Shown here: positions 1 through 64,000 of the stretch, piece after piece | Position numbering within the stretch: the first letter of the stretch is position 1 | How the letters are laid out: each line of letters opens with the position of its first letter | Assembly: GCA_013115135.1 (NCBI GenBank) | Contig: JABANP010000182.1 | Coordinates: 30,041-94,040, forward strand | Length of the DNA stretch: 64,000 nucleotides | Source: Perkinsus olseni | Taxonomy: Eukaryota > Perkinsozoa > Perkinsida > Perkinsidae | Direction of reading: 5' to 3' | The notes under the pieces: model-generated | Seen by the model: the letters and a program-made list of their open reading frames with translations, nothing else | The model's database searches: none | Told to the model about the DNA's origin: nothing | Program-made: the position numbers and the translations under genes

Positions 1-1883
1 CTGGCAGGCCTTAGCAGGGATGAGCCGTCCCGACCACCTCGCTTCAGGTTGGGAGATATTTACCCTGGACTACATAGCCACTCAGCCAATATCTGTGATA
101 CTCAACGACGGAGCGATGCAGCAGTACAGGCGGGTCTTCAGCATATCTTGGAGGTCGGTACGTGACCGCACCCGGAAGATTTTTTTCTGGAAACCTGGCA
201 CAGTGGCCGGACTAGTATCCTCGGAAATTCTCGGAAAAATTCTGCATTTTTGGAATATCCTTCGTTCAGGCTTCACAGGGCGGAGCGTCAATTATCATCT
301 GCTTGGGGCCAGCAAATGATCGCACATCGAACAGTACTGCGGGCTGTCCATCAGAAACGACAAAAGGGTGACACGGGAAGACACGCGTCGATTTTGACGT
401 GAATTTCTCCCGAGTGCAGGTTCATCCGCGTCACCGAACGACAGTGTTATTCATCTGCTGCAAACGTGTAACGCCCTGCGGCACGAAATGTGGCATCTGG
501 TGCAGCATCTGCGCTCCTTCTTCGCGTAGCAATCTTCGACATTTTTTGTCGCGGACGTTGGTCGAGCTTAGATTCAACGTTATTGACACTGCATGGCAGA
601 AGCTTCGAGACGCGCTGGACTCCCTTGCTAGTCAGCAGGAGGCAGACCTCGATCGAGTTCTACGATTGCACGAAGGTGACACTTGGAGCTGAATTTCGTG
701 GCGCGTGACGAATGCTAGTCTTATGATGTCCATTATTCGTCTTTTTGACAGGAATTTTCGTGGATTTTTCGGGAAAATTGTAAAAAGCCGTTCCGCCTCT
801 GATTTTTCTCAGAATACTTGTCACGGCTGGCTGCTGGACACTTCCTAAACCACAGTGCTGATACAGCCGCTGGGAAGAAACAGATGAAGGTGTTCGATGT
901 GTTGAACGAGCTGCTCAGCGGCATCTATCAGTACCGCTTCGCTCGAGCTGCTCTGCAGCAGCGTCACGCAATGGCAGGTTCACTACTCTGCAGGAGCGGA
1001 TATACGGCGACCTGTCCGGTGCGGCGTTGGGGTGTGAAGGAAGAGAAGACGAGTAGGTCGGAAGATGGCAACTGTTGCTGAGGCTAAGACAGGTCGTGGG
1101 CGTATTCTCTGGCGCGATCTCCTGTTCTCAGTGATAATCATATCGTCAACTCTGTCGACTTTGTAGTCTATTTATCAGCGCAGGGAATCATGCCCCTGAC
1201 TAAAGGTTGCGTCGCTTTCATTTCCTAAAACCTTCAATCTCTACGCCCATTTAGCCCGAAAAGTTAGTAAATTTGATACACTTCCGTGCTAGTCCTCCGT
1301 ACCCGTACTAGGTGGTCAGTTTGGAACGTCCTTCGTGCCGTACTTTCCTCGATCCCAGTACGGTTGCCCAGCTCTAAGGGAATGTGAGATACAGTCTGGT
1401 TTCCGTGCTTTGTAGAACGAAAACGACGTGGAAATAGGTGAAAGTGACAGTTCGATGATTCTGTCGAACTACGGTGTCTCCACGTAAAGCATCTATCACT
1501 AGAGCAATAAACTAGAAGGCCGACTTCGAACTCTGCGTAAAAATGAGAAATTCCGGAAAAATAGTTCTCGCTTAGAATTAGTTTCGTAGACTTCAAGATC
1601 ACAATTATTTATTTATTGTTTCATAATTCACCATTCGTAATATTCTCTTGCTGATGTTGAATACATTGAAAAGACTTGCTGCTCAGTTTCCGCATCACTT
1701 TTGTTGTTCTGTAGGATGCCGTTGATGGACGAGGCTACGGCGGTCGAGTTCAAGCGAGCCGTGACAGAACGCAGAGAGGAGTTCCTTGGCAACTTGCAGA
1801 AGTTCTGTGCGGGAGCCATGGCCATGAAAACGGAATTAAAGCATCTAGTCAACCGGATAGACTTCAACTGTTTCTACTATTGA
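1..1883 (+). CDS. gamma-tubulin complex component (Spc97/Spc98 family), C-terminal exons
   Basis: C-terminal part of a GCP-family protein that binds gamma-tubulin and nucleates microtubules; the 5' part lies outside the window. Exons that keep one reading frame: 1-153, 270-367, 420-525, 572-675, 813-1056 (end uncertain) and 1715-1883. Spliced motifs follow the family in order: WEIFTLDYIATQPIS, then YRRVFSISWRLHRAERQL, then LRHEMWHLVQHLRSFF, FNVIDTAWQKL, LRLHEEYLSRLAAGHFL, and the diagnostic ending HLVNRIDFNCFYY before the stop. Introns are 116, 52, 46, 137 and about 658 nt. The first donor reads GTCGGT, chosen because only it restores the family sequence. The subfamily (GCP2, GCP3 or other) cannot be settled from this part. 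Confidence 0.9.
1290..1376. repeat. dispersed GTACGG-rich repeat, copy 1
   Basis: About 87 bp containing TAGTCCTCCGTACCCGTAC and ending CGGTTGCCCAGCTCTA. It is nearly identical to 24819-24905 and lies in the last GCP intron, which suggests a mobile or amplified non-coding repeat. Confidence 0.8.
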
Positions 1884-2360
1884 ATGCATCAAGAGGGTTT
1901 CCTCGTCAATCTTTGTTGTTTCGTTTTTGCTAGTAAGTCCTTACAAAAACGAACGAGCAAACGAGGGTTTTAACACACCGACGGTCCATTAAACCTCCTC
2001 ACCTGAGCTCCGTTCAAGTGCTCCCTTCTGAGCTCAGCAAAAAATGTCCGATTCAGTAATGATTGTTTTCGATACTTCTCGAGTATTAAGTTCATTCTGT
2101 TCGCACTTGAACGGGCTTCCGCTCTGCGTGAGTCCGCAGCCCAACACCATTTCTGTCCGAGTTGACCTCCTACGGATGTGGACAGCTCGGGGTCTTGTGT
2201 AAGGATGGTTCTCGCTGTGCTGCACAGAGCATATCGATCCCGAGAGTGTGATGTCCACAGTGGGATGCGAAGTGGACAGTTCGGACTGACTACAAAGCTC
2301 TAGATCAAAACTTATGCCGGTGCCACGAAACTGACTCTTCAGATTGCGCGTACTGTACGC

Positions 2361-2651
2361 ATGCACGCGAGTGCAAAGGCGGATAAGAGAGCAGACGCAA
2401 GAAGCCAATCTAAGATTAGAGGTCCGAGGCGCCGTGGAGAGAGTTGTGGCGATAGCCCAATAGATGAGGAGTTGCGAACTAGTGAATAGCTTACTGTGTC
2501 TCACTATAACTCAGTACGGTGTCGCTATTTGAGACGGGGCTCAAAGAAAGGTAACATTGGACTAGATGGAAGCTAAGTAATAATGTGATTTACAGCGTAC
2601 TGAGCTAAGCTAAGCTTAGTGTAGCACGTATACTCATGCACGCGAGTGCAA
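2361..2651 (-). repeat. two inverted copies of the upstream box
   Basis: ATGCACGCGAGTGCAA at 2361-2376 and ACTCATGCACGCGAGTGCAA at 2632-2651 are reverse-strand versions of the box at 3026, 5473 and 5913. Confidence 0.75.
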
Positions 2652-3025
2652 GCGCAGAATAAGGTAAGCGGATTATCTGATACTAATGGTACGTAGTAGC
2701 AGCAAGCGACTAAGAGCTGAGTAGTACCGAACTTGGCTGTAGCTGTTACACAGCGTATACTATAGTCGTCACTATGCTGTCACTAAAGTGCACATCCTCA
2801 CAGGGTGACGCGAACCCCCGGAGTTCGACGCTGACATCTTGTAATCCATCGTGTCACCCAATCGATTTCCGCAGCGCTTTGCAGTTCCAAGTTAGGACTG
2901 GCCCTAGTGATATCTTTATACTATGGAACAGCTACCGACTGGCCTGGTACTAATCAACCGGCGTATGATCCCTGTGGCATCGTTAGCCCCGCCTTCGCTG
3001 CTTGAAATGCGGCTTCCTCCCGCGC

Positions 3026-3075
3026 ATTGCACTCGCGTGCATGATTATACGTGCCACGTTACGCTACAGATCAAG
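3026..3075 (+). promoter_or_regulatory. upstream box before Cys-rich gene 1
   Basis: ATTGCACTCGCGTGCATGA followed by a TATACGTGC block and CTACAGATCAAGCT-like text, about 190 bp upstream of the ATG at 3216. The core TGCACTCGCGTGCA is almost palindromic. The same block lies about 230 bp upstream of the paralogue at 6146, so it may be a promoter element or part of a duplicated 5' flank. Confidence 0.55.
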
Positions 3076-3215
3076 CTATGGATCAATGGTGCTTTTGCTT
3101 CTCTCTGAGCCCAGTCTGAAAAAGCTACACTGTACTGAGTTATGGGATACTGGCTTCGCCACGCGCCGAGTTCACCTCTATCAAACACTCTCCTCAGCAA
3201 CTTCTACTAAAGCGT

Positions 3216-3437
3216 ATGAGCCCCTTCACAACAGTACTCTACTTTTTCAGCTTTCACGTGGGTCTTGGTATTGAGGACGGCAAGCGACGGGTGCTATTCC
3301 ATGGGCCTTGTGCTACCGCTGCCCTACAACTTGGCTGTTATCCTGCTGACAGGGCAAGCTGTAATCTTAAAGCCAAGAGGTGTCAAATGGCAAAGGGATA
3401 CTCTTGCCCTGGTATTGAGAACCATCCGTGCAAGTAG
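3216..3437 (+). CDS. small Cys-rich secreted-type protein, copy 1
   Basis: 73 codons. The C-terminal half matches the protein at 6146: shared HGxCAT, LGC, CNLxAxRCQMAxGY, SCP and PC blocks with six aligned cysteines. The N terminus is hydrophobic (VLYFFSFHVGLG) but a weaker signal peptide than in the paralogue. A stretch at about 3238-3262 ending TTTTTCAG could be an acceptor, so the first exon may lie upstream. The function is unknown; the fold is probably disulphide-stabilised and extracellular. Confidence 0.6.
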   Translation: MSPFTTVLYFFSFHVGLGIEDGKRRVLFHGPCATAALQLGCYPADRASCNLKAKRCQMAKGYSCPGIENHPCK

Positions 3438-4275
3438 AGAACCAGAGAGGTGTCACGATGTCTCTCGCCGTGAAACCCCGCGAAGAGTCTCCAGCTGCCA
3501 GTAGAGGTTTGTCTCTCGCGCTTCTTACCAGTCTTGATCTGCAATTGTTACCTTTTCATACCAACAGTTTTGAGGCCTCTTGTTCGACCTTCTGCTTGGC
3601 AGCATCTGCCATCACAGATCGCCGACAGGCTGGCCGCCTCGTCAGCTAATAGACGAGCAATCCATTGCCATCGGCAACGGTTCTCTAATTGTATTGTCGT
3701 GTTCCGTCCAGTGCCAGGAAGCCAAACAACATAAATCATCTACACCTTTCGAACATCTAGTTCGCGAATGGAACCATCAAATTTATAAATTCGCAAATTA
3801 TATGCAGTCGTCGTAGTAGCTATCTAGTCGTGGCACCATCACATGCACTAAAGAATATCATAATATGATGACTATATTCGGGCAGAAATACTGAACTACG
3901 AATTAACTACAATCGGTGGACCGGAATCGAGCCGCGATGGTGTCGCGAGCGATCTAGCAGGCCTGCTCTCTGGCTCACCTATTGCTTGCGCTTCCGTCCA
4001 CGAGCTGAGATGAGATACCTCACGTCGTGAGGTATCCTTAATGAAAACGGTGTATCCAATTACCCAGAGTTCCCCGGTGTGATCCAAGCCTCCGATCACT
4101 CGACGTCTCCTAGCACCACCTCCTGTATCGCACGATTCTATCAAGTGTGATCTTGTACGCATCTTGCTTTTTCGAGCAACCCTGATTTTCCGAACGAAGG
4201 GAGGCGCTAATCGGCTCTTACATTCATCCCAACATAGGTTTTCCGTATTTCCATGACATGAGGGTTACACTGTCA
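3438..4275. other. intergenic, no supported gene
   Basis: Only short open frames without recognisable domains. It contains the probable 3' flank of the Cys-rich gene and the 5' flank of the GNAT-like gene. An imperfect palindrome lies near 4015-4040 (ACCTCACGTCGTGAGGT). Confidence 0.5.
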
Positions 4276-5155
4276 ATGAGCGTTCGGTGGCTCCTCTGCA
4301 TAGGACTGCGTCCGTGGACGGTGCCTGCTATGACGACGCTTCCAGAACGGTAGAGCAAATCCCTCGGCTTCAACGTCTCCCAGCTAGAATATCGCTGTGA
4401 ACTCCCGTCTGAAGGCTCGAAGATGGACGATTCAGCAGACTTTCTCGCTGTTCTTGATAACGCTGAAGAGGGGGAGGTATGGTATCGAATAAAGCTCTCT
4501 TTTCTTACATAGCACGATCGTCTAGCTAGCGATTCTGAGTTCATGTCAGACTGTGGTTGGGTCCGTCGAGTTCGGTCTAGTGAGTGAGCCGAGGTATGGC
4601 AAGTGGGTCTATATCAATGGAGTTAATGTGAAAGACGCCTGGCAAAAAAAGGGAGTGGCAGCAGCGATGCTCACACGGCTGCTTGCATACGTAAGGCCAT
4701 GTTAGTCCTCCCCACACCTCAAGATTTTCAGATCAAATTGGGATGGCCCGGAGTCACTGGCGCGTATTTACTGGTGGGATCCTCGGAAAAATTTGTAAGG
4801 AGTCTCTATGAGAAGTTAGGCTTCGTTAAAAAGGGTGAGCAATCAAACTTTCTTTCGTGGACCGTTTGTTACTCATTATGCGCCGATCGTCTCGTTTATG
4901 CGTGCATAGCTGAATCTCCTCATGAGGAAGAGAGACTTTACGCTCCCTCCCGTTTTGCGGTGGATTCCGCAACGTAAAAGCAACCCCGCTTTAGGTAAAC
5001 CGTTCTCGTACGACGGTTACGTCTACCGCTTCAGCTCGTCGCACGCAGAGGCTCTGCCCATAGACCTGCCCTTGATTGATATGCAACTGCCTTTCACCAA
5101 TGATCCTCAAGATGCAGTCGTTCTTGCGGAGCTGTTCTCGCCCACAACTAAGTGA
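4276..5155 (+). CDS. GNAT-like protein, copy 1 (multi-exon model)
   Basis: Paralogue of the gene at 16604. Exons that keep frame: 4276-4320, 4354-4476, 4550-4690, 4732-4867, 4995-5155, giving about 201 residues. The central three are supported by alignment: SQLEYRCELP vs SQLQYRCSLP; VVGSVEFGLVS vs VLGVIEYALLS; WVYINGVNVKDAW vs WVYVEGVKVKDAEW; LLAY then the same intron position. QKKGVAAAML resembles GNAT motif A (Q/RxxGxG/A) and LYEKLGFVKKGE motif B, so an N-acyltransferase fold is likely. The first exon (MSVRWLLCIGL, signal-like) and its 33-nt intron are tentative; other introns are 73, 41 and 127 nt. Confidence 0.65.
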
Positions 5156-5472
5156 AGGCATCTGAGTCCGGCCTTGATGAAAAGCAAATCGCTCAGTCGT
5201 TGTTGTTCTTCCTGTTGCCGCCGACCGAACACACTGCGCATCTTTTGTTGCAGTCTCGACGGTTGGGTATCGTTGGACGCTCCATCCTTCCTTTCTCCTA
5301 TTCATCATTCTATCGCAGCGCCCCTGCGGGAAGTACACACGCGCGGAGTCGGTTCCTGCTCTCAGACTACTGTCGCTACGACAACCTCCACTCCTACTGC
5401 GCATGCTTGTGCACTACAGTGACCACCATCTCTGCTGCTTAGTTACTACCAGTATCTCGTGTCATTTCGCTC

Positions 5473-5525
5473 ATTGCATTCGCGTGCATGAGTGTACGTG
5501 CTAGATTTAGCTACAGATCAAGCTT
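5473..5525 (+). promoter_or_regulatory. upstream box, orphan copy
   Basis: ATTGCATTCGCGTGCATGA then GTGTACGTGCTAG and CTACAGATCAAGCT. Same orientation as the copies at 3026 and 5913 but with no Cys-rich gene directly after it. Confidence 0.5.
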
Positions 5526-5912
5526 TGGATCACATCGTCGCTTAGACCCCCCTCAAGAGCAGTTTCGCCTTTCTTTGAGCTTGCGACACTTCACTGAGAT
5601 ACACTGCACTTGGTCCTATTTGAGCATCTAGGCTCTTCCTGCGCCATGTTTCCACCGCCATTAGTATGCGTTCAACACCACGATATAGATCACGTTTTAG
5701 ACCATCCTTCCATCTCCAACTTTTCCAACTTTTTCGGCGCGTCTCACTCATCCTTGTGCACTGTAGTGACAACCTAGTGACGACTTCACGCTATGCAGCA
5801 GCTGCCACCCGGTTCAGTAGTACTCAGTTATTGGACTGAGTTATCGCTGCAATTACCTCAACTGCGACTGGGTATCATTAGTCTCAGACAACCGTTCGAC
5901 CTCATTATGCGC

Positions 5913-5965
5913 ATTGCACTCGCGTGCATGAGTATACGTGCTACAGTGAGCTACAGATCACGCTG
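5913..5965 (+). promoter_or_regulatory. upstream box before Cys-rich gene 2
   Basis: ATTGCACTCGCGTGCATGA then GTATACGTGCTACAG and CTACAGATCA, about 230 bp upstream of the ATG at 6146. Closest in sequence to the copy at 3026. Confidence 0.55.
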
Positions 5966-6145
5966 TAGATTACACTTTCGCTTAGATCCCGTCAGATCGG
6001 GTTTTTACCGTCCTTCGAGCCTCGTTTCGACCGGCCACACTGTCCTGAGTCAGGACTCCTGACTTATAGTGCACTTGCAGGGGCTGTGCACACGAAGACA
6101 TTAATCACCACAATTTGCAGTAAATCGTTACCCCCACCATAACCC

Positions 6146-6385
6146 ATGAGCCTCCTCACTTCACTAACCTGCCTTGCGGTTTTCCTTGTGGTGCATATCG
6201 CGGTGGCCTACCATGGGCAATGTGCTACTTTTGCCCGACACCTGGGATGTGGTGACTGGGACAAGGCAACCTGCAACCTCAGAGCCCAGCGCTGTCAAAT
6301 GGCGAGGGGTTACGAAAATTCTTGTCCTGACCTTCACCGTTTCCCCTGTAATTGTGAACGCGAACTTCGTGGTGTGGACTGTTGA
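6146..6385 (+). CDS. small Cys-rich secreted protein, copy 2
   Basis: 79 residues in one exon with a clear signal peptide (LTCLAVFLVVHIAVA) and a probable cut before YHGQC. The mature part has eight cysteines: HGQC, LGC, TC, RC, SC, PC, NC, DC. The first six align with the copy at 3216, sharing CNLxAxRCQMAxGY. The family is unknown to me; a small disulphide-rich extracellular peptide is the safest reading. The ATG at 6146 is chosen because the hydrophobic core follows at once and an upstream box lies about 230 bp before it. Confidence 0.75.
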   Translation: MSLLTSLTCLAVFLVVHIAVAYHGQCATFARHLGCGDWDKATCNLRAQRCQMARGYENSCPDLHRFPCNCERELRGVDC

Positions 6386-7249
6386 TCTCCTTCTCTCTTG
6401 GCTCACCCTATTTCCATATCATCGGCTATCATGTCTCTAGTCTGCTGCAACGTCACTGCTGGCTGCTGTGCCGATGTCAACTGTATGTCCGTCTTGTAGA
6501 GCCGATTGCCATTAGACCGTCAACTTTGGTTTGACGATGTATGCCAAGAAGAATGATCTTCGGTCAGGACCTCCGTCGGATCACCTTGCGCCCTTGGACC
6601 CTGGAAGAGTTCTACAAGCAGAGCTGGATCTGCGCGTTTTCCGGGCAACCGCGTCTGAAATACGAAGTGCCAGAAGAGTTACGCCGTAGCAGAAGTCGTA
6701 GTGTGGTCCTCTAACGACCGGGTCGACCGTTCCACCGAAGCGGCGAACACCCCTACGCAGTCTTTCTTGAACCCCAGATCGCAGTGGAATATTGGAATTC
6801 CGTCCTTTGTAGTAGGACCGTGTCGCTACGCCCCCCTCCCACCGTTGTGAGGTAGACTGACTAGCCACATCAGCTGCAGCTTGCAATCGCGCCGAGGCGT
6901 CGGGTGGCCTTATTCAGTAGGAGGTCTCTACTTGGCCTCTCCAGGCATCATAACTTGAGATGCAGAGTGTGCTTGCTCACTCACAGACTTCTACGCCTAC
7001 GACGTCTATCCCTATTTCCTGCAGTTGCACGAAGCTCTCCCGACATGCAGTATGACTGAACTGCCAACTGTTTCGGCGGCCTCACGGCCATTGTAGCGCG
7101 TGGATTTTTTTTCATTGGAGCGGGATACCGCTGGCTCCCAGGGAGAAGCAAGGATTAAGGACAACCGGCAGCCGTAACAGTAGGAAAGGGGGACCGGTGT
7201 CGCGCAGGAGGCCGACGGCAGGAAACTTTCCTGAGGGAAGCGTGGTGCG
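6386..7249. other. intergenic / possible 5' part of the retrotransposon
   Basis: No supported gene. The last 200 bases or so resemble the retrotransposon in GC-rich composition and may be its untranslated leader, but I cannot place the element's left end: no terminal repeat partner was recognised. Confidence 0.4.
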
Positions 7250-7255
7250 CTAGTG

Positions 7256-7263
7256 TATAAATA
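7256..7263 (+). promoter_or_regulatory. TATA-like box of the retrotransposon
   Basis: TATAAATA lies 47 bases before the gag ATG at 7310, in otherwise GC-rich sequence. Positional evidence only. Confidence 0.4.
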
Positions 7264-7309
7264 ATCAGTACACTGAGTCAGGGCGTTACCGTAAGGCTCC
7301 TACACCAGC

Positions 7310-8644
7310 ATGGCTAACCAGGAAGCCACCTTCTCCGCCGCCGGCTCGGAGACCCAGCAGCAAGCGTTACCTAGCTCAGCACCCACACCGACAACCATCA
7401 CCCTGGCGAGTCCAGAGGACGAGGTCAAGGCGGTTATGAGCAACCTCGGTTTCCTCAGCGGTGCGAAGCTAACCGAAGACCTCGCAGGTGTTGACGGCGA
7501 GATGCTACTACAGATGACGACCCCGGCAACGTGCAAGGAACTACTGCCGAGCATAAACCCCCGACAGTCAGTCCTCCTCGCGGCGAAGATCAGGGCCTGG
7601 GCAACCGGGCGCACGGCTGCAGCCCACGCTGAAGCCGTCAGAAGCGCGCCTAGAAGCCCACAACAGACCAACGAGGGGAGGGGAAGGCCCCTCGCCATAG
7701 ACGACACACGCAGATCTAGATCGCGGTCAAGGACACCTCGCAGGAACCAGCCAAGCTCGGGATCAGCTGACCACACTGGCACTGGCCAGTCCATGCTACG
7801 GAATTTCGTCGCCCAGATCCTCACGGCCGGCGAAGACGAGGATAATGAGCAGGCAGATGAACAGATCGCCAACAAGCTAGAGGAGTTGAAGCAGATCGCT
7901 GGCCCCATCAACCCCGAGTCGCTCCCCCCTAAGCAGGTCATGAAGCGCATACTCAGCCTCAAAAGGAAAGGTAAGGGTGGGGCCCCACCGGAGTACGTCG
8001 AACTCAAAAAATTCCTCCCGGCGGTTGCCGGCCCGGCTGGCGGCCAAGATCAGGGTGCCATCAACTCTATGTCCATGATGGCAATGGGACTGGCTTATGT
8101 TCTGAGCGGACACTGGAACCTGGGGAACATGCTCACATATGTCGGTACGGTCACAAAGATCGCCGCGTGTGACGGCTGGCAAACCGCCATCAACTATGAC
8201 ACGATGGCACGTAAGAGATGGGCAGCACAAGTGCTGACGGATGACAGGCGACAGGCCACCCTGGATGGCTTTCTAGACCTACACGTCCTGGACCAGGCGA
8301 GAACATTGGTGAGAAGGCAAACCCTGCACCAAGCGGGGCAACCAAACACGAGGGCTACCCAGGGATGGCGGCAGGTAGCCATGAGAGAGGGACTTTGCCT
8401 AGGATTCAGCCGAGAAGGCCCTAGGGGTTGCCCCAAAGGAAATGGAACCTGCAGGTATCACCATAGGTGTGGTCTATGCAGGTCCCAATATCACGGGACG
8501 GCCCAGCATAAAACACAGCAGCCCCATGACCAGGGAAGGACCACGGCGGCGGGGTCGGGTACGTCAAGCCAAGGAGACCATCAAAGGCGTCAGCAAGCTC
8601 AAAACGCAGGAGGCAAGCCCGGCAATCAGCAGTCCAAGCATTGA
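7310..8644 (+). CDS. gag: retrotransposon gag-like protein
   Basis: 444 residues, intact. Low-complexity N terminus, then a compact domain at about 35-100 with DEVKAVMSNLGFLSG and DGEMLLQM, resembling a SAM-like helical domain; the same block recurs in the minus-strand fragment at 40344-40593. A basic Arg/Ser tract (RRSRSRSRTPRR) lies near 135. The C-terminal quarter has a Cys/His knuckle (GCPKGNGTCRYHHRCGLC with a later His) of the type seen in DIRS-group gag proteins, followed by a Gln-rich tail. It presumably packages the element RNA. The stop is 30 bases before the RT frame. Confidence 0.85.
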   Translation: MANQEATFSAAGSETQQQALPSSAPTPTTITLASPEDEVKAVMSNLGFLSGAKLTEDLAGVDGEMLLQMTTPATCKELLPSINPRQSVLLAAKIRAWATGRTAAAHAEAVRSAPRSPQQTNEGRGRPLAIDDTRRSRSRSRTPRRNQPSSGSADHTGTGQSMLRNFVAQILTAGEDEDNEQADEQIANKLEELKQIAGPINPESLPPKQVMKRILSLKRKGKGGAPPEYVELKKFLPAVAGPAGGQDQGAINSMSMMAMGLAYVLSGHWNLGNMLTYVGTVTKIAACDGWQTAINYDTMARKRWAAQVLTDDRRQATLDGFLDLHVLDQARTLVRRQTLHQAGQPNTRATQGWRQVAMREGLCLGFSREGPRGCPKGNGTCRYHHRCGLCRSQYHGTAQHKTQQPHDQGRTTAAGSGTSSQGDHQRRQQAQNAGGKPGNQQSKH

Positions 8645-8674
8645 CGGTTATGCGGGGGCCCCGCCGACTACAAA

Positions 8675-10900
8675 ATGTTCGACCCTGGAGGCGCTAACTC
8701 GCCTCCAAGCGAGAGGCTAGCACAGATCGAGCAACACATACATAACGCCCGAGCACAGGGCCGGCCGACCTTGGGAGTGAAGAAGGACCATGCAGAAGTC
8801 TCCGAACTACTCCTAAGCATAGCCAAAGAGGAGGCTACCATCACCGCCAAGCGCGAGCACGCCATGAGGCAGTGGGAGAGGAGGGCGCGGGACCCTGAGG
8901 TCCAGACCCGAAACGAGCAGATCATCGCGGGAGCTGCGCCAGAGGTGAAGCACGCAATACAACATATGAACCTGGCCCTACTCGACGAGATGCTCAAGCA
9001 CTGCAACCACGAAGACACAACACTGGTGGCAGAAATAACGGCAGGGTTCAGGCTGACAGGGCGGCTGACCAGCAATGGTGTGTACAGGCCGAGGCAAGAC
9101 CCACGAGGCAGACACCTCGACAAGGAACAAGCACTCGACGAAGCACCCAAGAGAAGAGAGGAGCTCGACAAGCTGGCGAGGGCTTGCGATGGCCCATATG
9201 CAGAAACGCTGTGGGACCAGGCACAACAAGACGCGCTCGACCACAAGCTGCTCGGCCCGCTCGACGAGCAGGCAATGGCTCTAAAGTTTGGAGACAGGTG
9301 GCTGTACAGCCACCGATTCCCTAAACCAGAAGCGACAAAAACCAGAGCCATCGACGACCTGTCTCAATCACAGGTCAACGACATGTGTGTTATCGATGAG
9401 CATCTCTATCTCGACGACATCGACAGCCTAGTCAACACAGCACAAGCCGCGTATCGGGCTGATGCGGCGTACAATGTCAAGAACCGCCAATACCTCCTGT
9501 GGCGCGGGGACCATAAGGATGCGTACAGGCAGTTCCCGATATCACCAACGGACCACTCAGTGGCGTCGATAAGGCTACCAGTCCCACGGGAAAAGAGGGG
9601 GCCCACATGGCCGCATTCGTCCGGCTACTATGTCCATCTCCGACTCCCGTTTGGGGCCCGGGGGTCGATGCTACACTACAGTAGGGTGAGCCGCGCAGTC
9701 TGCGCCATACTGAGACGGTTGCTCTGTGGGTACCATTACTAGCGTATGTCGATGATTATTATGCAATATGCCCAGAAGAGCAAGCTAGTCACTGCCATGC
9801 TTTATTCCAGCGGGTCAATAGAGCACTGGGATTTCAGATAAAGGAGGAAAAGACAATGCTCCCCGCTGTGGAAGGCAAGCTGCTCGGCATAAAGCTCACA
9901 ATCAGCCCTTCGGCCATCACCATGGACGTTGACGAGCAGCGCCGCCAAAAGCTGCAAGAACAACTACGCGTGGTCCGGCAAAATAAACGCCTCAGCCCGA
10001 CACTTGCGGGCAAGCTGGCTGGCAAACTCGGTTTCGCCGGGACCGCCTTCTGGGGGAAAAATGGGCGCGCTTTCCTACGGGCGCTGTACAATCGTGCGGC
10101 ACGAGGAAGATATCAGAGCGGGTTCGATGAAAAGCACGAGATCGCGCGAGCCCTGGATTGGTTCCAGTGGGCACTTGTGCACTGCCCACGGCGGCGCATC
10201 CCGCTGGGACAACAGCAGCAGGCCTCCACTATTTACACCGACGCCGAGTTCAGCGTCAACCAGCAGGGTGCGATGACAGGCCGCATCGGCAGCGTCATAC
10301 TACTACCTAATAACGCCACCAGATTTGTTGAGCTGGCAAGTGCCTACCGAGCTGTTCACGAAGCTCGAACCCCGTGAAACGCAGATCACGCCACTGGAAG
10401 TACTGGCGGTGCCGTTCAGCCTCCATCACTGGCTCGCGGATAAGAAGGCGCTCGGAGAGGCGCACAAGAACCCGGAGGGCATCATCGTCACAGTCTACAT
10501 TGACTCAACAGCGGCACAATTCTGCATCAGGAAGGGATCCAGCCGACAAGATGACATGAATGCCCTTGCGGCAGAGACATGGAAGATGTCAGCGGCCAAC
10601 AACATAACACTCTGGACGGAGCACGTCTCGTCAGAAGAGAACGGGGCCGACCTCCCTAGCCGCAACATGATAACAGCATGCGAGGCGATGGGATGGCAGG
10701 CGTCCCCGGTGCAATATGATGTTCCCTGGCGCAAATGGCTTGCGGCAGTGGAAGCACCAATCGAGGGGGATTACAAGAGGGCCACTAGGCGGAGGGCCCT
10801 ACACCAACCTGTAATATTACTAGGTAGAGAATCAGCCAGACACCCAGGTAGCAGTAAACCGTGCACCGAGGTTGACCAACACAGACCCGTAGATACATAG
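8675..10900 (+). pseudogene. reverse transcriptase / RNase H, two frameshifts
   Basis: Frame 2 (8675-9742) holds early RT motifs: TRAIDDLSQS, the motif A region DHKDAYRQFPIS, and motif B LPFGARGSM. The catalytic YVDD (motif C, 9745-9756) is in frame 1, so the frame changes near 9715; frame 1 then runs to about 10377 with the thumb and the RNase H start IYTDAEFS. Frame 2 resumes near 10325 with VYIDSTAAQF, NALAAETW and SSEENGADLPSR of RNase H. All motifs are present in order, so the element is recent. The shifts could be mutations, consensus errors or programmed frameshifting; I saw no obvious slippery site. Confidence 0.85.
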
Positions 10901-11235
10901 AAACTCTAAAGGGAAGCACCACGGGCAAAAGAGCCCGGCGTGCGTCTTGCAAGATGCAGGGGATAGATGGAGCAAGGCGTGGGAATACCACGGACGCTGC
11001 GGAAGCGCGGGTGACCCATCGGGTCGAAATGGATGCGGGACACCGCCATTACTTCAGGCAAGGAGCGTACTAGGCACTACTCGCGGAAGCGACGGAGCGG
11101 GAATCCGCTTGGACCATTGGCCACGGACGGCCCGAGCAGGGCAGCAAGCGCGGTAGGCATGGGAGGTCCAGAAAGGCAAGGGGGTAGTGGAACCTCCCAC
11201 GGTGCCTCTCGCGGGTGATACTAGGCGCCCTATGA
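10901..11235. other. spacer between RNase H and recombinase frames
   Basis: About 335 bases without a supported frame. In DIRS elements an internal complementary region can lie near here; I could not match it to either end. Confidence 0.35.
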
Positions 11236-12324
11236 CGGCCTCCCAGGAGAAACGCCCTAAGAAAATCCGAACTTCGTGTGTTGGCGATCGCGGGCTCAGG
11301 TACAAGCACCAAACTACTGGAGGACCTCCTGCAAGAATATGCAGCGGGAAGGAAGCTGGCCAGCATAAGCAGTAGCACTCTGAAGACCTATTTGTGCGGC
11401 GCTCGTAACTATGCGAAGTTCTGCCACGCAATTGGCCGAGCTCCCTTCCCTCCCGAGTCCGAAGTCGTTAGCATCTGGCTGATCACCTTTCGGAGGGCTA
11501 CCACGGCAAAGAACTACCTCACGGGACTCAGGTTCTTCACGAAGGTTCTGCAGCCTAGCCACTCTACGGCCAGCGCACTCGAGACCGATGCCATCCAGGA
11601 CTCGCTGCATGTGCTCAAGCTGGTGACTCCGCCCCCGGAGAAGAAACTCGGGATACGCCTCTCGGTGGTTGCCATGATCCAGAGGCGAGTCGACAAATTA
11701 TGGGGCGTGGCAAGAGAGGGATCGAAGTATGAGATCAAGGCCGTCATAGAGGAGGGAAGGTTCGCCATCGCGGGGCTTGTGGCCTACACCTGCGCACTAC
11801 GAGTGGGGTCGGAGCTCCTCACTCTTTATGAGGAGCAAATATCATTCGACACGGAGGCCAGAACCTTCTCGATCCACCTACCGTATCGGAAGAACATCCG
11901 CGCCCCCGTCACGATAGAGAGGCCGTGCGTGTGCGCATCGGACCCTACTATCTGCGCGTATCACAGATTGATATTCCTGAGGAGACTCCTGTCTGAGGCG
12001 GATGGGGGACGGCTGAGGCAGAGTTTCGGGAGATGGTTCCCGTACACTTTGACGAAGTTCAACAAGAAGCTGCGGGACGTTCTGGGTGCGTTGGGAGTGC
12101 CCAATACCACCGCATATGCCTCCCATTCCTTCCGGCGTGGCAGCACTCAGGATATTACGTCAGGAGGAGGCAGGGCATCGCTCACACAGGTGCTTCGCCA
12201 CCAACAAGTGGCAAGCGCATCCTACCGGCAGTATCTGGACACGCGGGAGGCGGAAAAACTGGAGTTCGGCCAGCTAGTGGCAGCGATATGTGATGAAGGA
12301 GCCGTACAAGGCGCCAATGACTAG
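11236..12324 (+). CDS. tyrosine recombinase of the retrotransposon
   Basis: The open frame runs from a stop at 11233; no ATG precedes the conserved part, so the start is unknown (GTG at 11278 is only the frame's first alternative codon). Counting from 11278, residues 15-110 form the N-terminal core-binding domain. The catalytic domain shows the family tetrad: Arg175 in ALRVGSEL, His283 and Arg286 in SHSFRRGS, His308 in RHQQ, and Tyr316 or Tyr319 in SYRQYLDT. It would integrate the circular cDNA without target duplication. The missing ATG may mean readthrough or coupling to the upstream frame. It looks intact. Confidence 0.85.
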   Translation, partial: RPPRRNALRKSELRVLAIAGSGTSTKLLEDLLQEYAAGRKLASISSSTLKTYLCGARNYAKFCHAIGRAPFPPESEVVSIWLITFRRATTAKNYLTGLRFFTKVLQPSHSTASALETDAIQDSLHVLKLVTPPPEKKLGIRLSVVAMIQRRVDKLWGVAREGSKYEIKAVIEEGRFAIAGLVAYTCALRVGSELLTLYEEQISFDTEARTFSIHLPYRKNIRAPVTIERPCVCASDPTICAYHRLIFLRRLLSEADGGRLRQSFGRWFPYTLTKFNKKLRDVLGALGVPNTTAYASHSFRRGSTQDITSGGGRASLTQVLRHQQVASASYRQYLDTREAEKLEFGQLVAAICDEGAVQGAND

Positions 12325-12325
12325 A

Positions 12326-12383
12326 GGGGAAAATGCGATTGCACTGTCGGGCAAGGGAGGCAGAGTGCAAGTGCATTTTCCCC
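12326..12383 (+). repeat. stem-loop after the recombinase stop
   Basis: Arms 12326-12345 and 12364-12383 pair at 18 of 20 positions (GGGGAAAATGC...TTGCACT) around an 18-nt loop, starting two bases after the stop at 12324. Possible RNA 3'-end or replication signal of the element. Confidence 0.8.
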
Positions 12384-12651
12384 ACGAACTCATCACCTGT
12401 GGCGTTCGAGGAGTAATGGCGGATAAGTAGAGCCAGCTACGGCACGAGATAGCGCGAAAGAGAGAATGTTTTCCGATCGACTGCTCCTTGCCATCTTGCA
12501 GTTGCTCGAGCACAACTGAACCTTTCCTAGCGTTGGAATTAGCACAGCGCGAAATTCTTTCTCGTAAATCTGCGATATGCTTGTGTAACCTTTCTGACCT
12601 AGGCTTTTTGCGTTCGTCCCTCCTCGCCAGGCGACGCTATTTTGATGCAAT

Positions 12652-12696
12652 ATAATATTTTGGTGCGTGAGAAATTCTCACGCACCAAAATATTAT
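12652..12696. repeat. perfect palindrome, 22-bp arms, one central base
   Basis: 12652-12673 and 12675-12696 are exact reverse complements around A at 12674. It lies 270 bp beyond the retrotransposon stem-loop. Confidence 0.95.
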
Positions 12697-12859
12697 TTCT
12701 CACTGAGAATCATATCAGTATCTTCCTCCAAGTCCCTGTTACTGGCTGAAGCAAGGTTCTGTTGAGTCGAGAGGGAAATACTTTGTGTAGGGCGATCATA
12801 CCGTACGTCAGCCTTCGTTTTGAACCTCAACAAACCACTTATCCTGTAGTTGAGCTGCT

Positions 12860-13493
12860 ATGGCCAGACAGGCTACCTTGCTGCTTTTCGCGGCCCTTAC
12901 TCTCCCGGAAGCATCATCATCGTATCAGTCTGCTAGTAATTCGAGGAATGTGAGCCCCGATGTTCCCAGCAGGCTGAACATGACCTTCTACGACCATGAG
13001 ACACGGACAGAGGTAAAACATCTCCAGTGTTCATCGTTGTCGAGCCTGTTTTGCTCTGCGTCACTGCACGCTGAACCTCGACGTGCTAATGGCCCTGGCA
13101 GAGTGTGAATTTTTCGTAGACCGTAATAGGATACCTCGACCTTCCGGGATCTGAGAAACTCGTCGTTACTGACGTGGCACATGTGGAGTACAACAAGGGG
13201 TAATGCTTCGCAGTATAACTAACACGCATCGCCGTGACCTCAGGGAAGACGGCTGCCTCGAGTACACTGTAGTGGCTGATGAAGATGTGCTGAGAAAATA
13301 CAGCGCCCTCTTGGGAAGCGAATCGTTGACAAAGATCACAGCGAAGACCCCGCCCTCATTGAGAGCGCAAGCGATGCGCAAATTCGGCTCACAAATTCTG
13401 GGAGAATACGAAAAGGCTTCCTCCCGCGACGGTACCGGACTTCGCACCTCCGCAACCAACGTCCGCGATGCCAAAGACTGGGTAGAGGCATAG
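12860..13493 (+). CDS. secreted protein of unknown function, three exons
   Basis: Exons 12860-13012, 13120-13199 and 13244-13493 join in frame to 160 residues. Introns are 107 nt (acceptor TTTTTCGTAG) and 44 nt (GTAATG to CCTCAG). The signal peptide MARQATLLLFAALTLPEASS starts at the first ATG. The mature protein has one early NMT N-glycosylation sequon, acidic and basic helices, and exon 2 encodes YLDLPGSEKLVVTDVAHVEY. I do not recognise the family. The model rests on splice signals and frame consistency, not homology. Confidence 0.65.
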
Positions 13494-16400
13494 GGCTTAG
13501 AAGACGCCTTCTGTTTGCTTGCTGTCTTCTCAGAGTGCTCATTATAGGATCTTCTTAAGCAGGCCAGAGGCCGACAAAGCTTGGCGGCTCACAGCTCTGA
13601 AGGCACGGCTGACTGCGGCTGACAGAAGAGACTGCTCGTAAGCTGAGCGATACAAGACTCCTATTACAGCTCAATTCGCTCTGTTGATCTCCTGATTCCT
13701 AAGTTCGAAAAACCTAGACCATCCAGGCTCTTCCGAAGATCGCTAGTCCGGTGAAGTCTCCTTCGGTAGCGCTAGCCTCGGACCTAGATCGTATTATTGT
13801 GATTCGGTAAAAGTTTATATAATACCAATACATACAATTGTATTATACAAATGAGGTAGTACACGATGTAGGCTCATCCGTATTCGGCGGTGTAGGCTGT
13901 TGGCCTCGAAGCGCATACAGCTGATTGAGTCAGCCTGATTCCCGTCAGAGGGGCTCGCAAATGGGAACTTTCGTCAGCCGCAAAAGTACCTCGAAATTAT
14001 TGCGCTTCGTAGCTGCTCTTACTCGGAGTTGTTCACTTCGAGTAGGAGGCTAACGCGTAGTTCACGCTACCCCCGCTACGCAAGCCAACGGGTTGTCGCG
14101 GCCGTTCCGGGTTCCCTTTTTTTATCAGTGCAACTAGCACTCCTTTGCTCGAATTCTCGGTTTTCTTCGTAGGTTCGTCAAGCCGAAGTTCAGTGTGGAC
14201 AGGCTACAGGAACTACTCACCCGCAGCGTGCAAATCTTGCCGCAGACCTCCAGTAGGGATTTTTGAGATGTGATTCGAATAAATGAACGCGCATGTGGAA
14301 AATTCGAACAACAAATGTCGGACGCGAGACTCCATACAAATAAGTAGAAATTTGGATTCGAGTCTCTCGAGAGCAAGGACTGGGTCATGGCGGTGATCAC
14401 ATCAAGCCGCTCTCCAGCGTTGCTGGTAGATGTGAACGTGCCAATGCCTCAAGCTTCTTATGTGTCGAGAAAATTGTATACAACTGTCTTTTGGTTACAC
14501 ATATCTTGTCCACACCCGAAGTGGCACATTCCTCTCTTTGTCAGAACATGAATGGATGTTGCCTTACCGCCAGCTGCAGGCTTACAGTGACTATATCTCA
14601 CCGCCTGGCAGTTCTAGGAGTGAAACTGATGTCTGGCCGGGGACACTCTCCGAAGTCTTAAGTTTAACCTGTGCCCCTCTGTTCGAAATACCCATCCCTA
14701 ATACTGTCCACTGGCTCACGAGGGAGACTCTGAAGGCCTCTCCATAGCAACCAGTTGATCCAAACCACATCAGAGAAGGATTTCTGGAGTGCAGTAGATG
14801 CCCAGACTATCGTACACTGTATTAACAACTACACCGATCTTTTACGAGCACTGCTCCTCTCTGAAGCAATTTCATCTCGTGTTGCTGGTGTCTGTTCTCT
14901 CGACTGTTGTGCTCAGATTTGGTGTTGTTCTGTTGCCGAGAACATTTGTTGCGCGTTTATGTAATCCCGGGCTCGGTATCAACGAGGGCACTTCGGCAGT
15001 TTCTAGGACAGGGGTTCTCCCACAAAAAAGCAGGAGCGTGTTGAACCATCCAACTCTTGTCTGTGGCGCTGTGCATGGCCCTATCGCTTAAAGCTAAGAG
15101 CTTGGGTCGCCCAAATTGGGGGGAGCGTCTGGACCGATGACTCGCTTCGAAGTATCGAGTAGAACACAAAATATTCGCAACCAGTAGTCTCGGAGTCAGC
15201 CTGAGGCCCCCCACTGCCAGTGGGCCACTTTCAGTACTACAGTAGTACTACTACTACCTACGCCGCAGGCCCTGCGGTAGTGGTTCAACCACTCGCAATC
15301 GCCGCTCACTCGAATCGGCGCAACCACTGTGGTTGCGCCGATTCGAGTGGGAGCGGCGAATTTTCCGTCGAAGCTCGAAGCTCGGGGAGCCAGTTCTGAA
15401 GCCGAAGCGCCTGGCCTCCAGCACCGGTGCGAACTCCCGTGTGAAAACTTCGACGTATATGAGCAATCGTTTCGTGCAAACTCCAAGGCCGCTGGCGGTT
15501 TTTTTATCCACTTAGATAAACACAACAGAACACATTGAAAGCGTCAACTGGCCGCTACGCTATTGGGCCTCTTGAAAGCATCTCTTATCTCATCTTCGGC
15601 TCGCCGCTCCCACACACCCTCGGCACCACTGGCACGTATCAAGGCAGCCATGTCAACTCGGGGGCGCTTACCTGACCATGCGCAAGATAGGAATTGAGCC
15701 CACGTGACATGTGAGTTTATGGTAACGGTCACGGCTCAGTTAAACTGCCACCGATGTGCTCAGCTATTGCGTGCGTTATGCACAAACCGATGTAACGTAA
15801 TCACCGGAGGTGCTATGGGAACAAAAAGCCTTGCAAAGCAGTAAGTGCCGCAACCCTGCATCAGAATGCAGCCCGCAAAGCTCACTTCGGTCCTCAATCG
15901 GTGCGCGTATTGTCCGAGCCCTCCGCTGATTCACGACTTGTGTTGTCTTCTGAGAGCTGCCTGCTGTTGTCGAGGAGCTGTTGTCGTTAAACAACTCTGC
16001 AAATTCAACCTGCCCACAACCTCGAGTGGCTCGGATTCAGTGCGGAAGGAGCTAGCCTTGCCTCCAAGGGATGCTTGTAGCCCTCCTTGTCCCTTTCAGA
16101 GAAGGGAGCATTCACTCGCTCATAAAAGGTGCCTTCGACATCAACAATTCGCTGGAGATTTCGACGCTGACAACCGGAAATCGAATGCGACCACGGGCGC
16201 GACGACTCACCATATCGTCTCTTTTGATGTTCCTCGTCTGTGCTATCTGCTCTCCATGGCTTATCTCGTATCTGAGTCGGCAAAAACAGATAACTCAACA
16301 CGTTTTTAGCACATCTGCACTGGTAGTGGTTTCGTCGGTTAACGAACATTCCAAATCAATTGTTCGGACGTTTTAGCCCACTTATCGAGCAACGTTTATG

Positions 16401-16603
16401 CGAGATGCGGCGAAAGTGCATAAAATGAATTGCGACTGCACAACAAGTTTCGAGCAGACAAGCGGAAAAACATTATCCGGGAGCTGACGAAGCGGTAAGG
16501 GGCTCAGGGCTAGGAGAGGAACGACGAGCGGGATAGGGTTCCTCGATAAACAGAAGAAGGAAATCATTGGACCAACCCGGGACATGTCTGTGGTCCGAGA
16601 TGA
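13494..16603. other. long stretch without a confident gene
   Basis: A possible C-terminal exon lies at 14180-14267: acceptor CTTCGTAG, then FVKPKFSVDRLQELLTRSVQ and a stop, with no identifiable upstream exons. The 154-codon plus frame at 15845 and the 114-codon minus frame at 16005 overlap and lack domains. A dense cluster of one-base-centre palindromes occupies 15210-15357. Confidence 0.45.
15210..15357. repeat. cluster of one-base-centre palindromes
   Basis: In order: CCCACTG-C-CAGTGGG (15210-15224); a perfect 22-bp u1-7/rc(u)/u2-8 unit with u = GTACTACT (15234-15255); a degenerate unit with u = GCCTGCGG (15256-15277); AGTGGTT-C-AACCACT (15279-15293); and a perfect palindrome with 21-bp arms at 15307-15327 and 15329-15349 around T15328, extended imperfectly to 15301-15357. 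Confidence 0.9.
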
Positions 16604-17382
16604 ATGAGCAAACAGTTCGTAATGCCCTGTATGAGCTCGTTCAAGCTCCTTTGCGCCGGACTGCTCTTGTGGGCTGTTCACGCTCTAAGAAGCCCCCCAA
16701 GGAAGAGCAGCCCCGTAGAGCTCGATCCTTCCCAGCTTCAATACAGATGCTCACTCCCAACTGACAGCTTGGGTGAACGGAAAGTAGAAGGATCAGCTAG
16801 CTTCGTTGCTGTGCATCGCACCGCCGATGGGAAGGAGGTAGGACGCCAAGAGGGAACCTTCCCGCCTTCCTGGTTGTGCCAACTTCAGAGCGTCCTTGGG
16901 GTCATCGAATATGCCCTTCTGAGCGCAGCAACCCGAGGAAGGTGGGTTTACGTTGAAGGGGTGAAAGTGAAGGATGCGGAGTGGCAAAGCAAGGGACTCG
17001 AGACAGAGATCCTCACACGCTTGCTCGCTTACGTAATGCAGCAGCCTCAGTTGTGTTTACTCACGACGATTCTCAGATGAAACAGGCTAAGCCTCAAGTT
17101 CTAGGCGCCTTTGTGCTGGTACAGCCCCACAGTAGAGAGGAGGGGGTGTTCAAGTCCGTTGGCTTCAGACGCACAGGTCGGCACTCGGGTCCCCGTTCTG
17201 GTTCGATGGGCTTTCTCCTGCGGATCATCTCAGGTGAATCGAGTCCCTTCGAGGCGTATGCCTTCCTCTTCACTTCAACGGCAGCCGCTAGCTTACCGGC
17301 GGACCTGCCCCCGATAGATATGCGACTACCGGTGACGAATGATGGCGACGTGATAGAAGTTTATGAGGACATCTTCGGATAG
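16604..17382 (+). CDS. GNAT-like secreted or membrane protein, copy 2
   Basis: Exons 16604-17032 and 17077-17382 (intron 44 nt, GTAATG to TTCTCAG, phase 0) encode 244 residues. ATGs at 16622 or 16631 would put the hydrophobic segment FKLLCAGLLLWAVHAL closest to the N terminus as a signal peptide. It aligns with the gene at 4276 along its length, including the intron after LLAY. GNAT-like features are WVYVEGVKVKDAEWQSKG (motif A region) and EEGVFKSVGFRRTG (motif B region). PADLPPIDMRLPVTND near the C terminus matches PIDLPLIDMQLPFTND in the copy. Substrate unknown; an acyltransferase role is inferred. Confidence 0.75.
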
Positions 17383-17946
17383 TTTTTACGAGCGAAACGT
17401 TTGGAAAGTTCCCCATGACTACGATGTTGGTTGTTGTCGCTAAGAGCTCATTTTTAAGTTCAAAGTGAACACCATGACCAGCGGTACGTGGGAGGCCCCC
17501 ATTTGATATTCGCCGAGAAAAAAAGAAAAACAGACAAAACAGCAGCTCGGGCCAACGCTGAAGGACCGCCCGAAAACAGCAGCCCGGAGGAAGGCGGCGA
17601 GGATGGGGGAAGATGCAGCAGAAGACGGTCGAAGCCCTTTGAGCAGGAAGACGCGATGATTGCTCGTAATTAAGGACAGTTTCAATCGACTAGCCGTACG
17701 ATCCACTTCCGTCAGCACGATGAAAAAATTTGCGTGAAGTAGTAAAAATGTAGGGTTTGGGTTGTTCCAATCGATATGCACATGACTAGAGTATCTCAGC
17801 GTATACTGAGTCTTCCAGTCTGAAATCTCTAGTGCGATAATAATCATCGATGCCTTTATGACGTTTGGCATGACAGGCTGCTCTCATCAAAGCGCCTTCA
17901 CCGAGCCCGAGGGCGTGTCATCACTCTGACCCCCGTGAAGACTCAC
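17383..17946. other. no confident gene; piece similar to the repeat array
   Basis: Positions about 17590-17660 are similar, on the opposite strand, to about 30545-30606 and 46805-46866 (GGGGAAGATGCAG, then GGTCGA and GAGCAGGAAGACG). This may be a diverged copy of the same repeat or a shared coding block. It may also hold downstream exons of the minus-strand gene that starts at 18663. Confidence 0.4.
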
Positions 17947-18663
17947 CGCTCGAGCTCCTGCTGTGCCAATCGTTGCTTGGAGGCATCCGAATCATCCAGC
18001 AGGCGTTGTACCATATCTTCACGCTCCGCGAGGAACTGGTCGTATCTACAGCGTGACGGATGGCGGCTCGACAGACCCTCCCCTTCCCTACTCGGGCGTG
18101 CCACTGCAGTCGAACTTTGACTTGTTCATGACTTCGTAAACTTTCCGACGAGTCTGCGTAACCCTCTCTGTCACCAAATCAACCGAGCTCGAGAACCTGA
18201 AGTCACCACTTGCTCACTCGAGCCCTCTAGCATTTCCTCAACTCACTTCATCTGCCCTCGTTCAATAAGTCTGCCACAGATGCCTGTGCCTCCAACGGAG
18301 GCTCGGCACGTTATCCGAGAGGACAGACAGAAGACTCGATGAAGGCAGCTTTCACAGTACCTATAACCAGAACATATAGAGACCTACAACTCCCATGCGA
18401 GATTTATCGAAAACGACTTCTCCAACCTCTCGGAGCGAGAGAATACCGATGAAGAATTCAGTGTCGGCCTGCTGACGACAAGCGACGTATCCGAGTAAAT
18501 GCTCTTGACAGTGCGGTCCGTCGCCAACTAGTTCCTCATCCCCCCTCCCAACTCACGCATGGCCGCAAGGTGCCGTGTAGAAGCCTGTGCCGCTACTGCG
18601 ATCACTGATAGCAGTGCAGTTACAGCAGACAGCAGTGTGCAGCAAGTCGGACACTTGCGCCAT
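17947..18663 (-). CDS. putative zinc-finger / coiled-coil protein (partial model)
   Basis: A minus-strand start at 18663 opens a 107-nt exon (to 18557) with CCNC and PCGHA spaced like the first half of a RING finger, ending at a GTGAGT donor. Further downstream two exons look coding: one ending at 18122 (VTERVTQTRRKVYEVMNK) and one at 17947-18045 (YDQFLAEREDMVQRLLDD, then SKQRLAQQELER), both coiled-coil-like and in phase with each other. The linking exon, which could supply CQEHLLGYVAC, is not in phase by the obvious sites, so the gene may be broken or my model incomplete. Confidence 0.4.
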
Positions 18664-19252
18664 TAAAACTGTTAAAGAGAAAACCAGGCGCTTCGCTCCG
18701 CTAGAACTCGAACATGTTCGAGATAATAGAAACACTCTCAATGCCCACTGGAGCCAAAACACTCATCGTGGGTGATGTTGGGAACGTCAGCGAAGTACCT
18801 AGGCAAAGACATATTGCCATGAAATCTGTCCCAAAAATTCTCATCCAATTTCAAAAGCAAGTTTCTCCTAAGTGGCTGGGCGTTCGACTACGAGATCTTG
18901 AGGGTAGTTCGAAAATATGTAAACAAAAAAATATTTCCAAAATATTTACAGACCATTTCCAAAAATTTTCGAAATATTTCCGGAATTTCATTTTCGAAAC
19001 ACATCGAAATTCATTATGATAATAGATGTAACGACTTCCGTTTCGATGTTCGATGTGAACTCCCCACAGCGGTTCGCGGAAAGTTCTCACTGTCAAACTC
19101 GCGGACTCTCAGTGACAACGACAGCAGCAGTTGAGCCAACGGCACTCGATAAAACACGCAGCGGTCGAAGCACCACGAGAATTCCAGTCACAGTATAAGC
19201 GAGACGCTGGATGACGCCGAAGAGCCTCACTGCTGGTTATTGAGGGCTAAGC
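18664..19252. other. intergenic, AT-rich patch
   Basis: No supported gene. 18900-19020 is AT-rich with repeated AAATATTT-type words, between two minus-strand genes; it is a plausible promoter/3'-flank interval. Confidence 0.4.
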
Positions 19253-22200
19253 TTACTTCTCCAGCCTCCTCCGAGCTTCCTTCGAGATATTGTAAAGCAC
19301 ATCAGATTCAATGAGCAAAGTGTTCTCTCCAAGAGTCGTCGGCGGGCTGCCTCGATGCCACTGGGAGGCGGCCATACCCGACAGGGCGTAGCATGTATGA
19401 TAATAGTCGCAGTTCCTAAGGAATCCCAAAGTCATTCTCGACTAGCCTGCGGACAGTCTCACTTCCCCGGTTTGTCTCGAAACCCTCCCCTTTCCCTCTC
19501 CTGGCAGGCCAAGAGCAGATACATCTGCAAGGGCTCGGGGGCACACCAAGCCTTCTCTTCCTGAGACAGCACTAACGACTAACCGATCAATCGATCGAAG
19601 AGAGCAACTTACCTGCGGGATGTGCAGTAGTGAGCGTAATATCGACAACGAGCCGTACTGCCAGTAGGAGTAGCAGCTGTCAACTAGCTTGTTCGCTCGG
19701 CCATTGAACCCACCTGATGAAAGCAGCACACCCTGATAATTTTTGGTAAAATTGCAGAATTGTAAAATGTGTTGTGTATTATTGGCGTGATGACAGCAGC
19801 CCGAAGCGGCCTTTGCGCTGAAGGACGTGGCGATTATACCATGTACAGCACGATGTATAAGGAAAGCTTACATCGATACATTTTTTGGACCGGAGTGTAG
19901 CACTCCGGGATGCAGACTACCAGGCACGATCAACCGCTAGGCGGCCTCTACGAGATCATCCGAGAACCCCTCCAAGTCCCACCTTCGAATGCCAGCTGTC
20001 TCTGACACACCCATCTAGCCATCCTCTCGAGGTTCAAGGCCTCCTCAGCCTTGCCGAGCATAGTAGCAGCGGCCAGACCACAGAAGGCGTAGCTGAGAGC
20101 ATGTCATCCGACCACATGGATAAGCAGCCGCCTCCTGTACCCGCCATGTGCTTCGAGCCCAGGCTCTCCGGCTATGCCACCCTCCCATGTCTGGCAGCGG
20201 TGAATGTATCCCACTACACCTAAAACACGACCTCCATTCACACGTAAAGTCATACAATAGATGCGCAACTTTCAAGGCCACAGGATCCAGAGGTGGGGCC
20301 CAGAGCCCTCATCCGGCAGGCGCGAGCTCTCGCAATAATGAACCCAGAGGTATCCGAGATTCAATGATAGGACTCGAAAGAAATGCCACCGCCAGTATGC
20401 CGAAATATGAAACCGCTACTGTGCCCAACGCGCGCGGGACCTTCCGAGGCAGCCCACCTTCCTCCAGCTCCGGGGTGATCATCTTCAGCATGCTCGCAAC
20501 TGCTATTGCACAGTAGCAGCCCCGCATATCCGTTTCACCGTTCTGATGAACTCTGAAACCTCCAGTGGATCGATCCTTCATTGATATTAAAAATCTGTAC
20601 CTGAGCATACACTTGAATGTTGGCGAAGTGCCCTAAGCAAAACCTGGAGAAAGATATCTAAATGTGCCGATTGCTTTATCAGATGTAATAATGTTGTTGT
20701 CTTATGCAAAGACTTGTCTCTGTGGAGATTGAATTCGTTACCTCTCTCAAAACCCCCAGCACTTTCAACTCGAAAGCGGGAGCCAATTAAGAGAACTGAG
20801 GGAGAAAGTATTATTTTTTACAAGACGCTCGTGTTAGGCGTGCTTAAGATATTTTTAGCCTCCGCCGTCTAAGGAACGCCAGCGTTCGTAGATGAACTCA
20901 ACACGAGCATGCCGGACATATCGCTGAGAAGTTTTCACGAACTCTGGTATCCGACGGGCAACCCCGCACTCGATCCACTCTTACTGAGATACGATATGTA
21001 GCTGAGCTATCATAGCTCCTCACGAATCTCACTCACGATAGCTTCGCAGAATCTGCGAAGCTATCGTGAGTGCGACGCATCTGCGACGCAGATGGTCTTC
21101 GTCTGCGAACTCCTCGAAGGTAATGTATTCTGGACCAGGATTTTTGGCCTAGGCTCGTCAAGCTTTCGGGCTCAAAACTTAAACTACGACGCTCCGCTCG
21201 GTTGGCTCTCCACCTCAGCCTGAGGTCCTCAGGGTTTATGACGAAGATGGCTTTCAACAGTTCGCGCATGAACTTTTCACTCCGCGGGTGGTTGGCGTTC
21301 ACAGCTCTGGACAATCTCATGATTACGTGGAAGATGTCCAGCTTCACACTGACCCCTTCGGCACCCAGTGCCTCTGGTGATGAAATTATTCTTGTCTCTT
21401 GCCTCCGTTCTGCAGCAGTTCCTGTCGACGTACAGCACTAACGGTGCATTAAACCATAAGCGACTGTGGCTGCAACAGCCAGCGCCGCGTCCTTCATACT
21501 GGCGTCGATAGCTGACAGTTCCATGTCTAGCAAGTCTTCGAAGATACCACTTGATATGAAGAGCATCCCTAACTCGATGTCGTCATGCACAAGCTGGAAC
21601 CCTAGATCAACATGAAGCCTCTGCAGGGCAATCAGCGGCTAGTGAGTTTTTTGAAGTCAGATCCTCAATCAAGCAGACTCCACCAGTCATCCCTCCCTCT
21701 CCTCACGACCATAACCCGAGGGGCAGGAGAAGGACGTACGGGCTCTCGAAGAGGAGGTAAAGGATTTCGAACCACTCCTGTAGATCCTGCTCGAGGGACG
21801 CCTTGAACTTCCACAGGCGCGATGTCTGATCAGTCAAACCGCCGGCGTCCGCGGGAACTCGGGACCACCGTTCACAGAGGGAAGATCAACATATTTCGAA
21901 CCGTTCGCCAGAGAAGTCTGTGGGGCAGTCGTACCAGTACACTGGCTAACGAAGTTGCATGCCCATTGAAGTCTTCCGCAAAACTGGTTCATCATCCTCG
22001 TCCAAACGGAGCAGCCTCAGCCTTATGCGATTCGCTGAGATATCAAGGGATGCCTATCGCCAACCGAGCGATAGGGAACTAAACTGATAGGGGATATGTA
22101 AGACTATTGAAACACGAGCATTAAGTGACGGCTGCCTTCGTCACATTCAGTATAGCAAGCATCCCGCGCGGGGCGCATCCAGACCTCCCTTCACAAGAAA

Positions 22201-23967
22201 GGCCTGAATGCCCGCTGGGATTTTCAGACGGGAACACTAGGATTTCGGGGCGGAGGAGCGGAGCTCCCTTTCTGCGCAGGATTCGGCGATGTAAATTTGA
22301 GCAAGGACGCCAGTTGATCAGAGGTAGGCGCGGAATGTGTCTGGTGGGTCCGAATCCCAGCACCGGCGTTTCTCCAGCATTGTTGTATCCTGGCGCGTGA
22401 TAATTCTGGCTGACAAACCTCATAAAACTCATGGTGGTAAGTATCTCGCATTTTTTATGGAATCTATGAAGCGGGAGATTCCGATTGGTAAACCTTCCAC
22501 GAGTTCATTCATGTCGTGGAGAAATAATTTTAACAAACAAACGCGCGGAAAGGTGAAGAAGGGATAGTATATGCTTCGCTCGCTCCGCAATTTTAGTCCG
22601 TTAGAGAACTTAATTTTCACGCGACGCTCAATTCATCCTGAGCCCGAATAAACACCGACTGAGCATTCACAGACTCCACCAACATAAATATCATCACCGC
22701 ATGATGCGAGCTTGATACCAACGACATCACACCATCCAAGACCTTCTTACAGCGCTGGTCTGTTAACGACCCTATAAGCTTCCTCCGTGCCCACAATCAC
22801 CAGAGCTGCCACTGCGGCATAAGTGCAGGCCAGATGAGGTAGCTGACCAGGTCCACCAGCGAACCCCCCCTTTGGCGATTGACAGGCCGACAGAAAAGAG
22901 CATACGCTGAAAGGGGAAAAGGGACAGGATACAATAGGGGAAGACTCAATTCACATGTGAAGCGACCTCATTGAGAGCTACGACGATTTACAATTTGGAA
23001 ATTGTATATAGAACTTGTAGATAACAAGTAGAGTGCCGGCGTCATCAACCATTCGTACATGGTGACTGTGCAATTCCCTCGGGACCGGCGATCGCATGAT
23101 CCTGACATGTTCGCACATTATACTGATTCATATGGTTATGCATGTCCTTCACTACAATGCGCTCAACAAAGCAAGAAGCAAGAACCAGCCCCAACAAGCA
23201 AAGCAAGAACCAAGCTGTCACGAGCAAAGAAGTCTACTTAGGTACACGCCATCCACTCGATAGCCTGGCTCGTTCGGCGACGAGTTGCAGCCAGCCTTTC
23301 AGCGGCGAACACGGTCACAGCAACCTCTCACGAATCCTTCCCGCCGCATTACTCATCAGCGACCTCCAATCTGTCCAGAGTGCCCAGCAGCTCCAACGCC
23401 CGCAGTATCCAATACACGAACCATGGCCGACTGGCATCTAGACAGCTGTACTTAGTCGGCAGAGACTTCAACGCTTTCTTCAGGAACTTCGTGTGAACTT
23501 CCCGATTCAGTTGGAAGGCGCTGAGAGCAATTAACAGTATCACACGGGCGGTATCAAGAAAACGTGAGAAAACAGAAACCGGGAAATCCGAGTTACAGAG
23601 GGTTCCAAGGTCAATCTGTCTTGCACTAATTTTCTTCTACCGCCACAAAATGGTAACATTCCTCGGCTTTATAAGAAGGGCCTATTCAACAGGCTAAACT
23701 GATCCCGCGCAGAGAGGCACGTCTTTGCTGGTCTACCTAAGCCGTACTGTCTGCGTTGGACTTTAAACTCACACAAAATGCTCGATGCAGGCGATTGCGA
23801 AAGAGCTTCAGCATGAGAAATTTCGACTCCGATCCACCCTACTTCTCATCAGTCGCGACACTGCCGTCCAGCTGCTCCTTCATGAACACTTCGTAGCAGC
23901 TCATCACCGACATCTCCGTCCTCCGTTGCTCGGCAGACGAGTGCGTTGGGAATCTATCATCGTTCAT
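19253..23967 (-). CDS. FNTB: protein farnesyltransferase subunit beta
   Basis: Catalytic beta subunit that attaches farnesyl to C-terminal CaaX cysteines. Nine exons on the minus strand: 23843-23967, 23353-23520, 22751-22906, 20458-20600, 20141-20219, 19983-20092, 19613-19713, 19463-19560, 19253-19415. They total 1143 nt with no internal stop, giving 380 residues. Family blocks occur in order: [87 protein letters not shown] (zinc-ligand Asp and Cys), KPGK then [11 protein letters not shown] (zinc-ligand His). RPWFVYW and the DKPG block favour farnesyl- over geranylgeranyltransferase. Introns are about 47-320 nt except one of 2150 nt (20601-22750). Confidence 0.95.
19771..19862. repeat. partial copy of a MITE-like repeat
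   Basis: Matches 27246-27315 (GTGTATTATTGGCGTGATG, AAGCGGCC, GACGTGGCGA, TATACCATGTAC) and then the inverse of the right end of that element (AGCACGATGTATAAGG). It lies in a farnesyltransferase intron. Confidence 0.75.
20601..22750. other. 2.15-kb intron of the farnesyltransferase gene
   Basis: Unusually long for this window. It contains a cluster of palindromes (21004-21093) and short open frames without domains. The 103-codon minus frame at 22121 and the 79-codon plus frame at 21202 show no family features. Confidence 0.6.
21004..21093. repeat. palindrome cluster in intron
   Basis: GAGCTAT-C-ATAGCTC (21004-21018); a perfect palindrome with 21-bp arms at 21030-21050 and 21052-21072 around A21051; and ATCTGCG-A-CGCAGAT (21079-21093). 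All three have a single unpaired central base. Confidence 0.95.
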
Positions 23968-25092
23968 GATGCGATGGCAGCTGAGGCTGCTTAATCAACT
24001 CCACTGACTTCCCCTGACAGCCCTGCTTGCACCCATACCAGTTGCCGGTAACGACGAAACAGAACGACTCGACCATGAATCCCCGCTGGTGTCGTATTCT
24101 GGATTCTTGGAATTCGCTTCCTCTACACGTCTTTCCCGAAGAACACAACAGACTCGAGTCCTTGAAAGATGCTGTATCACCGCTGAACCTCTTTCTGTAA
24201 GAAAGGGCCCAAGAAAACACCTCCCGCATTGAAGCTCTTCTCATCAACACAACGCGGCGTAGCCCAAGGTACTAGAAACTATACTGTACCGCGATAAACG
24301 ATCTAAACAAATGTCCAGGAACAGGTTCAGTGAGAAATGTGGTATATGAAGAGTGACGATTATACAACAGTGAGACCAATTCTAGCACAGTCCCCACATC
24401 ATACCGGTAGCTACGGTAATCCCAGCCTCCTTGTTCAAGGCCTTCACCAACAGCTCTTTACGCAGCCTCCATTGGGTGTTATAAATATTCAAACCATCAA
24501 CGATGTTTTGACCCGACAATTTCAAACAATAGTACGCAATGAAGCAGCCCAGCCTCACAAAGCTATTGGAGAAGTACCTGACGACGCAGCCACCGTGCGA
24601 GGATGACTTCACATTAAATGCTTTGTGTGCCGAGTTGATCTACAGTGAAATAGAGGTGGGCGACAGTACGGGTACGGTCTAGTACGGAGTGCCGGTACGG
24701 GTGCGAGTACGGCTCCGTACCCGTCGCAGCGGTTCGCAAGTACCGTACTAGTACGCCGTACTTGAAGTACGGCGCAATTGAGTACACGTATGCGTTATTT
24801 AATATATTTAATACGTACTAGTCCTCCGTACCCGTACTAGGTTGACAGTTTGAAACGTACTCCGTACCGTACCTTCCTCGACCCCAGTACGGTTGCCCAG
24901 CTCTACAGGGAAATATGGAAGGTGCTAGCTCCACCCAGTCTCGGACCTCTGCCGGTTCTCATCGATTGCCAGTTGCTACTGATAGCTATTAATGGTATAT
25001 GCAATCGCTTTATAAGCTCAGGTGTAGGGATAGAACCCACGACCTTTCGAGGTACAGCCGTATCCGTCACCCATTGTACCAATCTTTCCCTA
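23968..25092. other. intergenic between two minus-strand genes
   Basis: No confident gene. It holds the GTACGG repeat (about 24657-24905) and frames at 24337 (plus) and 24382 (minus) that overlap each other and lack domains. A tRNA B-box-like GGGTTCTATCCC lies on the minus strand near 25032-25044, without a foldable tRNA around it. Confidence 0.4.
24657..24905. repeat. GTACGG-rich repeat, copy 2
   Basis: 24657-24770 is a run of degenerate GTACGG/CCGTAC words. 24819-24905 matches 1290-1376 almost exactly. Related words occur at about 31190-31275 and 47855-47920. Confidence 0.8.
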
Positions 25093-27143
25093 TTACCAGT
25101 CGTCCAAAGACGGCTTGAACCCCTTGTGTTTCTTATCCTCATGAATGGATCTTATCCCCTCCGCAAAGCCGCGGTCCATCACGCCAATACTGCACTCCAA
25201 GTTCCTGCGCGTCGAGTAGCGATCGAAGTTATTCGAGCCCAGGAAAGAGTACACCCCGTCAAACGAGGAATACTTAGCGTGCATATGCTGAGCACCGTAC
25301 CTAATCAATCGCAACCTCCAGAGATAGAGCATTAACGCGGAGAGCAATCGAGTCAATGAAAACCTTCATCCTCATCACAGTTTGAGAATCTTCCAAAACG
25401 GCATTCAAAATTCGCAAAGACGATTCCGGTCAGGAGTTGAAGGAGTTGTGGTATCAACCTTATCAAGTGTCCCGGCGCACATCGAAACATCGCAGCCCGG
25501 CAAACCCACGAACTGCCGAACGGCGTGAGTCTGCGCCATGAGGTCCCCCGGTATGGGCCAGAAATCAGAGTTGCCCGACACGAGCAGAGATGTCTTCACC
25601 CTTCGCCGCGTTATGGTATCTACCGAGACCGCAGGTTCGATCCCCGGTAACGACATTTCTCCTTACCAATAAGTGTTCGCCTGAGGAATCCGGGCGGAGT
25701 GAAATATGCCGAAGCGATGATCACGCTCTGATCGGCGCTCTTCAGTAACAGCTGTAGCGACTTCTGCAAACCGTAATCTTGTCGTCTCACACAACTATTC
25801 AAAACCTGCCCAGGCGACCAATTTCGTATCCTGCACTGTTCAACCTTGGATACTGACACCTCCAGCTCCACTTACCTGTACATACATGCCCGGCTCAGCA
25901 ACTGCTGGAACATCAGGAATGGAAGAGCGCACAATGTCCGAACCAGACTCCTTCAAACTGGAAATGAAAACCTAAATTTAGGTACGCCCAATCACCCACA
26001 TTCGCTGAGCAACAACCAACGCTCTTCCTTGATAACAATAAGCTCGGATTGTAACAATAATCCGTTCAGCATTTCGCGCGCCACGAAATTCCACCCTACT
26101 ACATCAGCAAGATCCTTAACACACGGTCCTCTCATTCGAGAATGGACATCATAAAAGTGACCGTCGCCGCCCATCTTCGGACTGCAGGTCTCCTGGTGGA
26201 TATTCATCGACCCACAGAAGCCGATCTGAAACCAAACGAGAACCGTACCACCCGTTTCCCTCAACGCGGCGAGGCAGGCCCCCCCCCTTCAACAAAGTAA
26301 TTGTGAAACTCAGAATTCACTCTTACGCGCGAAATGCGGTTCCATAATCGATCCCAGAATTAATTCTTATACGACCAGAACGAACGAGAAAATAATCTCC
26401 CTGGCGATCAGATTAGAATGCAATTCCAGAATCGATCCTAGCATCAATTCTGACACGTGAAATGAGATTCCAGAATCGATTACAAATTTCGGAATTGGTA
26501 TCATGAACACCTCCTTGGCTGCAGCTTCTCGCAAACAAGCTATCCCTCCCATTATTACATTGTCAGCTACTAGTATTTTACGGTGATCTCGAAAGCATGG
26601 CGGGCCTATTGTATCAGTCAGGAACGGCACCATTGGGTTGAACACGACCACAGGGACGCCGATGGACCTGGGCCAATCACCAGCACATCGTCACGCGCCA
26701 CGAAAATATCCGCGTATGTATGTCAGCTCAAAGTCAAACGCCGATGTGCTTGCGACACAATAATGGGCTCTGTGCCGCATAACAGAGCATCGTCGATGCC
26801 GTTCTCTACTGTCGGAACAAATTTAGTCCTCAATGAGTAACTCTATGGGACGACTGCAAAGCAAAATCTCGTTCTACCTCAGATGCTCCAGCCATTCTTT
26901 CCGGAATGCACTGCCGCCACAAGCATCCAAAATGAGAATCTACAGTGACCACACTCGCGCCTTCCCTCCCTCGCTTCAACCTACGACGTCCACCCCTCGT
27001 CTCTTGGCCCTGACCAGCGCGTCGTAGAACCTCTCGGCCACGCTGGAGCCGTCAAAGATGTAGCTTTCCATCCATACACGATCCTTAGCCGAGTCTATCG
27101 CTTCCAACATAACAGGAAAACACGTATCGCCGCCCTCTAGTAT
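25093..27143 (-). CDS. cardiolipin synthase / phospholipase D-like protein
   Basis: Two-HKD phospholipase D superfamily protein, probably a phosphatidyltransferase of the cardiolipin synthase type. Exons, 5' to 3': 26985-27143, 26878-26939, 26559-26667, 26103-26225, 25876-25971, 25667-25805, 25510-25619, and a last exon ending at 25093 whose 5' edge I could not fix. Exons one to seven join in phase. Motifs: RVWMESYIFDGS, DACGGSAF, HKD one HRKILVAD followed across an intron by IGFCGSMNIHQE, then VIIASAYFTPPG, and HKD two HAKYSSFD followed by GVYSFLGSNNFDRYS. The N-terminal exon(s) upstream of 27143 are not identified. C-terminal stop is TAA at 25093-25095. Confidence 0.85.
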
Positions 27144-27245
27144 CTACAGTAGAGGAAATGGCGAGGGCGACCCTTTACACACAAAGGTGGCATGCTGCTA
27201 GACGACAGCAGCTGGCGACTGGAAGAGTTCTTTAGGACCACTACT

Positions 27246-27396
27246 GTGTATTATTGGCGTGATGGCAGCCGGAAGCGGCCTTTGTGCTGAGAGACGTGGC
27301 GACTATACCATGTACCAATCGGTTGGTATAGAACGAGTCAGGGTCGACTGAAGGTTTCCTTATACCTCGTGCTGTACATGGTACATTCGCCACGTC
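27246..27396. mobile_element. MITE-like element with 23-bp inverted repeats
   Basis: 27293-27315 and 27374-27396 are inverted repeats matching at 21 of 23 positions, ends GACGTGGCGA and TACCATGTAC. The sequence left of it (from 27246) is shared with 19771-19823, so the repeated unit is larger than the inverted-repeat core. No transposase and no clear target duplication were seen. Confidence 0.65.
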
Positions 27397-27815
27397 AGAG
27401 TCAGCGAGTCAGAGTAATGAATGACGAGAAATGTGGTACTGCTTGAATTTTAAAACTTTGCATGCATCCAATGCCGGAGCAACAGTCGTAGTAATACTGA
27501 CGATACAGAAGGTTCTCACTCGCTGTGGACCAGACCGCTGGCATGCTCCGGATACCAGGGCTTCATACACAGTCACACGGGACTCATTCCAAGTGTGTCC
27601 AACAGACTGCTGCCTCTCCTGAGTTTCAGGCGCTCTCCCAGGATTAAGTTTAATAAGTAAAAATGCGGAACTTATGAGAGACAGTCTATCGACCACCCGG
27701 ACTAATTCACACAGCCAGGCTCGTGCACGAGAATGCGCGCACATGTTTATCCAAAATGACGATCTGCCCGCGTAGGGCTGCCCCCATGCGTCGACGAGAT
27801 GACGAAGCGAGATCT

Positions 27816-28665
27816 CACCTGAACGTCGTTGCCACTCGAGTATTTGCCATGCTTGTGCATGGTATGCAGTATTTCCGCCCACTTCTCTCGGGCTGTGTAG
27901 ATCTGGTCATCCGTGTAGTCAGGGCAAACCTCTCTGTTGTAAGCCCGACAAACAGCTTCAACCACCTCACGGGCAGCCTCTGACCCGCAACTTCGACTGC
28001 CTGATCACAAATATCAATCCCGCACGGCGAATTCCAGCGTGCATGCGAGCTAGTGGAATGGCGCGAAAAAAAAATTTCCGGTGTATCCCGTTGAGTGCGA
28101 GACATTTTGCCACTAAGAAAATAACATCAGCCTCGCAAAATTCGGCGGTGAATTACCACAAGCTTCCCCAGCAAACACTCTTGTGGAACGTGCGGCTCCA
28201 CAAAATCCCATCTCAAACGAAGAACCAAATGCCGAAAATTTCTTTCGCTCACCGACAGCCGTAAGCTGGATAAGCACGACGAAACCGCAGCTTCCCATGT
28301 ACTACATTCCTTAGTAATGGTATCAAATTCAGCTTCCTTTTGCCTCAGCCGCTTTTGCCCTAGCGCCCATCTTTTGTACTCTCCTAATCTTTCTCGTAGA
28401 CGGGCGAATACCATCAGCAGAAGTGAAGAAGGGAAAGATATTTCATCTCAACTACTTCAACCCATCCCGCAGGTCTCTCTTGTGCCGCTTCCTCATCACA
28501 AACGTTCTGAACTTGTTAGCTGTCCTATTTGCGGATCCCTCCCAGTGCCAACTCATTACTCGTGATAACGCAACACCCGCCGGATAGAATCGAAATGGAC
28601 ACTAATTTACAGACTCCATGATTCAACCGAATGTTGCAAGTTTCGCATACATGACCCTCCGCCAT
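27816..28665 (-). CDS. putative zinc-finger / coiled-coil protein (partial model)
   Basis: A minus-strand ATG at 28665 begins MAEGHVCETCNIRLNHGVCK, a Cys-rich N terminus. About 28127-28414 encodes a strongly helical, charged stretch (LRERLGEYKRWALGQKRLRQ, then EAEFDTITKE) ending at a GTGAGC donor. A later exon at about 27816-27990 reads VVEAVCRAYNREVCPDYTDD and ends at a GTGAGA donor. I could not join these into one proven frame. The architecture resembles the minus-strand candidate at 18663. The Cys-rich segment is repeated, diverged, near 58150-58260. Confidence 0.4.
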
Positions 28666-29662
28666 CTCCGGGTTATACCAATTTCACCTGAGGCTGAGAA
28701 TCTAAGCTACAAGACGTTTCTGATCCTCTCAGCAAGTTACTGAGAATGGCCAACGTTATGGCATGGGGACGGGTTCTTGACAGTAACCGATCAATCCGAG
28801 CTCGACTGTGCGATTAATTCGCAAATACATGAAATCAATTGAGAACCGCTCCCCGTCCTGGACTTTCCGACGGGAACGACGGTCGTTGAGAAACCATTCC
28901 GATAATAGAGCCGATCTCTACTAGAGGGCATCGACTTCAAAAGGGCCCACCCCTCACGAATTTTCGAGGCGAACGAGTCGAGAGTTGTAACGCACGCCAA
29001 TGGGAAGCTCTGGTCGAGCTTAACATAACCCCGTTTTCGGCTGCATCTTACTCGCAAGTTTCAGTCCCGAAATATCGAACCAAACGCCGAAAAATCGCGA
29101 AAATTCGTCGGCAGAATCACAGAGGTCTGTTCAGCACAACATAGGGCGTTGTTCAACGCAACATAAGGGTGCCCTAAATTTGTCACGGATGTCACAAATA
29201 TCCTGCAGTTGTCAATAAACTAATCAGTGATGTCACAAATCCCTTCCAAAGTTCTAAGAGGGTGTAAGTAAGGCCATCTTACTAAAAGTTAGTAACTAAC
29301 TGACTCTAAGCACAAGTAAAACTGCATTGCTGAGTCCAATCTCAACTGCAGGTTAAAACTAATTCGTAGGACAAAGAAAGAAACGAAGGACTGCGGGTGA
29401 GAGCCAAGAAAGGGAAACCTGAAACCCCACCCGAAACCCGACAGGGCAACCAGAAACCCGAACTGTTATCCAAGGCAACACTTTCCCCCTAGTTCTTCTC
29501 CTTGGGTATGCGTACATTAGCACGCAGACGCACAGGCGTCAGAAGGATTCTGCTGAAGGGTTATTTCCAGATTCAGGCTACTCGGCACAACGATCGTGAA
29601 ACTCACGAATGATCCCACGATAGGCCGTCACCAATCTCTCTTCACAAAATCTGTATGAGATG
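28666..29662. other. left flank of the tandem array, no confident gene
   Basis: A minus frame (28791-29057) could include an upstream exon (VKLDQSFPLACVTTLDSFAS) but lacks support. 29390-29470 has a short GAAACCC-type repetition. The array starts abruptly at 29663. Confidence 0.4.
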
Positions 29663-30239
29663 GATCCTGAACAGATCCAGGGCCCCGATTCAGGCGGAAA
29701 GCAGGAGAGAATCTCTCCGGAAAAGGATCTCTCGGAGAGTGACGTCGGTCCCAGCCAGTATGCTAAGCATACTATGCTCCATCATGAACTTCATGACATG
29801 AAGCCTTCATGTGAATCCTACGGATGGCCCAGGTTCGATACCTCTGAGGGACCGCCTCTGTACCGTAAAGTAAATTCCAGTTCACCAACATCCCTATGTC
29901 CTATGGGTGAACGGACGTGATTGGCGCCTCTAACGTAGCCTCGGCGCGGCGGGGACAGCGCGCACAATTTTCTAGCACGCATACACACGGTGTGAAGTAT
30001 CGGCCCGATACTATCGGGGTGGCCTTAGCAGAACCAAAGAAGAGGGGAAGTCGATGTAGACAAGTCGGAGTGGTTCTTGATGTCACAGTAGTTCTGGGTG
30101 GCCTCAATCTCAAATTGAGATTCTCAATACTTGGAACTCGAAGTCAGAGGTGTAGTAGTTGGAAGGTCGGGTTGCAGAGATCAGTACCACGTAGCAGGGA
30201 TCACAGTGGAAGCATATGAGTTAAATCGTACTGGAGTCT

Positions 30240-30261
30240 CTCTCACTGTGAGAGTCTCACA
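30240..30261. repeat. 22-bp palindromic footprint, u = CTCTCACA
   Basis: Perfect u1-7, reverse complement of u, u2-8. The other array copy has the plain 8-mer at 46531-46538. Confidence 0.95.
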
Positions 30262-30449
30262 CACAAAATCTCAGCTTAGGGCCCCCCTAAATATGAAACC
30301 GCTGACGGTTATATGCAGACAAACTGAGGCGCGCGCCAACAACCGTCCCTGCCCTTTCGAACCAGCGGTTCGGCACGGACACTCAGCTCGTGATATGACA
30401 GCCGAGCCAAGTCTGGGATGACCCCAGTGGGGTCTTGTCATCCCTGGTC

Positions 30450-30471
30450 GTTGCGCTGCGCAACTTGCGCA
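30450..30471. repeat. 22-bp palindromic footprint, u = GTTGCGCA
   Basis: Perfect. Plain 8-mer in the other copy at 46726-46733. Confidence 0.95.
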
Positions 30472-30675
30472 GCACGCGGTTGCGATGTCCAGCGATGATC
30501 AGATTGAAACGTTCTTCAATAATGAGCAATACATGAATTGGTTTATCACGTCTTCCTGCTCGAAGGCCTCGACCGAATTCTTCTGCATCTTCCCCAATCC
30601 TAGCGTTCACCAACTCAGTCGCCAGTCCTCCGACGTTTGCTTCAGCTACTGTTAATTATTTTTTACAGCAAATAT

Positions 30676-30960
30676 TCAATGGTGGGCCTCGTACAAAGCA
30701 GAGGCGGGAAACCAAAAGTTTTGCCTGCCCGGCACTACAATAAGCCCCTGCGAGCACCGAGATACTGCATGAGGGCCCCAACAAAGTTGATTGAAGGACT
30801 TGCGTCGCTTCAAATCAAGAATTAATTCATATAAATGGTAAGGGACACCACCTTCGACCCTCTTCCTAGCCTGCTTCAGGAGCGGACAGGAGAGGAGGTA
30901 GTGCCGCGCGATCCCCACCGGCGTCCCACAATACACTCTGGCGAGTTGACCACCCCGCAT
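30676..30960 (-). pseudogene. LINE-like reverse transcriptase C-terminal fragment, copy 1
   Basis: The minus frame reads CGTPVGIARHYLLSCPLLKQ, the C-x-C-G...H-x4-C knuckle common at the C terminus of non-LTR retrotransposon polyproteins. No RT or endonuclease core is attached, so it is a truncated relic. The second copy is at 46937-47215. Confidence 0.6.
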
Positions 30961-31189
30961 CTATAGAGATGGGCTGGGGTTGGGCCCTTTCCGAATACGA
31001 TGGCACTGCTAGTTGCCGTGACTTCCCCGCGTACAGACGAGCGTGTGAAGCGCAGTAAAAGAAGTCGTTTACAGAAGTGCCCGTGCCTTACAGTAAGGCA
31101 GTCTTTTGGCAGAAGTGCCCAAAGACCCTGTTACGGGGTCCCAGTATCACATCCAGGTTCTTCAACACTAGAGATGGGCAAATTTAGGG

Positions 31190-31275
31190 TGTTAACTACG
31201 GAACGGTACCGACTACGGGAACCAACCGTAGCACGGTACGGTTACGGAAGAAGGGTACGGTCCGTACCGTACGGA
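31190..31275. repeat. GTACGG-rich repeat, copy 3
   Basis: Repeated GGTACGG/CCGTAC words. It includes a 14-bp palindromic gain at 31254-31275 relative to the array copy near 47855-47920. Confidence 0.75.
31254..31275. repeat. 22-bp palindromic footprint, u = GGTACGGA
   Basis: Perfect. Plain 8-mer at 47913-47920. Confidence 0.95.
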
Positions 31276-32058
31276 TGACGAAACAACCTGTTTCTCCTTA
31301 TCTGCAGAGTTTGTCAACTCAAGTTGAGTTGACATGGACATTCCAGTCGTTCGAAGTGAAGGCGGCGTGTGAGAAGCATCAGAGCAAAAGAAAATCCGCA
31401 CCTACTTCAGCCACCTCGTGAAAAAAAACCGAGCGTAGCGGCCATAGGCTTGAAGCCTATCGTGCGAACGCCTAACGACGCCCGCCGAAAATCCCGAGGA
31501 AACCAGTCTAGCCCCACTTTCTCCACGGTATGGAAGCGAATAAGGCTGAAAGTTAAAGCATATACGTTTTCGAGCATGGGGAATCCGAATCTACCACTGA
31601 AATTAACTCAGGAAGGACGAGTGATACTGAACACGCAAAACCGACCAGAGAGGGTAATCCCTAAAACTTTTCCTCCCAAAATGTTGATAAATGTACGGAA
31701 GTCGAAGATGATTGCGATAGGGATGTTAACGGTTGCGCAGAAGCATCAGTGTACGGTGGCTGCACGCATCTAAAGTTTAGCTGCTAAATGAGAGTGTTCC
31801 CCCTGCTCATTGACACAACTAGGCGAAAGCCTCTTCTGCACTTACGAAAGAGGCTTGCATATAAGACAATAGCATGGCCACGGTCCTTAGAATTAGAATA
31901 TCACTCGTCTCGGGTGCTCTCCAATACTCAACGAAGTCACATCGACGCCTGTGACACCTCAGCTTATCTGCACAAACCTGGAGTTCCCTCGACAGGGTGG
32001 TCGGGTTTTCATCAGATGTAGACAGGCTCCGTCGCTGCAAACCGCTCAGCAAGAATCA

Positions 32059-32107
32059 TCGACTATCGATCATCGGTATCTAGTAGATACCGACGATCGA
32101 TAGTCGA
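32059..32107. repeat. palindrome, 24-bp arms, one central base
   Basis: 32059-32082 and 32084-32107 pair with one mismatch around G32083. It lies in a roughly 200-bp block present in copy 1 only; GTCGATAG-T-CTATCGAC follows at 32124-32140. Confidence 0.95.
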
Positions 32108-32535
32108 TAGAAGACACAGGATGGTCGATAGTCTATCGACTGTCGTGTGTACTAGCTACCAAAGATAGATATTATCTACCGAAATACTCCACCACGGCCC
32201 CTATGCTGCGCTTACCATCGACAGTAGACTCAGTAGTAGTGTGTCGAGGATCCAAGAATGAGGCAGCAACAGATATATGACCAACGATGTCGTCCTCACC
32301 GTCCACCACCAAGGAGCGCTTGAAGTAATTCTCGACAGAGGATAGTACCCTCAGGACACCAAAGCTCGACTATTACTTGAATACCTTGCTGTGACCGCTT
32401 GCTTGAGCTTCCGACTCAATCCTCGGGTAACTGGCAGTTACTAACTGCCCTTACAGACGATATAGTGGGTAATGTAGACCCCGAAAACTTAATGGTGGCC
32501 TGCTAAAGGTAGCAAGGAGGCTTTGCAAACTATCG

Positions 32536-33081
32536 ATGAGCTCCTCATCTGACGGAGACAAAGCGTTCACAGCATACGACTATATCATGCCTTCATGTAC
32601 AGGGCCTGTACTACAGGCGAAGTTTGTCCGAAGCTCGGATTCCGAACCACGAAGAGCCAAGCATTGCTGTTTATGCCTTGCGAACTTCTCCCTGAATGTC
32701 GAGAACCACGATAACAACTTCTGGGGTGATTCCAGGCTGGAATTTCCAGCGCACCACTACATCCCTAGGTATGACACGGAACCTATGACCATCGGGGACT
32801 CCCTTACCAATGGTCGGAACCCTGACAGGGAGGGACTCTTCCACAGACTGTTGGAGTACATCGAGCACGATGTTCGACTGTCGAATGAATCGGCCATGAT
32901 CACGGAGCTTCTTCAAGAGGTTTCCAATGCCTTTGGTCGATCTATTCGTGCTCCGACCCACATCTTCTCCCCAGGCTTCATCGTACGAGTCGTCAATATC
33001 AGCAGAACCCGACTCGAACCCATCCGCTTCAATTATTTAGTCTGGGCTTTATTGAATTGCTCTGAGTTTTCACTAATTTGA
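32536..33081 (+). CDS. hypothetical frame, probably not a gene
   Basis: 181 codons with no recognised domain. The matching frame in copy 2 (48995-49213) stops after 72 codons because copy 2 lacks the 14-bp footprint at 32729-32750. If the 22-bp form is derived, the long frame is a by-product of that event. Listed because no other annotation covers it. Confidence 0.2.
   Translation: MSSSSDGDKAFTAYDYIMPSCTGPVLQAKFVRSSDSEPRRAKHCCLCLANFSLNVENHDNNFWGDSRLEFPAHHYIPRYDTEPMTIGDSLTNGRNPDREGLFHRLLEYIEHDVRLSNESAMITELLQEVSNAFGRSIRAPTHIFSPGFIVRVVNISRTRLEPIRFNYLVWALLNCSEFSLI
32729..32750. repeat. 22-bp palindromic footprint, u = ATTCCAGC
   Basis: Perfect. Plain 8-mer at 49198-49205. Confidence 0.95.
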
Positions 33082-33101
33082 TCCGGCCCGGACCGTCCGG
33101 G
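33080..33101. repeat. 22-bp palindromic footprint, u = GGTCCGGG
   Basis: One mismatch in the first block. Plain 8-mer at 49536-49543. Confidence 0.85.
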
Positions 33102-33231
33102 CCTCACTAAATTGCTCTGGGTTTTTACTGATTCGCTCAGGGGTTTCACTAAGTAGGTCTAGAAATGGTATATATTCAGTGAACGGGGTGATCTGGCCAT
33201 CCCTGCTTACTCGTCATTGACAGTCGATACG

Positions 33232-33253
33232 GCAGGCGCCACCTGCCAGGCGG
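33232..33253. repeat. 22-bp palindromic footprint, u = GCAGGCGG (copy 1)
   Basis: One mismatch in the central block. The copy 2 version at 49674-49695 is perfect; copy 3 has the plain 8-mer at 62945-62952. Confidence 0.9.
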
Positions 33254-33785
33254 CGTCAGCTCGGACAAATGTTGTACGTCGGGATCTGTCAGACTTTTTC
33301 GGTCCACCCTCCTGCTGAGTTCGGGCCCACTTCCGAGGTCTTTGAGGTAGGTTCCCTACGATGTAACGGCTATGGTCACTCGAACGCGGTTTGTCTACGG
33401 ACCATTGGAGTGAAGTTACCGCATTAGCATAATTTGGGGCCCGGGATCTAACCCCACGAGAAACCGGTAGTTCTTTGCGGACAGTTTGATTTGCTCACTC
33501 GATGTTCATCTCGGAGTAGTCGGAGTAGGGACAGTCTCACCTCGCCACTGGTTCCGTATTCCTAATGCGGTGGACGAGCGCCCGACTGCGAAGCCGACTG
33601 TTGAGCACGACGCGTCAAACGCGTCCTGTTTAAACTGTCATAGTTCGATTCGGCGAATCGGATTTGCGCATGCGTCAATTCGGGCTAAGCGACTTTCCGC
33701 AGCCGCTGCAGGTTTGGGGAGGTCCGAAGCTCTCGTACGAACTCGCTGGAACAGGTCTGAGGATGTGAGATTCTCACAGTGAGTC

Positions 33786-33807
33786 TCACTGACGCAGTGA
33801 CACTAAG
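33786..33807. repeat. 22-bp palindromic footprint, u = TCACTGAG (copy 1)
   Basis: Two mismatches. Perfect in copy 2 at 50228-50249; plain 8-mer in copy 3 at 63494-63501. Confidence 0.85.
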
Positions 33808-34020
33808 TGACATCCACTTCCCTCCAAGGACCCGGAAACTTCGGGCCAAAACCCAGCTCCAGACTCATTGTGGAATTCTACTAAGGGCCTTGTGCACACT
33901 CAGCTTGAGTGACTCAAGTGCCCACTTTTGTTGAGGGTCCCTAAGTTGAGGGAGCTCTTGATGAGTGGTCACTACAAGAGGTTGTACAAAAGAACAAAAA
34001 CATTCACGGGACGCCCGGCA

Positions 34021-34042
34021 CTACAGTCAGTGTAGTACAGTG
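34021..34042. repeat. 22-bp palindromic footprint, u = CTACAGTG (copy 1)
   Basis: One mismatch. Perfect in copy 2 at 50463-50484; plain 8-mer in copy 3 at 63588-63595. Confidence 0.9.
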
Positions 34043-34935
34043 CCTGACACCGACCCCTTGCGATGAATAACGGTGACGTACACTGTGTCTCCCGCAGAGG
34101 ACTACTTTGGATTTTCCCTCGGCATAAGAAGTATATTAAGGGGCCTTTTCTTACCATTAATTACCGTCCTCGCGAGATAATCTCGTGAACGGTCGGACAT
34201 GTTCACGAGCCCTGACTTGGCAACTTTCTCCTGGAACTCTGGAAGGTCTCCTGAGTCTGCTGAGCAGGCTCGGCTCCTGCGCTCAGTAACGGGTGCCTGA
34301 GAGGCTTAGTGAGAGATCTCCATCAAATCACAGAGTTATCGAAAAGCAAGGAGGGAGTACGGTGCCACGTAATAGTGGTTTCTACTGTGAGAACCACCGT
34401 ACTACCTCCGAACAAAGGGGGGAGGGCGAAGTACTCCAGAAGGTCAACGCCGGTGACGTCGCGACGTGGGGACACTGTCCCGGTACAGTCGAGGTTGGGG
34501 AGTTCCAGATACTTTGCGAGTTCCTCGACAGACGCGGACGATTAAGAGGGGATCTTGGGAGGTCCACCGAGTGTCTAAGCACCAGCTGTTGCTCAGTCGT
34601 GGCTCACAGCCTTGAATACTAGTCGGGGGATATGTGAGAGCGTCTATTGTATGCTCTATTCTGGTCGATGGACTGCTAGCCTAGCTTACACGCATGCACA
34701 ACTGAACAGGATAAGCTTTAGTAGCAGCAAAAACTTCCGGACTAGATGTCTGATGAGCGCCTGTAGTGAAGGGACAAACGGACAACTAGCAAAGCCGTAA
34801 GTAGAGACCAGATGTAGGCAACTTTACGCTGTCTGCTTCCTTCTGACATTTCCGTATATAGCACCTATCTTACGCGGAGTAAGAATCGTATGGTGAGAGG
34901 CTATGATCTGCGTAGACCCTGGATACCTTCACACC

Positions 34936-36593
34936 ATGGCCACCTTCCAGCAGCTCATTCTCCTGCTCTGCTCCGCTCCTGCGCTGATAATGGTGGACGG
35001 TGGCTTAGCTCCTGAGAGTGCCGGCAACGACAACAACAACCTGCAACCCATTCCCGAAGAATGCCTCGGTGGTTTCAGAAGCTCGGCCTTTCGAGGGTGA
35101 GTTCGAACTTCCCTGGGCGGGGTTCATCGTTCCATGGGAGAGCGCCTACAAGAGAGGGCGCCTCGATTCTTCTATATCACGATATCCCGAGGATGTTTTG
35201 CTCTCATCAGTGAGATATGCATGCCGCCCTTCTTGAACCATATGATCGTGCAAGCGGCCACATCGACAATCAGGGACGAGCTAAGGAGTAAGTGAGAGAG
35301 ACCGCCCGTTGGGATACTAATCTGTCACTCAGGCAAGATGTCAGTGACAAAACCTACTTCCTGGTTGAGCTATACCATGTCACTTTCTCCGAAGAGGGTA
35401 AGACGGGTATGAGCTAGCTCAGGCGCTGGCCCGGCGCCGCTGTTTCTTGTTATCTCCTCAACATTTCCTCGTCTTCCCCAGGTGCGACTTATGAGAATCA
35501 GCTCCGTGTTGGCCCACAAGACTACCTCATTCATACCGTGATTGAGGAACCCCGCCAAGATCAATCAGCTGACCTCCCTCAGTTCATTGTCCGCACTGTT
35601 GAGGTCGTCTCGTTGACCCCAAGGAGACATCTTATGCCCCACGAGTCCCCAATATTCCGTAGGATGCTCCAAACGAAGACCACTGTGGCCCCAGAAAGTG
35701 AGAAGTTCAGCTTCACAACTCAGATCGATGGGGTCCTTTGGGGCAAAACTACTCTAACACGTTCTTATTATCGCCACATGCCTCCTGAGGGCGTCGAGAT
35801 CAAGGGGATACTCATACAGTACCACGGTTGGGGTGGCTCATGCGAGGAGTGGGAGAAGTACTCTAAGACGTCCACTTTTACCGATGAACACGGCCTGATT
35901 TTGATAACCGCCTGCGGGAGTAATTACGGATGGCATTCAAGGGCTCTCTACTCGGTGAACGGATGGAATGCGGGTACCTGCTGCATTCAGAGACAAGACA
36001 TCGACGATGTGGAGTACACGAAGATTATCCTCGAGAGGGAGAACAAAAAAAATCTGCCCGTCTATGGTTACGGTTACAGTAATGGTGGTATGATGGTGGA
36101 ATCCCTTTTGTGCCACAAAGTCATTCAAGGAGCCGTCGCCGTCAATGCTGTATTGGCTTTGAATCCTGGTCTACAAGGGAGCTTCAAGACCTGTGATAAT
36201 ATCTATAATAATGCTTCCTTGGGTCCAAAGCCTTCAGTGCCAAGGGTGGCCAGTGTACACTGCATCGATGATGAAGTCGTTCCCTACAAGGGTTCAGTCT
36301 TGAGCAAAGATGATACTATCTGGGGCACCGCCACTCTTTTCCCAAGAACCAACAGAGATATCAGACGTTGGGCCCGTAGATTCGGATGCGCGGAGAAGGA
36401 CACTACTTTGGCTCCGTTCAACGGGACATCACTGAAGGAGTGGAACTGTCCAGGAGAGCAGCGCACCGTCTCTATCAAGAGGTCCAACTGTGGCAAGGAC
36501 AAAGGGTGGCTCGAGTACGCCCATTCTGTTGTCAGAACCGACGAGTTCGACCCGGCCAAATGGGCTGTTGATTTCTTTCTTCACCTTGACTAA
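34936..36593 (+). CDS. secreted PHB-depolymerase/feruloyl-esterase-like hydrolase, gene A
   Basis: Near-identical to gene D (51382). Exons 34936-35096, 35211-35291, 35333-35397, 35482-36593 give 472 residues. The signal peptide is MATFQQLILLLCSAPALIM. The alpha/beta-hydrolase domain in exon 4 has ILIQYHGWGG (oxyanion strand-turn), nucleophile GYSNGG, acid HCIDDEVVPY and base EYAHSVV, as in LpqC/PHB-depolymerase-type esterases. Relative to D, 7 bases are missing at the exon 2 donor. The GTAAGT donor created there shifts the frame, but GTGAGA a few bases on keeps it, so splicing decides whether A is functional. Confidence 0.85.
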
Positions 36594-37789
36594 TCTTTTC
36601 ATTAGGCCTTCAGCTGCAAAACTGGTCAGCTGCTTCTACTTCTCCTCATTCCAGCAGAACTTCATTACCCTGCCATAATGGCCATGGCGTTAATGATGAG
36701 TTCGGGATGTATGACGATAATCGGAGTCTGATCAGCGGACTCAATCTTTCTATTTCCGCATTTCTTTGTAGAACATTTCCCCGTCTTTCCTACGTTGGCA
36801 CTCAAAGCGTGAATGCAATTTCCCCTACCCTCTTCGACACGCATGATTGCATCCGTTGTCTGCGCGGCGTAGTATTACCAAGTTCGTTGAGATAGTCACT
36901 GTGACATAGTCACACAAGTTTATATAAAATACCGTTGATTCAACACCGGTATTCCAGGATGTCTTCGAGTAGTGTTTGGTCACAGCATTCAGGTTGGTGA
37001 ACATTCCGGAGGCCAGAGGAATGGGAGTACTTTAGAAGTACTACTTCTCGTTCTCATGCTATCTCTGAAAATATCTGGCTCGGGTCTCGTTGGCTCGAGC
37101 GCATCGGTCGTCACACAAGCGTTGTCTTCGTGAATACGAGCTGATATTGCGCTGTAACGTGATCGACATATTGAGGTACATGCTCATTGATCATAGGGCA
37201 GATCGTCAGCAGCAGATAGTGCAGATCCCAGGGCCTGAAAGTAGTCAGCCCTGCTGGAGACTACTTTGAGCACATCCTACTCACAGTACGTTCAATCCTA
37301 TGACAAGGAATGCACGCAGTTGCTGGGGCGAACAGACGTACAGCGAACAAAGGCGCACAGGGAGCATGTGAGTTCGCAGCAGCAATAGAGGTGGCTGTCG
37401 CTAGAGTGCATGCGTGCCACGCGGCGGAGGGACGGATGGACGCACGACTGCCAAAACCACACTACGGAACCAGTTGTAGGTAGCGAGTTTGGGATTATCG
37501 AGAAACACTTCTACCGCACAAGCTCTCCGTGAGAATCGCTAGAATAGTTTACCGTCTGCCGCCGACTAACGATACGCAGGAGCCTTTTAGACCCAAATTG
37601 AAAGTCATTCTTACCAGAGTGCACACCAGCCGAGGGTACTGTTGTTTCTCAACTACACTAGCCTTGTGCAGCGAGATGTTTGTGCGGCTGTCTGCTTCCT
37701 CCTAGTGTTTTGCTACAGACTATAGCCTAAAGCGTGTCCCTCACGAGGCCTCGGAATGCAATCAAACGGGTGGGCTCAGGGTACGTTCA
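36594..37789. other. spacer between esterase A and B
   Basis: No supported gene. The part to 36971 belongs to the repeated unit. 36972-37789 is absent from the second array because a deletion there joins unit A's 3' flank to the tail of B. Confidence 0.6.
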
Positions 37790-39467
37790 ATGACTGCCCT
37801 GCAACTCCCCCTCCTGCTGCTCTGCTACGCTCCAGCAGCTGTTCTGATACTGATGGACGATGAAGCAGCTTCTGCGAGTGTCGGCAATGATAAACTTCAA
37901 CCGTTTCCCGCTGAATGTCGCGGAGGTTTCAGAAGCCCGGCCTTCAGAGGGTGAGATCGAATTTCCCTGGGTGATTCGACTGGTTGACTACGGGAATTAT
38001 CTGAGGACGATATCCTGAAGATGTTTTGTTCTCATCAGCGAGATATGCGTGCCGGCCTTCTTGGACCAAATGATTGTGCACATTGCCACACCGACAATAC
38101 GGGACGAGCTCAGAAAACTAGGGTGAGTTCAGGAACAAACACACGCGGCGTGTGACACGCCTTTTGATACGGCTTTGATAATTTTCCCTCTGGTTGAACG
38201 TAAGTGACAGAGGCTTCTTCAACGTTGAGCTATACAGTGTGACCGTCTCAAACGAAAGTAAAGCGGTTACGAGTTGTCTCAGCTCAGTGTCGCTGTTCCT
38301 CATAATCTCCTCGTCCCTCCCCTTGCTTCTCAGGTACAACTCATGAGGACTATCTTAGTGCAGTCCCTGGAGGCTACCTCATCTATACCGTGATTGTTGA
38401 GACCCCGCATGATCCATCAGCTCTCTCTCCCAGTTCACTGTCCGCACCGTCGAAGTTCTCTCGATGTCCCCAAGGAGGTATCTCATGGCCCACGAGACTC
38501 CAGTACGTAGGATGCTCCAGGCTGAAGACCTGATGAGCCTGAGGAGGAGACTGAGCCGAAGGATACCCCAGGAAGTGAGAAGTTCAGTTTCAATGTGGAG
38601 ATTGATGCATCGTGGTGGCAATGGGATGATGAAAGAACTATAACACGTTCTTATCATCGCCGCCTCCCTCCTGAGGGCGTCGTGATCAAGGGTATACTCA
38701 TACAGTACCACGGTTGGGGTGGCACATGCGAGAAGTGGGAGAACTACTCTATGACGTCTACTTTCACCGACGAACACGGCCTTATTTTGATAACCGCCTG
38801 TGGTAGTAACTTTGGATGGTACTACACTTCGGGTTGGTACGCGGGGGTATGCTGCGTTGACGATCATAGAATTGATGATGTTGGGTACACGAAGACTTTA
38901 CTTGAAAGAGAAAACAAGAACAACTTGCCCGTCTATGGCTATGGTTACAGTAATGGTGGTATTTGGAATGTCTTATGTCATAAAGTTTTCAAGGGGCCGT
39001 GGCCGTCAGCGGTGTACTTGCTTTGGAGCCTGGTCTAAAAGGTAGTTTCGACACCTGTGATGATATGTATAATGACGCTAACTTCGGGCCGAAGTCGCCG
39101 GTGCCAAGAGTGGCCAGCATGCACTGCATCGATGATGAAGTGGTGCCATACAATGGCTCAGAACTGAACCCCCCGAGTCCTGGCTCGCCTTGGCCTCAGA
39201 CCAAGTTCCCGAGAACCAACAGGGATATCAGACGTTGGGCCGGTAGGCTCGGATGCGCGAGGAAGGAGACTACCAAGACTGAGTTGAATGAAGAGATGAC
39301 ACTGAAAGAGTGGAAGTGCCCAGGAGAGGAGCGCGTCGTCTCTACTTATAAAGAGGTTCGACTGCGGCAAGGACAAAGGGTGGCCCGATTTAGCCCATTC
39401 TGTTGTCAGAACAGACGAGTTCGACCCTGCAAGATGGGCCGTTGATTTCTTTCTTGGTCTGAACTAA
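37790..39467 (+). pseudogene. esterase-like gene B, degenerate
   Basis: Exon 1 (37790-37950, 161 nt as in A) encodes signal peptide MTALQLPLLLLCYAPAAVLI. Exon 2 is 38039-38122. The exon 3 acceptor has lost its AG (CTCTGG where paralogues have TTTCAG). Exon 4 has several frameshifts: near 38430, a small deletion at about 38955 just after GYSNGG (giving GGIWNV), and one near 39350. The nucleophile motif GYSNGG and HCIDDEVVPY survive. The last codons read as in A up to the stop at 39465-39467 in another frame. Confidence 0.8.
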
Positions 39468-39854
39468 TCTTTTTATCAGGACTTCAGCTGCGAAACTGAT
39501 CAGCTGATCCTACTTCTGATTCCAACAGAGCTCCATTACCCTGCCAGAATTGCCATGGTGCTAATGAGTAGCTCAGGATGTATGATGATTAGATCCGAGT
39601 ATATTTCATTTCCGTTCGACAGATTCCCGTCCCTTACTACCTTAGCCGACGAGGTGTATGTGCCACTTCCCCACACCTTCGACACGCGATGATTGCATCC
39701 GTTGTTATTCCTGTGTACTACGCAGTGCGTAGTAATATCAACTTTTTCATAAGATAGAGTCACTTGAATTTCTATGAAAGACCTTCCACTTAACACAGGT
39801 CTTCTACCTTATTCTCGTAGTAGTGTTGAGTCCCAGCAGTTGCAAGGATGACGG

Positions 39855-39876
39855 TCTAGAACTTCTAGACTAGAAG
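39855..39876. repeat. 22-bp palindromic footprint, u = TCTAGAAG
   Basis: Perfect. Plain 8-mer at 54008-54015. Confidence 0.95.
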
Positions 39877-40343
39877 GCTAACGGAAATGAATCGCTTTAC
39901 GTTTTCTATCGTTGCAATATAAATTATCACGCACCATGCATTTTCAGAGACGACATGGTAACAGCATGTATCTCATGAATCCCCACAGTCACAGCAGTGG
40001 GATACAGCAATGCTGTAACAGCATGCGCAATCTAACGAGTCCCTTTCGTGTCACCGGCACAACTTTTTACCCAGAGCTCATATGGACCTGAGATTTCAAC
40101 TATGAGCTCTCCTCACACTGCTATATGGTTTAAACATGTCGCGGACCGAATTATCGAACAAAAAATTTCGAATCTCGGGCCGAGATATTTGTAGCAATCA
40201 CTTTTCGTCTTCGTGGCCTTTCGATGACTGTAACTAGTGGGAAGTCAGAAAGCTCATTCATGAATGATAAAGATGGTTCAGCAGTCTCGCACTGCACGCG
40301 ATGATGCAAACCTGTGGAAGCCCAAGCTGAATTTCGAGCTGAT

Positions 40344-40733
40344 GGGCCCTCGGTGGGATAGTCGGCACGAGCTCCTTGAGCGCGGTGGGTGAACCCATTT
40401 GTAGAAGCATCTCGCCGTTGACGTCGGCGAAGGAAAAGTCCACGGTGATGCTGCCGAGGAAGGTGAGCGGCTTCAGCGCGCCCAGGACCTCCGCCGCGGT
40501 CGACTTACGGGTGACTCTAAGAGGTCCGCTTGGCGAGCCGCTGGGTCCATTGCTCGCTGAGCTGAAAGCGGGGGAGCCGTCTGGCTTGGTCATGCGAAAA
40601 ACAAATAATGGTAGAGAACTGCAGCCGTCTACATCATGCTGCGACAACGAGTGATGAAACGGCGCGAAAGATATGGGGCGCGCTCCCGTGGCGTGCTAGT
40701 CACTTCGTGTGCGAACACACGCCGCGAATATAG
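40344..40733 (-). mobile_element. inserted fragment of a retrotransposon gag
   Basis: About 390 bp present here but missing from the matching place near 54500. The minus strand from ATG 40593 reads VNGEMLLQMGSPTALKELVP, aligning with VDGEMLLQMTTPATCKELLP of the gag at 7310 and the preceding LGFLSG-like block. It is a 5' piece of a related, more diverged element inserted after (or deleted since) the array duplication. No target duplication is evident. Confidence 0.75.
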
Positions 40734-40956
40734 GCTCCGTGAGTCTGAAAAGGGGGTTTCGGATCCTGCCAGAAGGAAAGGAAGCTGATCTGGTTGACTG
40801 TGCGGTACAGTCTGTCCCCCTGAGGAATGCTTCTTGACAATCTGTCTGATGGCATTGCATGTCGGATCGACACTGTCGAGACTACAGAGCCTCCAACTGA
40901 AGTTCAGTTACTGAACACATCGCCAAGAGTATAACTAAACCGGAACCGGCGTATGA

Positions 40957-40998
40957 CTATAAACTCACTGTGAGTTTATAGACAAACTGTGAGTTACT
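40957..40998. repeat. palindrome in B-C spacer, 12-bp arms
   Basis: CTATAAACTCAC-T-GTGAGTTTATAG within this interval. The second array has a longer version with 18-bp arms at 54757-54793. Confidence 0.85.
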
Positions 40999-41087
40999 CA
41001 CACACAGGAGGTCGCGCAGTTGGGTCTGTGCCTACCTTAGTCGAAATGCTCGAGGGCAAGGCGAACTCTGAAGCCTCACCCGAGAAG

Positions 41088-41109
41088 AAGCAGACTCTGC
41101 TTAGCAGAG
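41088..41109. repeat. 22-bp palindromic footprint, u = AAGCAGAG
   Basis: Perfect. Plain 8-mer at 54897-54904. Confidence 0.95.
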
Positions 41110-41139
41110 GAGAGCTCACTCAGAGAGAGGACAGCTAGA

Positions 41140-41580
41140 CAGCCTAGCCTGGGCTAGCTGTTGGGCTAGCTGTTGGGCGAGCTGTTAGGCTAGGGCCCAA
41201 CACAAAGCTACAGCACGCGAAAACAAGGAGTCTGACTATGTTGAGGAAGGACGTAGGGTCCAGACTCTGGGAGATCATTTTGCGAACCGAACCGCTCGGC
41301 GGTCCGTGGGCATCAGGAACGCGCGTACACGCGAATCTCGACTGGAATGGATAGAATATGCTATAATTCCCATTATACTCGACCATCATGCCCCTCCCGG
41401 GAGATGGTGAGTAAACCAGTGCGGTTGTTATTACTAATAAGCTCGCACGCATTGCGGCTCGCAATTTGCGAGCGCATAAACGGACGCACTGCTAGCTGAG
41501 ACCCTCAGCTAGCTGAGGGACAATGTCCCTCAGCCTGAGGGACAGTAGCGTCCCTCAGCTAGTGTTCCTGGGGCACTGTC
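41140..41580. repeat. hairpin-rich 5' flank of C-type esterase genes
   Basis: GGGCTAGCTGTT-like tandem words (41150-41190) and TGTCCCTCAG-C-CTGAGGGACA (41524-41544). The flank recurs upstream of E (about 54960-55380) and F (about 59390-59700), so it probably contains the shared promoter region. Confidence 0.6.
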
Positions 41581-42585
41581 AGAGAGGCACCAAGGAGTCT
41601 TACTTAGAGAGTGAGCTTGGACGTATCCTCGATGATGCGATGATCGATGATTACCAACAATACACAACAGCAGCGAAGTTCAACTATGATAGTTGAGATA
41701 ATCTCCACTGCTGCAGGGGATTGGCACCATAGTGCGTCCAGTTCGCGACTTACCCGGCATGAATTGGTAATCAGCCGTGATGACGTTAGGCGCTGAAAGA
41801 ATTGAGCTGTGCACCGGTAATGCATGGTTTGACCTTGCAGACATTATCGCAGACTTGGATATCCTCGTAAGTATGGTTGCATCACAGCACCTCGTTGCTC
41901 TGCTCTACTTCCCCCCGGCAGCGGTTCTGGGACTGGTAGACAATGCTGGCGGAACCCTCAGGAGAGTCGGCAGGAGAGACGCCTTGCATCCCATTCCTCT
42001 ACAATGCCTCGAAAATGACATCGATGATCCGGTGTCTTTCAGGTGAGTGACTCTCTCGGCCTGGCCTCTCTCATCCGACGATCTCCTGAGGATGTTCTGC
42101 TCTCATCAGCGAGGAATGCATCCCGCCTTTCTTGAATCGGATGCTTGTGCAGGCAGCTACCTCCAGGATGAAAGACGAGCTCAGGAGAATGAAGTGAGTG
42201 AGAGGCCTCACGGTGAGGCCCTCACCTGCTGAGATAATAATCTGCCATCCAGGCTACATGTTAGCGACAATACCTACTTCGAAGTTTATTCGTATAGGGT
42301 GAACTTCTCAGACAAGGGTAAGGCGGGTTCGAGCTGCCTCAGGTCGGCTGAGCTGATTTCTCGAAGGCATCACTGTATCATTGAGATGAATTATGTCACA
42401 TAGTATCTGCTCCTTTCATATCCGTCTCAGGTGTAACCTTCACGAACAAGCTTCTTGTACTCCCTCAATATTACTCCATCGACACCGTGATCGATGAGCC
42501 CTACCAAAACCAGTCAGACGACGCTCCTCAGTTCAGCGTCCGAATCTCAATTGGCCTACCCGTGGTTAGAGGAAGACATATTGTG

Positions 42586-42607
42586 ATCAAGGTCCTTGAT
42601 TCAAGGA
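42586..42607. repeat. 22-bp palindromic footprint in esterase C, u = ATCAAGGA
   Basis: Perfect. Plain 8-mer in copy F at 60780-60787. Shifts the reading frame. Confidence 0.95.
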
Positions 42608-42907
42608 GGACGCGCCTGCTGGTGAAGTCAGACTGAAGGGCATTCCAGGGAGTGAGAAGTTCAGCTTCGAAATGGATATTGATGGGTGGTTTGGCAAAAC
42701 TACTCTAACACGTTCTTATTATCGCCACATGCCTCCAAAAGGTGTCGAGATAAACGGAATTCTCGTTCAATATCATGGTTACCATGAAACCTGCGAGAAG
42801 TGGGAGAACAAATTTAATAATAGCCTCTTGGCCGACAAGTACGGCCTGATATTGATTACTGCCTGTGGTAGCTCATATGGCTGGTATTCAAACTATATCG
42901 AGTCTGT

Positions 42908-42929
42908 ACACGGAATCCGTGTCACGGAT
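42908..42929. repeat. 22-bp palindromic footprint in esterase C, u = ACACGGAT
   Basis: Perfect. Plain 8-mer in copy F at 61088-61095. Shifts the reading frame. Confidence 0.95.
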
Positions 42930-43168
42930 GGAACGCGGGTATCTGCTGCCTCAAAAGAGACGATATCGATGATGTTAATTACACGAGAATCATCCTCGAA
43001 AGAGAGAACAAGAACAACTTGCCCGTCTATGGTTACGGTTTCAGTAATGGTGGTATGATGGTTGAATCCCTCCTGTGCCATAAGGTTATTCAAATGGCGA
43101 TATCGGTTAATGGTGTACTGGCTCTGAAACCTGGCTTGAACGGGACTTTCAAGACCTGTGAATCACGG

Positions 43169-43219
43169 GCATTATTATAGATAATATCGCAGGCTGTGAT
43201 ATTATCTATAATAATGCCA
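43169..43219. repeat. inverted duplication in esterase C
   Basis: GGCATTATTATAGATAATAT and its reverse complement, 21-bp arms with a 9-nt loop. Absent from A, D, E and F. Larger than the 14-bp class. Confidence 0.9.
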
Positions 43220-43904
43220 CCTTCGGCCCGAAGCCTCCAGTGCCAAGGGTGGCCAGCATACACTGCCTCGATGATCAATGGGTACCCTACAATGGTTCAA
43301 TCTACGGGAAAGACGTTAAACGGTACTTCAGCTCCAACCTTCTCCCGAGGACCAACAGAGATATTAGACGATGGGCGAGTAGATTTGGATGTGAAAGGAA
43401 GGTAACGAATACAACAAGGATCAAGCCGTGGCTGAGACTGAAGGAGTGGAAGTGTCCTGGAGAAGAGAGAGCCGTATCTATCAAGAGGTTCAACTGCAGC
43501 TATCACGGTTCAGCCCATAAAGTTATCAAAACTCAAGATCTCGACCCCGCTGACTGGGTCACCAAATTCTTCCTTGGCCTTCCCTGAACATTTTCTATGA
43601 ACACAGCTGGATAACTGATCAGCTGGTGTTCATCACGCATGTCAAATGCAGCATGTGTTAACTTTTTCCGTTGTCTTGCCCCTGACCTGTGGCATCGAAT
43701 CGCGCATGTGCCAGGCTTTTCTTGTTACATCCACATGTGATGTGCCACTCGCGACCCGATGCGCTTATGACGGGCGCATCGGATGTACGGGCAGCATTCT
43801 GATCCGTAGTATCATTTATATTATCAGGATGAGATGACGGAATCGTTCAAGACATTATCCTTTCAAGACGCTTCTCGCATGACATCGTCGAGTCGTGTTG
43901 GGAG

Positions 43905-44043
43905 TGGAAGTGTCCTGGAGAAGAGAGAGTGGTGTCTATCAAGAGGAAAAACTGCAGCTTTCATGGTTCAGCCCACACAGTTGTTAGAACTCAATATCTC
44001 GACCCCGCTGAATGGCGCATCAAATTCTTTCTTGGTCTCCCCT
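43905..44043 (+). pseudogene. 3' fragment of an esterase gene
   Basis: Begins GAGTGGAAGTGTCCTGGAG and runs to the stop, matching the last ~46 codons of C/E (WKCPGEE to FFLGLP-type end). Joined to the 3' flank of C at a GGAG microhomology. The following bases to about 44292 match the 3' flank of E. Confidence 0.8.
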
Positions 44044-44322
44044 GAAAATTTTCTATTTAAACAGCTGGATGACTGATACACGTTCGTCCGGCACTTCACA
44101 TGTGTTAACTTTTTAGCAATTGCATCATCCATGACGATTACGCTAATGACGCCTAGCTTGCGCCAGAAGCAGGATGATGATCGTGCTCAGATCCGATTAA
44201 GTGAGTGAGCATCACTTTCGTATTTCAATTTCGCATTTTTTATTGTCTTGTCCCAGGTCGTGGGGCCCACGACTTGTGGCATTGAAACGCCAGATGAAAT
44301 CAAAACACTTGACTCGCACGCT

Positions 44323-44418
44323 GCTCCCCCCGGCCCCCCGTCCAATGTTGCTTGAGACTGCCATGTTCGGCCAACCGGGTCATCGGCTCTCAACATTGGA
44401 TGGGGGGTAGGGGGGGGC
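44323..44418. repeat. GC-rich inverted repeat beside the Rep gene
   Basis: Arms 44323-44350 and 44391-44418 (GCTCCCCCC..., TCCAATGTTG) pair over about 28 bp with a few mismatches and a 40-nt loop. Possible terminal hairpin or origin of the Rep element. Confidence 0.8.
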
Positions 44419-44658
44419 TCGTCCGCAACAACTCAATGTTACCCACGCTTCTCACAATTACTTTTGCGTTTAACTGCAGCAGACAGCTTCACGGATGCTG
44501 CTCTGGCCTGCGAAGTCGAAGACATGCCTTCGGAAAAGAACTGCAACTTCCTGCTCGCCGGGTTAATTGCTCTCAACTCGATAGCATCAAGGCCGATACA
44601 CAAACTTATATATCGCATACCGAGCAGGCGAATACCCGACCGTCACCCGGAGTACGAG

Positions 44659-45930
44659 CTAGTCATTGTAGGACAGGATTAGTTTAGCAAAGCAGCTGCC
44701 ACATGGGGCCAAATCTACTCGGCGATCTATAGGAATAGGATTGTTCAACGTTATCCACGCAAAACGTTCATTTAGCATGCGGTTTTCTTCCTGAGATAGA
44801 TGCCGACAGTTGAAAGGCCCCGGGACAGTTGCAATCACCGGGGCATCATCATAGTAAAGTACGTCGGCCCTATTAGAGGTCTTAGGGAGAGGCACCACGA
44901 ACGGAGTCTTGCCTTCCAGAAAACAGAGGCAATCTGATATAGCGAAACCAGCCTGCTGCTGATAAACTCTGAAGTCGTCCAATACAAATATCTCAGGCTT
45001 GCACTCGTCCAGGATAGCCAGCGGATAGCTGCCGGACGACAGCCCGACAGCCTTGAACAAAACGGAGATATGTTTGATCAAGTAGCTTTTGCCACAGGCT
45101 GAGGGCCCCGCCAACATCAGGTTGTGGTTTCTGCTGCGACCATTTATGAGCGTGCGCCTGATGGCGCGAACGAATGAGTGGACCGGCACTTCATTCCTGG
45201 TCAGAATAGTCTCGATAGCACTGGAGGTGACGCCGTTGCACGCACATACATCGGAATCGGCTGTCTCCTCCAAAATTTGCATCCGCGATTTGGATGCTCT
45301 TATCAGATCACGCTCCGCAGACTCCATCCCCCATATCCTCTTGAGCATAGTACCCGGTGTATCCCGGTGATCCAGAATGAAGCTCTTCAGGTTTTTTTCT
45401 TTGCTGGCCGCAGCCAGAAACTCCCGCTCCGTCTTCAGTTTTCTGCTCACCACCCACCCCGCAATATCGCTCAGGCGACGGATTTTGCAACCTTCACCAG
45501 CTTCCTGTTTCTCGTCCACGATGCGCAGCTCCCGCTGTAGAGGTTCCGAGGGATACGGCGGATGACCCTCGCTCAAGAAGGGAGCAACATCTTCTTTGAC
45601 GCAGTATTTATACGAGGCGAGATAGGATTTGAAGGCTTTGAAGCCCACGGCAACACGGTGGCGCAACAACCAGCGCGCTATTCTTCTCCAGCGGTGCCGA
45701 CGAGAAGACCTGGTTGCGGCGTGATAGTGAGTTTTGGAGTCGGAATGCTTTTCACTGGCGACGCAAAAGTAGAGTAAGGGCACGTCATGCTCTTTGAAGG
45801 CTTCTTGAATGACCTTGCCGAAGTCTGCTTTGGTCAAATCCAGTTCTGGCCGCAGCAGTGATTCACTGCCATCGCATGGGTGAGACCATGTTATTAGATA
45901 GAAGCAAGAGTAGTCTGGTGACGCTCGCAA
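44659..45930 (-). CDS. rep: Rep-like protein: HUH endonuclease plus SF3 helicase
   Basis: 423 codons, uninterrupted. N-terminal rolling-circle endonuclease: motif I FYLITWSHP (10-18), motif II HYH (68-70, the metal-binding HUH) and motif III YCVK (109-112, catalytic Tyr). C-terminal superfamily 3 helicase: Walker A GPSACGKS (275-282), Walker B VLDD (316-319), motif C near 365-374. This is the layout of CRESS-DNA-virus-like Rep proteins and related replicons. No ATG exists upstream in frame: the frame runs across the array junction at 45952 to a stop, so the natural 5' end appears cut off. An endogenised viral or plasmid-like Rep is the likely origin. Confidence 0.85.
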   Translation of the reverse strand: MRASPDYSCFYLITWSHPCDGSESLLRPELDLTKADFGKVIQEAFKEHDVPLLYFCVASEKHSDSKTHYHAATRSSRRHRWRRIARWLLRHRVAVGFKAFKSYLASYKYCVKEDVAPFLSEGHPPYPSEPLQRELRIVDEKQEAGEGCKIRRLSDIAGWVVSRKLKTEREFLAAASKEKNLKSFILDHRDTPGTMLKRIWGMESAERDLIRASKSRMQILEETADSDVCACNGVTSSAIETILTRNEVPVHSFVRAIRRTLINGRSRNHNLMLAGPSACGKSYLIKHISVLFKAVGLSSGSYPLAILDECKPEIFVLDDFRVYQQQAGFAISDCLCFLEGKTPFVVPLPKTSNRADVLYYDDAPVIATVPGPFNCRHLSQEENRMLNERFAWITLNNPIPIDRRVDLAPCGSCFAKLILSYND

Positions 45931-46936
45931 CGGAGCATCATTGGGGATATTGATCCTGAACAGATCCAGGGCCCCGATTCAGGCGGAAAGCAGGAGAGAA
46001 TCTCTCCGGAAAAGGATCTCTCGGAGAGTGACGTCGGTCCCAGCCAGTATGCTAAGCATACTATGCTCCATCATGAACTTCATGACATGAAGCCTTCATG
46101 TGAATCCTACGGATGGCCCAGGTTCGATACCTCTGAGGGACCGCCTCTGTACCGTAAAGTAAATTCCAGTTCACCAACATCCCTATGTCCTATGGGTGAA
46201 CGGACGTGATTGGCGCCTCTAACGTAGCCTCGGCGCGGCGGGGACAGCGCGCACAATTTTCTAGCACGCATACACACGGTGTGAAGTATCGGCCCGACAC
46301 TATCGGGGTGGCCTTAGCAGAACCAAAGAAGAGGGGAAGTCGATGTAGACAAGTCGGAGTGGTTCTTGATGTCACAGTAGTTCTGGGTGGCCTCAATCTC
46401 AAATTGAGATTCTCAATACTTGGAACTCGAAGTCAGAGGTGTAGTAATTGGACGGTCGGGTTGCAGTGATCAGTACCACGTAGGAGGGATCCCACAGTGG
46501 AAGCAAATGAGTTAACTCGTACTAGAGTCTCTCTCACACACAAAATCTCAGCTTAGGGCCTCCTAAAAATGAAACCGCTGACGGTTATATGCAGACAAAC
46601 TGAGGCGCGCGCCAACAACCGTCCCTGCCCTTTCGAACCAGCGGTTCGTCACGGACACCCAGCTCGTGATATGACAGCCGAGCCAAGTCTGGGATGACTC
46701 CAGTGGGGTCTTGTCATCCCTGGTCGTTGCGCAGCACGCGGTTGCGATGTCCAGCGATGATCAGATTGAAAGGTTCTTCAATAATGAGCAATACATGAAT
46801 TGGTCATCACGTCTTCCTGCTCGAAGGCCTCGACCGAATTCTTCTGGATCTTCCCCAATCCTAGCGTTCACCAACTCAGTCGCCAGTCCTCCGACGTTTG
46901 CTCCAGCTACTGTTAATTATTTTTTACAGCAAATAT

Positions 46937-47215
46937 TCAATGGTGGGCCTCGTACAAAGCAGAGGCGGGAAACCAAAAGTTTTGCCTGCCCGGCACTACA
47001 ATAAGCCCCTGCGAGCACCGAGATACTGCATGAGGGCCCCAACAAAGTTGATTGAAGGACTTGCGTCGCTTCAAATCAAGAATTAATTCATATAAATGGT
47101 AAGGGACACCACCTTTGACCCTCTTCCTAGCCTGCTTCAGGAGCGGACAGGAGAGGAGGTAGTGCCGCGCGATCCCCACCGGCGTCCCACAGTCACACTC
47201 TGGCGAGTTGACCAC
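46937..47215 (-). pseudogene. LINE-like reverse transcriptase C-terminal fragment, copy 2
   Basis: Same relic as 30676-30960. Here the frame keeps the full knuckle PECDCGTPVGIARHYLLSCP; one copy has a one-base change in this motif. Confidence 0.6.
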
Positions 47216-47275
47216 CCCGCATCTATAGAGATGCGCTGGGGTTGGGCCCTTTCCGAATACGATGGCACTGCTAGT

Positions 47276-47369
47276 TGCCGTGACTTCCCCGCGTTACGCG
47301 GGGAAGTCACCTATTTCCTCAGTCACGGCCAATTCGCTCGTTTGTACGCGGGCCGCGTACAAACGAGCG
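47276..47369. repeat. compound palindrome present in copy 2 only
   Basis: 47280-47294/47296-47310 (15-bp arms, centre T) and 47335-47351/47353-47369 (17-bp arms, centre G), plus GCCGTGAC at 47276-47283 inverted at 47322-47329. Copy 1 has a simple 39-bp stretch where copy 2 has 103 bp. Confidence 0.95.
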
Positions 47370-47934
47370 TGTGAAGCGCAGTAAAAGAAGTCGTTTACAG
47401 AAGTGCCCGTGCCTTACAGTAAGGCAGTCTTTTGGCAGAAGTGCCCAAAGACCCTGTTACGGGGTCCCAGTATCACATCCAGGTTCTTCAACACTAGAGA
47501 TGGGCAAATTTAGGGTTTTAATGAAGGTTAACTTGTTAAACTAGGTTAAATACCGATACGGATGGTCGCGTCGCTCCGCCATCGCAGTAGTTGGTGGCGT
47601 AGGCATGAAACCGTGAGGCGAGCGAGCTCCGACCACGTCCCACCTGGCGTGACCCGGTTAAGGCTAGACGGCGATGACTGATTTTCTCCCCATCCCACCA
47701 CTCCCGGGAGCAAGTACCGAAGAGGGTGTAGACACGCACTGTCGGCAGACTCAGGCTCTGGGTCGCCGAGTGCCTTGCCCTCGTCGGTGCTTCACGGGCC
47801 GGTTCGTACCGAACCGACCTACCAGCCCCACGCGACTAGGAGTGGGATATTTAACTACGGAACGGTACGGACTACGGGAACCAACCGTAGCACGGTACGG
47901 TTACGGAAGAAGGGTACGGATGACGAAACAACCT

Positions 47935-47956
47935 GTTTCTTGAAGAAACTTTCTCC
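47935..47956. repeat. 22-bp palindromic footprint, u = GTTTCTCC
   Basis: Fits with one paired substitution (C to T on one arm, matching G to A on the other). Plain 8-mer at 31290-31297. Confidence 0.85.
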
Positions 47957-48730
47957 TTATCTGCAGAGTTTGTCAACTCAAGTTGAGTTGACATGGACAT
48001 TCCAGTCGTTCGAAGTGAAGGCGGCGTGTGAGAAGCATCAGAGCGAAAGAATTCGAAAATCCGCGCCTACTTCAGCCACCTTGTGAAAAAAACGGAGCGT
48101 AGCGGCCATAGGCTTGAAGCCTATCGTGCGAACGCCTAACAACGCCCGCCGAAAATCCCGAGAAAACCAGTCTAGCCCCACTTTCTCCATGGTATGGAAG
48201 CGAATAAGGCTGAAAGTTGGAGCATATACGTTTTCGAGCATGGGGAATCCGAATCTACCACTGAAATTAACTCAGGAGGTACGAGTGATACTTTTTTTTA
48301 CGGTCCGTAAACCATTCGACGGAATGGAGTAGGGAGAGGACTATAATAATGCTATAAAGCTATAACCCTCTCGCTAAAGCAACGAACCGCGCGACATTAA
48401 TAGTGTTTTCACGAACAAAGTCGTCTTTATCCTCCATAATACGAGAATGCCCGAAACATTGAATTCGAATATTCTCATATTTTTGGCAATCGAATAATCT
48501 AATAATATTAGACTAATAGCATGGCCACGGTCCTTAGAATTAGAATATCACTCGTCTCGGGTGCTCTCCAATACTCAACGAAGTCACATCGACGCATGTG
48601 CTACCAAAGATAGATATTATCTACCGAAATACTCCACCACGGCCCCTATGCTGCGCTCACCATCGACAGTAGACTCAGTAGTAGTGTGTCGAGGATCCAA
48701 GAATGAGGCAGCAACAGATATATGACCAAC

Positions 48731-48752
48731 GATGTCGACGACATCATGTCGT
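48731..48752. repeat. 22-bp palindromic footprint, u = GATGTCGT
   Basis: Perfect. Plain 8-mer at 32286-32293. Confidence 0.95.
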
Positions 48753-49481
48753 CCTCACCGTCCACCACCAAGGAGCGCTTGAAGTAATTCTCGACAGAGG
48801 ATAGTACCCTCAGGATACCAAAGCTCGACTATTACTTGAATACCTTGCTGTGACCGCTTGCTTGAGCTTCCGACCCAATCCTCGGGTAACCGGCAGTTAC
48901 TAACTGCCCTTACAGACGATATAGTGGGTAATGTAGACCCCGAAAACTTGATGGTGGCCTGCTAAAGGTAACAAGGAGGCTTTGCAAACTATCGATGAGC
49001 TCCTCATCTGACGGAGACAAAGCGTTCACAGCATACGACTATATCATGCCTTCATGTACAGGGCCTGTACTACAGGCGAAGTTTGTCCGAAGTTCGGATG
49101 CCGAACCACGACGAGTCAAGCATTGCTGTTTATACCTTGCGAACCCCTCCCTGAATGTCGAGAACCACGATAACAACTTCTGGGGTGATTCCAGCGCACC
49201 ACTACATCCCTAGGTATGACACGGAACCTATGACCATCAGGGACTCCCTTACCAATGGTCGGAACCCTGACAGGGAGGGACTCTTGCACAGACTGTTGGA
49301 GTAGATCGAGCACGATGTTCGACTGTCTAAAGAATCGGCCATGATTACGGAGCTTCTTCAAGAGGTTTCCAATGCCTTTGGTCGATCTATTTGTCCTCCG
49401 ACCCACATCTTCTCCCCAAGCTTCATCGTAGGAGTCGTCAATATCAGCAGATGCCTCGAACCCATCCGCTTCAATTATTTA

Positions 49482-49503
49482 GTCTGGGGCCCAGACTCAG
49501 GGC
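49482..49503. repeat. 22-bp palindromic footprint, u = GTCTGGGC
   Basis: One mismatch. Plain 8-mer at 33042-33049. Confidence 0.85.
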
Positions 49504-49673
49504 TTTATTGAATAGCTCTGAGTTTTTGCTAATTTGGTCCGGGCCTGACTAAATTGCTCTGGGGTTTTACTGATTCGCTCAGGGGTTTCACTAAGTAGGT
49601 CTTGAAATGGTATATATTCAGTGAACGGGGTAGTCTGGCCATCCCTGCTTACTCGTCATTGACAGTCGATACG

Positions 49674-49695
49674 GCAGGCGCCGCCTGCCAGGCGG
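49674..49695. repeat. 22-bp palindromic footprint, u = GCAGGCGG (copy 2)
   Basis: Perfect. Plain 8-mer in copy 3 at 62945-62952. Confidence 0.95.
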
Positions 49696-50227
49696 CGTCA
49701 GCTCGGACAACTGTTGTACGTCGGGATCTGTCAGACTTATTCGGTCCACTCTCCTGCTGAGTTCGGGCCCACTTCCGAGGTCTTTGAGGCAGTTTCCCTA
49801 CGATGTAGCGGCTATGGTCACTCGAACGCGGCTTGTCTACGGACCACTGGAGTGAAGTTACCGCATTAGCATAATTTGGGTCCCGGGCTCTAACCCCACG
49901 AGAAACCGGTAGTTCTTTGCGGACAGTTTGATTTGCTCACTCGATGTTCATCTCGGAGTAGTCGGAGTAGGGACAGTCTCACCTCGCTACTGGTTCCGTA
50001 TTCCTAATGCGGTGGACGAGCGCCCGACTGCGAAGCCGACTGTTGAGCACGACGCGTCAAACGCGTCCTGTTTAAACTGTCGTAGTTCGATTCGGCGAAT
50101 CGGATTCGCGCATGCGTCAATTCGGGCTAAGCGACTTTCCGCAGCCGCTGCAGGTTTGGGGAGTTCCGAAGCTCTCGTACGAACTCGCTGGAAGAGGTCT
50201 GCGGATGTGAGATTCTCACAGTGAGTC

Positions 50228-50249
50228 TCACTGACTCAGTGACACTGAG
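50228..50249. repeat. 22-bp palindromic footprint, u = TCACTGAG (copy 2)
   Basis: Perfect. Plain 8-mer at 63494-63501. Confidence 0.95.
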
Positions 50250-50462
50250 TGACATTCACTTCCCTCCAAGGACCCGGAAACTTCGGGCCAAAACCCAGCT
50301 CCAGACTCATTGTGGAATTCTACTAAGGGCCTTGTGCACACTCAGCTTGAGTGACTCAAGCGCCCACTCTTGTTGAGGGTCCCTAAGTTGAGGGAGCTCT
50401 TGATGAGTGGTCACTACAAGAGGTTGTACAAAAGAACAAAAACATTCACGGGACACCCGGCA

Positions 50463-50484
50463 CTACAGTCACTGTAGTACAGTG
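50463..50484. repeat. 22-bp palindromic footprint, u = CTACAGTG (copy 2)
   Basis: Perfect. Plain 8-mer at 63588-63595. Confidence 0.95.
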
Positions 50485-51381
50485 CCTGACACCGACCCCT
50501 TGCGATGAATAACGGTGACGTACACTGTGTCTCCCGCAGAGGACTACTTTGGATTTTCCCTCGGTATAAGAAGTATATTAAGGGGCCTTTTCTTACCATT
50601 AATTACCGTCCTCGCGAGATAATCCCGTAAACGGTCGGACATGTTCACGAGCCCTGACTTGGCAACTTTCCCCTGGAACTCTGGAAGGTCTCCTGAGTCT
50701 GCTGAGCAGGCTCGGCTCTTGCGCTCAGTAACGGGTGCCTGAGAGGCTCTTAGTGAGAGATCTCCAGCAAATCACAGAGTTATCGAAAAGCAAGGAGGGA
50801 GTACGGTGCCACGTAATAGTGGTTTCTACTGTGAGAACCACCGTACTACCTCCGAACAAAGGGGGGGAGGGCGAAGTACTCCAGAAGGTCAACGCCGGTG
50901 ACGTCGCGACGTGGGGACACTGTCCCGGTACAGTCGAGGTTGGGGAGTTCCAGATACTTTGCGAGCTCCTCGACAGACGCGGACGATTAAGAGGGGATCT
51001 TGGGAGGTCCACCGATTGTCTAAGCACCAGCTGCTGCTCAGTCGTGGCTCACAGCCTTGAATACTAGTCGGGGGATATGTGAGAGCGTCTATTGTATGCT
51101 CTATTCTGGTCGATGGACTGCTAGCCTAGCTTACACGCATGCACAACTGAACAGGATAAGCTTTGGTAGCAGCAAAAACTTCCGGACTAGATGTCTGATG
51201 AGCGCCTGTAGTGAAGGGACAAACGGACAACTAGCAAAGCCGTAAGTAGAGACCAGATGTAGGCAACTTTTACGCTGTCTGCTTCCTTCTGACATTTCCG
51301 TATATAGCACCTATCTTACGCGGAGTAAGAATCGTATGGTAAGAGGCTATGATCTGCGTAGACCCTGGATACCTTCACACC

Positions 51382-53046
51382 ATGGCCACCTTCCAGCAGC
51401 TCATTCTCCTGCTCTGCTCCGCTCCTGCGCTGATAATGGTGGACGGTGGCTTAGCTCCTGAGAGTGCCGGCAACGACAACAACAACCTGCAACCCATTCC
51501 CGAAGAATGCCTCGGTGGTTTCAGAAGCTCGGCCTTTCGAGGGTGAGTTCGAACTTCCCTGGGCGGGGTTCATCGTTCCATGGGAGAGCGCCTACAAGAG
51601 AGGGCGCCTCGATTCTTCTATATCACGATATCCCGAGGATGTTTTGCTCTCATCAGTGAGATATGCATGCCGCCCTTCTTGAACCATATGATCGTGCAAG
51701 CAGCCACATCGACAATCAGGGACGAGCTAAGGAGACTAGAGTGAGTGAGAGAGACCGCCCGTTGGGATACTAATCTGTCACTCAGGCAAGATGTCAGTGA
51801 CAAAACCTACTTCCTGGTTGAGCTATACCATGTCACTTTCTCCGAAGAGGGTAAGACGGGTATGAGCTAGCTCAGGCGCTGGCCCGGCGCCGCTGTTTCT
51901 TGTTATATCCTCAACATTTCCTCGTCTTCCCCAGGTGCGACTTATGAGAATCAGCTCCGTGTTGGCCCACAAGACTACCTCATTCATACCGTGATTGAGG
52001 AGCCCCGCCAAGATCAATCAGCTGAGCTCCCTCAGTTCGTTGTCCGCACTGTTGAGGTCGTCTCGTGGACCCCAAGGAGACATCTTACGTCCCACGAGTC
52101 TCCAATATTCCGTAGAACGCTCCAGGCGAAGACCACGGTGGCCCCAGAAAGCGAGAAGTTCAGCTTCACAACACAGATTGATGGGGTCCTTTGGGGCAAA
52201 ACTACTCTAACACGTTCTTATTATCGCCACATGCCTCCTGAGGGCGTCGAGATCAAGGGGATACTCATACAGTACCACGGTTGGGGTGGCTCATGCGAGG
52301 AGTGGGAGAAGTACTCTAAGACGTCCACTTTTACCGATGAACACGGCCTGATTTTGATAACCGCCTGCGGGAGTAATTACGGATGGCATTCAAGGGCTCT
52401 CTACTCGGTGAACGGATGGAATGCGGGTACCTGCTGCATTCAGAGACAAGACATCGACGATGTGGAGTACACGAAGATTATCCTCGAGAGGGAGAACAAA
52501 AAAAATCTGCCCGTCTATGGTTACGGTTACAGTAATGGTGGTATGATGGTGGAATCCCTTTTGTGCCACAAAGTCATTCAAGGAGCCGTCGCCGTCAATG
52601 CTGTATTGGCTTTGAATCCTGGTCTACAAGGGAGCTTCAAGACCTGTGATAATCTCTATAATAATGCTTCCTTGGGTCCAAAGCCCTCAGTGCCAAGGGT
52701 GGCCAGTGTACACTGCATCGATGATGAAGTCGTTCCCTACAAGGGTTCAGTCTTGAGCAAAGATGATACTATCTGGGGCACCGCCACTCTTTTCCCAAGA
52801 ACCAACAGAGATATCAGACGTTGGGCCCGTAGATTCGGATGCGCGGAGAAGGACACTACTTTGGCTCCGTTCAACGGGACATCACTGAAGGAGTGGAACT
52901 GTCCAGGAGAGCAGCGCGCCGTCTCTATCAAGAGGTCCAACTGTGGCAAGGACAAAGGGTGGCTCGAGTACGCCCATTCTGTTGTTAGAACCGACGAGTT
53001 CGACCCGGCCAAATGGGCTGTTGATTTCTTTCTTCACCTTGACTAA
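51382..53046 (+). CDS. secreted PHB-depolymerase/feruloyl-esterase-like hydrolase, gene D
   Basis: The best-preserved family member. Exons 51382-51542, 51657-51740, 51786-51850, 51935-53046 total 1422 nt, giving 473 residues with a signal peptide MATFQQLILLLCSAPALIM. The alpha/beta-hydrolase domain occupies roughly residues 195-470: ILIQYHGWGG, LILITACGSNYGW, nucleophile Ser303 in GYGYSNGG, acid Asp366 or Asp367 in HCIDDEVVPY, base His451 in EYAHSVV. Paired cysteines suggest an extracellular enzyme. The family (COG3509/LpqC-like) hydrolyses short polyester or phenolic esters; the substrate here is unknown. Exon lengths 161/84/65 are shared by the intact family members. The ATG at 51382 is preferred over one 33 bases upstream because the hydrophobic core follows it directly. 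Confidence 0.9.
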
Positions 53047-53426
53047 TCTTTTCATTAGGCCTTCAGCTGCAAAACTGGTCAGCTGCTTCTACTTCTCCTC
53101 ATTCCAGCAGAACTTCATTACCCTGCCATAATGGCAATGGCGTTAATGATGAGTTCGGGATGTATGACGATAATCGGAGTCTGATCAGCGGACTCGATCT
53201 TTCTATTTCCGCATTTCTTTGTAGAACATTTCCCCGTCTTTCCTACGTTGGCACACAAAGCGTGAATGCAATTTCCCCTACCCTCTTCGACACGCATGAT
53301 TGCATCCGTTGTCTGCGCGGCGTAGTATTACCAAGTTCGTTGAGATAGTCACTGTGACATAGTCACAATAAGTTTATATAAAAATACCGTTGATTCAACA
53401 CCGGTATTCCAGGATGTCTTCGAGTA

Positions 53427-53615
53427 CTAAGTTGAATGAAGAGATGACACTGAAGAGTGGAAGTGGCCAGGAGAGGAGCGCGCCGTCTCTACTTATAAAG
53501 AGGTTCGACTACGGCAAGGACAAAGGGTGGCCCTGATTTGGCCCATTCTGCTGTCAGAACAGACGAGTTCGACCCTGCAAGATGGGCCGTTGATTTCTTT
53601 CTTGGTCTGAACTAA
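53427..53615 (+). pseudogene. 3' remnant of esterase B in the second array
   Basis: Matches 39279-39467 to the stop. It is fused to the end of the repeat unit, so about 2.3 kb equivalent to 36972-39278 (the rest of B) is missing from the second array. Confidence 0.9.
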
Positions 53616-54756
53616 TCTTTTTATCAGGACTTCAGCTGCGAAACCGATCAGCTGATCCTACTTCTGATTCCAACAGAGCTCCATTACCCCTGCCAGAATT
53701 GCCATGGTGCTAATGAGTAGCCCAGGATGTATGATGATTAGATCCGGAGTATATTTCATTTTCCCGTTCGACAGATCCCCGTGCCTTACTACCTTAGCCG
53801 ACGAGGTGTATGTGCCACTTCCCACACCTTCGACACGCGATGATTGCATCCGTTGTTATTCCTGTGTACTACGCAGTGCGTAGTAATATCAACTTTTTCA
53901 TAAGATAGAGTCACTTGAATTTCTATGAAAGACCTTCCACTCAACACAGGTCTTCTACCTTTCATTCTCGTAGTAGTGTTGAGTCCCAGCAGTTGCGAGG
54001 ATGACGGTCTAGAAGGCTAACGGAAATGAATCGCTTTACGTTTTCTATCGTTGCAATATACATTACCATGCACCATGCATTTCTCAGAGACGACATGGTA
54101 ACAGCATGTATCCTCATGAATCCCCAATCACTCATCAGTCGCAGCAGTGGGATACAGCAATGCTGCAACAGCATGCGCAATCTAACGAGTCCCTCTCGTG
54201 TTACCGGCAATAACTTCTCACCCAGAGCTCATATGGTCCTGAGATTTCAACTATGAGCTCTCCTCACATTGCTATATGGTTTAAACATGTCACGGACCGA
54301 ATTATCGACAGTGTCTCGAATCCTCGGCCCGATATATTTGTAGCAATCACTTCTCTCTTCGTGGCCTTTCGATGACTCGTAACTAGTGGAAGTCAGAAAG
54401 CTCATTCATGAATGATAAAGATGGTTCAGCAGTCTCGCACTGCACGCGACATATGCTTCGGATGATGCAAACCTGTGGAAGCACAAGCTGAATTTCGAGC
54501 TGAGTCGGATACGGACTCCGTGAGTCTGAAAAGAGGTTTCGGATCCTGCCAGGAGGAAAGGAACCTAATCTGAGTTGGACTGCGTACGGTACAGTCTGTA
54601 CCCTCGAGGTCCTCAGGCTGAGGAATGCTTCTGACAATCTGTCTGATGGCATTGCATGTCGGATCGACACTGTCAGAGACTACAGAGAGTCTCCAACTGG
54701 AAGTTCCAGTTACTGAAAACACATCGCCAAGATTATAACTAAACTGGAACTGGTGC

Positions 54757-54793
54757 GTTTGACTATAAACTCACTGTGAGTTTATAGTCAAAC
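54757..54793. repeat. perfect palindrome, 18-bp arms, one central base
   Basis: 54757-54774 and 54776-54793 around T54775. The first array has only the inner 12-bp-arm version. Confidence 0.95.
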
Positions 54794-55634
54794 TGTGAGT
54801 TACCTCACACAGTGAGGTGCAGCGCAGTTGGGTCTATGCCTACCTGAGACGAAATGCCTCGAGGGCAAGGCGAACTCTGAAGCCTCACCCGAGAAGAAGC
54901 AGAGGAGAGCAAACTCAGAGAGAGGACAGCTAGACAGCTCTAGCCTGGGCTAGCTGTTGTTAGATAGCTAGCTAGCTAAGCCAGCTAGCCCAACACAAGC
55001 TACAGCACGCGAAAACAAGGAGTCTGATCTATGTTTGAGGATAGCACGTAGGATCCCAGACTCTGGGAGATCATTTGCGAACTGAAACCGCCTCGGCGGT
55101 CCGTGGGTTTCAGGAACGCGCGTACACGCGAATCTCGACTGAAATGGATAGAATATGCTATAATTCCCATTATACTCGACATCATGCCCTCCCGGAGATG
55201 GGTGAGTAAAACCAGCGCGGTTGTTATTACTAATAAAGCTCAGCACGCATTGCGAGCGCACTAAACGGACGCACTGCTTAGCTGAGGCCCTCAGCTGAGG
55301 GACACTGGTCCCTCAGCCTGAGGGACAGTAGGTCCCCTCAGCCTGGAGGACAGTAGCGTCCCTCAGCTAGCTATCCCTCAGCCAGCGTTCGCATCAGCGG
55401 ACAGGGTCACTAGGAAAGCAACCGGCGACAGTAATCTTCCCTAACCCTAGCAGGGCAGTGTTCCTGGGACACTCTCACGGAGAGCGTCTGAGAGCCTCTC
55501 AGAGAGCACCAAGGAGTCTTACTGTAGGAGTGAGCCTGACGCATCCCCGATGATGCTAGACCAACACGACACAAACAGCAGCAAGTTCAACTATCTCCAC
55601 TGCTGCGGGATTGGCGCGCCAATGGCGGTGCCAA

Positions 55635-55700
55635 CCGGTGCTGAAAGAATTGAGCCAGCACCGCCGGTGCACAGCCTAATTCTTTCAGCACCGGTAATGC
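55635..55700. repeat. inverted duplication upstream of esterase E
   Basis: ACCGGTGCTGAAAGAATT and its reverse complement flank a centre that itself contains GCACCG-C-CGGTGC. C and F have a single copy of the GCTGAAAGAATTGAG-like text. Confidence 0.85.
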
Positions 55701-55755
55701 ATGATATGACATTGAAGACATTATCGCTGCGCAGACTTGGATATCCCTCGTAGGT

Positions 55756-57390
55756 ATGGTTGCCTTACAGCACCTCATTGTTCTGCCTCTACCTTCTCCC
55801 AGCAGCGGTTCTGGGACTGCCAGACAATGCTGGCGGAAGACTCAGGAAAGTCGGCAACGGCGCCTTGCACCCCATTCCTCCACAATGCCCTTCAATGGTG
55901 CCATGGATCCGGTGTCTCTAAGGTGATTGAGTTTCTCGGCCTCCCTCTATCCTGAGGATGTTCTGCTCTCATCAGTGAGGAATGCATCCCGCCTTTCTTG
56001 AACCATATGCTTGTGAACGCAGCCACTCCCCAGAATGAGGGACGAGCTCAGGCGACTGGAAGTGAGTGGGATACTTCACCCTGCTGTGGTGATCGCCTGC
56101 CTTTCAGGCTGAACGTCAGCGAATATACCTACTTCGAAGTTTATTCGTATAGTGTGGACTTCTCAGACAAAGGTAAGGCGGGTTCGAGCTGTTTCAGGTC
56201 AGCTGAGCTGATTTCTCGAAGGCATCACTGTATCATTGAGATGAATTATGTCACATAGTATCTGCTCCTTGCATATCCGTCTCAGGTGTAACCTTTACGG
56301 ACAAGCTTCTTGTACTTCCTCAAAAATTACTCAATCGACGCCGTGATTGACGAGCTTCCTACCAGAACCAGTCAGACGACGCTCCTCAGTTCAATGTTCG
56401 CATCTCAACTGGCCTACCCGTGGTTAGAGGAAGACATATTGTGATCAACAAGGACGCGCCTGCTGGAGAAGTCAGACTGAAGGAGATCCCAGGGAGTGAG
56501 AAGTTCAGCTTCAAAATGGATATTGATGGGTGGTTTGGCAAAAACTACTTTAACACGTTCGTATTATCGCCACATCCCCCTAAGGATGTCGAGGTCAAGG
56601 AATACTCGTACAGTACCATGGCTATCGTGATACATGTGAGGACATGGGAGAACTATTCTAAAACTACTCCCCTAGCTGATAAATACGGCCTGATATTGAT
56701 CACTGCGTGTGGTTCTTGGTATGGTTGGTATTCAAGCTTTTTGAAATCCACAAGCGGATGGAATGCAGGCGTTTGCTGCGTCAAGCGAGACGATATCGAC
56801 GATGTTAATTACACGAGGATCATCCTCGAGAGGGAGAACAAGAACAACTTGCCAGTCTATGGTTATGGTTACAGTAATGGTGGTATGATGGTGGAATCCC
56901 TTCTGTGCCATAAGGTTATTCAAATGGCGGTCTCGGTTAATGGTGTACTGGCTCTGAAACCTGGCTTGAATGGGGCTTTCAAGACCTGTGACGATATCTA
57001 CAATAATGCCACCTTCGGCCCGAAGCCTCCGGTGCCTAGGGTGGCCAGCATACACTGCCTCGATGATGAGTGGGTTCCCCTACAATGGTTCACATCTTAC
57101 GGGAAGAAATATAAAAAGTACTTCAGTTCCGACCTTCTCCCGAGGACCAACAGAGATATCGGGACGATGGGCCAGCAGAATTTGGATGTGAAAGGAAGGT
57201 AACGAATACAACAAGGATCAAGCCGTGGCTAAGAGTGAAGGAGTGGAAGTGTCCGGGAGAAGAGAGAGTCGTGTCTATCAAGAGGTTCAAAACTGCAGCT
57301 TTTCATGGTTCAGCCCACGAGCGTTGTTAGAACTCGATATCTCGACCCTCGCTGAATGGGCCATCAAATTCTTTCTTGGTCTCTCCCTGA
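55756..57390 (+). pseudogene. esterase-like gene E, frameshifted
   Basis: Same exon plan as C (start 55756, stop 57388-57390). The open part 56420-57202 keeps LILITACGSWYGW, GYGYSNGG and HCLDDEWVP. A shifted stretch near 56540-56640 is later compensated, and an extra C in WVPLQW (about 57078) ends the frame early. Several changes are single-base additions in homopolymers, so consensus error is a real alternative to true decay. Confidence 0.75.
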
Positions 57391-60077
57391 AAATTTTCTA
57401 TTAAAACAGCTGGATCAGCTGCTACGTTCATCCCGGCATGTCACATGCGACATGTTTCAACTTTTTCAGTGAGTGCATCATTCACGACGATTACGCTCAT
57501 GAGGCGTGTAGCTTGCACGCCAGAAGCAGATTTGCATGATGATGATCACGGATCAGATCCGAGTCGAGCATCACTTTCCGTACATCATTCTCGCATTATT
57601 TACATTGTCTTGTCCCAAGTCATGACTTGTGGCATCCAACGCGCATGTGCCAGGCTTTTTCCTGTTCCTCATCCGGCATGTGATGGGCCGCTCGCGACCC
57701 GATGCGCTCATGACGGGCAGCATTCTGATGCGTAGTATCATTTATATTATCAGGATCAGAATGATCCGATCATCCCTGATAGGGCAGGATGGGATAACAG
57801 GAATCGTTCAAAGACATTATCCTTTCAAGACGCTTCTCGCGTGGCATCGTCGAGTCGTGTTAGGAGTATGAACAACCTCGGGGGGCGCTCGACCTCGCAC
57901 CAGTTCGAAAATTGAGTCATCCAAATGGCTTCGAGATTCTGACTGATGTTTGTTAACATCTTAATAACAATGCGCGAGAGGAAGCGAGTTATAACCACCC
58001 AAAAGACTTCGAACTTCGAATCTAGAGACCCTTCGAAGTTCGAAGGGCCTCTAAATTCCAAGTGCTCGCTCGGAGCGCGCCTAGTTGGCTTATGTGACTC
58101 ACAGCCTAGCCGCGCCAGTCGATGCTTCATAACGGAACAAAGACAACACGAATCGAAATGGACATCATTTTACAGGCTCCATGGTTCAACCGGACAACCT
58201 GGTACAAACACTCCGATATTTTGCACACATAGTTTTCCGCCATCTCCCAGTTGTATCAAGCTCCCCTCTACTGCAACTATTTCCAACCAGGAGGTTGTCT
58301 GATGCCAAATCAACCGAATACCTCTCAATCCACCATGACAAAGCCGATAAAGACACCTGATGGGAGCAAGCCCATCTCATTGCCCAGTAGAGCTAGCTGG
58401 CGAGGGCCTCGCCCGGATACTATTCAACCAAAACCATTCCGAAAAATTTTCGGCGAAAACACTGGGATCCCCTTAGATGCGCATTATGGTGTGAACTACT
58501 ACCAAACGCGATTCTCAAGGGTACTCTTTCCTGCCCGCAGATACGATGCTACCAATTTCAGTGACGTTACATCATCGTCCTCAAGCGAGGCGAAGCGTCA
58601 CGATGCAGACCGAGTGATGGCCGAATGTTCAACAGCGAGACTCCACCATTACTCACTTCTGTCTCCTGACCATAACCATCCGCTCTCGACGGCTCAGCCC
58701 TGAGCACAGCTCGAAAGAATTCTGCCACCTGAAAGGCGGACCGATACGGCCCGCATTGTGGGCCCCACAAGTATACTAACCGCAGCACCATCACCTCAGA
58801 CTCTCGCAACGGCGTTCCTAATCACTCAAGGATACCCTTCTGAATATCTTCGGTGTGATCTCCTCTCCATTATCACTGAGCTTGAACACCCGCGCTAGCC
58901 ACTTGTGGCAAGCCGGGGCATCGAAAGGTGATTCCAAGTATTCCAGAATTGCCTGAACATTATAAACTGCCAACGATGTTGTCCCCGGCAGTATTTCCAT
59001 CCTGTTAGTCCATCGAAACTGCTGCGAGTGTGGGTTAATCTATCACCTCGATGCAGTGACTGCAATCAAGGAAGGTCAATACTGAAACAGCGTATAATCT
59101 GGACCCGGCCGTCACCGTAATATGCATAACGGGGTATGTGCCCTGCTAGCCCTTCTACGCTACATCTCAGCTAGAAAGGATTGAGGCAGAGAGACCTCTC
59201 AGTGAGAGTCTTCTTTCGTCACGAAAATTTCACATGATACTCGTCAGGTGCAGCCGCCCAAGAGAGGCGAGCATGGGCTGTCAGTATCTGACTCGTTGCC
59301 GACTTATTTCGATCTCTATTCATAATCAGAAGACTATCTGCGCGCGCAGTATACTGTGTAAGCATGATCCAACCGCGGTGTAGCTAAGCTAGCTAGCCCA
59401 ACACAAACGCTACAGCACGCTAGACAAGGAGTCTTACTATCTTGAGGAAGGACGTAGGATCCAGACTCTAGGAGATCATTTTTCGAACCGAACCGCTCGG
59501 CGGTCCGTGGGCACCAGGAACGCGCGTACGCGAGAATCTCGACTGAAATAGATAGAATATGCTATAGTTCCCATTATACTCGACCAGTATGCCCCTTCCA
59601 GGAGATGGTGAGTAAACCAGTGCGGTTGTTACTACTGATAGGTTCGCACGCATTGCGAGCACACAAACGGGTGTACAGCTTGCTGAGGGACACTGTCAGA
59701 GAGGCACAAAGGAGTCTTATATAGGCAGTGAGCTCTGACGTATTCTTGATGATGCTAGACCAACAACACACAGCAGCAGCGAAGGTCAACTATCTCCACC
59801 GCCCCTGCGGTCCGCAGCGGGCTGCGGATTGGGCACCATAGTGCGTGGAGTCGGACTCCAGGAGTCCAGTGTGCGGACTATTTTCGGCCGCGCAAGGTGC
59901 TTGTGCGGATGTCTCCTTTCCCGGATCGTTTCTGCGTACGCCGCGCGACTTACCCGGCATGAATTGATAATCAGCCGTGATGACGTTAGGCGGTGAAAGA
60001 ATTGAGTTGTGCATCGGTAATGCATGGTTTGACCTTGAAGACACTATGGCAGCGCAGACTTGGATATCCTCGTACGT
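57391..60077. other. spacer between esterases E and F
   Basis: Starts with the E 3' flank. 57870-59380 is largely unique. About 58150-58260 resembles 28585-28690 (the Cys-rich start of the 28-kb minus-strand candidate), suggesting a duplicated gene piece: minus-strand frame MAENYVC... and ...LNHGACK. CCCTTCGAA-G-TTCGAAGGG lies at 58029-58047. From about 59390 the C-type 5' flank begins. Confidence 0.5.
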
Positions 60078-61738
60078 ATGGTTGCCTTTACAGCACCTCG
60101 TTGCTCTGCTCCACTTCCCCGGCAGCGGTTCTGGGACTGGTAGACAACGCTGGCGGAACCCCTCAGGAGAGTCGGCAGGGAGAGACGCCTTGCATCCCAT
60201 TCCTCTACAATGCCTCGAAAAATGACATCGATGATCCGGTGTCATTCAGGTGAGTGACTCTCTCGGCCTGGCCTCTCTCATCCGACGATCTCCTGAGGAT
60301 GTTCTGCTCTCATCAGCGAGGAATGCATCCCGCCTTTCTTGAATCATATGCTTGTGAACGCAGCCACTCCCAGAATGAGGGACGAGCTCAGGCGACTGAA
60401 GTGAGTGGGATACTTCACCTGCTGTGGTGATCGCCTGCCTTTCAGGCTGAATGTCAGCGAATATACCTACTTCGGAAGTTTATTCGTATAGTGTGGACTT
60501 CTCAGACAAGGGTAAGGCGGGTTCGAGCTGTTTCAGGTCAGCTGAGCTGATTTCTCGAAGGCATCACTGTATCATTGAGATGAATTATGTCACATAGTAT
60601 CTGCTACTTGCATATCCGTCTCAGGTGTAACCTTTACGAACGAGCTTCTTGTACTTCCTCAATATTACTCCATCGACACCGTGATCGATGAGCCGTACCA
60701 AAACCAGTCAGACGACGCTCCCCAGTTCAGTGTCCGAATCTCAATTGGCCTACCTGTGGTTGGAGGAAGACATATTGTGATCAAGGAGGACGCGCCTGCT
60801 GGTGAAGTCAGACTGAAGGGCATTCCAGGGAGTGAGAAGTTCAGCTTCGAAATGGATATTGATGGGTGGTTTGGCAAAACTACTCTAACACGTTCTTATT
60901 ATCGCCACATGCCTCCAAAAGGTGTCGAGGTCAAGGGAATACTCATTCAATATCATGGTTACCATGAAACCTGCGAGAAGTGGGAGAACAAATTTAATAA
61001 TAGCCTCTTGGTCGACAAGTACGGCCTGATATTGATCACTGCCTGTGGTAGCTCATATGGCTGGTATTCAAACTATATCAAGCCTGTACACGGATGGAAC
61101 GCGGGTATCTGCTGCCCTCAAAAGAGACGATATCGATGATGTTAATTACACGAGAATCATCCTCGAAAAAGAGAACAAGAACAACTTGCCCGTCTATGGT
61201 TATGGTTTCAGTAATGGTGGTATGATGGTTGAATCCCCTCCCTGTGCCATAAAGTCGTTCAAATGGCGGTGTCTGTTAATGGTGTACTGGCTCTGAAACC
61301 TGGCTTGAACGGGACTTTCAAGACCTGTGATAATATCTCACAATAATGCTTCCTTCGGTCTGAAGCCTCCGGTGCCTAGGGTGGCCAGCATACACTGCAT
61401 CGATGATCAATGGGTTCCCTACAATGGTTCAATCTATGGAAAAGACGTTAAACGGTACTTCAGCTCCAACCTTCTCCCAAGGACCAACAGAGATATCCGA
61501 CGATGGGCTAGTAGATTTGGATGCGAAAGAAAGGTAGCGAATACAACAAGGATCAACAAGTGGACGAGGCTGAAGGAGTGGAAGTGTTCCGGGAAAGAGA
61601 GAGCCGTATCTATCAAGAGGTTCAACTGCAGCTATCACGCGCTTCAGCCCATAAAGTTATCAAAACTCGAGATCTCATTTTGACCCGCTGACTGGAGCCA
61701 TCAAATTCTTCCTTGGCCTTCGCAGACATTTTCTATGA
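60078..61738 (+). pseudogene. esterase-like gene F, frameshifted
   Basis: Third C-type copy. The first exon (from 60078) has extra single bases relative to C (in GCCTTTACAG, ACCCCTC, GGCAGGGAG and CGAAAAATG). Exon 4 is open over 60681-61139 with YHGYHETCEKW and LILITACGSSYGW, breaks just after (extra base near CTGCCCTC), and again near GGMMVESPP and at the 3' end, where the usual stop is lost. It has the plain 8-mers where C has 22-bp footprints. Decayed gene or poor consensus. Confidence 0.75.
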
Positions 61739-62029
61739 GACACAGCTGGATAACTGATCAGCTGGTGATGTCTACATCACGCATCGTCAAATGCGGCATG
61801 TGTTAACTTTTTCGTTGTCTTGCCCACGGCCTGTGGCATCCGAATCGCGCATGTGCCAGGCTTTTCTTGTTACATCCATCACGTGATGTGCTGCCACTCG
61901 CGACCCGATGCGCTCATGACGGGCGCATCGGATGTACGGGCAGCATTCTGATCTGTAGGTATCATTTGCCTATTATCAGGATCTGTGTTTCGCTGGCGAT
62001 GTCACCATGCCGACAGAAGGGGTACAAGA

Positions 62030-62490
62030 GAGCGACGTGGCTCTCACGGCATTGGGGAATGGACTGCAAGACGAAGAGGATGCTGATAAATTGTGAGCAG
62101 CAGGATGGTGCTAGTCGGGTCGGTGTAGTCAAGAAATATAAGCAGTTGGGAATACTTATAACGGATGGGCCCGGATACTCAGAGTCTATAAGAGCTCGAA
62201 TCCGCTTTGCTGGAGCAAATTTACATAGCCTTGGAGATATATGGAAATCGCATGATATGGGCTTAGAAGGTAAGATGACTATAATGAGATCAATAGTTTT
62301 CGGCGAGAGTACATACCAACAGTACTCGACGAGCTGGTAGACCCCGTCAAACTTGGCTAGATCTGGTTAAGCAGGATATGAAAGATATTGGTGTGAGACC
62401 CAGTACTGCTAAAAATCGAGCACCATGGGAGAGAAGCATCAGGCTAGGCTGCAATATGCCTCTGCAATATGATCGAAAACAACAATAAAA
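62030..62490 (+). pseudogene. LINE reverse transcriptase C-terminal fragment
   Basis: VVKKYKQLGILITDG, then GYSESIRARIRFAGANLHSL and EGKMTIMRSIVFGE are the thumb/connection region of non-LTR RTs (YLG, RI..A, K.....L..G). After a frameshift at about 62337 comes GRPRQTWLDLVKQDMKD with PWERSIRL, a typical LINE tail. It is 5' truncated and followed by an A-rich tract. Confidence 0.8.
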
Positions 62491-62628
62491 AACAACAATA
62501 AAAATTAAAAATAGAGAAAAAAGAAAGAGGAAAAAAAGAAAACATTGTTTTCAAAACAAAAGAAAATAAAAGAAAAGAAAAAAAGAAACAAGAAAAAGAG
62601 AGAAAAAGAAAAGAAAAAAATGAAATGT
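62473..62628 (+). repeat. A-rich tract after the LINE fragment
   Basis: About 155 bases nearly without C or T on this strand (AAAAACAACAATA, then AAAGAAAAGAAAA). Probably an expanded, degenerate poly(A) tail of the inserted LINE. Confidence 0.75.
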
Positions 62629-62856
62629 AGCATTGCAAATAGTCTGTGTTTGCATGCGATACCATTATGATTATTGAAGAAGACCCAGCTATGTCTCACG
62701 AGGCCGCATCGCCTATCTTAGAGAGGCTATCTACTTATTGTGGTTTGGATCGCCCTACCAAGAACCTTACAAACTCCAACATTGCCCTCATGGTGGTTTG
62801 GAGTCGCCTGGCCGTATGGCGGCCGCGAGCGAGAGAGAAAGGTCTGGAAAAGGTAT

Positions 62857-62878
62857 ATATTCACTGAATATTATTCAG
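62857..62878. repeat. 22-bp palindromic footprint, u = ATATTCAG
   Basis: Perfect. Plain 8-mers at 33172-33179 and 49614-49621. Confidence 0.95.
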
Positions 62879-62889
62879 TGAACGAGGTG

Positions 62890-62911
62890 GCCTGGCGGCC
62901 AGACTCCGGCC
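62890..62911. repeat. 22-bp palindromic footprint, u = GTCTGGCC
   Basis: Two mismatches. Plain 8-mer at 49633-49640. Confidence 0.8.
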
Positions 62912-63358
62912 ACCCCTGCTTACTGGTCATTGACAGTCGATACGGCAGGCGGCGTCAGCTCGGACATCTGCTGTGCGTCGGGATCTGTCAGACTTATTCG
63001 GTCCACTCTCCTGCTGAGTTCGGGCCCACGACCGCTTCCGAGGCCTCTGAGGCAGTTTCCCTACGATGTAGCGGCTATGGTCACTTGAACGCGGTTGGTC
63101 TACGGACCACTGGAGTGAAGTTTGCGCATTATCAAGATTTGGGGCCCGGGCTCTAACCCCACGAGAAATAGTTGCGGACAATTTGATTTGCTCACTCGAT
63201 GTTCATTTCGGAGTAGTTGGAGTAGGGCCAATCTCACTTTGCCGCTGCTTCCGTATTCCTAATGCGGCGGACGAGCACCCGACTGCGAAGCCGACTGCTG
63301 AGCTCGTAGTTCGATTCGGCGAATCGGGTTCGCGCATGCTTCAATTCGGGCTAAGCGA

Positions 63359-63380
63359 CTTTCCGGCGGAAAGTTTCCGC
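63359..63380. repeat. 22-bp palindromic footprint, u = CTTTCCGC
   Basis: Perfect. Plain 8-mers at 33693-33700 and 50135-50142. Confidence 0.95.
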
Positions 63381-63421
63381 AGCCGCTGCAGGTTTGGGGA
63401 GGTCCGAAGCTCTCGTATGAA

Positions 63422-63443
63422 CTCGCTTCCAGCGAGTCGCTGG
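63422..63443. repeat. 22-bp palindromic footprint, u = CTCGCTGG
   Basis: One mismatch. Plain 8-mer at 50184-50191. Overlaps the next unit; together they add 28 bp. Confidence 0.85.
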
Positions 63444-63460
63444 AACTTCCAGCCTGGAAG
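63439..63460. repeat. 22-bp palindromic footprint, u = GCTGGAAG
   Basis: Perfect. Plain 8-mer at 50187-50194. Confidence 0.95.
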
Positions 63461-64000
63461 AGGTCTGCGGATGTGAGATTCTCACAGTGAGTCTCACTGA
63501 GTGACATCTACTTCTCTCTTTGGACCCGGAAACTTCGGGCCAAAATCCAGAGAACAGAAAACAAAAACATTAACGAGACACCCGCCACTACAGTGCCTGA
63601 CACCGACCCCTTGCGATGAATAACTCGGTGACATACACTGTTGCATGAGCACGTACACGGGTGTCTCCCGCAGAGGACTACCTTGGATTTTGCCTCGATA
63701 CACCAAGTATATTGAGGGGCCTTTTATTTAACGTATTAGTATCTGGTATTTGACGCCGCCTAATTATTCGTCTTCGCGAGACAATCTCGTAAACGGTCGG
63801 ACACGTTCACGAGCCCTGGCTTAACAACTTTCCCCTTGGAAGTCTGAAAAGCCTCCAGAGTCTCCTGAGCAGGCTCGGCTCTTGCGCTCAGTAACCGGTG
63901 CCTGAGAGGCTCTTAGTGAGATATCTCCAGCAAGTCACCGAGTTATCGAAAACCAAGGAGGGAGTACGGTGCCACCGTAACGCTGAGTTCTACTGTAAGA

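Follow-up and report, generated by a model that had tools for sequence, protein, structure and literature searches.

Palindromic 22-base sequences in the genome of Perkinsus olseni as probable footprints of departed hAT transposons

The genome of Perkinsus olseni, a single-celled parasite of shellfish, carries numerous 22-base sequences (22-mers) of the form u1-7 + rc(u) + u2-8, where u is an octamer that varies from site to site. Each of them is very probably the scar of a departed DNA transposon of the hAT type, and their shape is best read as the product of ends rejoined through the same eight letters at every departure. Two sets of sequences are considered: the window, i.e. the whole stretch of 64,000 nucleotides analysed here, and a non-redundant sample of selected loci from the same genome comprising 286,352 bases (~286 kb).

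Results

Abundance and geometry of the 22-mers

The window contains 33 exact 22-mers, 22 with one mismatch and 27 with two (Table 1), against totals of 0, 0 and 6, respectively, in 20 first-order Markov resamplings of it. When other unit lengths were scanned in the window, length 5 gave a single exact match and lengths 6, 7 and 9-13 gave 0. The original prediction of such a pattern is thus borne out, but the range proposed for it, positions 30240-63460, is too narrow: this range holds 27 exact, 18 one-mismatch and 21 two-mismatch 22-mers, and another 6, 3 and 4 lie upstream of 30240. The predicted excess of exact 22-mers outside the window is likewise found in the loci of the same genome that were examined.

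Unit lengths 5-11 were combined with offsets 0-3 into 28 classes and counted in the 286,352 non-redundant bases. Length 8 with offset 1 yielded 132 exact matches versus 0.001 expected, and none of the remaining 27 classes came near this value; offsets 0, 2 and 3 at the same length gave 0, 0 and 1. Mild excesses are seen for length 7 offset 3 (19 versus 4.4 expected), length 6 offset 3 (131 versus 70) and length 6 offset 2 (10 versus 4.4). The class of length 10 offset 3 (5 versus 0.001 expected) is a by-product of the 22-mers, since each of the five cases encloses one, shifted inwards by one base at its start (exact in four cases, with one mismatch in the fifth).

When the length of the middle part was left free at k=8, 128 distinct cases had length 8, and counts of 1-16 were obtained for every remaining length between 1 and 70. 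This spectrum shows no excess of short footprints of the plant type, whose middle measures 1-3 bases (5, 1 and 10 distinct cases). Palindromes with arms of exactly 7 bases have a one-base centre in 324 cases, no centre in 31 and a two-base centre in 22. The centre of the first palindrome is the complement of u8, as had been claimed, and that of the second is the complement of u1. Inserted bases are local and the 22-mers share no common sequence, also in agreement with the original prediction: 152 different u (strand-neutral) occur over 189 sites. Base preference within u is weak, at most 0.065 bits per position in the set of distinct exact 22-mers, which numbered 67 until those lacking full flanks were removed.

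Alternation of 8 and 22 bases

Homologous places, counted with one representative per u, are 8 bases long in 104 cases, 22 in 52 and of other length in 28, so that 156 of 184 have one of the two lengths. The expected peak of 14-bp indels is present in aligned array copies, with 28 gaps of 14 as compared to 4 of 13 and 4 of 15, where a single insertion may recur in several pair alignments; two of these 28 gaps, both with the insert GCCGCCTAATTATT, break the rule. According to a flank test, 16 of the 22-mer sites in the window have an 8-base form at a homologous place in the window, which spells u exactly in 15 of them and has one altered base in the last.

Table 1. Exact and one-mismatch 22-mers, putative unmerged two-palindrome footprints and an empty hAT target site in the window
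Feature	Positions	u or target	Remark
exact	6042..6063	GTCCTGAC	
exact	15234..15255	GTACTACT	
exact	21212..21233	ACCTCAGG	
exact	29782..29803	TCATGAAG	
exact	29997..30018	GTATCGGG	
exact	30107..30128	ATCTCAAT	
exact	30240..30261	CTCTCACA	copy at 46531 is plain 8-mer
exact	30450..30471	GTTGCGCA	copy at 46726 is plain 8-mer
exact	31254..31275	GGTACGGA	plain 8-mer at 47913
exact	32427..32448	GTAACTGC	
exact	32597..32618	GTACAGGC	
exact	32729..32750	ATTCCAGC	plain 8-mer at 49188
exact	38140..38161	CACACGCC	
exact	39855..39876	TCTAGAAG	plain 8-mer at 54008
exact	40003..40024	TACAGCAT	
exact	40895..40916	AACTGAAC	
exact	41088..41109	AAGCAGAG	plain 8-mer at 54897
exact	42205..42226	GCCTCACC	
exact	42586..42607	ATCAAGGA	within protein-similar stretch; plain 8-mer at 60780
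exact	42908..42929	ACACGGAT	within protein-similar stretch; plain 8-mer at 61088
exact	46071..46092	TCATGAAG	u as at 29782
exact	46396..46417	ATCTCAAT	u as at 30107
exact	48731..48752	GATGTCGT	plain 8-mer at 32286
exact	49056..49077	GTACAGGC	u as at 32597
exact	49674..49695	GCAGGCGG	plain 8-mer at 62945
exact	50088..50109	CGATTCGC	
exact	50228..50249	TCACTGAG	plain 8-mer at 63494
exact	50463..50484	CTACAGTG	
exact	59846..59867	TGGAGTCC	
exact	62538..62559	GAAAACAA	
exact	62857..62878	ATATTCAG	
exact	63359..63380	CTTTCCGC	plain 8-mer at 50135 and 33693
exact	63439..63460	GCTGGAAG	overlaps 22-mer at 63422
one-mismatch	7219..7240	CAGGAAAG	
one-mismatch	29280..29301	TACTAACT	
one-mismatch	29758..29779	GTATGCTT	
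one-mismatch	30413..30434	CTGGGGTC	
one-mismatch	33080..33101	GGTCCGGG	plain 8-mer at 49536
one-mismatch	33646..33667	CGATTCGC	
one-mismatch	33897..33918	CACTCAAG	
one-mismatch	37027..37048	GTACTTCT	
one-mismatch	39711..39732	CTGCGTAG	
one-mismatch	41451..41472	ATTGCGAG	plain 8-mer at 55249
one-mismatch	46047..46068	GTATGCTT	
one-mismatch	47935..47956	GTTTCTTC	8 bases, one changed, at 31290
one-mismatch	48498..48519	TCTAATAT	
one-mismatch	48886..48907	GTAACTGC	
one-mismatch	49482..49503	GTCTGGGC	plain 8-mer at 33040
one-mismatch	50339..50360	CACTCAAG	
one-mismatch	53862..53883	CTGCGTAG	
one-mismatch	58439..58460	CCGAAAAT	
one-mismatch	58749..58770	GCCCACAA	
one-mismatch	63312..63333	CGATTCGC	
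one-mismatch	63422..63443	CTCGCTGG	overlaps 22-mer at 63439
one-mismatch	63485..63506	CAGTGAGA	
unmerged	12667..12710	GTGAGAAT	arms 22 + 6
unmerged	15279..15335	AGTGGTTG	arms 7 + 21
unmerged	21044..21093	TCGCAGAT	arms 21 + 8
unmerged	24737..24771	CAAGTACG	arms 5 + 10
unmerged	40962..41002	AACTCACA	arms 12 + 7; related copy in L020
unmerged	47288..47359	CCCGCGTA	arms 15 + 17; 64-bp insertion versus copy at 31027
candidate unmerged	49237..49277	TCAGGGAG	arms 5 + 5; weakest case
unmerged	55281..55324	GCTGAGGG	arms 8 + 9; stretch also called tandem repeat by TRF
unmerged	58007..58045	CTTCGAAG	arms 6 + 9
empty target site	36016..36023	ACACGAAG (+ strand)	1264-bp hAT element in C557 copy

Unmerged scars

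A more general test looked for two palindromes with a common u and with both centres complemented. At k=8 it returned 139 distinct cases, 112 of them 22-mers and 27 others, a proportion that overstates the uniformity of the product, because arms under 4 bases and perfect repairs escape the test; k=5, 6, 7, 9 and 10 gave 46, 16, 5, 0 and 0 cases. One of the 27 (spacing 688) proved to be a tandem copy of a 22-mer. The other 26, among which are at least two pairs of related copies, are distinct unmerged scars with arms of 5-28 bases, usually with filler.

hAT elements and a one-sided scar

The hAT domain (PF05699) was detected at 21 places in the same genome, and an open frame of 595 amino acids contains DUF4371 together with the hAT dimer domain. 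An element of 1264 bp, with ends CAGGGTGGTTGA, is flanked by an exact 8-bp duplication (CTTCGTGT in L011), and its empty site lies in the window. When inverted ends beginning with CA were required, exact 8-bp duplications were found 13 times, representing 6 distinct insertions, all from the family of the 1264-bp element, whose loci had been purposely collected into the sample. Under the same requirement, an exact 5-bp duplication was found once and exact duplications of 6, 7, 9 and 10 bp never. With any inverted ends allowed (12/14), there were 28 matches with 6-bp and 14 with 8-bp duplications, and none with 7, 9 or 10 bp. The CAGGGTGG family, known here from its ends and duplications, appears hAT-like.

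One locus, L076 (with a related copy, L077, of the same event), retains the duplication ACTGTGCG and the element start CAGGGTGGCTGAG, while the other end of the element is missing. In its place stands a palindrome with 18-base arms, whose centre T is the complement of u1, as predicted for a flank hairpin. When no condition is put on the element end, one-sided cases number 76, 25 and 9 at k=7, 8 and 9, of which 12, 1 and 2 start with CA or TAG; the weight of L076 therefore lies in the identity of its end and not in the count.

Of the 189 sites, 115 have homologous places, and a hAT-occupied form was met at none of these places. For five hAT insertions, the two flanks were joined and searched genome-wide; they retrieved relatives with the length of the plain octamer and no 22-mer; lengths were read from the letters in L073-L078 and otherwise from the lengths of matches.

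Discussion

Proposed mechanism

The fixed length of 8, the offset of 1, both complemented centres and the alternation of 8 with 22 bases are directly observed, as are hAT elements with 8-bp duplications, unmerged scars and one palindrome standing on one side of an element. From these we infer the former presence of an element at each site, the position of the nick, the annealing step and the enzymes involved. A hAT element would insert and duplicate 8 bases, giving u-element-u. On excision, the transposase would nick both flanks at a distance of one base from the element; attack of the resulting free 3' end on the opposite strand would then close each flank into a hairpin, with tips u7-u8' on the left and u2'-u1 on the right. 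A host nuclease would open these hairpins no closer than 8 bases to the tip, so that the left 3' tail would start with u8'...u1' and the right one with u1...u8. Because both tails derive from the two copies of one duplication, they would be complementary over exactly 8 bases and could anneal there; with the extra flap trimmed and the strands ligated, the joint would read u1-7 + rc(u) + u2-8 and would invariably have 22 bases in place of the 8 of the empty site. Where the tails do not anneal in this way, two separate palindromes would persist, often with filler.

Relation to known systems

PMC5873905 and PMC1978519 describe the flank-hairpin chemistry of hAT elements; according to the former, palindromes are centred on a base complementary to the one adjacent to the element, joining proceeds through microhomology and palindrome arms reach 20 bases in yeast. 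The present 22-mers share complemented palindrome centres and microhomology joins with hAT footprints containing P-nucleotides (Ac/Ds, Tam3, Hermes). Features found here that belong to such footprints are the 8-bp unit, complemented centres on both sides, varied palindromes with or without filler, and hAT elements and domains in the genome. The one-sided scar at L076 recalls a Ds element adjoining a 598-bp inverted repeat, which PMC1978519 explains by flank hairpins. What differs from hAT footprints elsewhere is that one product, the complete inverted duplication, prevails among the detected two-palindrome scars (112/139, overstated as noted above). In Candida, by comparison, 28 kinds of footprint were recorded in 128 events, and PMC5873905 presents hAT footprints as diverse and mostly short. 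The hairpin chemistry is already known, and it is the near-uniform outcome that looks new.

V(D)J coding joints and RAG-Transib also involve hairpins on the flanks, whose opening yields palindromic bases. RAG-Transib cuts directly at the edge of the element (offset 0) and makes 5-bp duplications; joints of this kind were rejected, as offset 0 gave 0 at length 8 and 1 versus 0.27 expected at length 5. Small palindromic mobile repeats, such as GC clusters and double-hairpin elements of organelles, resemble the 22-mers as short palindromic insertions at many places. These repeats have a common sequence; such a repeat was rejected here, each 22-mer being built from its own target, with varied u.

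Alternative explanations

The original prediction had attributed the 22-mers to something other than a mobile sequence. This is most likely wrong: length 8, the one-base offset on both sides and complemented centres are the marks of a hAT footprint. The P. olseni genome also harbours hAT elements flanked by exact 8-bp duplications, as well as an element with a hairpin scar on one side, and we therefore read the 22-mers as footprints of a mobile element. Snap-back copying by a template-switching polymerase would dispense with a transposon altogether; it yields palindromes, and the inserted bases are indeed all local, as in the short local inverted insertions of template-switch mutations. It produces variable lengths and no fixed unit, whereas length and offset of the 22-mers are fixed, length 8 with offset 1 stands alone at its strength among the 28 classes and neighbouring lengths show nothing similar, which makes this explanation very improbable. 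That the 22-mers are errors of assembly or sequencing is scarcely credible, as they are common to diverged copies, have since acquired substitutions and separate families of copies from one another.

Two further alternatives keep a transposase and are unlikely, the second slightly less so than the first. A hAT transposase might attack a target abortively, with no resident element, and leave a hairpinned break with an 8-bp stagger that is repaired to a 22-mer. Such a stagger with flank hairpins would suffice for the geometry, and no element-occupied allele was found at any 22-mer site examined; to our knowledge, however, no such reaction is known for hAT transposases, and L076/L077, where a palindrome stands next to the element, point to a resident element as the place where hairpins form. 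Alternatively, the scars could come from another superfamily with its own hairpin chemistry, 8-bp duplications being made by several, e.g. KDZ/Zisupton, Merlin and P. Against this stand the hAT elements and domains in the genome and the hAT-like family end of the element at the one-sided scar; moreover, the combination of a cut one base outside and hairpinned flanks is documented for hAT in PMC5873905 and PMC1978519. Departure of hAT elements, our preferred reading, has its own difficulties. No 22-mer site is occupied by a hAT element in the copies examined, short footprints of the plant type are not enriched, and 6-bp duplications outnumber those of 8 bp once any inverted ends are allowed. 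The long tails need hairpins opened at least 8 bases from the tip, farther than is usual elsewhere, and the six insertions with exact duplications are greatly outnumbered by the scars, which requires repeated cycles or families since lost.

Conclusions

We consider it rather probable that repair after hAT excision in P. olseni mostly directs the free ends into a single joint and that departures are logged genome-wide. If so, the point of hairpin opening would lie far from the tip, and the 3' tails would pair over the full inverted 8-bp duplication. Each departure repaired in this manner would leave a self-identifying, datable record of 22 bases, and repeat-rich DNA would constitute a genome-wide log of departures, extinct families included, probably with thousands of entries.

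Results

Abundance and distribution of the 22-mers

The window was scanned with the rule u1-7 + rc(u) + u2-8, where rc(u) is the reverse complement of the unit u, for unit lengths 5 to 13. Unit length 8 gave 33 exact, 22 one-mismatch and 27 two-mismatch matches; length 5 gave one exact match and the remaining lengths (6, 7 and 9-13) none. In 20 first-order Markov resamplings of the window no exact, no one-mismatch and a total of six two-mismatch matches were obtained. The original prediction that plain 8-mers are replaced by such 22-mers is borne out, and its range of 30240..63460 holds 27 of the 33 exact cases, with six further ones located before 30240. Density along the window is uneven (2, 1, 1, 9, 10, 11, 11 and 10 exact or one-mismatch 22-mers per 8 kb). 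Of 55 such 22-mers, 53 fall outside the 8.1 kb that resemble 29 proteins in a protein comparison of the window. Base preference of u is weak, at most 0.065 bits per position, with G at u1, pyrimidines at u2-3, purines at u6-7 and C at u8.

Several 22-mers, some with two mismatches, overlap or adjoin each other (see table), so that single places may have taken more than one hit. Gaps below 60 bases between exact or one-mismatch 22-mers number 6 of 54, with 2.6 expected; because 1000 random draws reach up to 9, there is no firm excess of close pairs.

Perkinsus olseni is an alveolate parasite of molluscs. The genome carrying the window comprises 61.5 Mb in 968 contigs, and a 351-aa open frame of the arrays has its closest proteins in the same species (best 95% identity). 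When four 10-kb stretches were sampled by contig number, regardless of content, two were free of 22-mers at up to two mismatches and the others contained two and three exact ones, the former pair sharing the same u inside a tandem repeat. Extrapolation from these 40 kb gives a rough figure of several thousand exact 22-mers genome-wide.

Alternation between the 8-base and the 22-base form

The predicted 14-bp peak in the indel spectrum was found: aligned array copies of the window differ by gaps of exactly 14 bases 28 times, vs four gaps of 13 and four of 15, where a single insertion may recur across alignments of different pairs and the rule is broken in two of the 28 rows. For 205 exact or one-mismatch 22-mers, homologues of the 80-base flanks were then used and the distance between them was measured. 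Length 8 occurred at 219 places and length 22 at 205, counts that include overlapping loci, and every other length at no more than 7. The 8-base form spells u in 172 of the 219 places. After removal of redundancy (identical stretches of at least 300 bases masked, one representative per u), 104 places measured 8 bases, 52 measured 22 and 28 differed from both, a homologous place being available for 115 of 189 22-mer sites. Where the length is neither, it is in some cases 22 or 8 shifted by a few bases, or a second 14-base step (36); others are longer insertions, none of which was recognised as a hAT element at the homologous places. The 22-mer is often the rarer form in copy-rich families, as in AGCCGAAG (15 plain copies) or AGCTGGTG (eight plain copies plus a single copy carrying a longer insertion). 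This favours a gain of 14 bases over a loss.

Geometry of the proposed scar

A transposon would duplicate k bases on insertion. At excision each flank would lose o bases and be sealed as a hairpin; after opening of the hairpins and annealing of the two tails, the product would read u[1..k-o] + rc(u) + u[o+1..k]. Counts of this product covered k from 5 to 11 and o from 0 to 3, over 286,352 non-redundant bases of the genome. The one class that stands out is k = 8, o = 1, with 132 observed and 0.001 expected, so that the excess of exact 22-mers extends beyond the window; k = 8 with o = 0, 2 and 3 gave 0, 0 and 1. Five matches at k = 10, o = 3 (0.001 expected) are a by-product, because all of them enclose a 22-mer starting one base inside. 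Mild excesses were seen at k = 7, o = 3 (19 vs 4.4), k = 6, o = 3 (131 vs 70) and k = 6, o = 2 (10 vs 4.4). In three made-up examples run by script the tails are complementary over eight bases, which follows for any u. Among palindromes with arms of exactly 7, 324 are odd-centred vs 31 even-centred, with 22 having a two-base centre.

If the tails failed to anneal, two separate palindromes would be left, the left one centred on the complement of u8 and the right one on the complement of u1. We searched for pairs of palindromes (arms of at least 4) with a shared u and both centres. At k = 8 there are 139 distinct cases, namely 112 22-mers and 27 of other spacings; k = 5, 6, 7, 9 and 10 gave 46, 16, 5, 0 and 0. 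Arms reach 28 bases and the filler between them about 150 bases. The 27 cases include a tandem copy of a 22-mer (spacing 688), at least two pairs of related copies (loci L057 and L062; window 40969 and locus L020) and two of simple sequence at spacing 13; nine of them, including a weak one, come from the window. Short plant-type footprints (middle of 1 to 3 bases) numbered 5, 1 and 10, with 1 to 16 at other lengths up to 70 except 8, and hence no excess. Uniformity of the outcome is an upper estimate, because these tests are blind to footprints with very short palindromes and to perfect repairs.

hAT elements and the search for occupied sites

The hAT dimerisation domain (PF05699) matched 21 places in the genome, and a 595-aa open frame carries DUF4371 together with this domain. 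An array copy on contig C557 holds an element of 1264 bp with inverted ends CAGGGTGGTTGA and exact duplication CTTCGTGT, whose empty 8-mer is found in the window. Five relatives, 770-819 bp long, occur elsewhere with exact 8-bp duplications. Its 8-bp duplication and its ends of the CAGGG type, which are typical of hAT, make this a putative hAT family. The end pattern has 119 matches at up to one mismatch; the reversed control has 34. When the flanks of five hAT insertions were joined, relatives of plain length were found at each of the five 8-mers, and no 22-mer was among them. A candidate element with ends TAGAGATGGGCA at locus L004 sits within a threefold GTCCGGAG repeat, and its duplication therefore proves little. 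A test for inverted ends plus an 8-bp duplication picked out no such element within the window itself. Of repair proteins, the Ku profile had one partial match above cut-off (28.3 bits), and eight of nine DNA_pol_A matches were above cut-off; neither is weighed as evidence here.

No resident hAT element was seen at 22-mer sites among the homologous places compared. At the level of the matches, split matches among the best 40 of 174 and the best 40 of 211 candidate copies revealed no hAT element at a 22-mer. Three insertions were rejected as occupied sites: one of 458 bp in locus L072 lies 12 bases off the GCTGATAT site, one of 490 bp adjoining AGCTGGTG lacks an 8-bp duplication by eye, and one of 292 bp in locus L079 has no 22-mer listed there, besides lacking inverted ends by eye.

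A one-sided form was found at locus L076 on contig C378, where the 8-mer ACTGTGCG is followed by an element starting CAGGGTGGCTGAG; a related, slightly changed copy is present on contig C300 (locus L077). The far end of the C378 element is missing, replaced by a palindrome with 18-base arms from the right flank and a central T, the complement of u1. This form would result if a hairpin arose in the flank next to a resident element, was opened well away from the hairpin tip and then became joined to the shortened element. At k = 8, 25 sequences follow the duplication and palindrome rule and only this one begins with CA or TAG. Such starts also occur in 12 of 76 sequences at k = 7 (one being the same place) and two of nine at k = 9, and it is therefore the end sequence itself that carries weight; none of the other listed one-sided cases shows it.

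The esterase-like gene copy in the table is probably broken, because each of its two 22-mers adds 14 bases.

Features located in the window and in related loci of the same genome
Feature	Location	Observation
Overlapping or adjoining 22-mers	window 15210-15277, 50206-50249, 63422-63460
Repeat of about 583 bp	window 30499-31082	at least 35 copies of varying length (best 40 of 174 candidates); good ground for element-occupied sites
Empty 8-mer of the 1264-bp element	window 36016-36023
Insertion of about 383 bp	window 40345-40728	missing from paired copies near 54503 and in C557; relatives on other contigs
Two 22-mers in one esterase-like gene copy	window 42586 and 42908
423-aa open frame	window 44659-45930 (-)	weak Rep_ORF2/G2P match (PF23343, 20.5 bits vs cut-off 27.8); possible HUH replication protein between array copies
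490-bp repeat nested in hAT element	L011, about 506-995	many other places; no clear duplication
292-bp insertion inside hAT-element relative	L079 177-468	8-bp duplication AACTTTCC

Discussion

Chance origin of the 22-mers is ruled out by the Markov resampling and the length-offset counts. A mobile repeat would carry a shared sequence, and the 22-mers have none in common. Template switching and RAG-like hairpins are both rejected, given the fixed length of 8 and offset of 1. Sequences without the middle bases (u1-7 followed directly by u2-8) are numerous at k = 8 (185), but they satisfy fewer conditions and are also raised at k = 9 (43) and k = 10 (23); we read them as tandem repeats.

The 22-mer is best read as a footprint of hAT excision, with a single type dominant. 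hAT chemistry, as described, forms the flank hairpin with a one-base offset, and the scars likewise have o = 1. According to PMC5873905, the footprints of Ac/Ds are inverted repeats that have at their centre the complement of the bases next to the element, palindrome arms in yeast reach up to 20 bases, and putative microhomology accompanies 85 to almost 100% of Arabidopsis footprints and 88-89% of those in yeast. A similar hairpin model for Ds, with Tam3 and Hermes cited, appears in PMC1978519. For the scar itself we infer an opening nuclease, an annealing step and a joining pathway. The pattern had been attributed to a process acting on local sequence and not to a mobile one; the inserted letters are indeed local, and the denial of any mobile sequence is probably wrong.

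In a non-exhaustive search of titles and abstract beginnings, no description of the pattern in Perkinsus, nor of a dominant 22-bp hAT scar, was present among the matches listed. Older footprint papers include Coen 1986, Yu 2004, Huefner 2011 and Lazarow 2012.

Scars of cut-and-paste transposons are normally short and ambiguous, so that a genome offers no count of past departures. Each scar described here names its own 8-base target and is separable from chance with near certainty. An assembly could therefore reveal former hAT traffic together with its age and its choice of targets. The finding also suggests one dominant repair route for hairpin-capped breaks in this protist.
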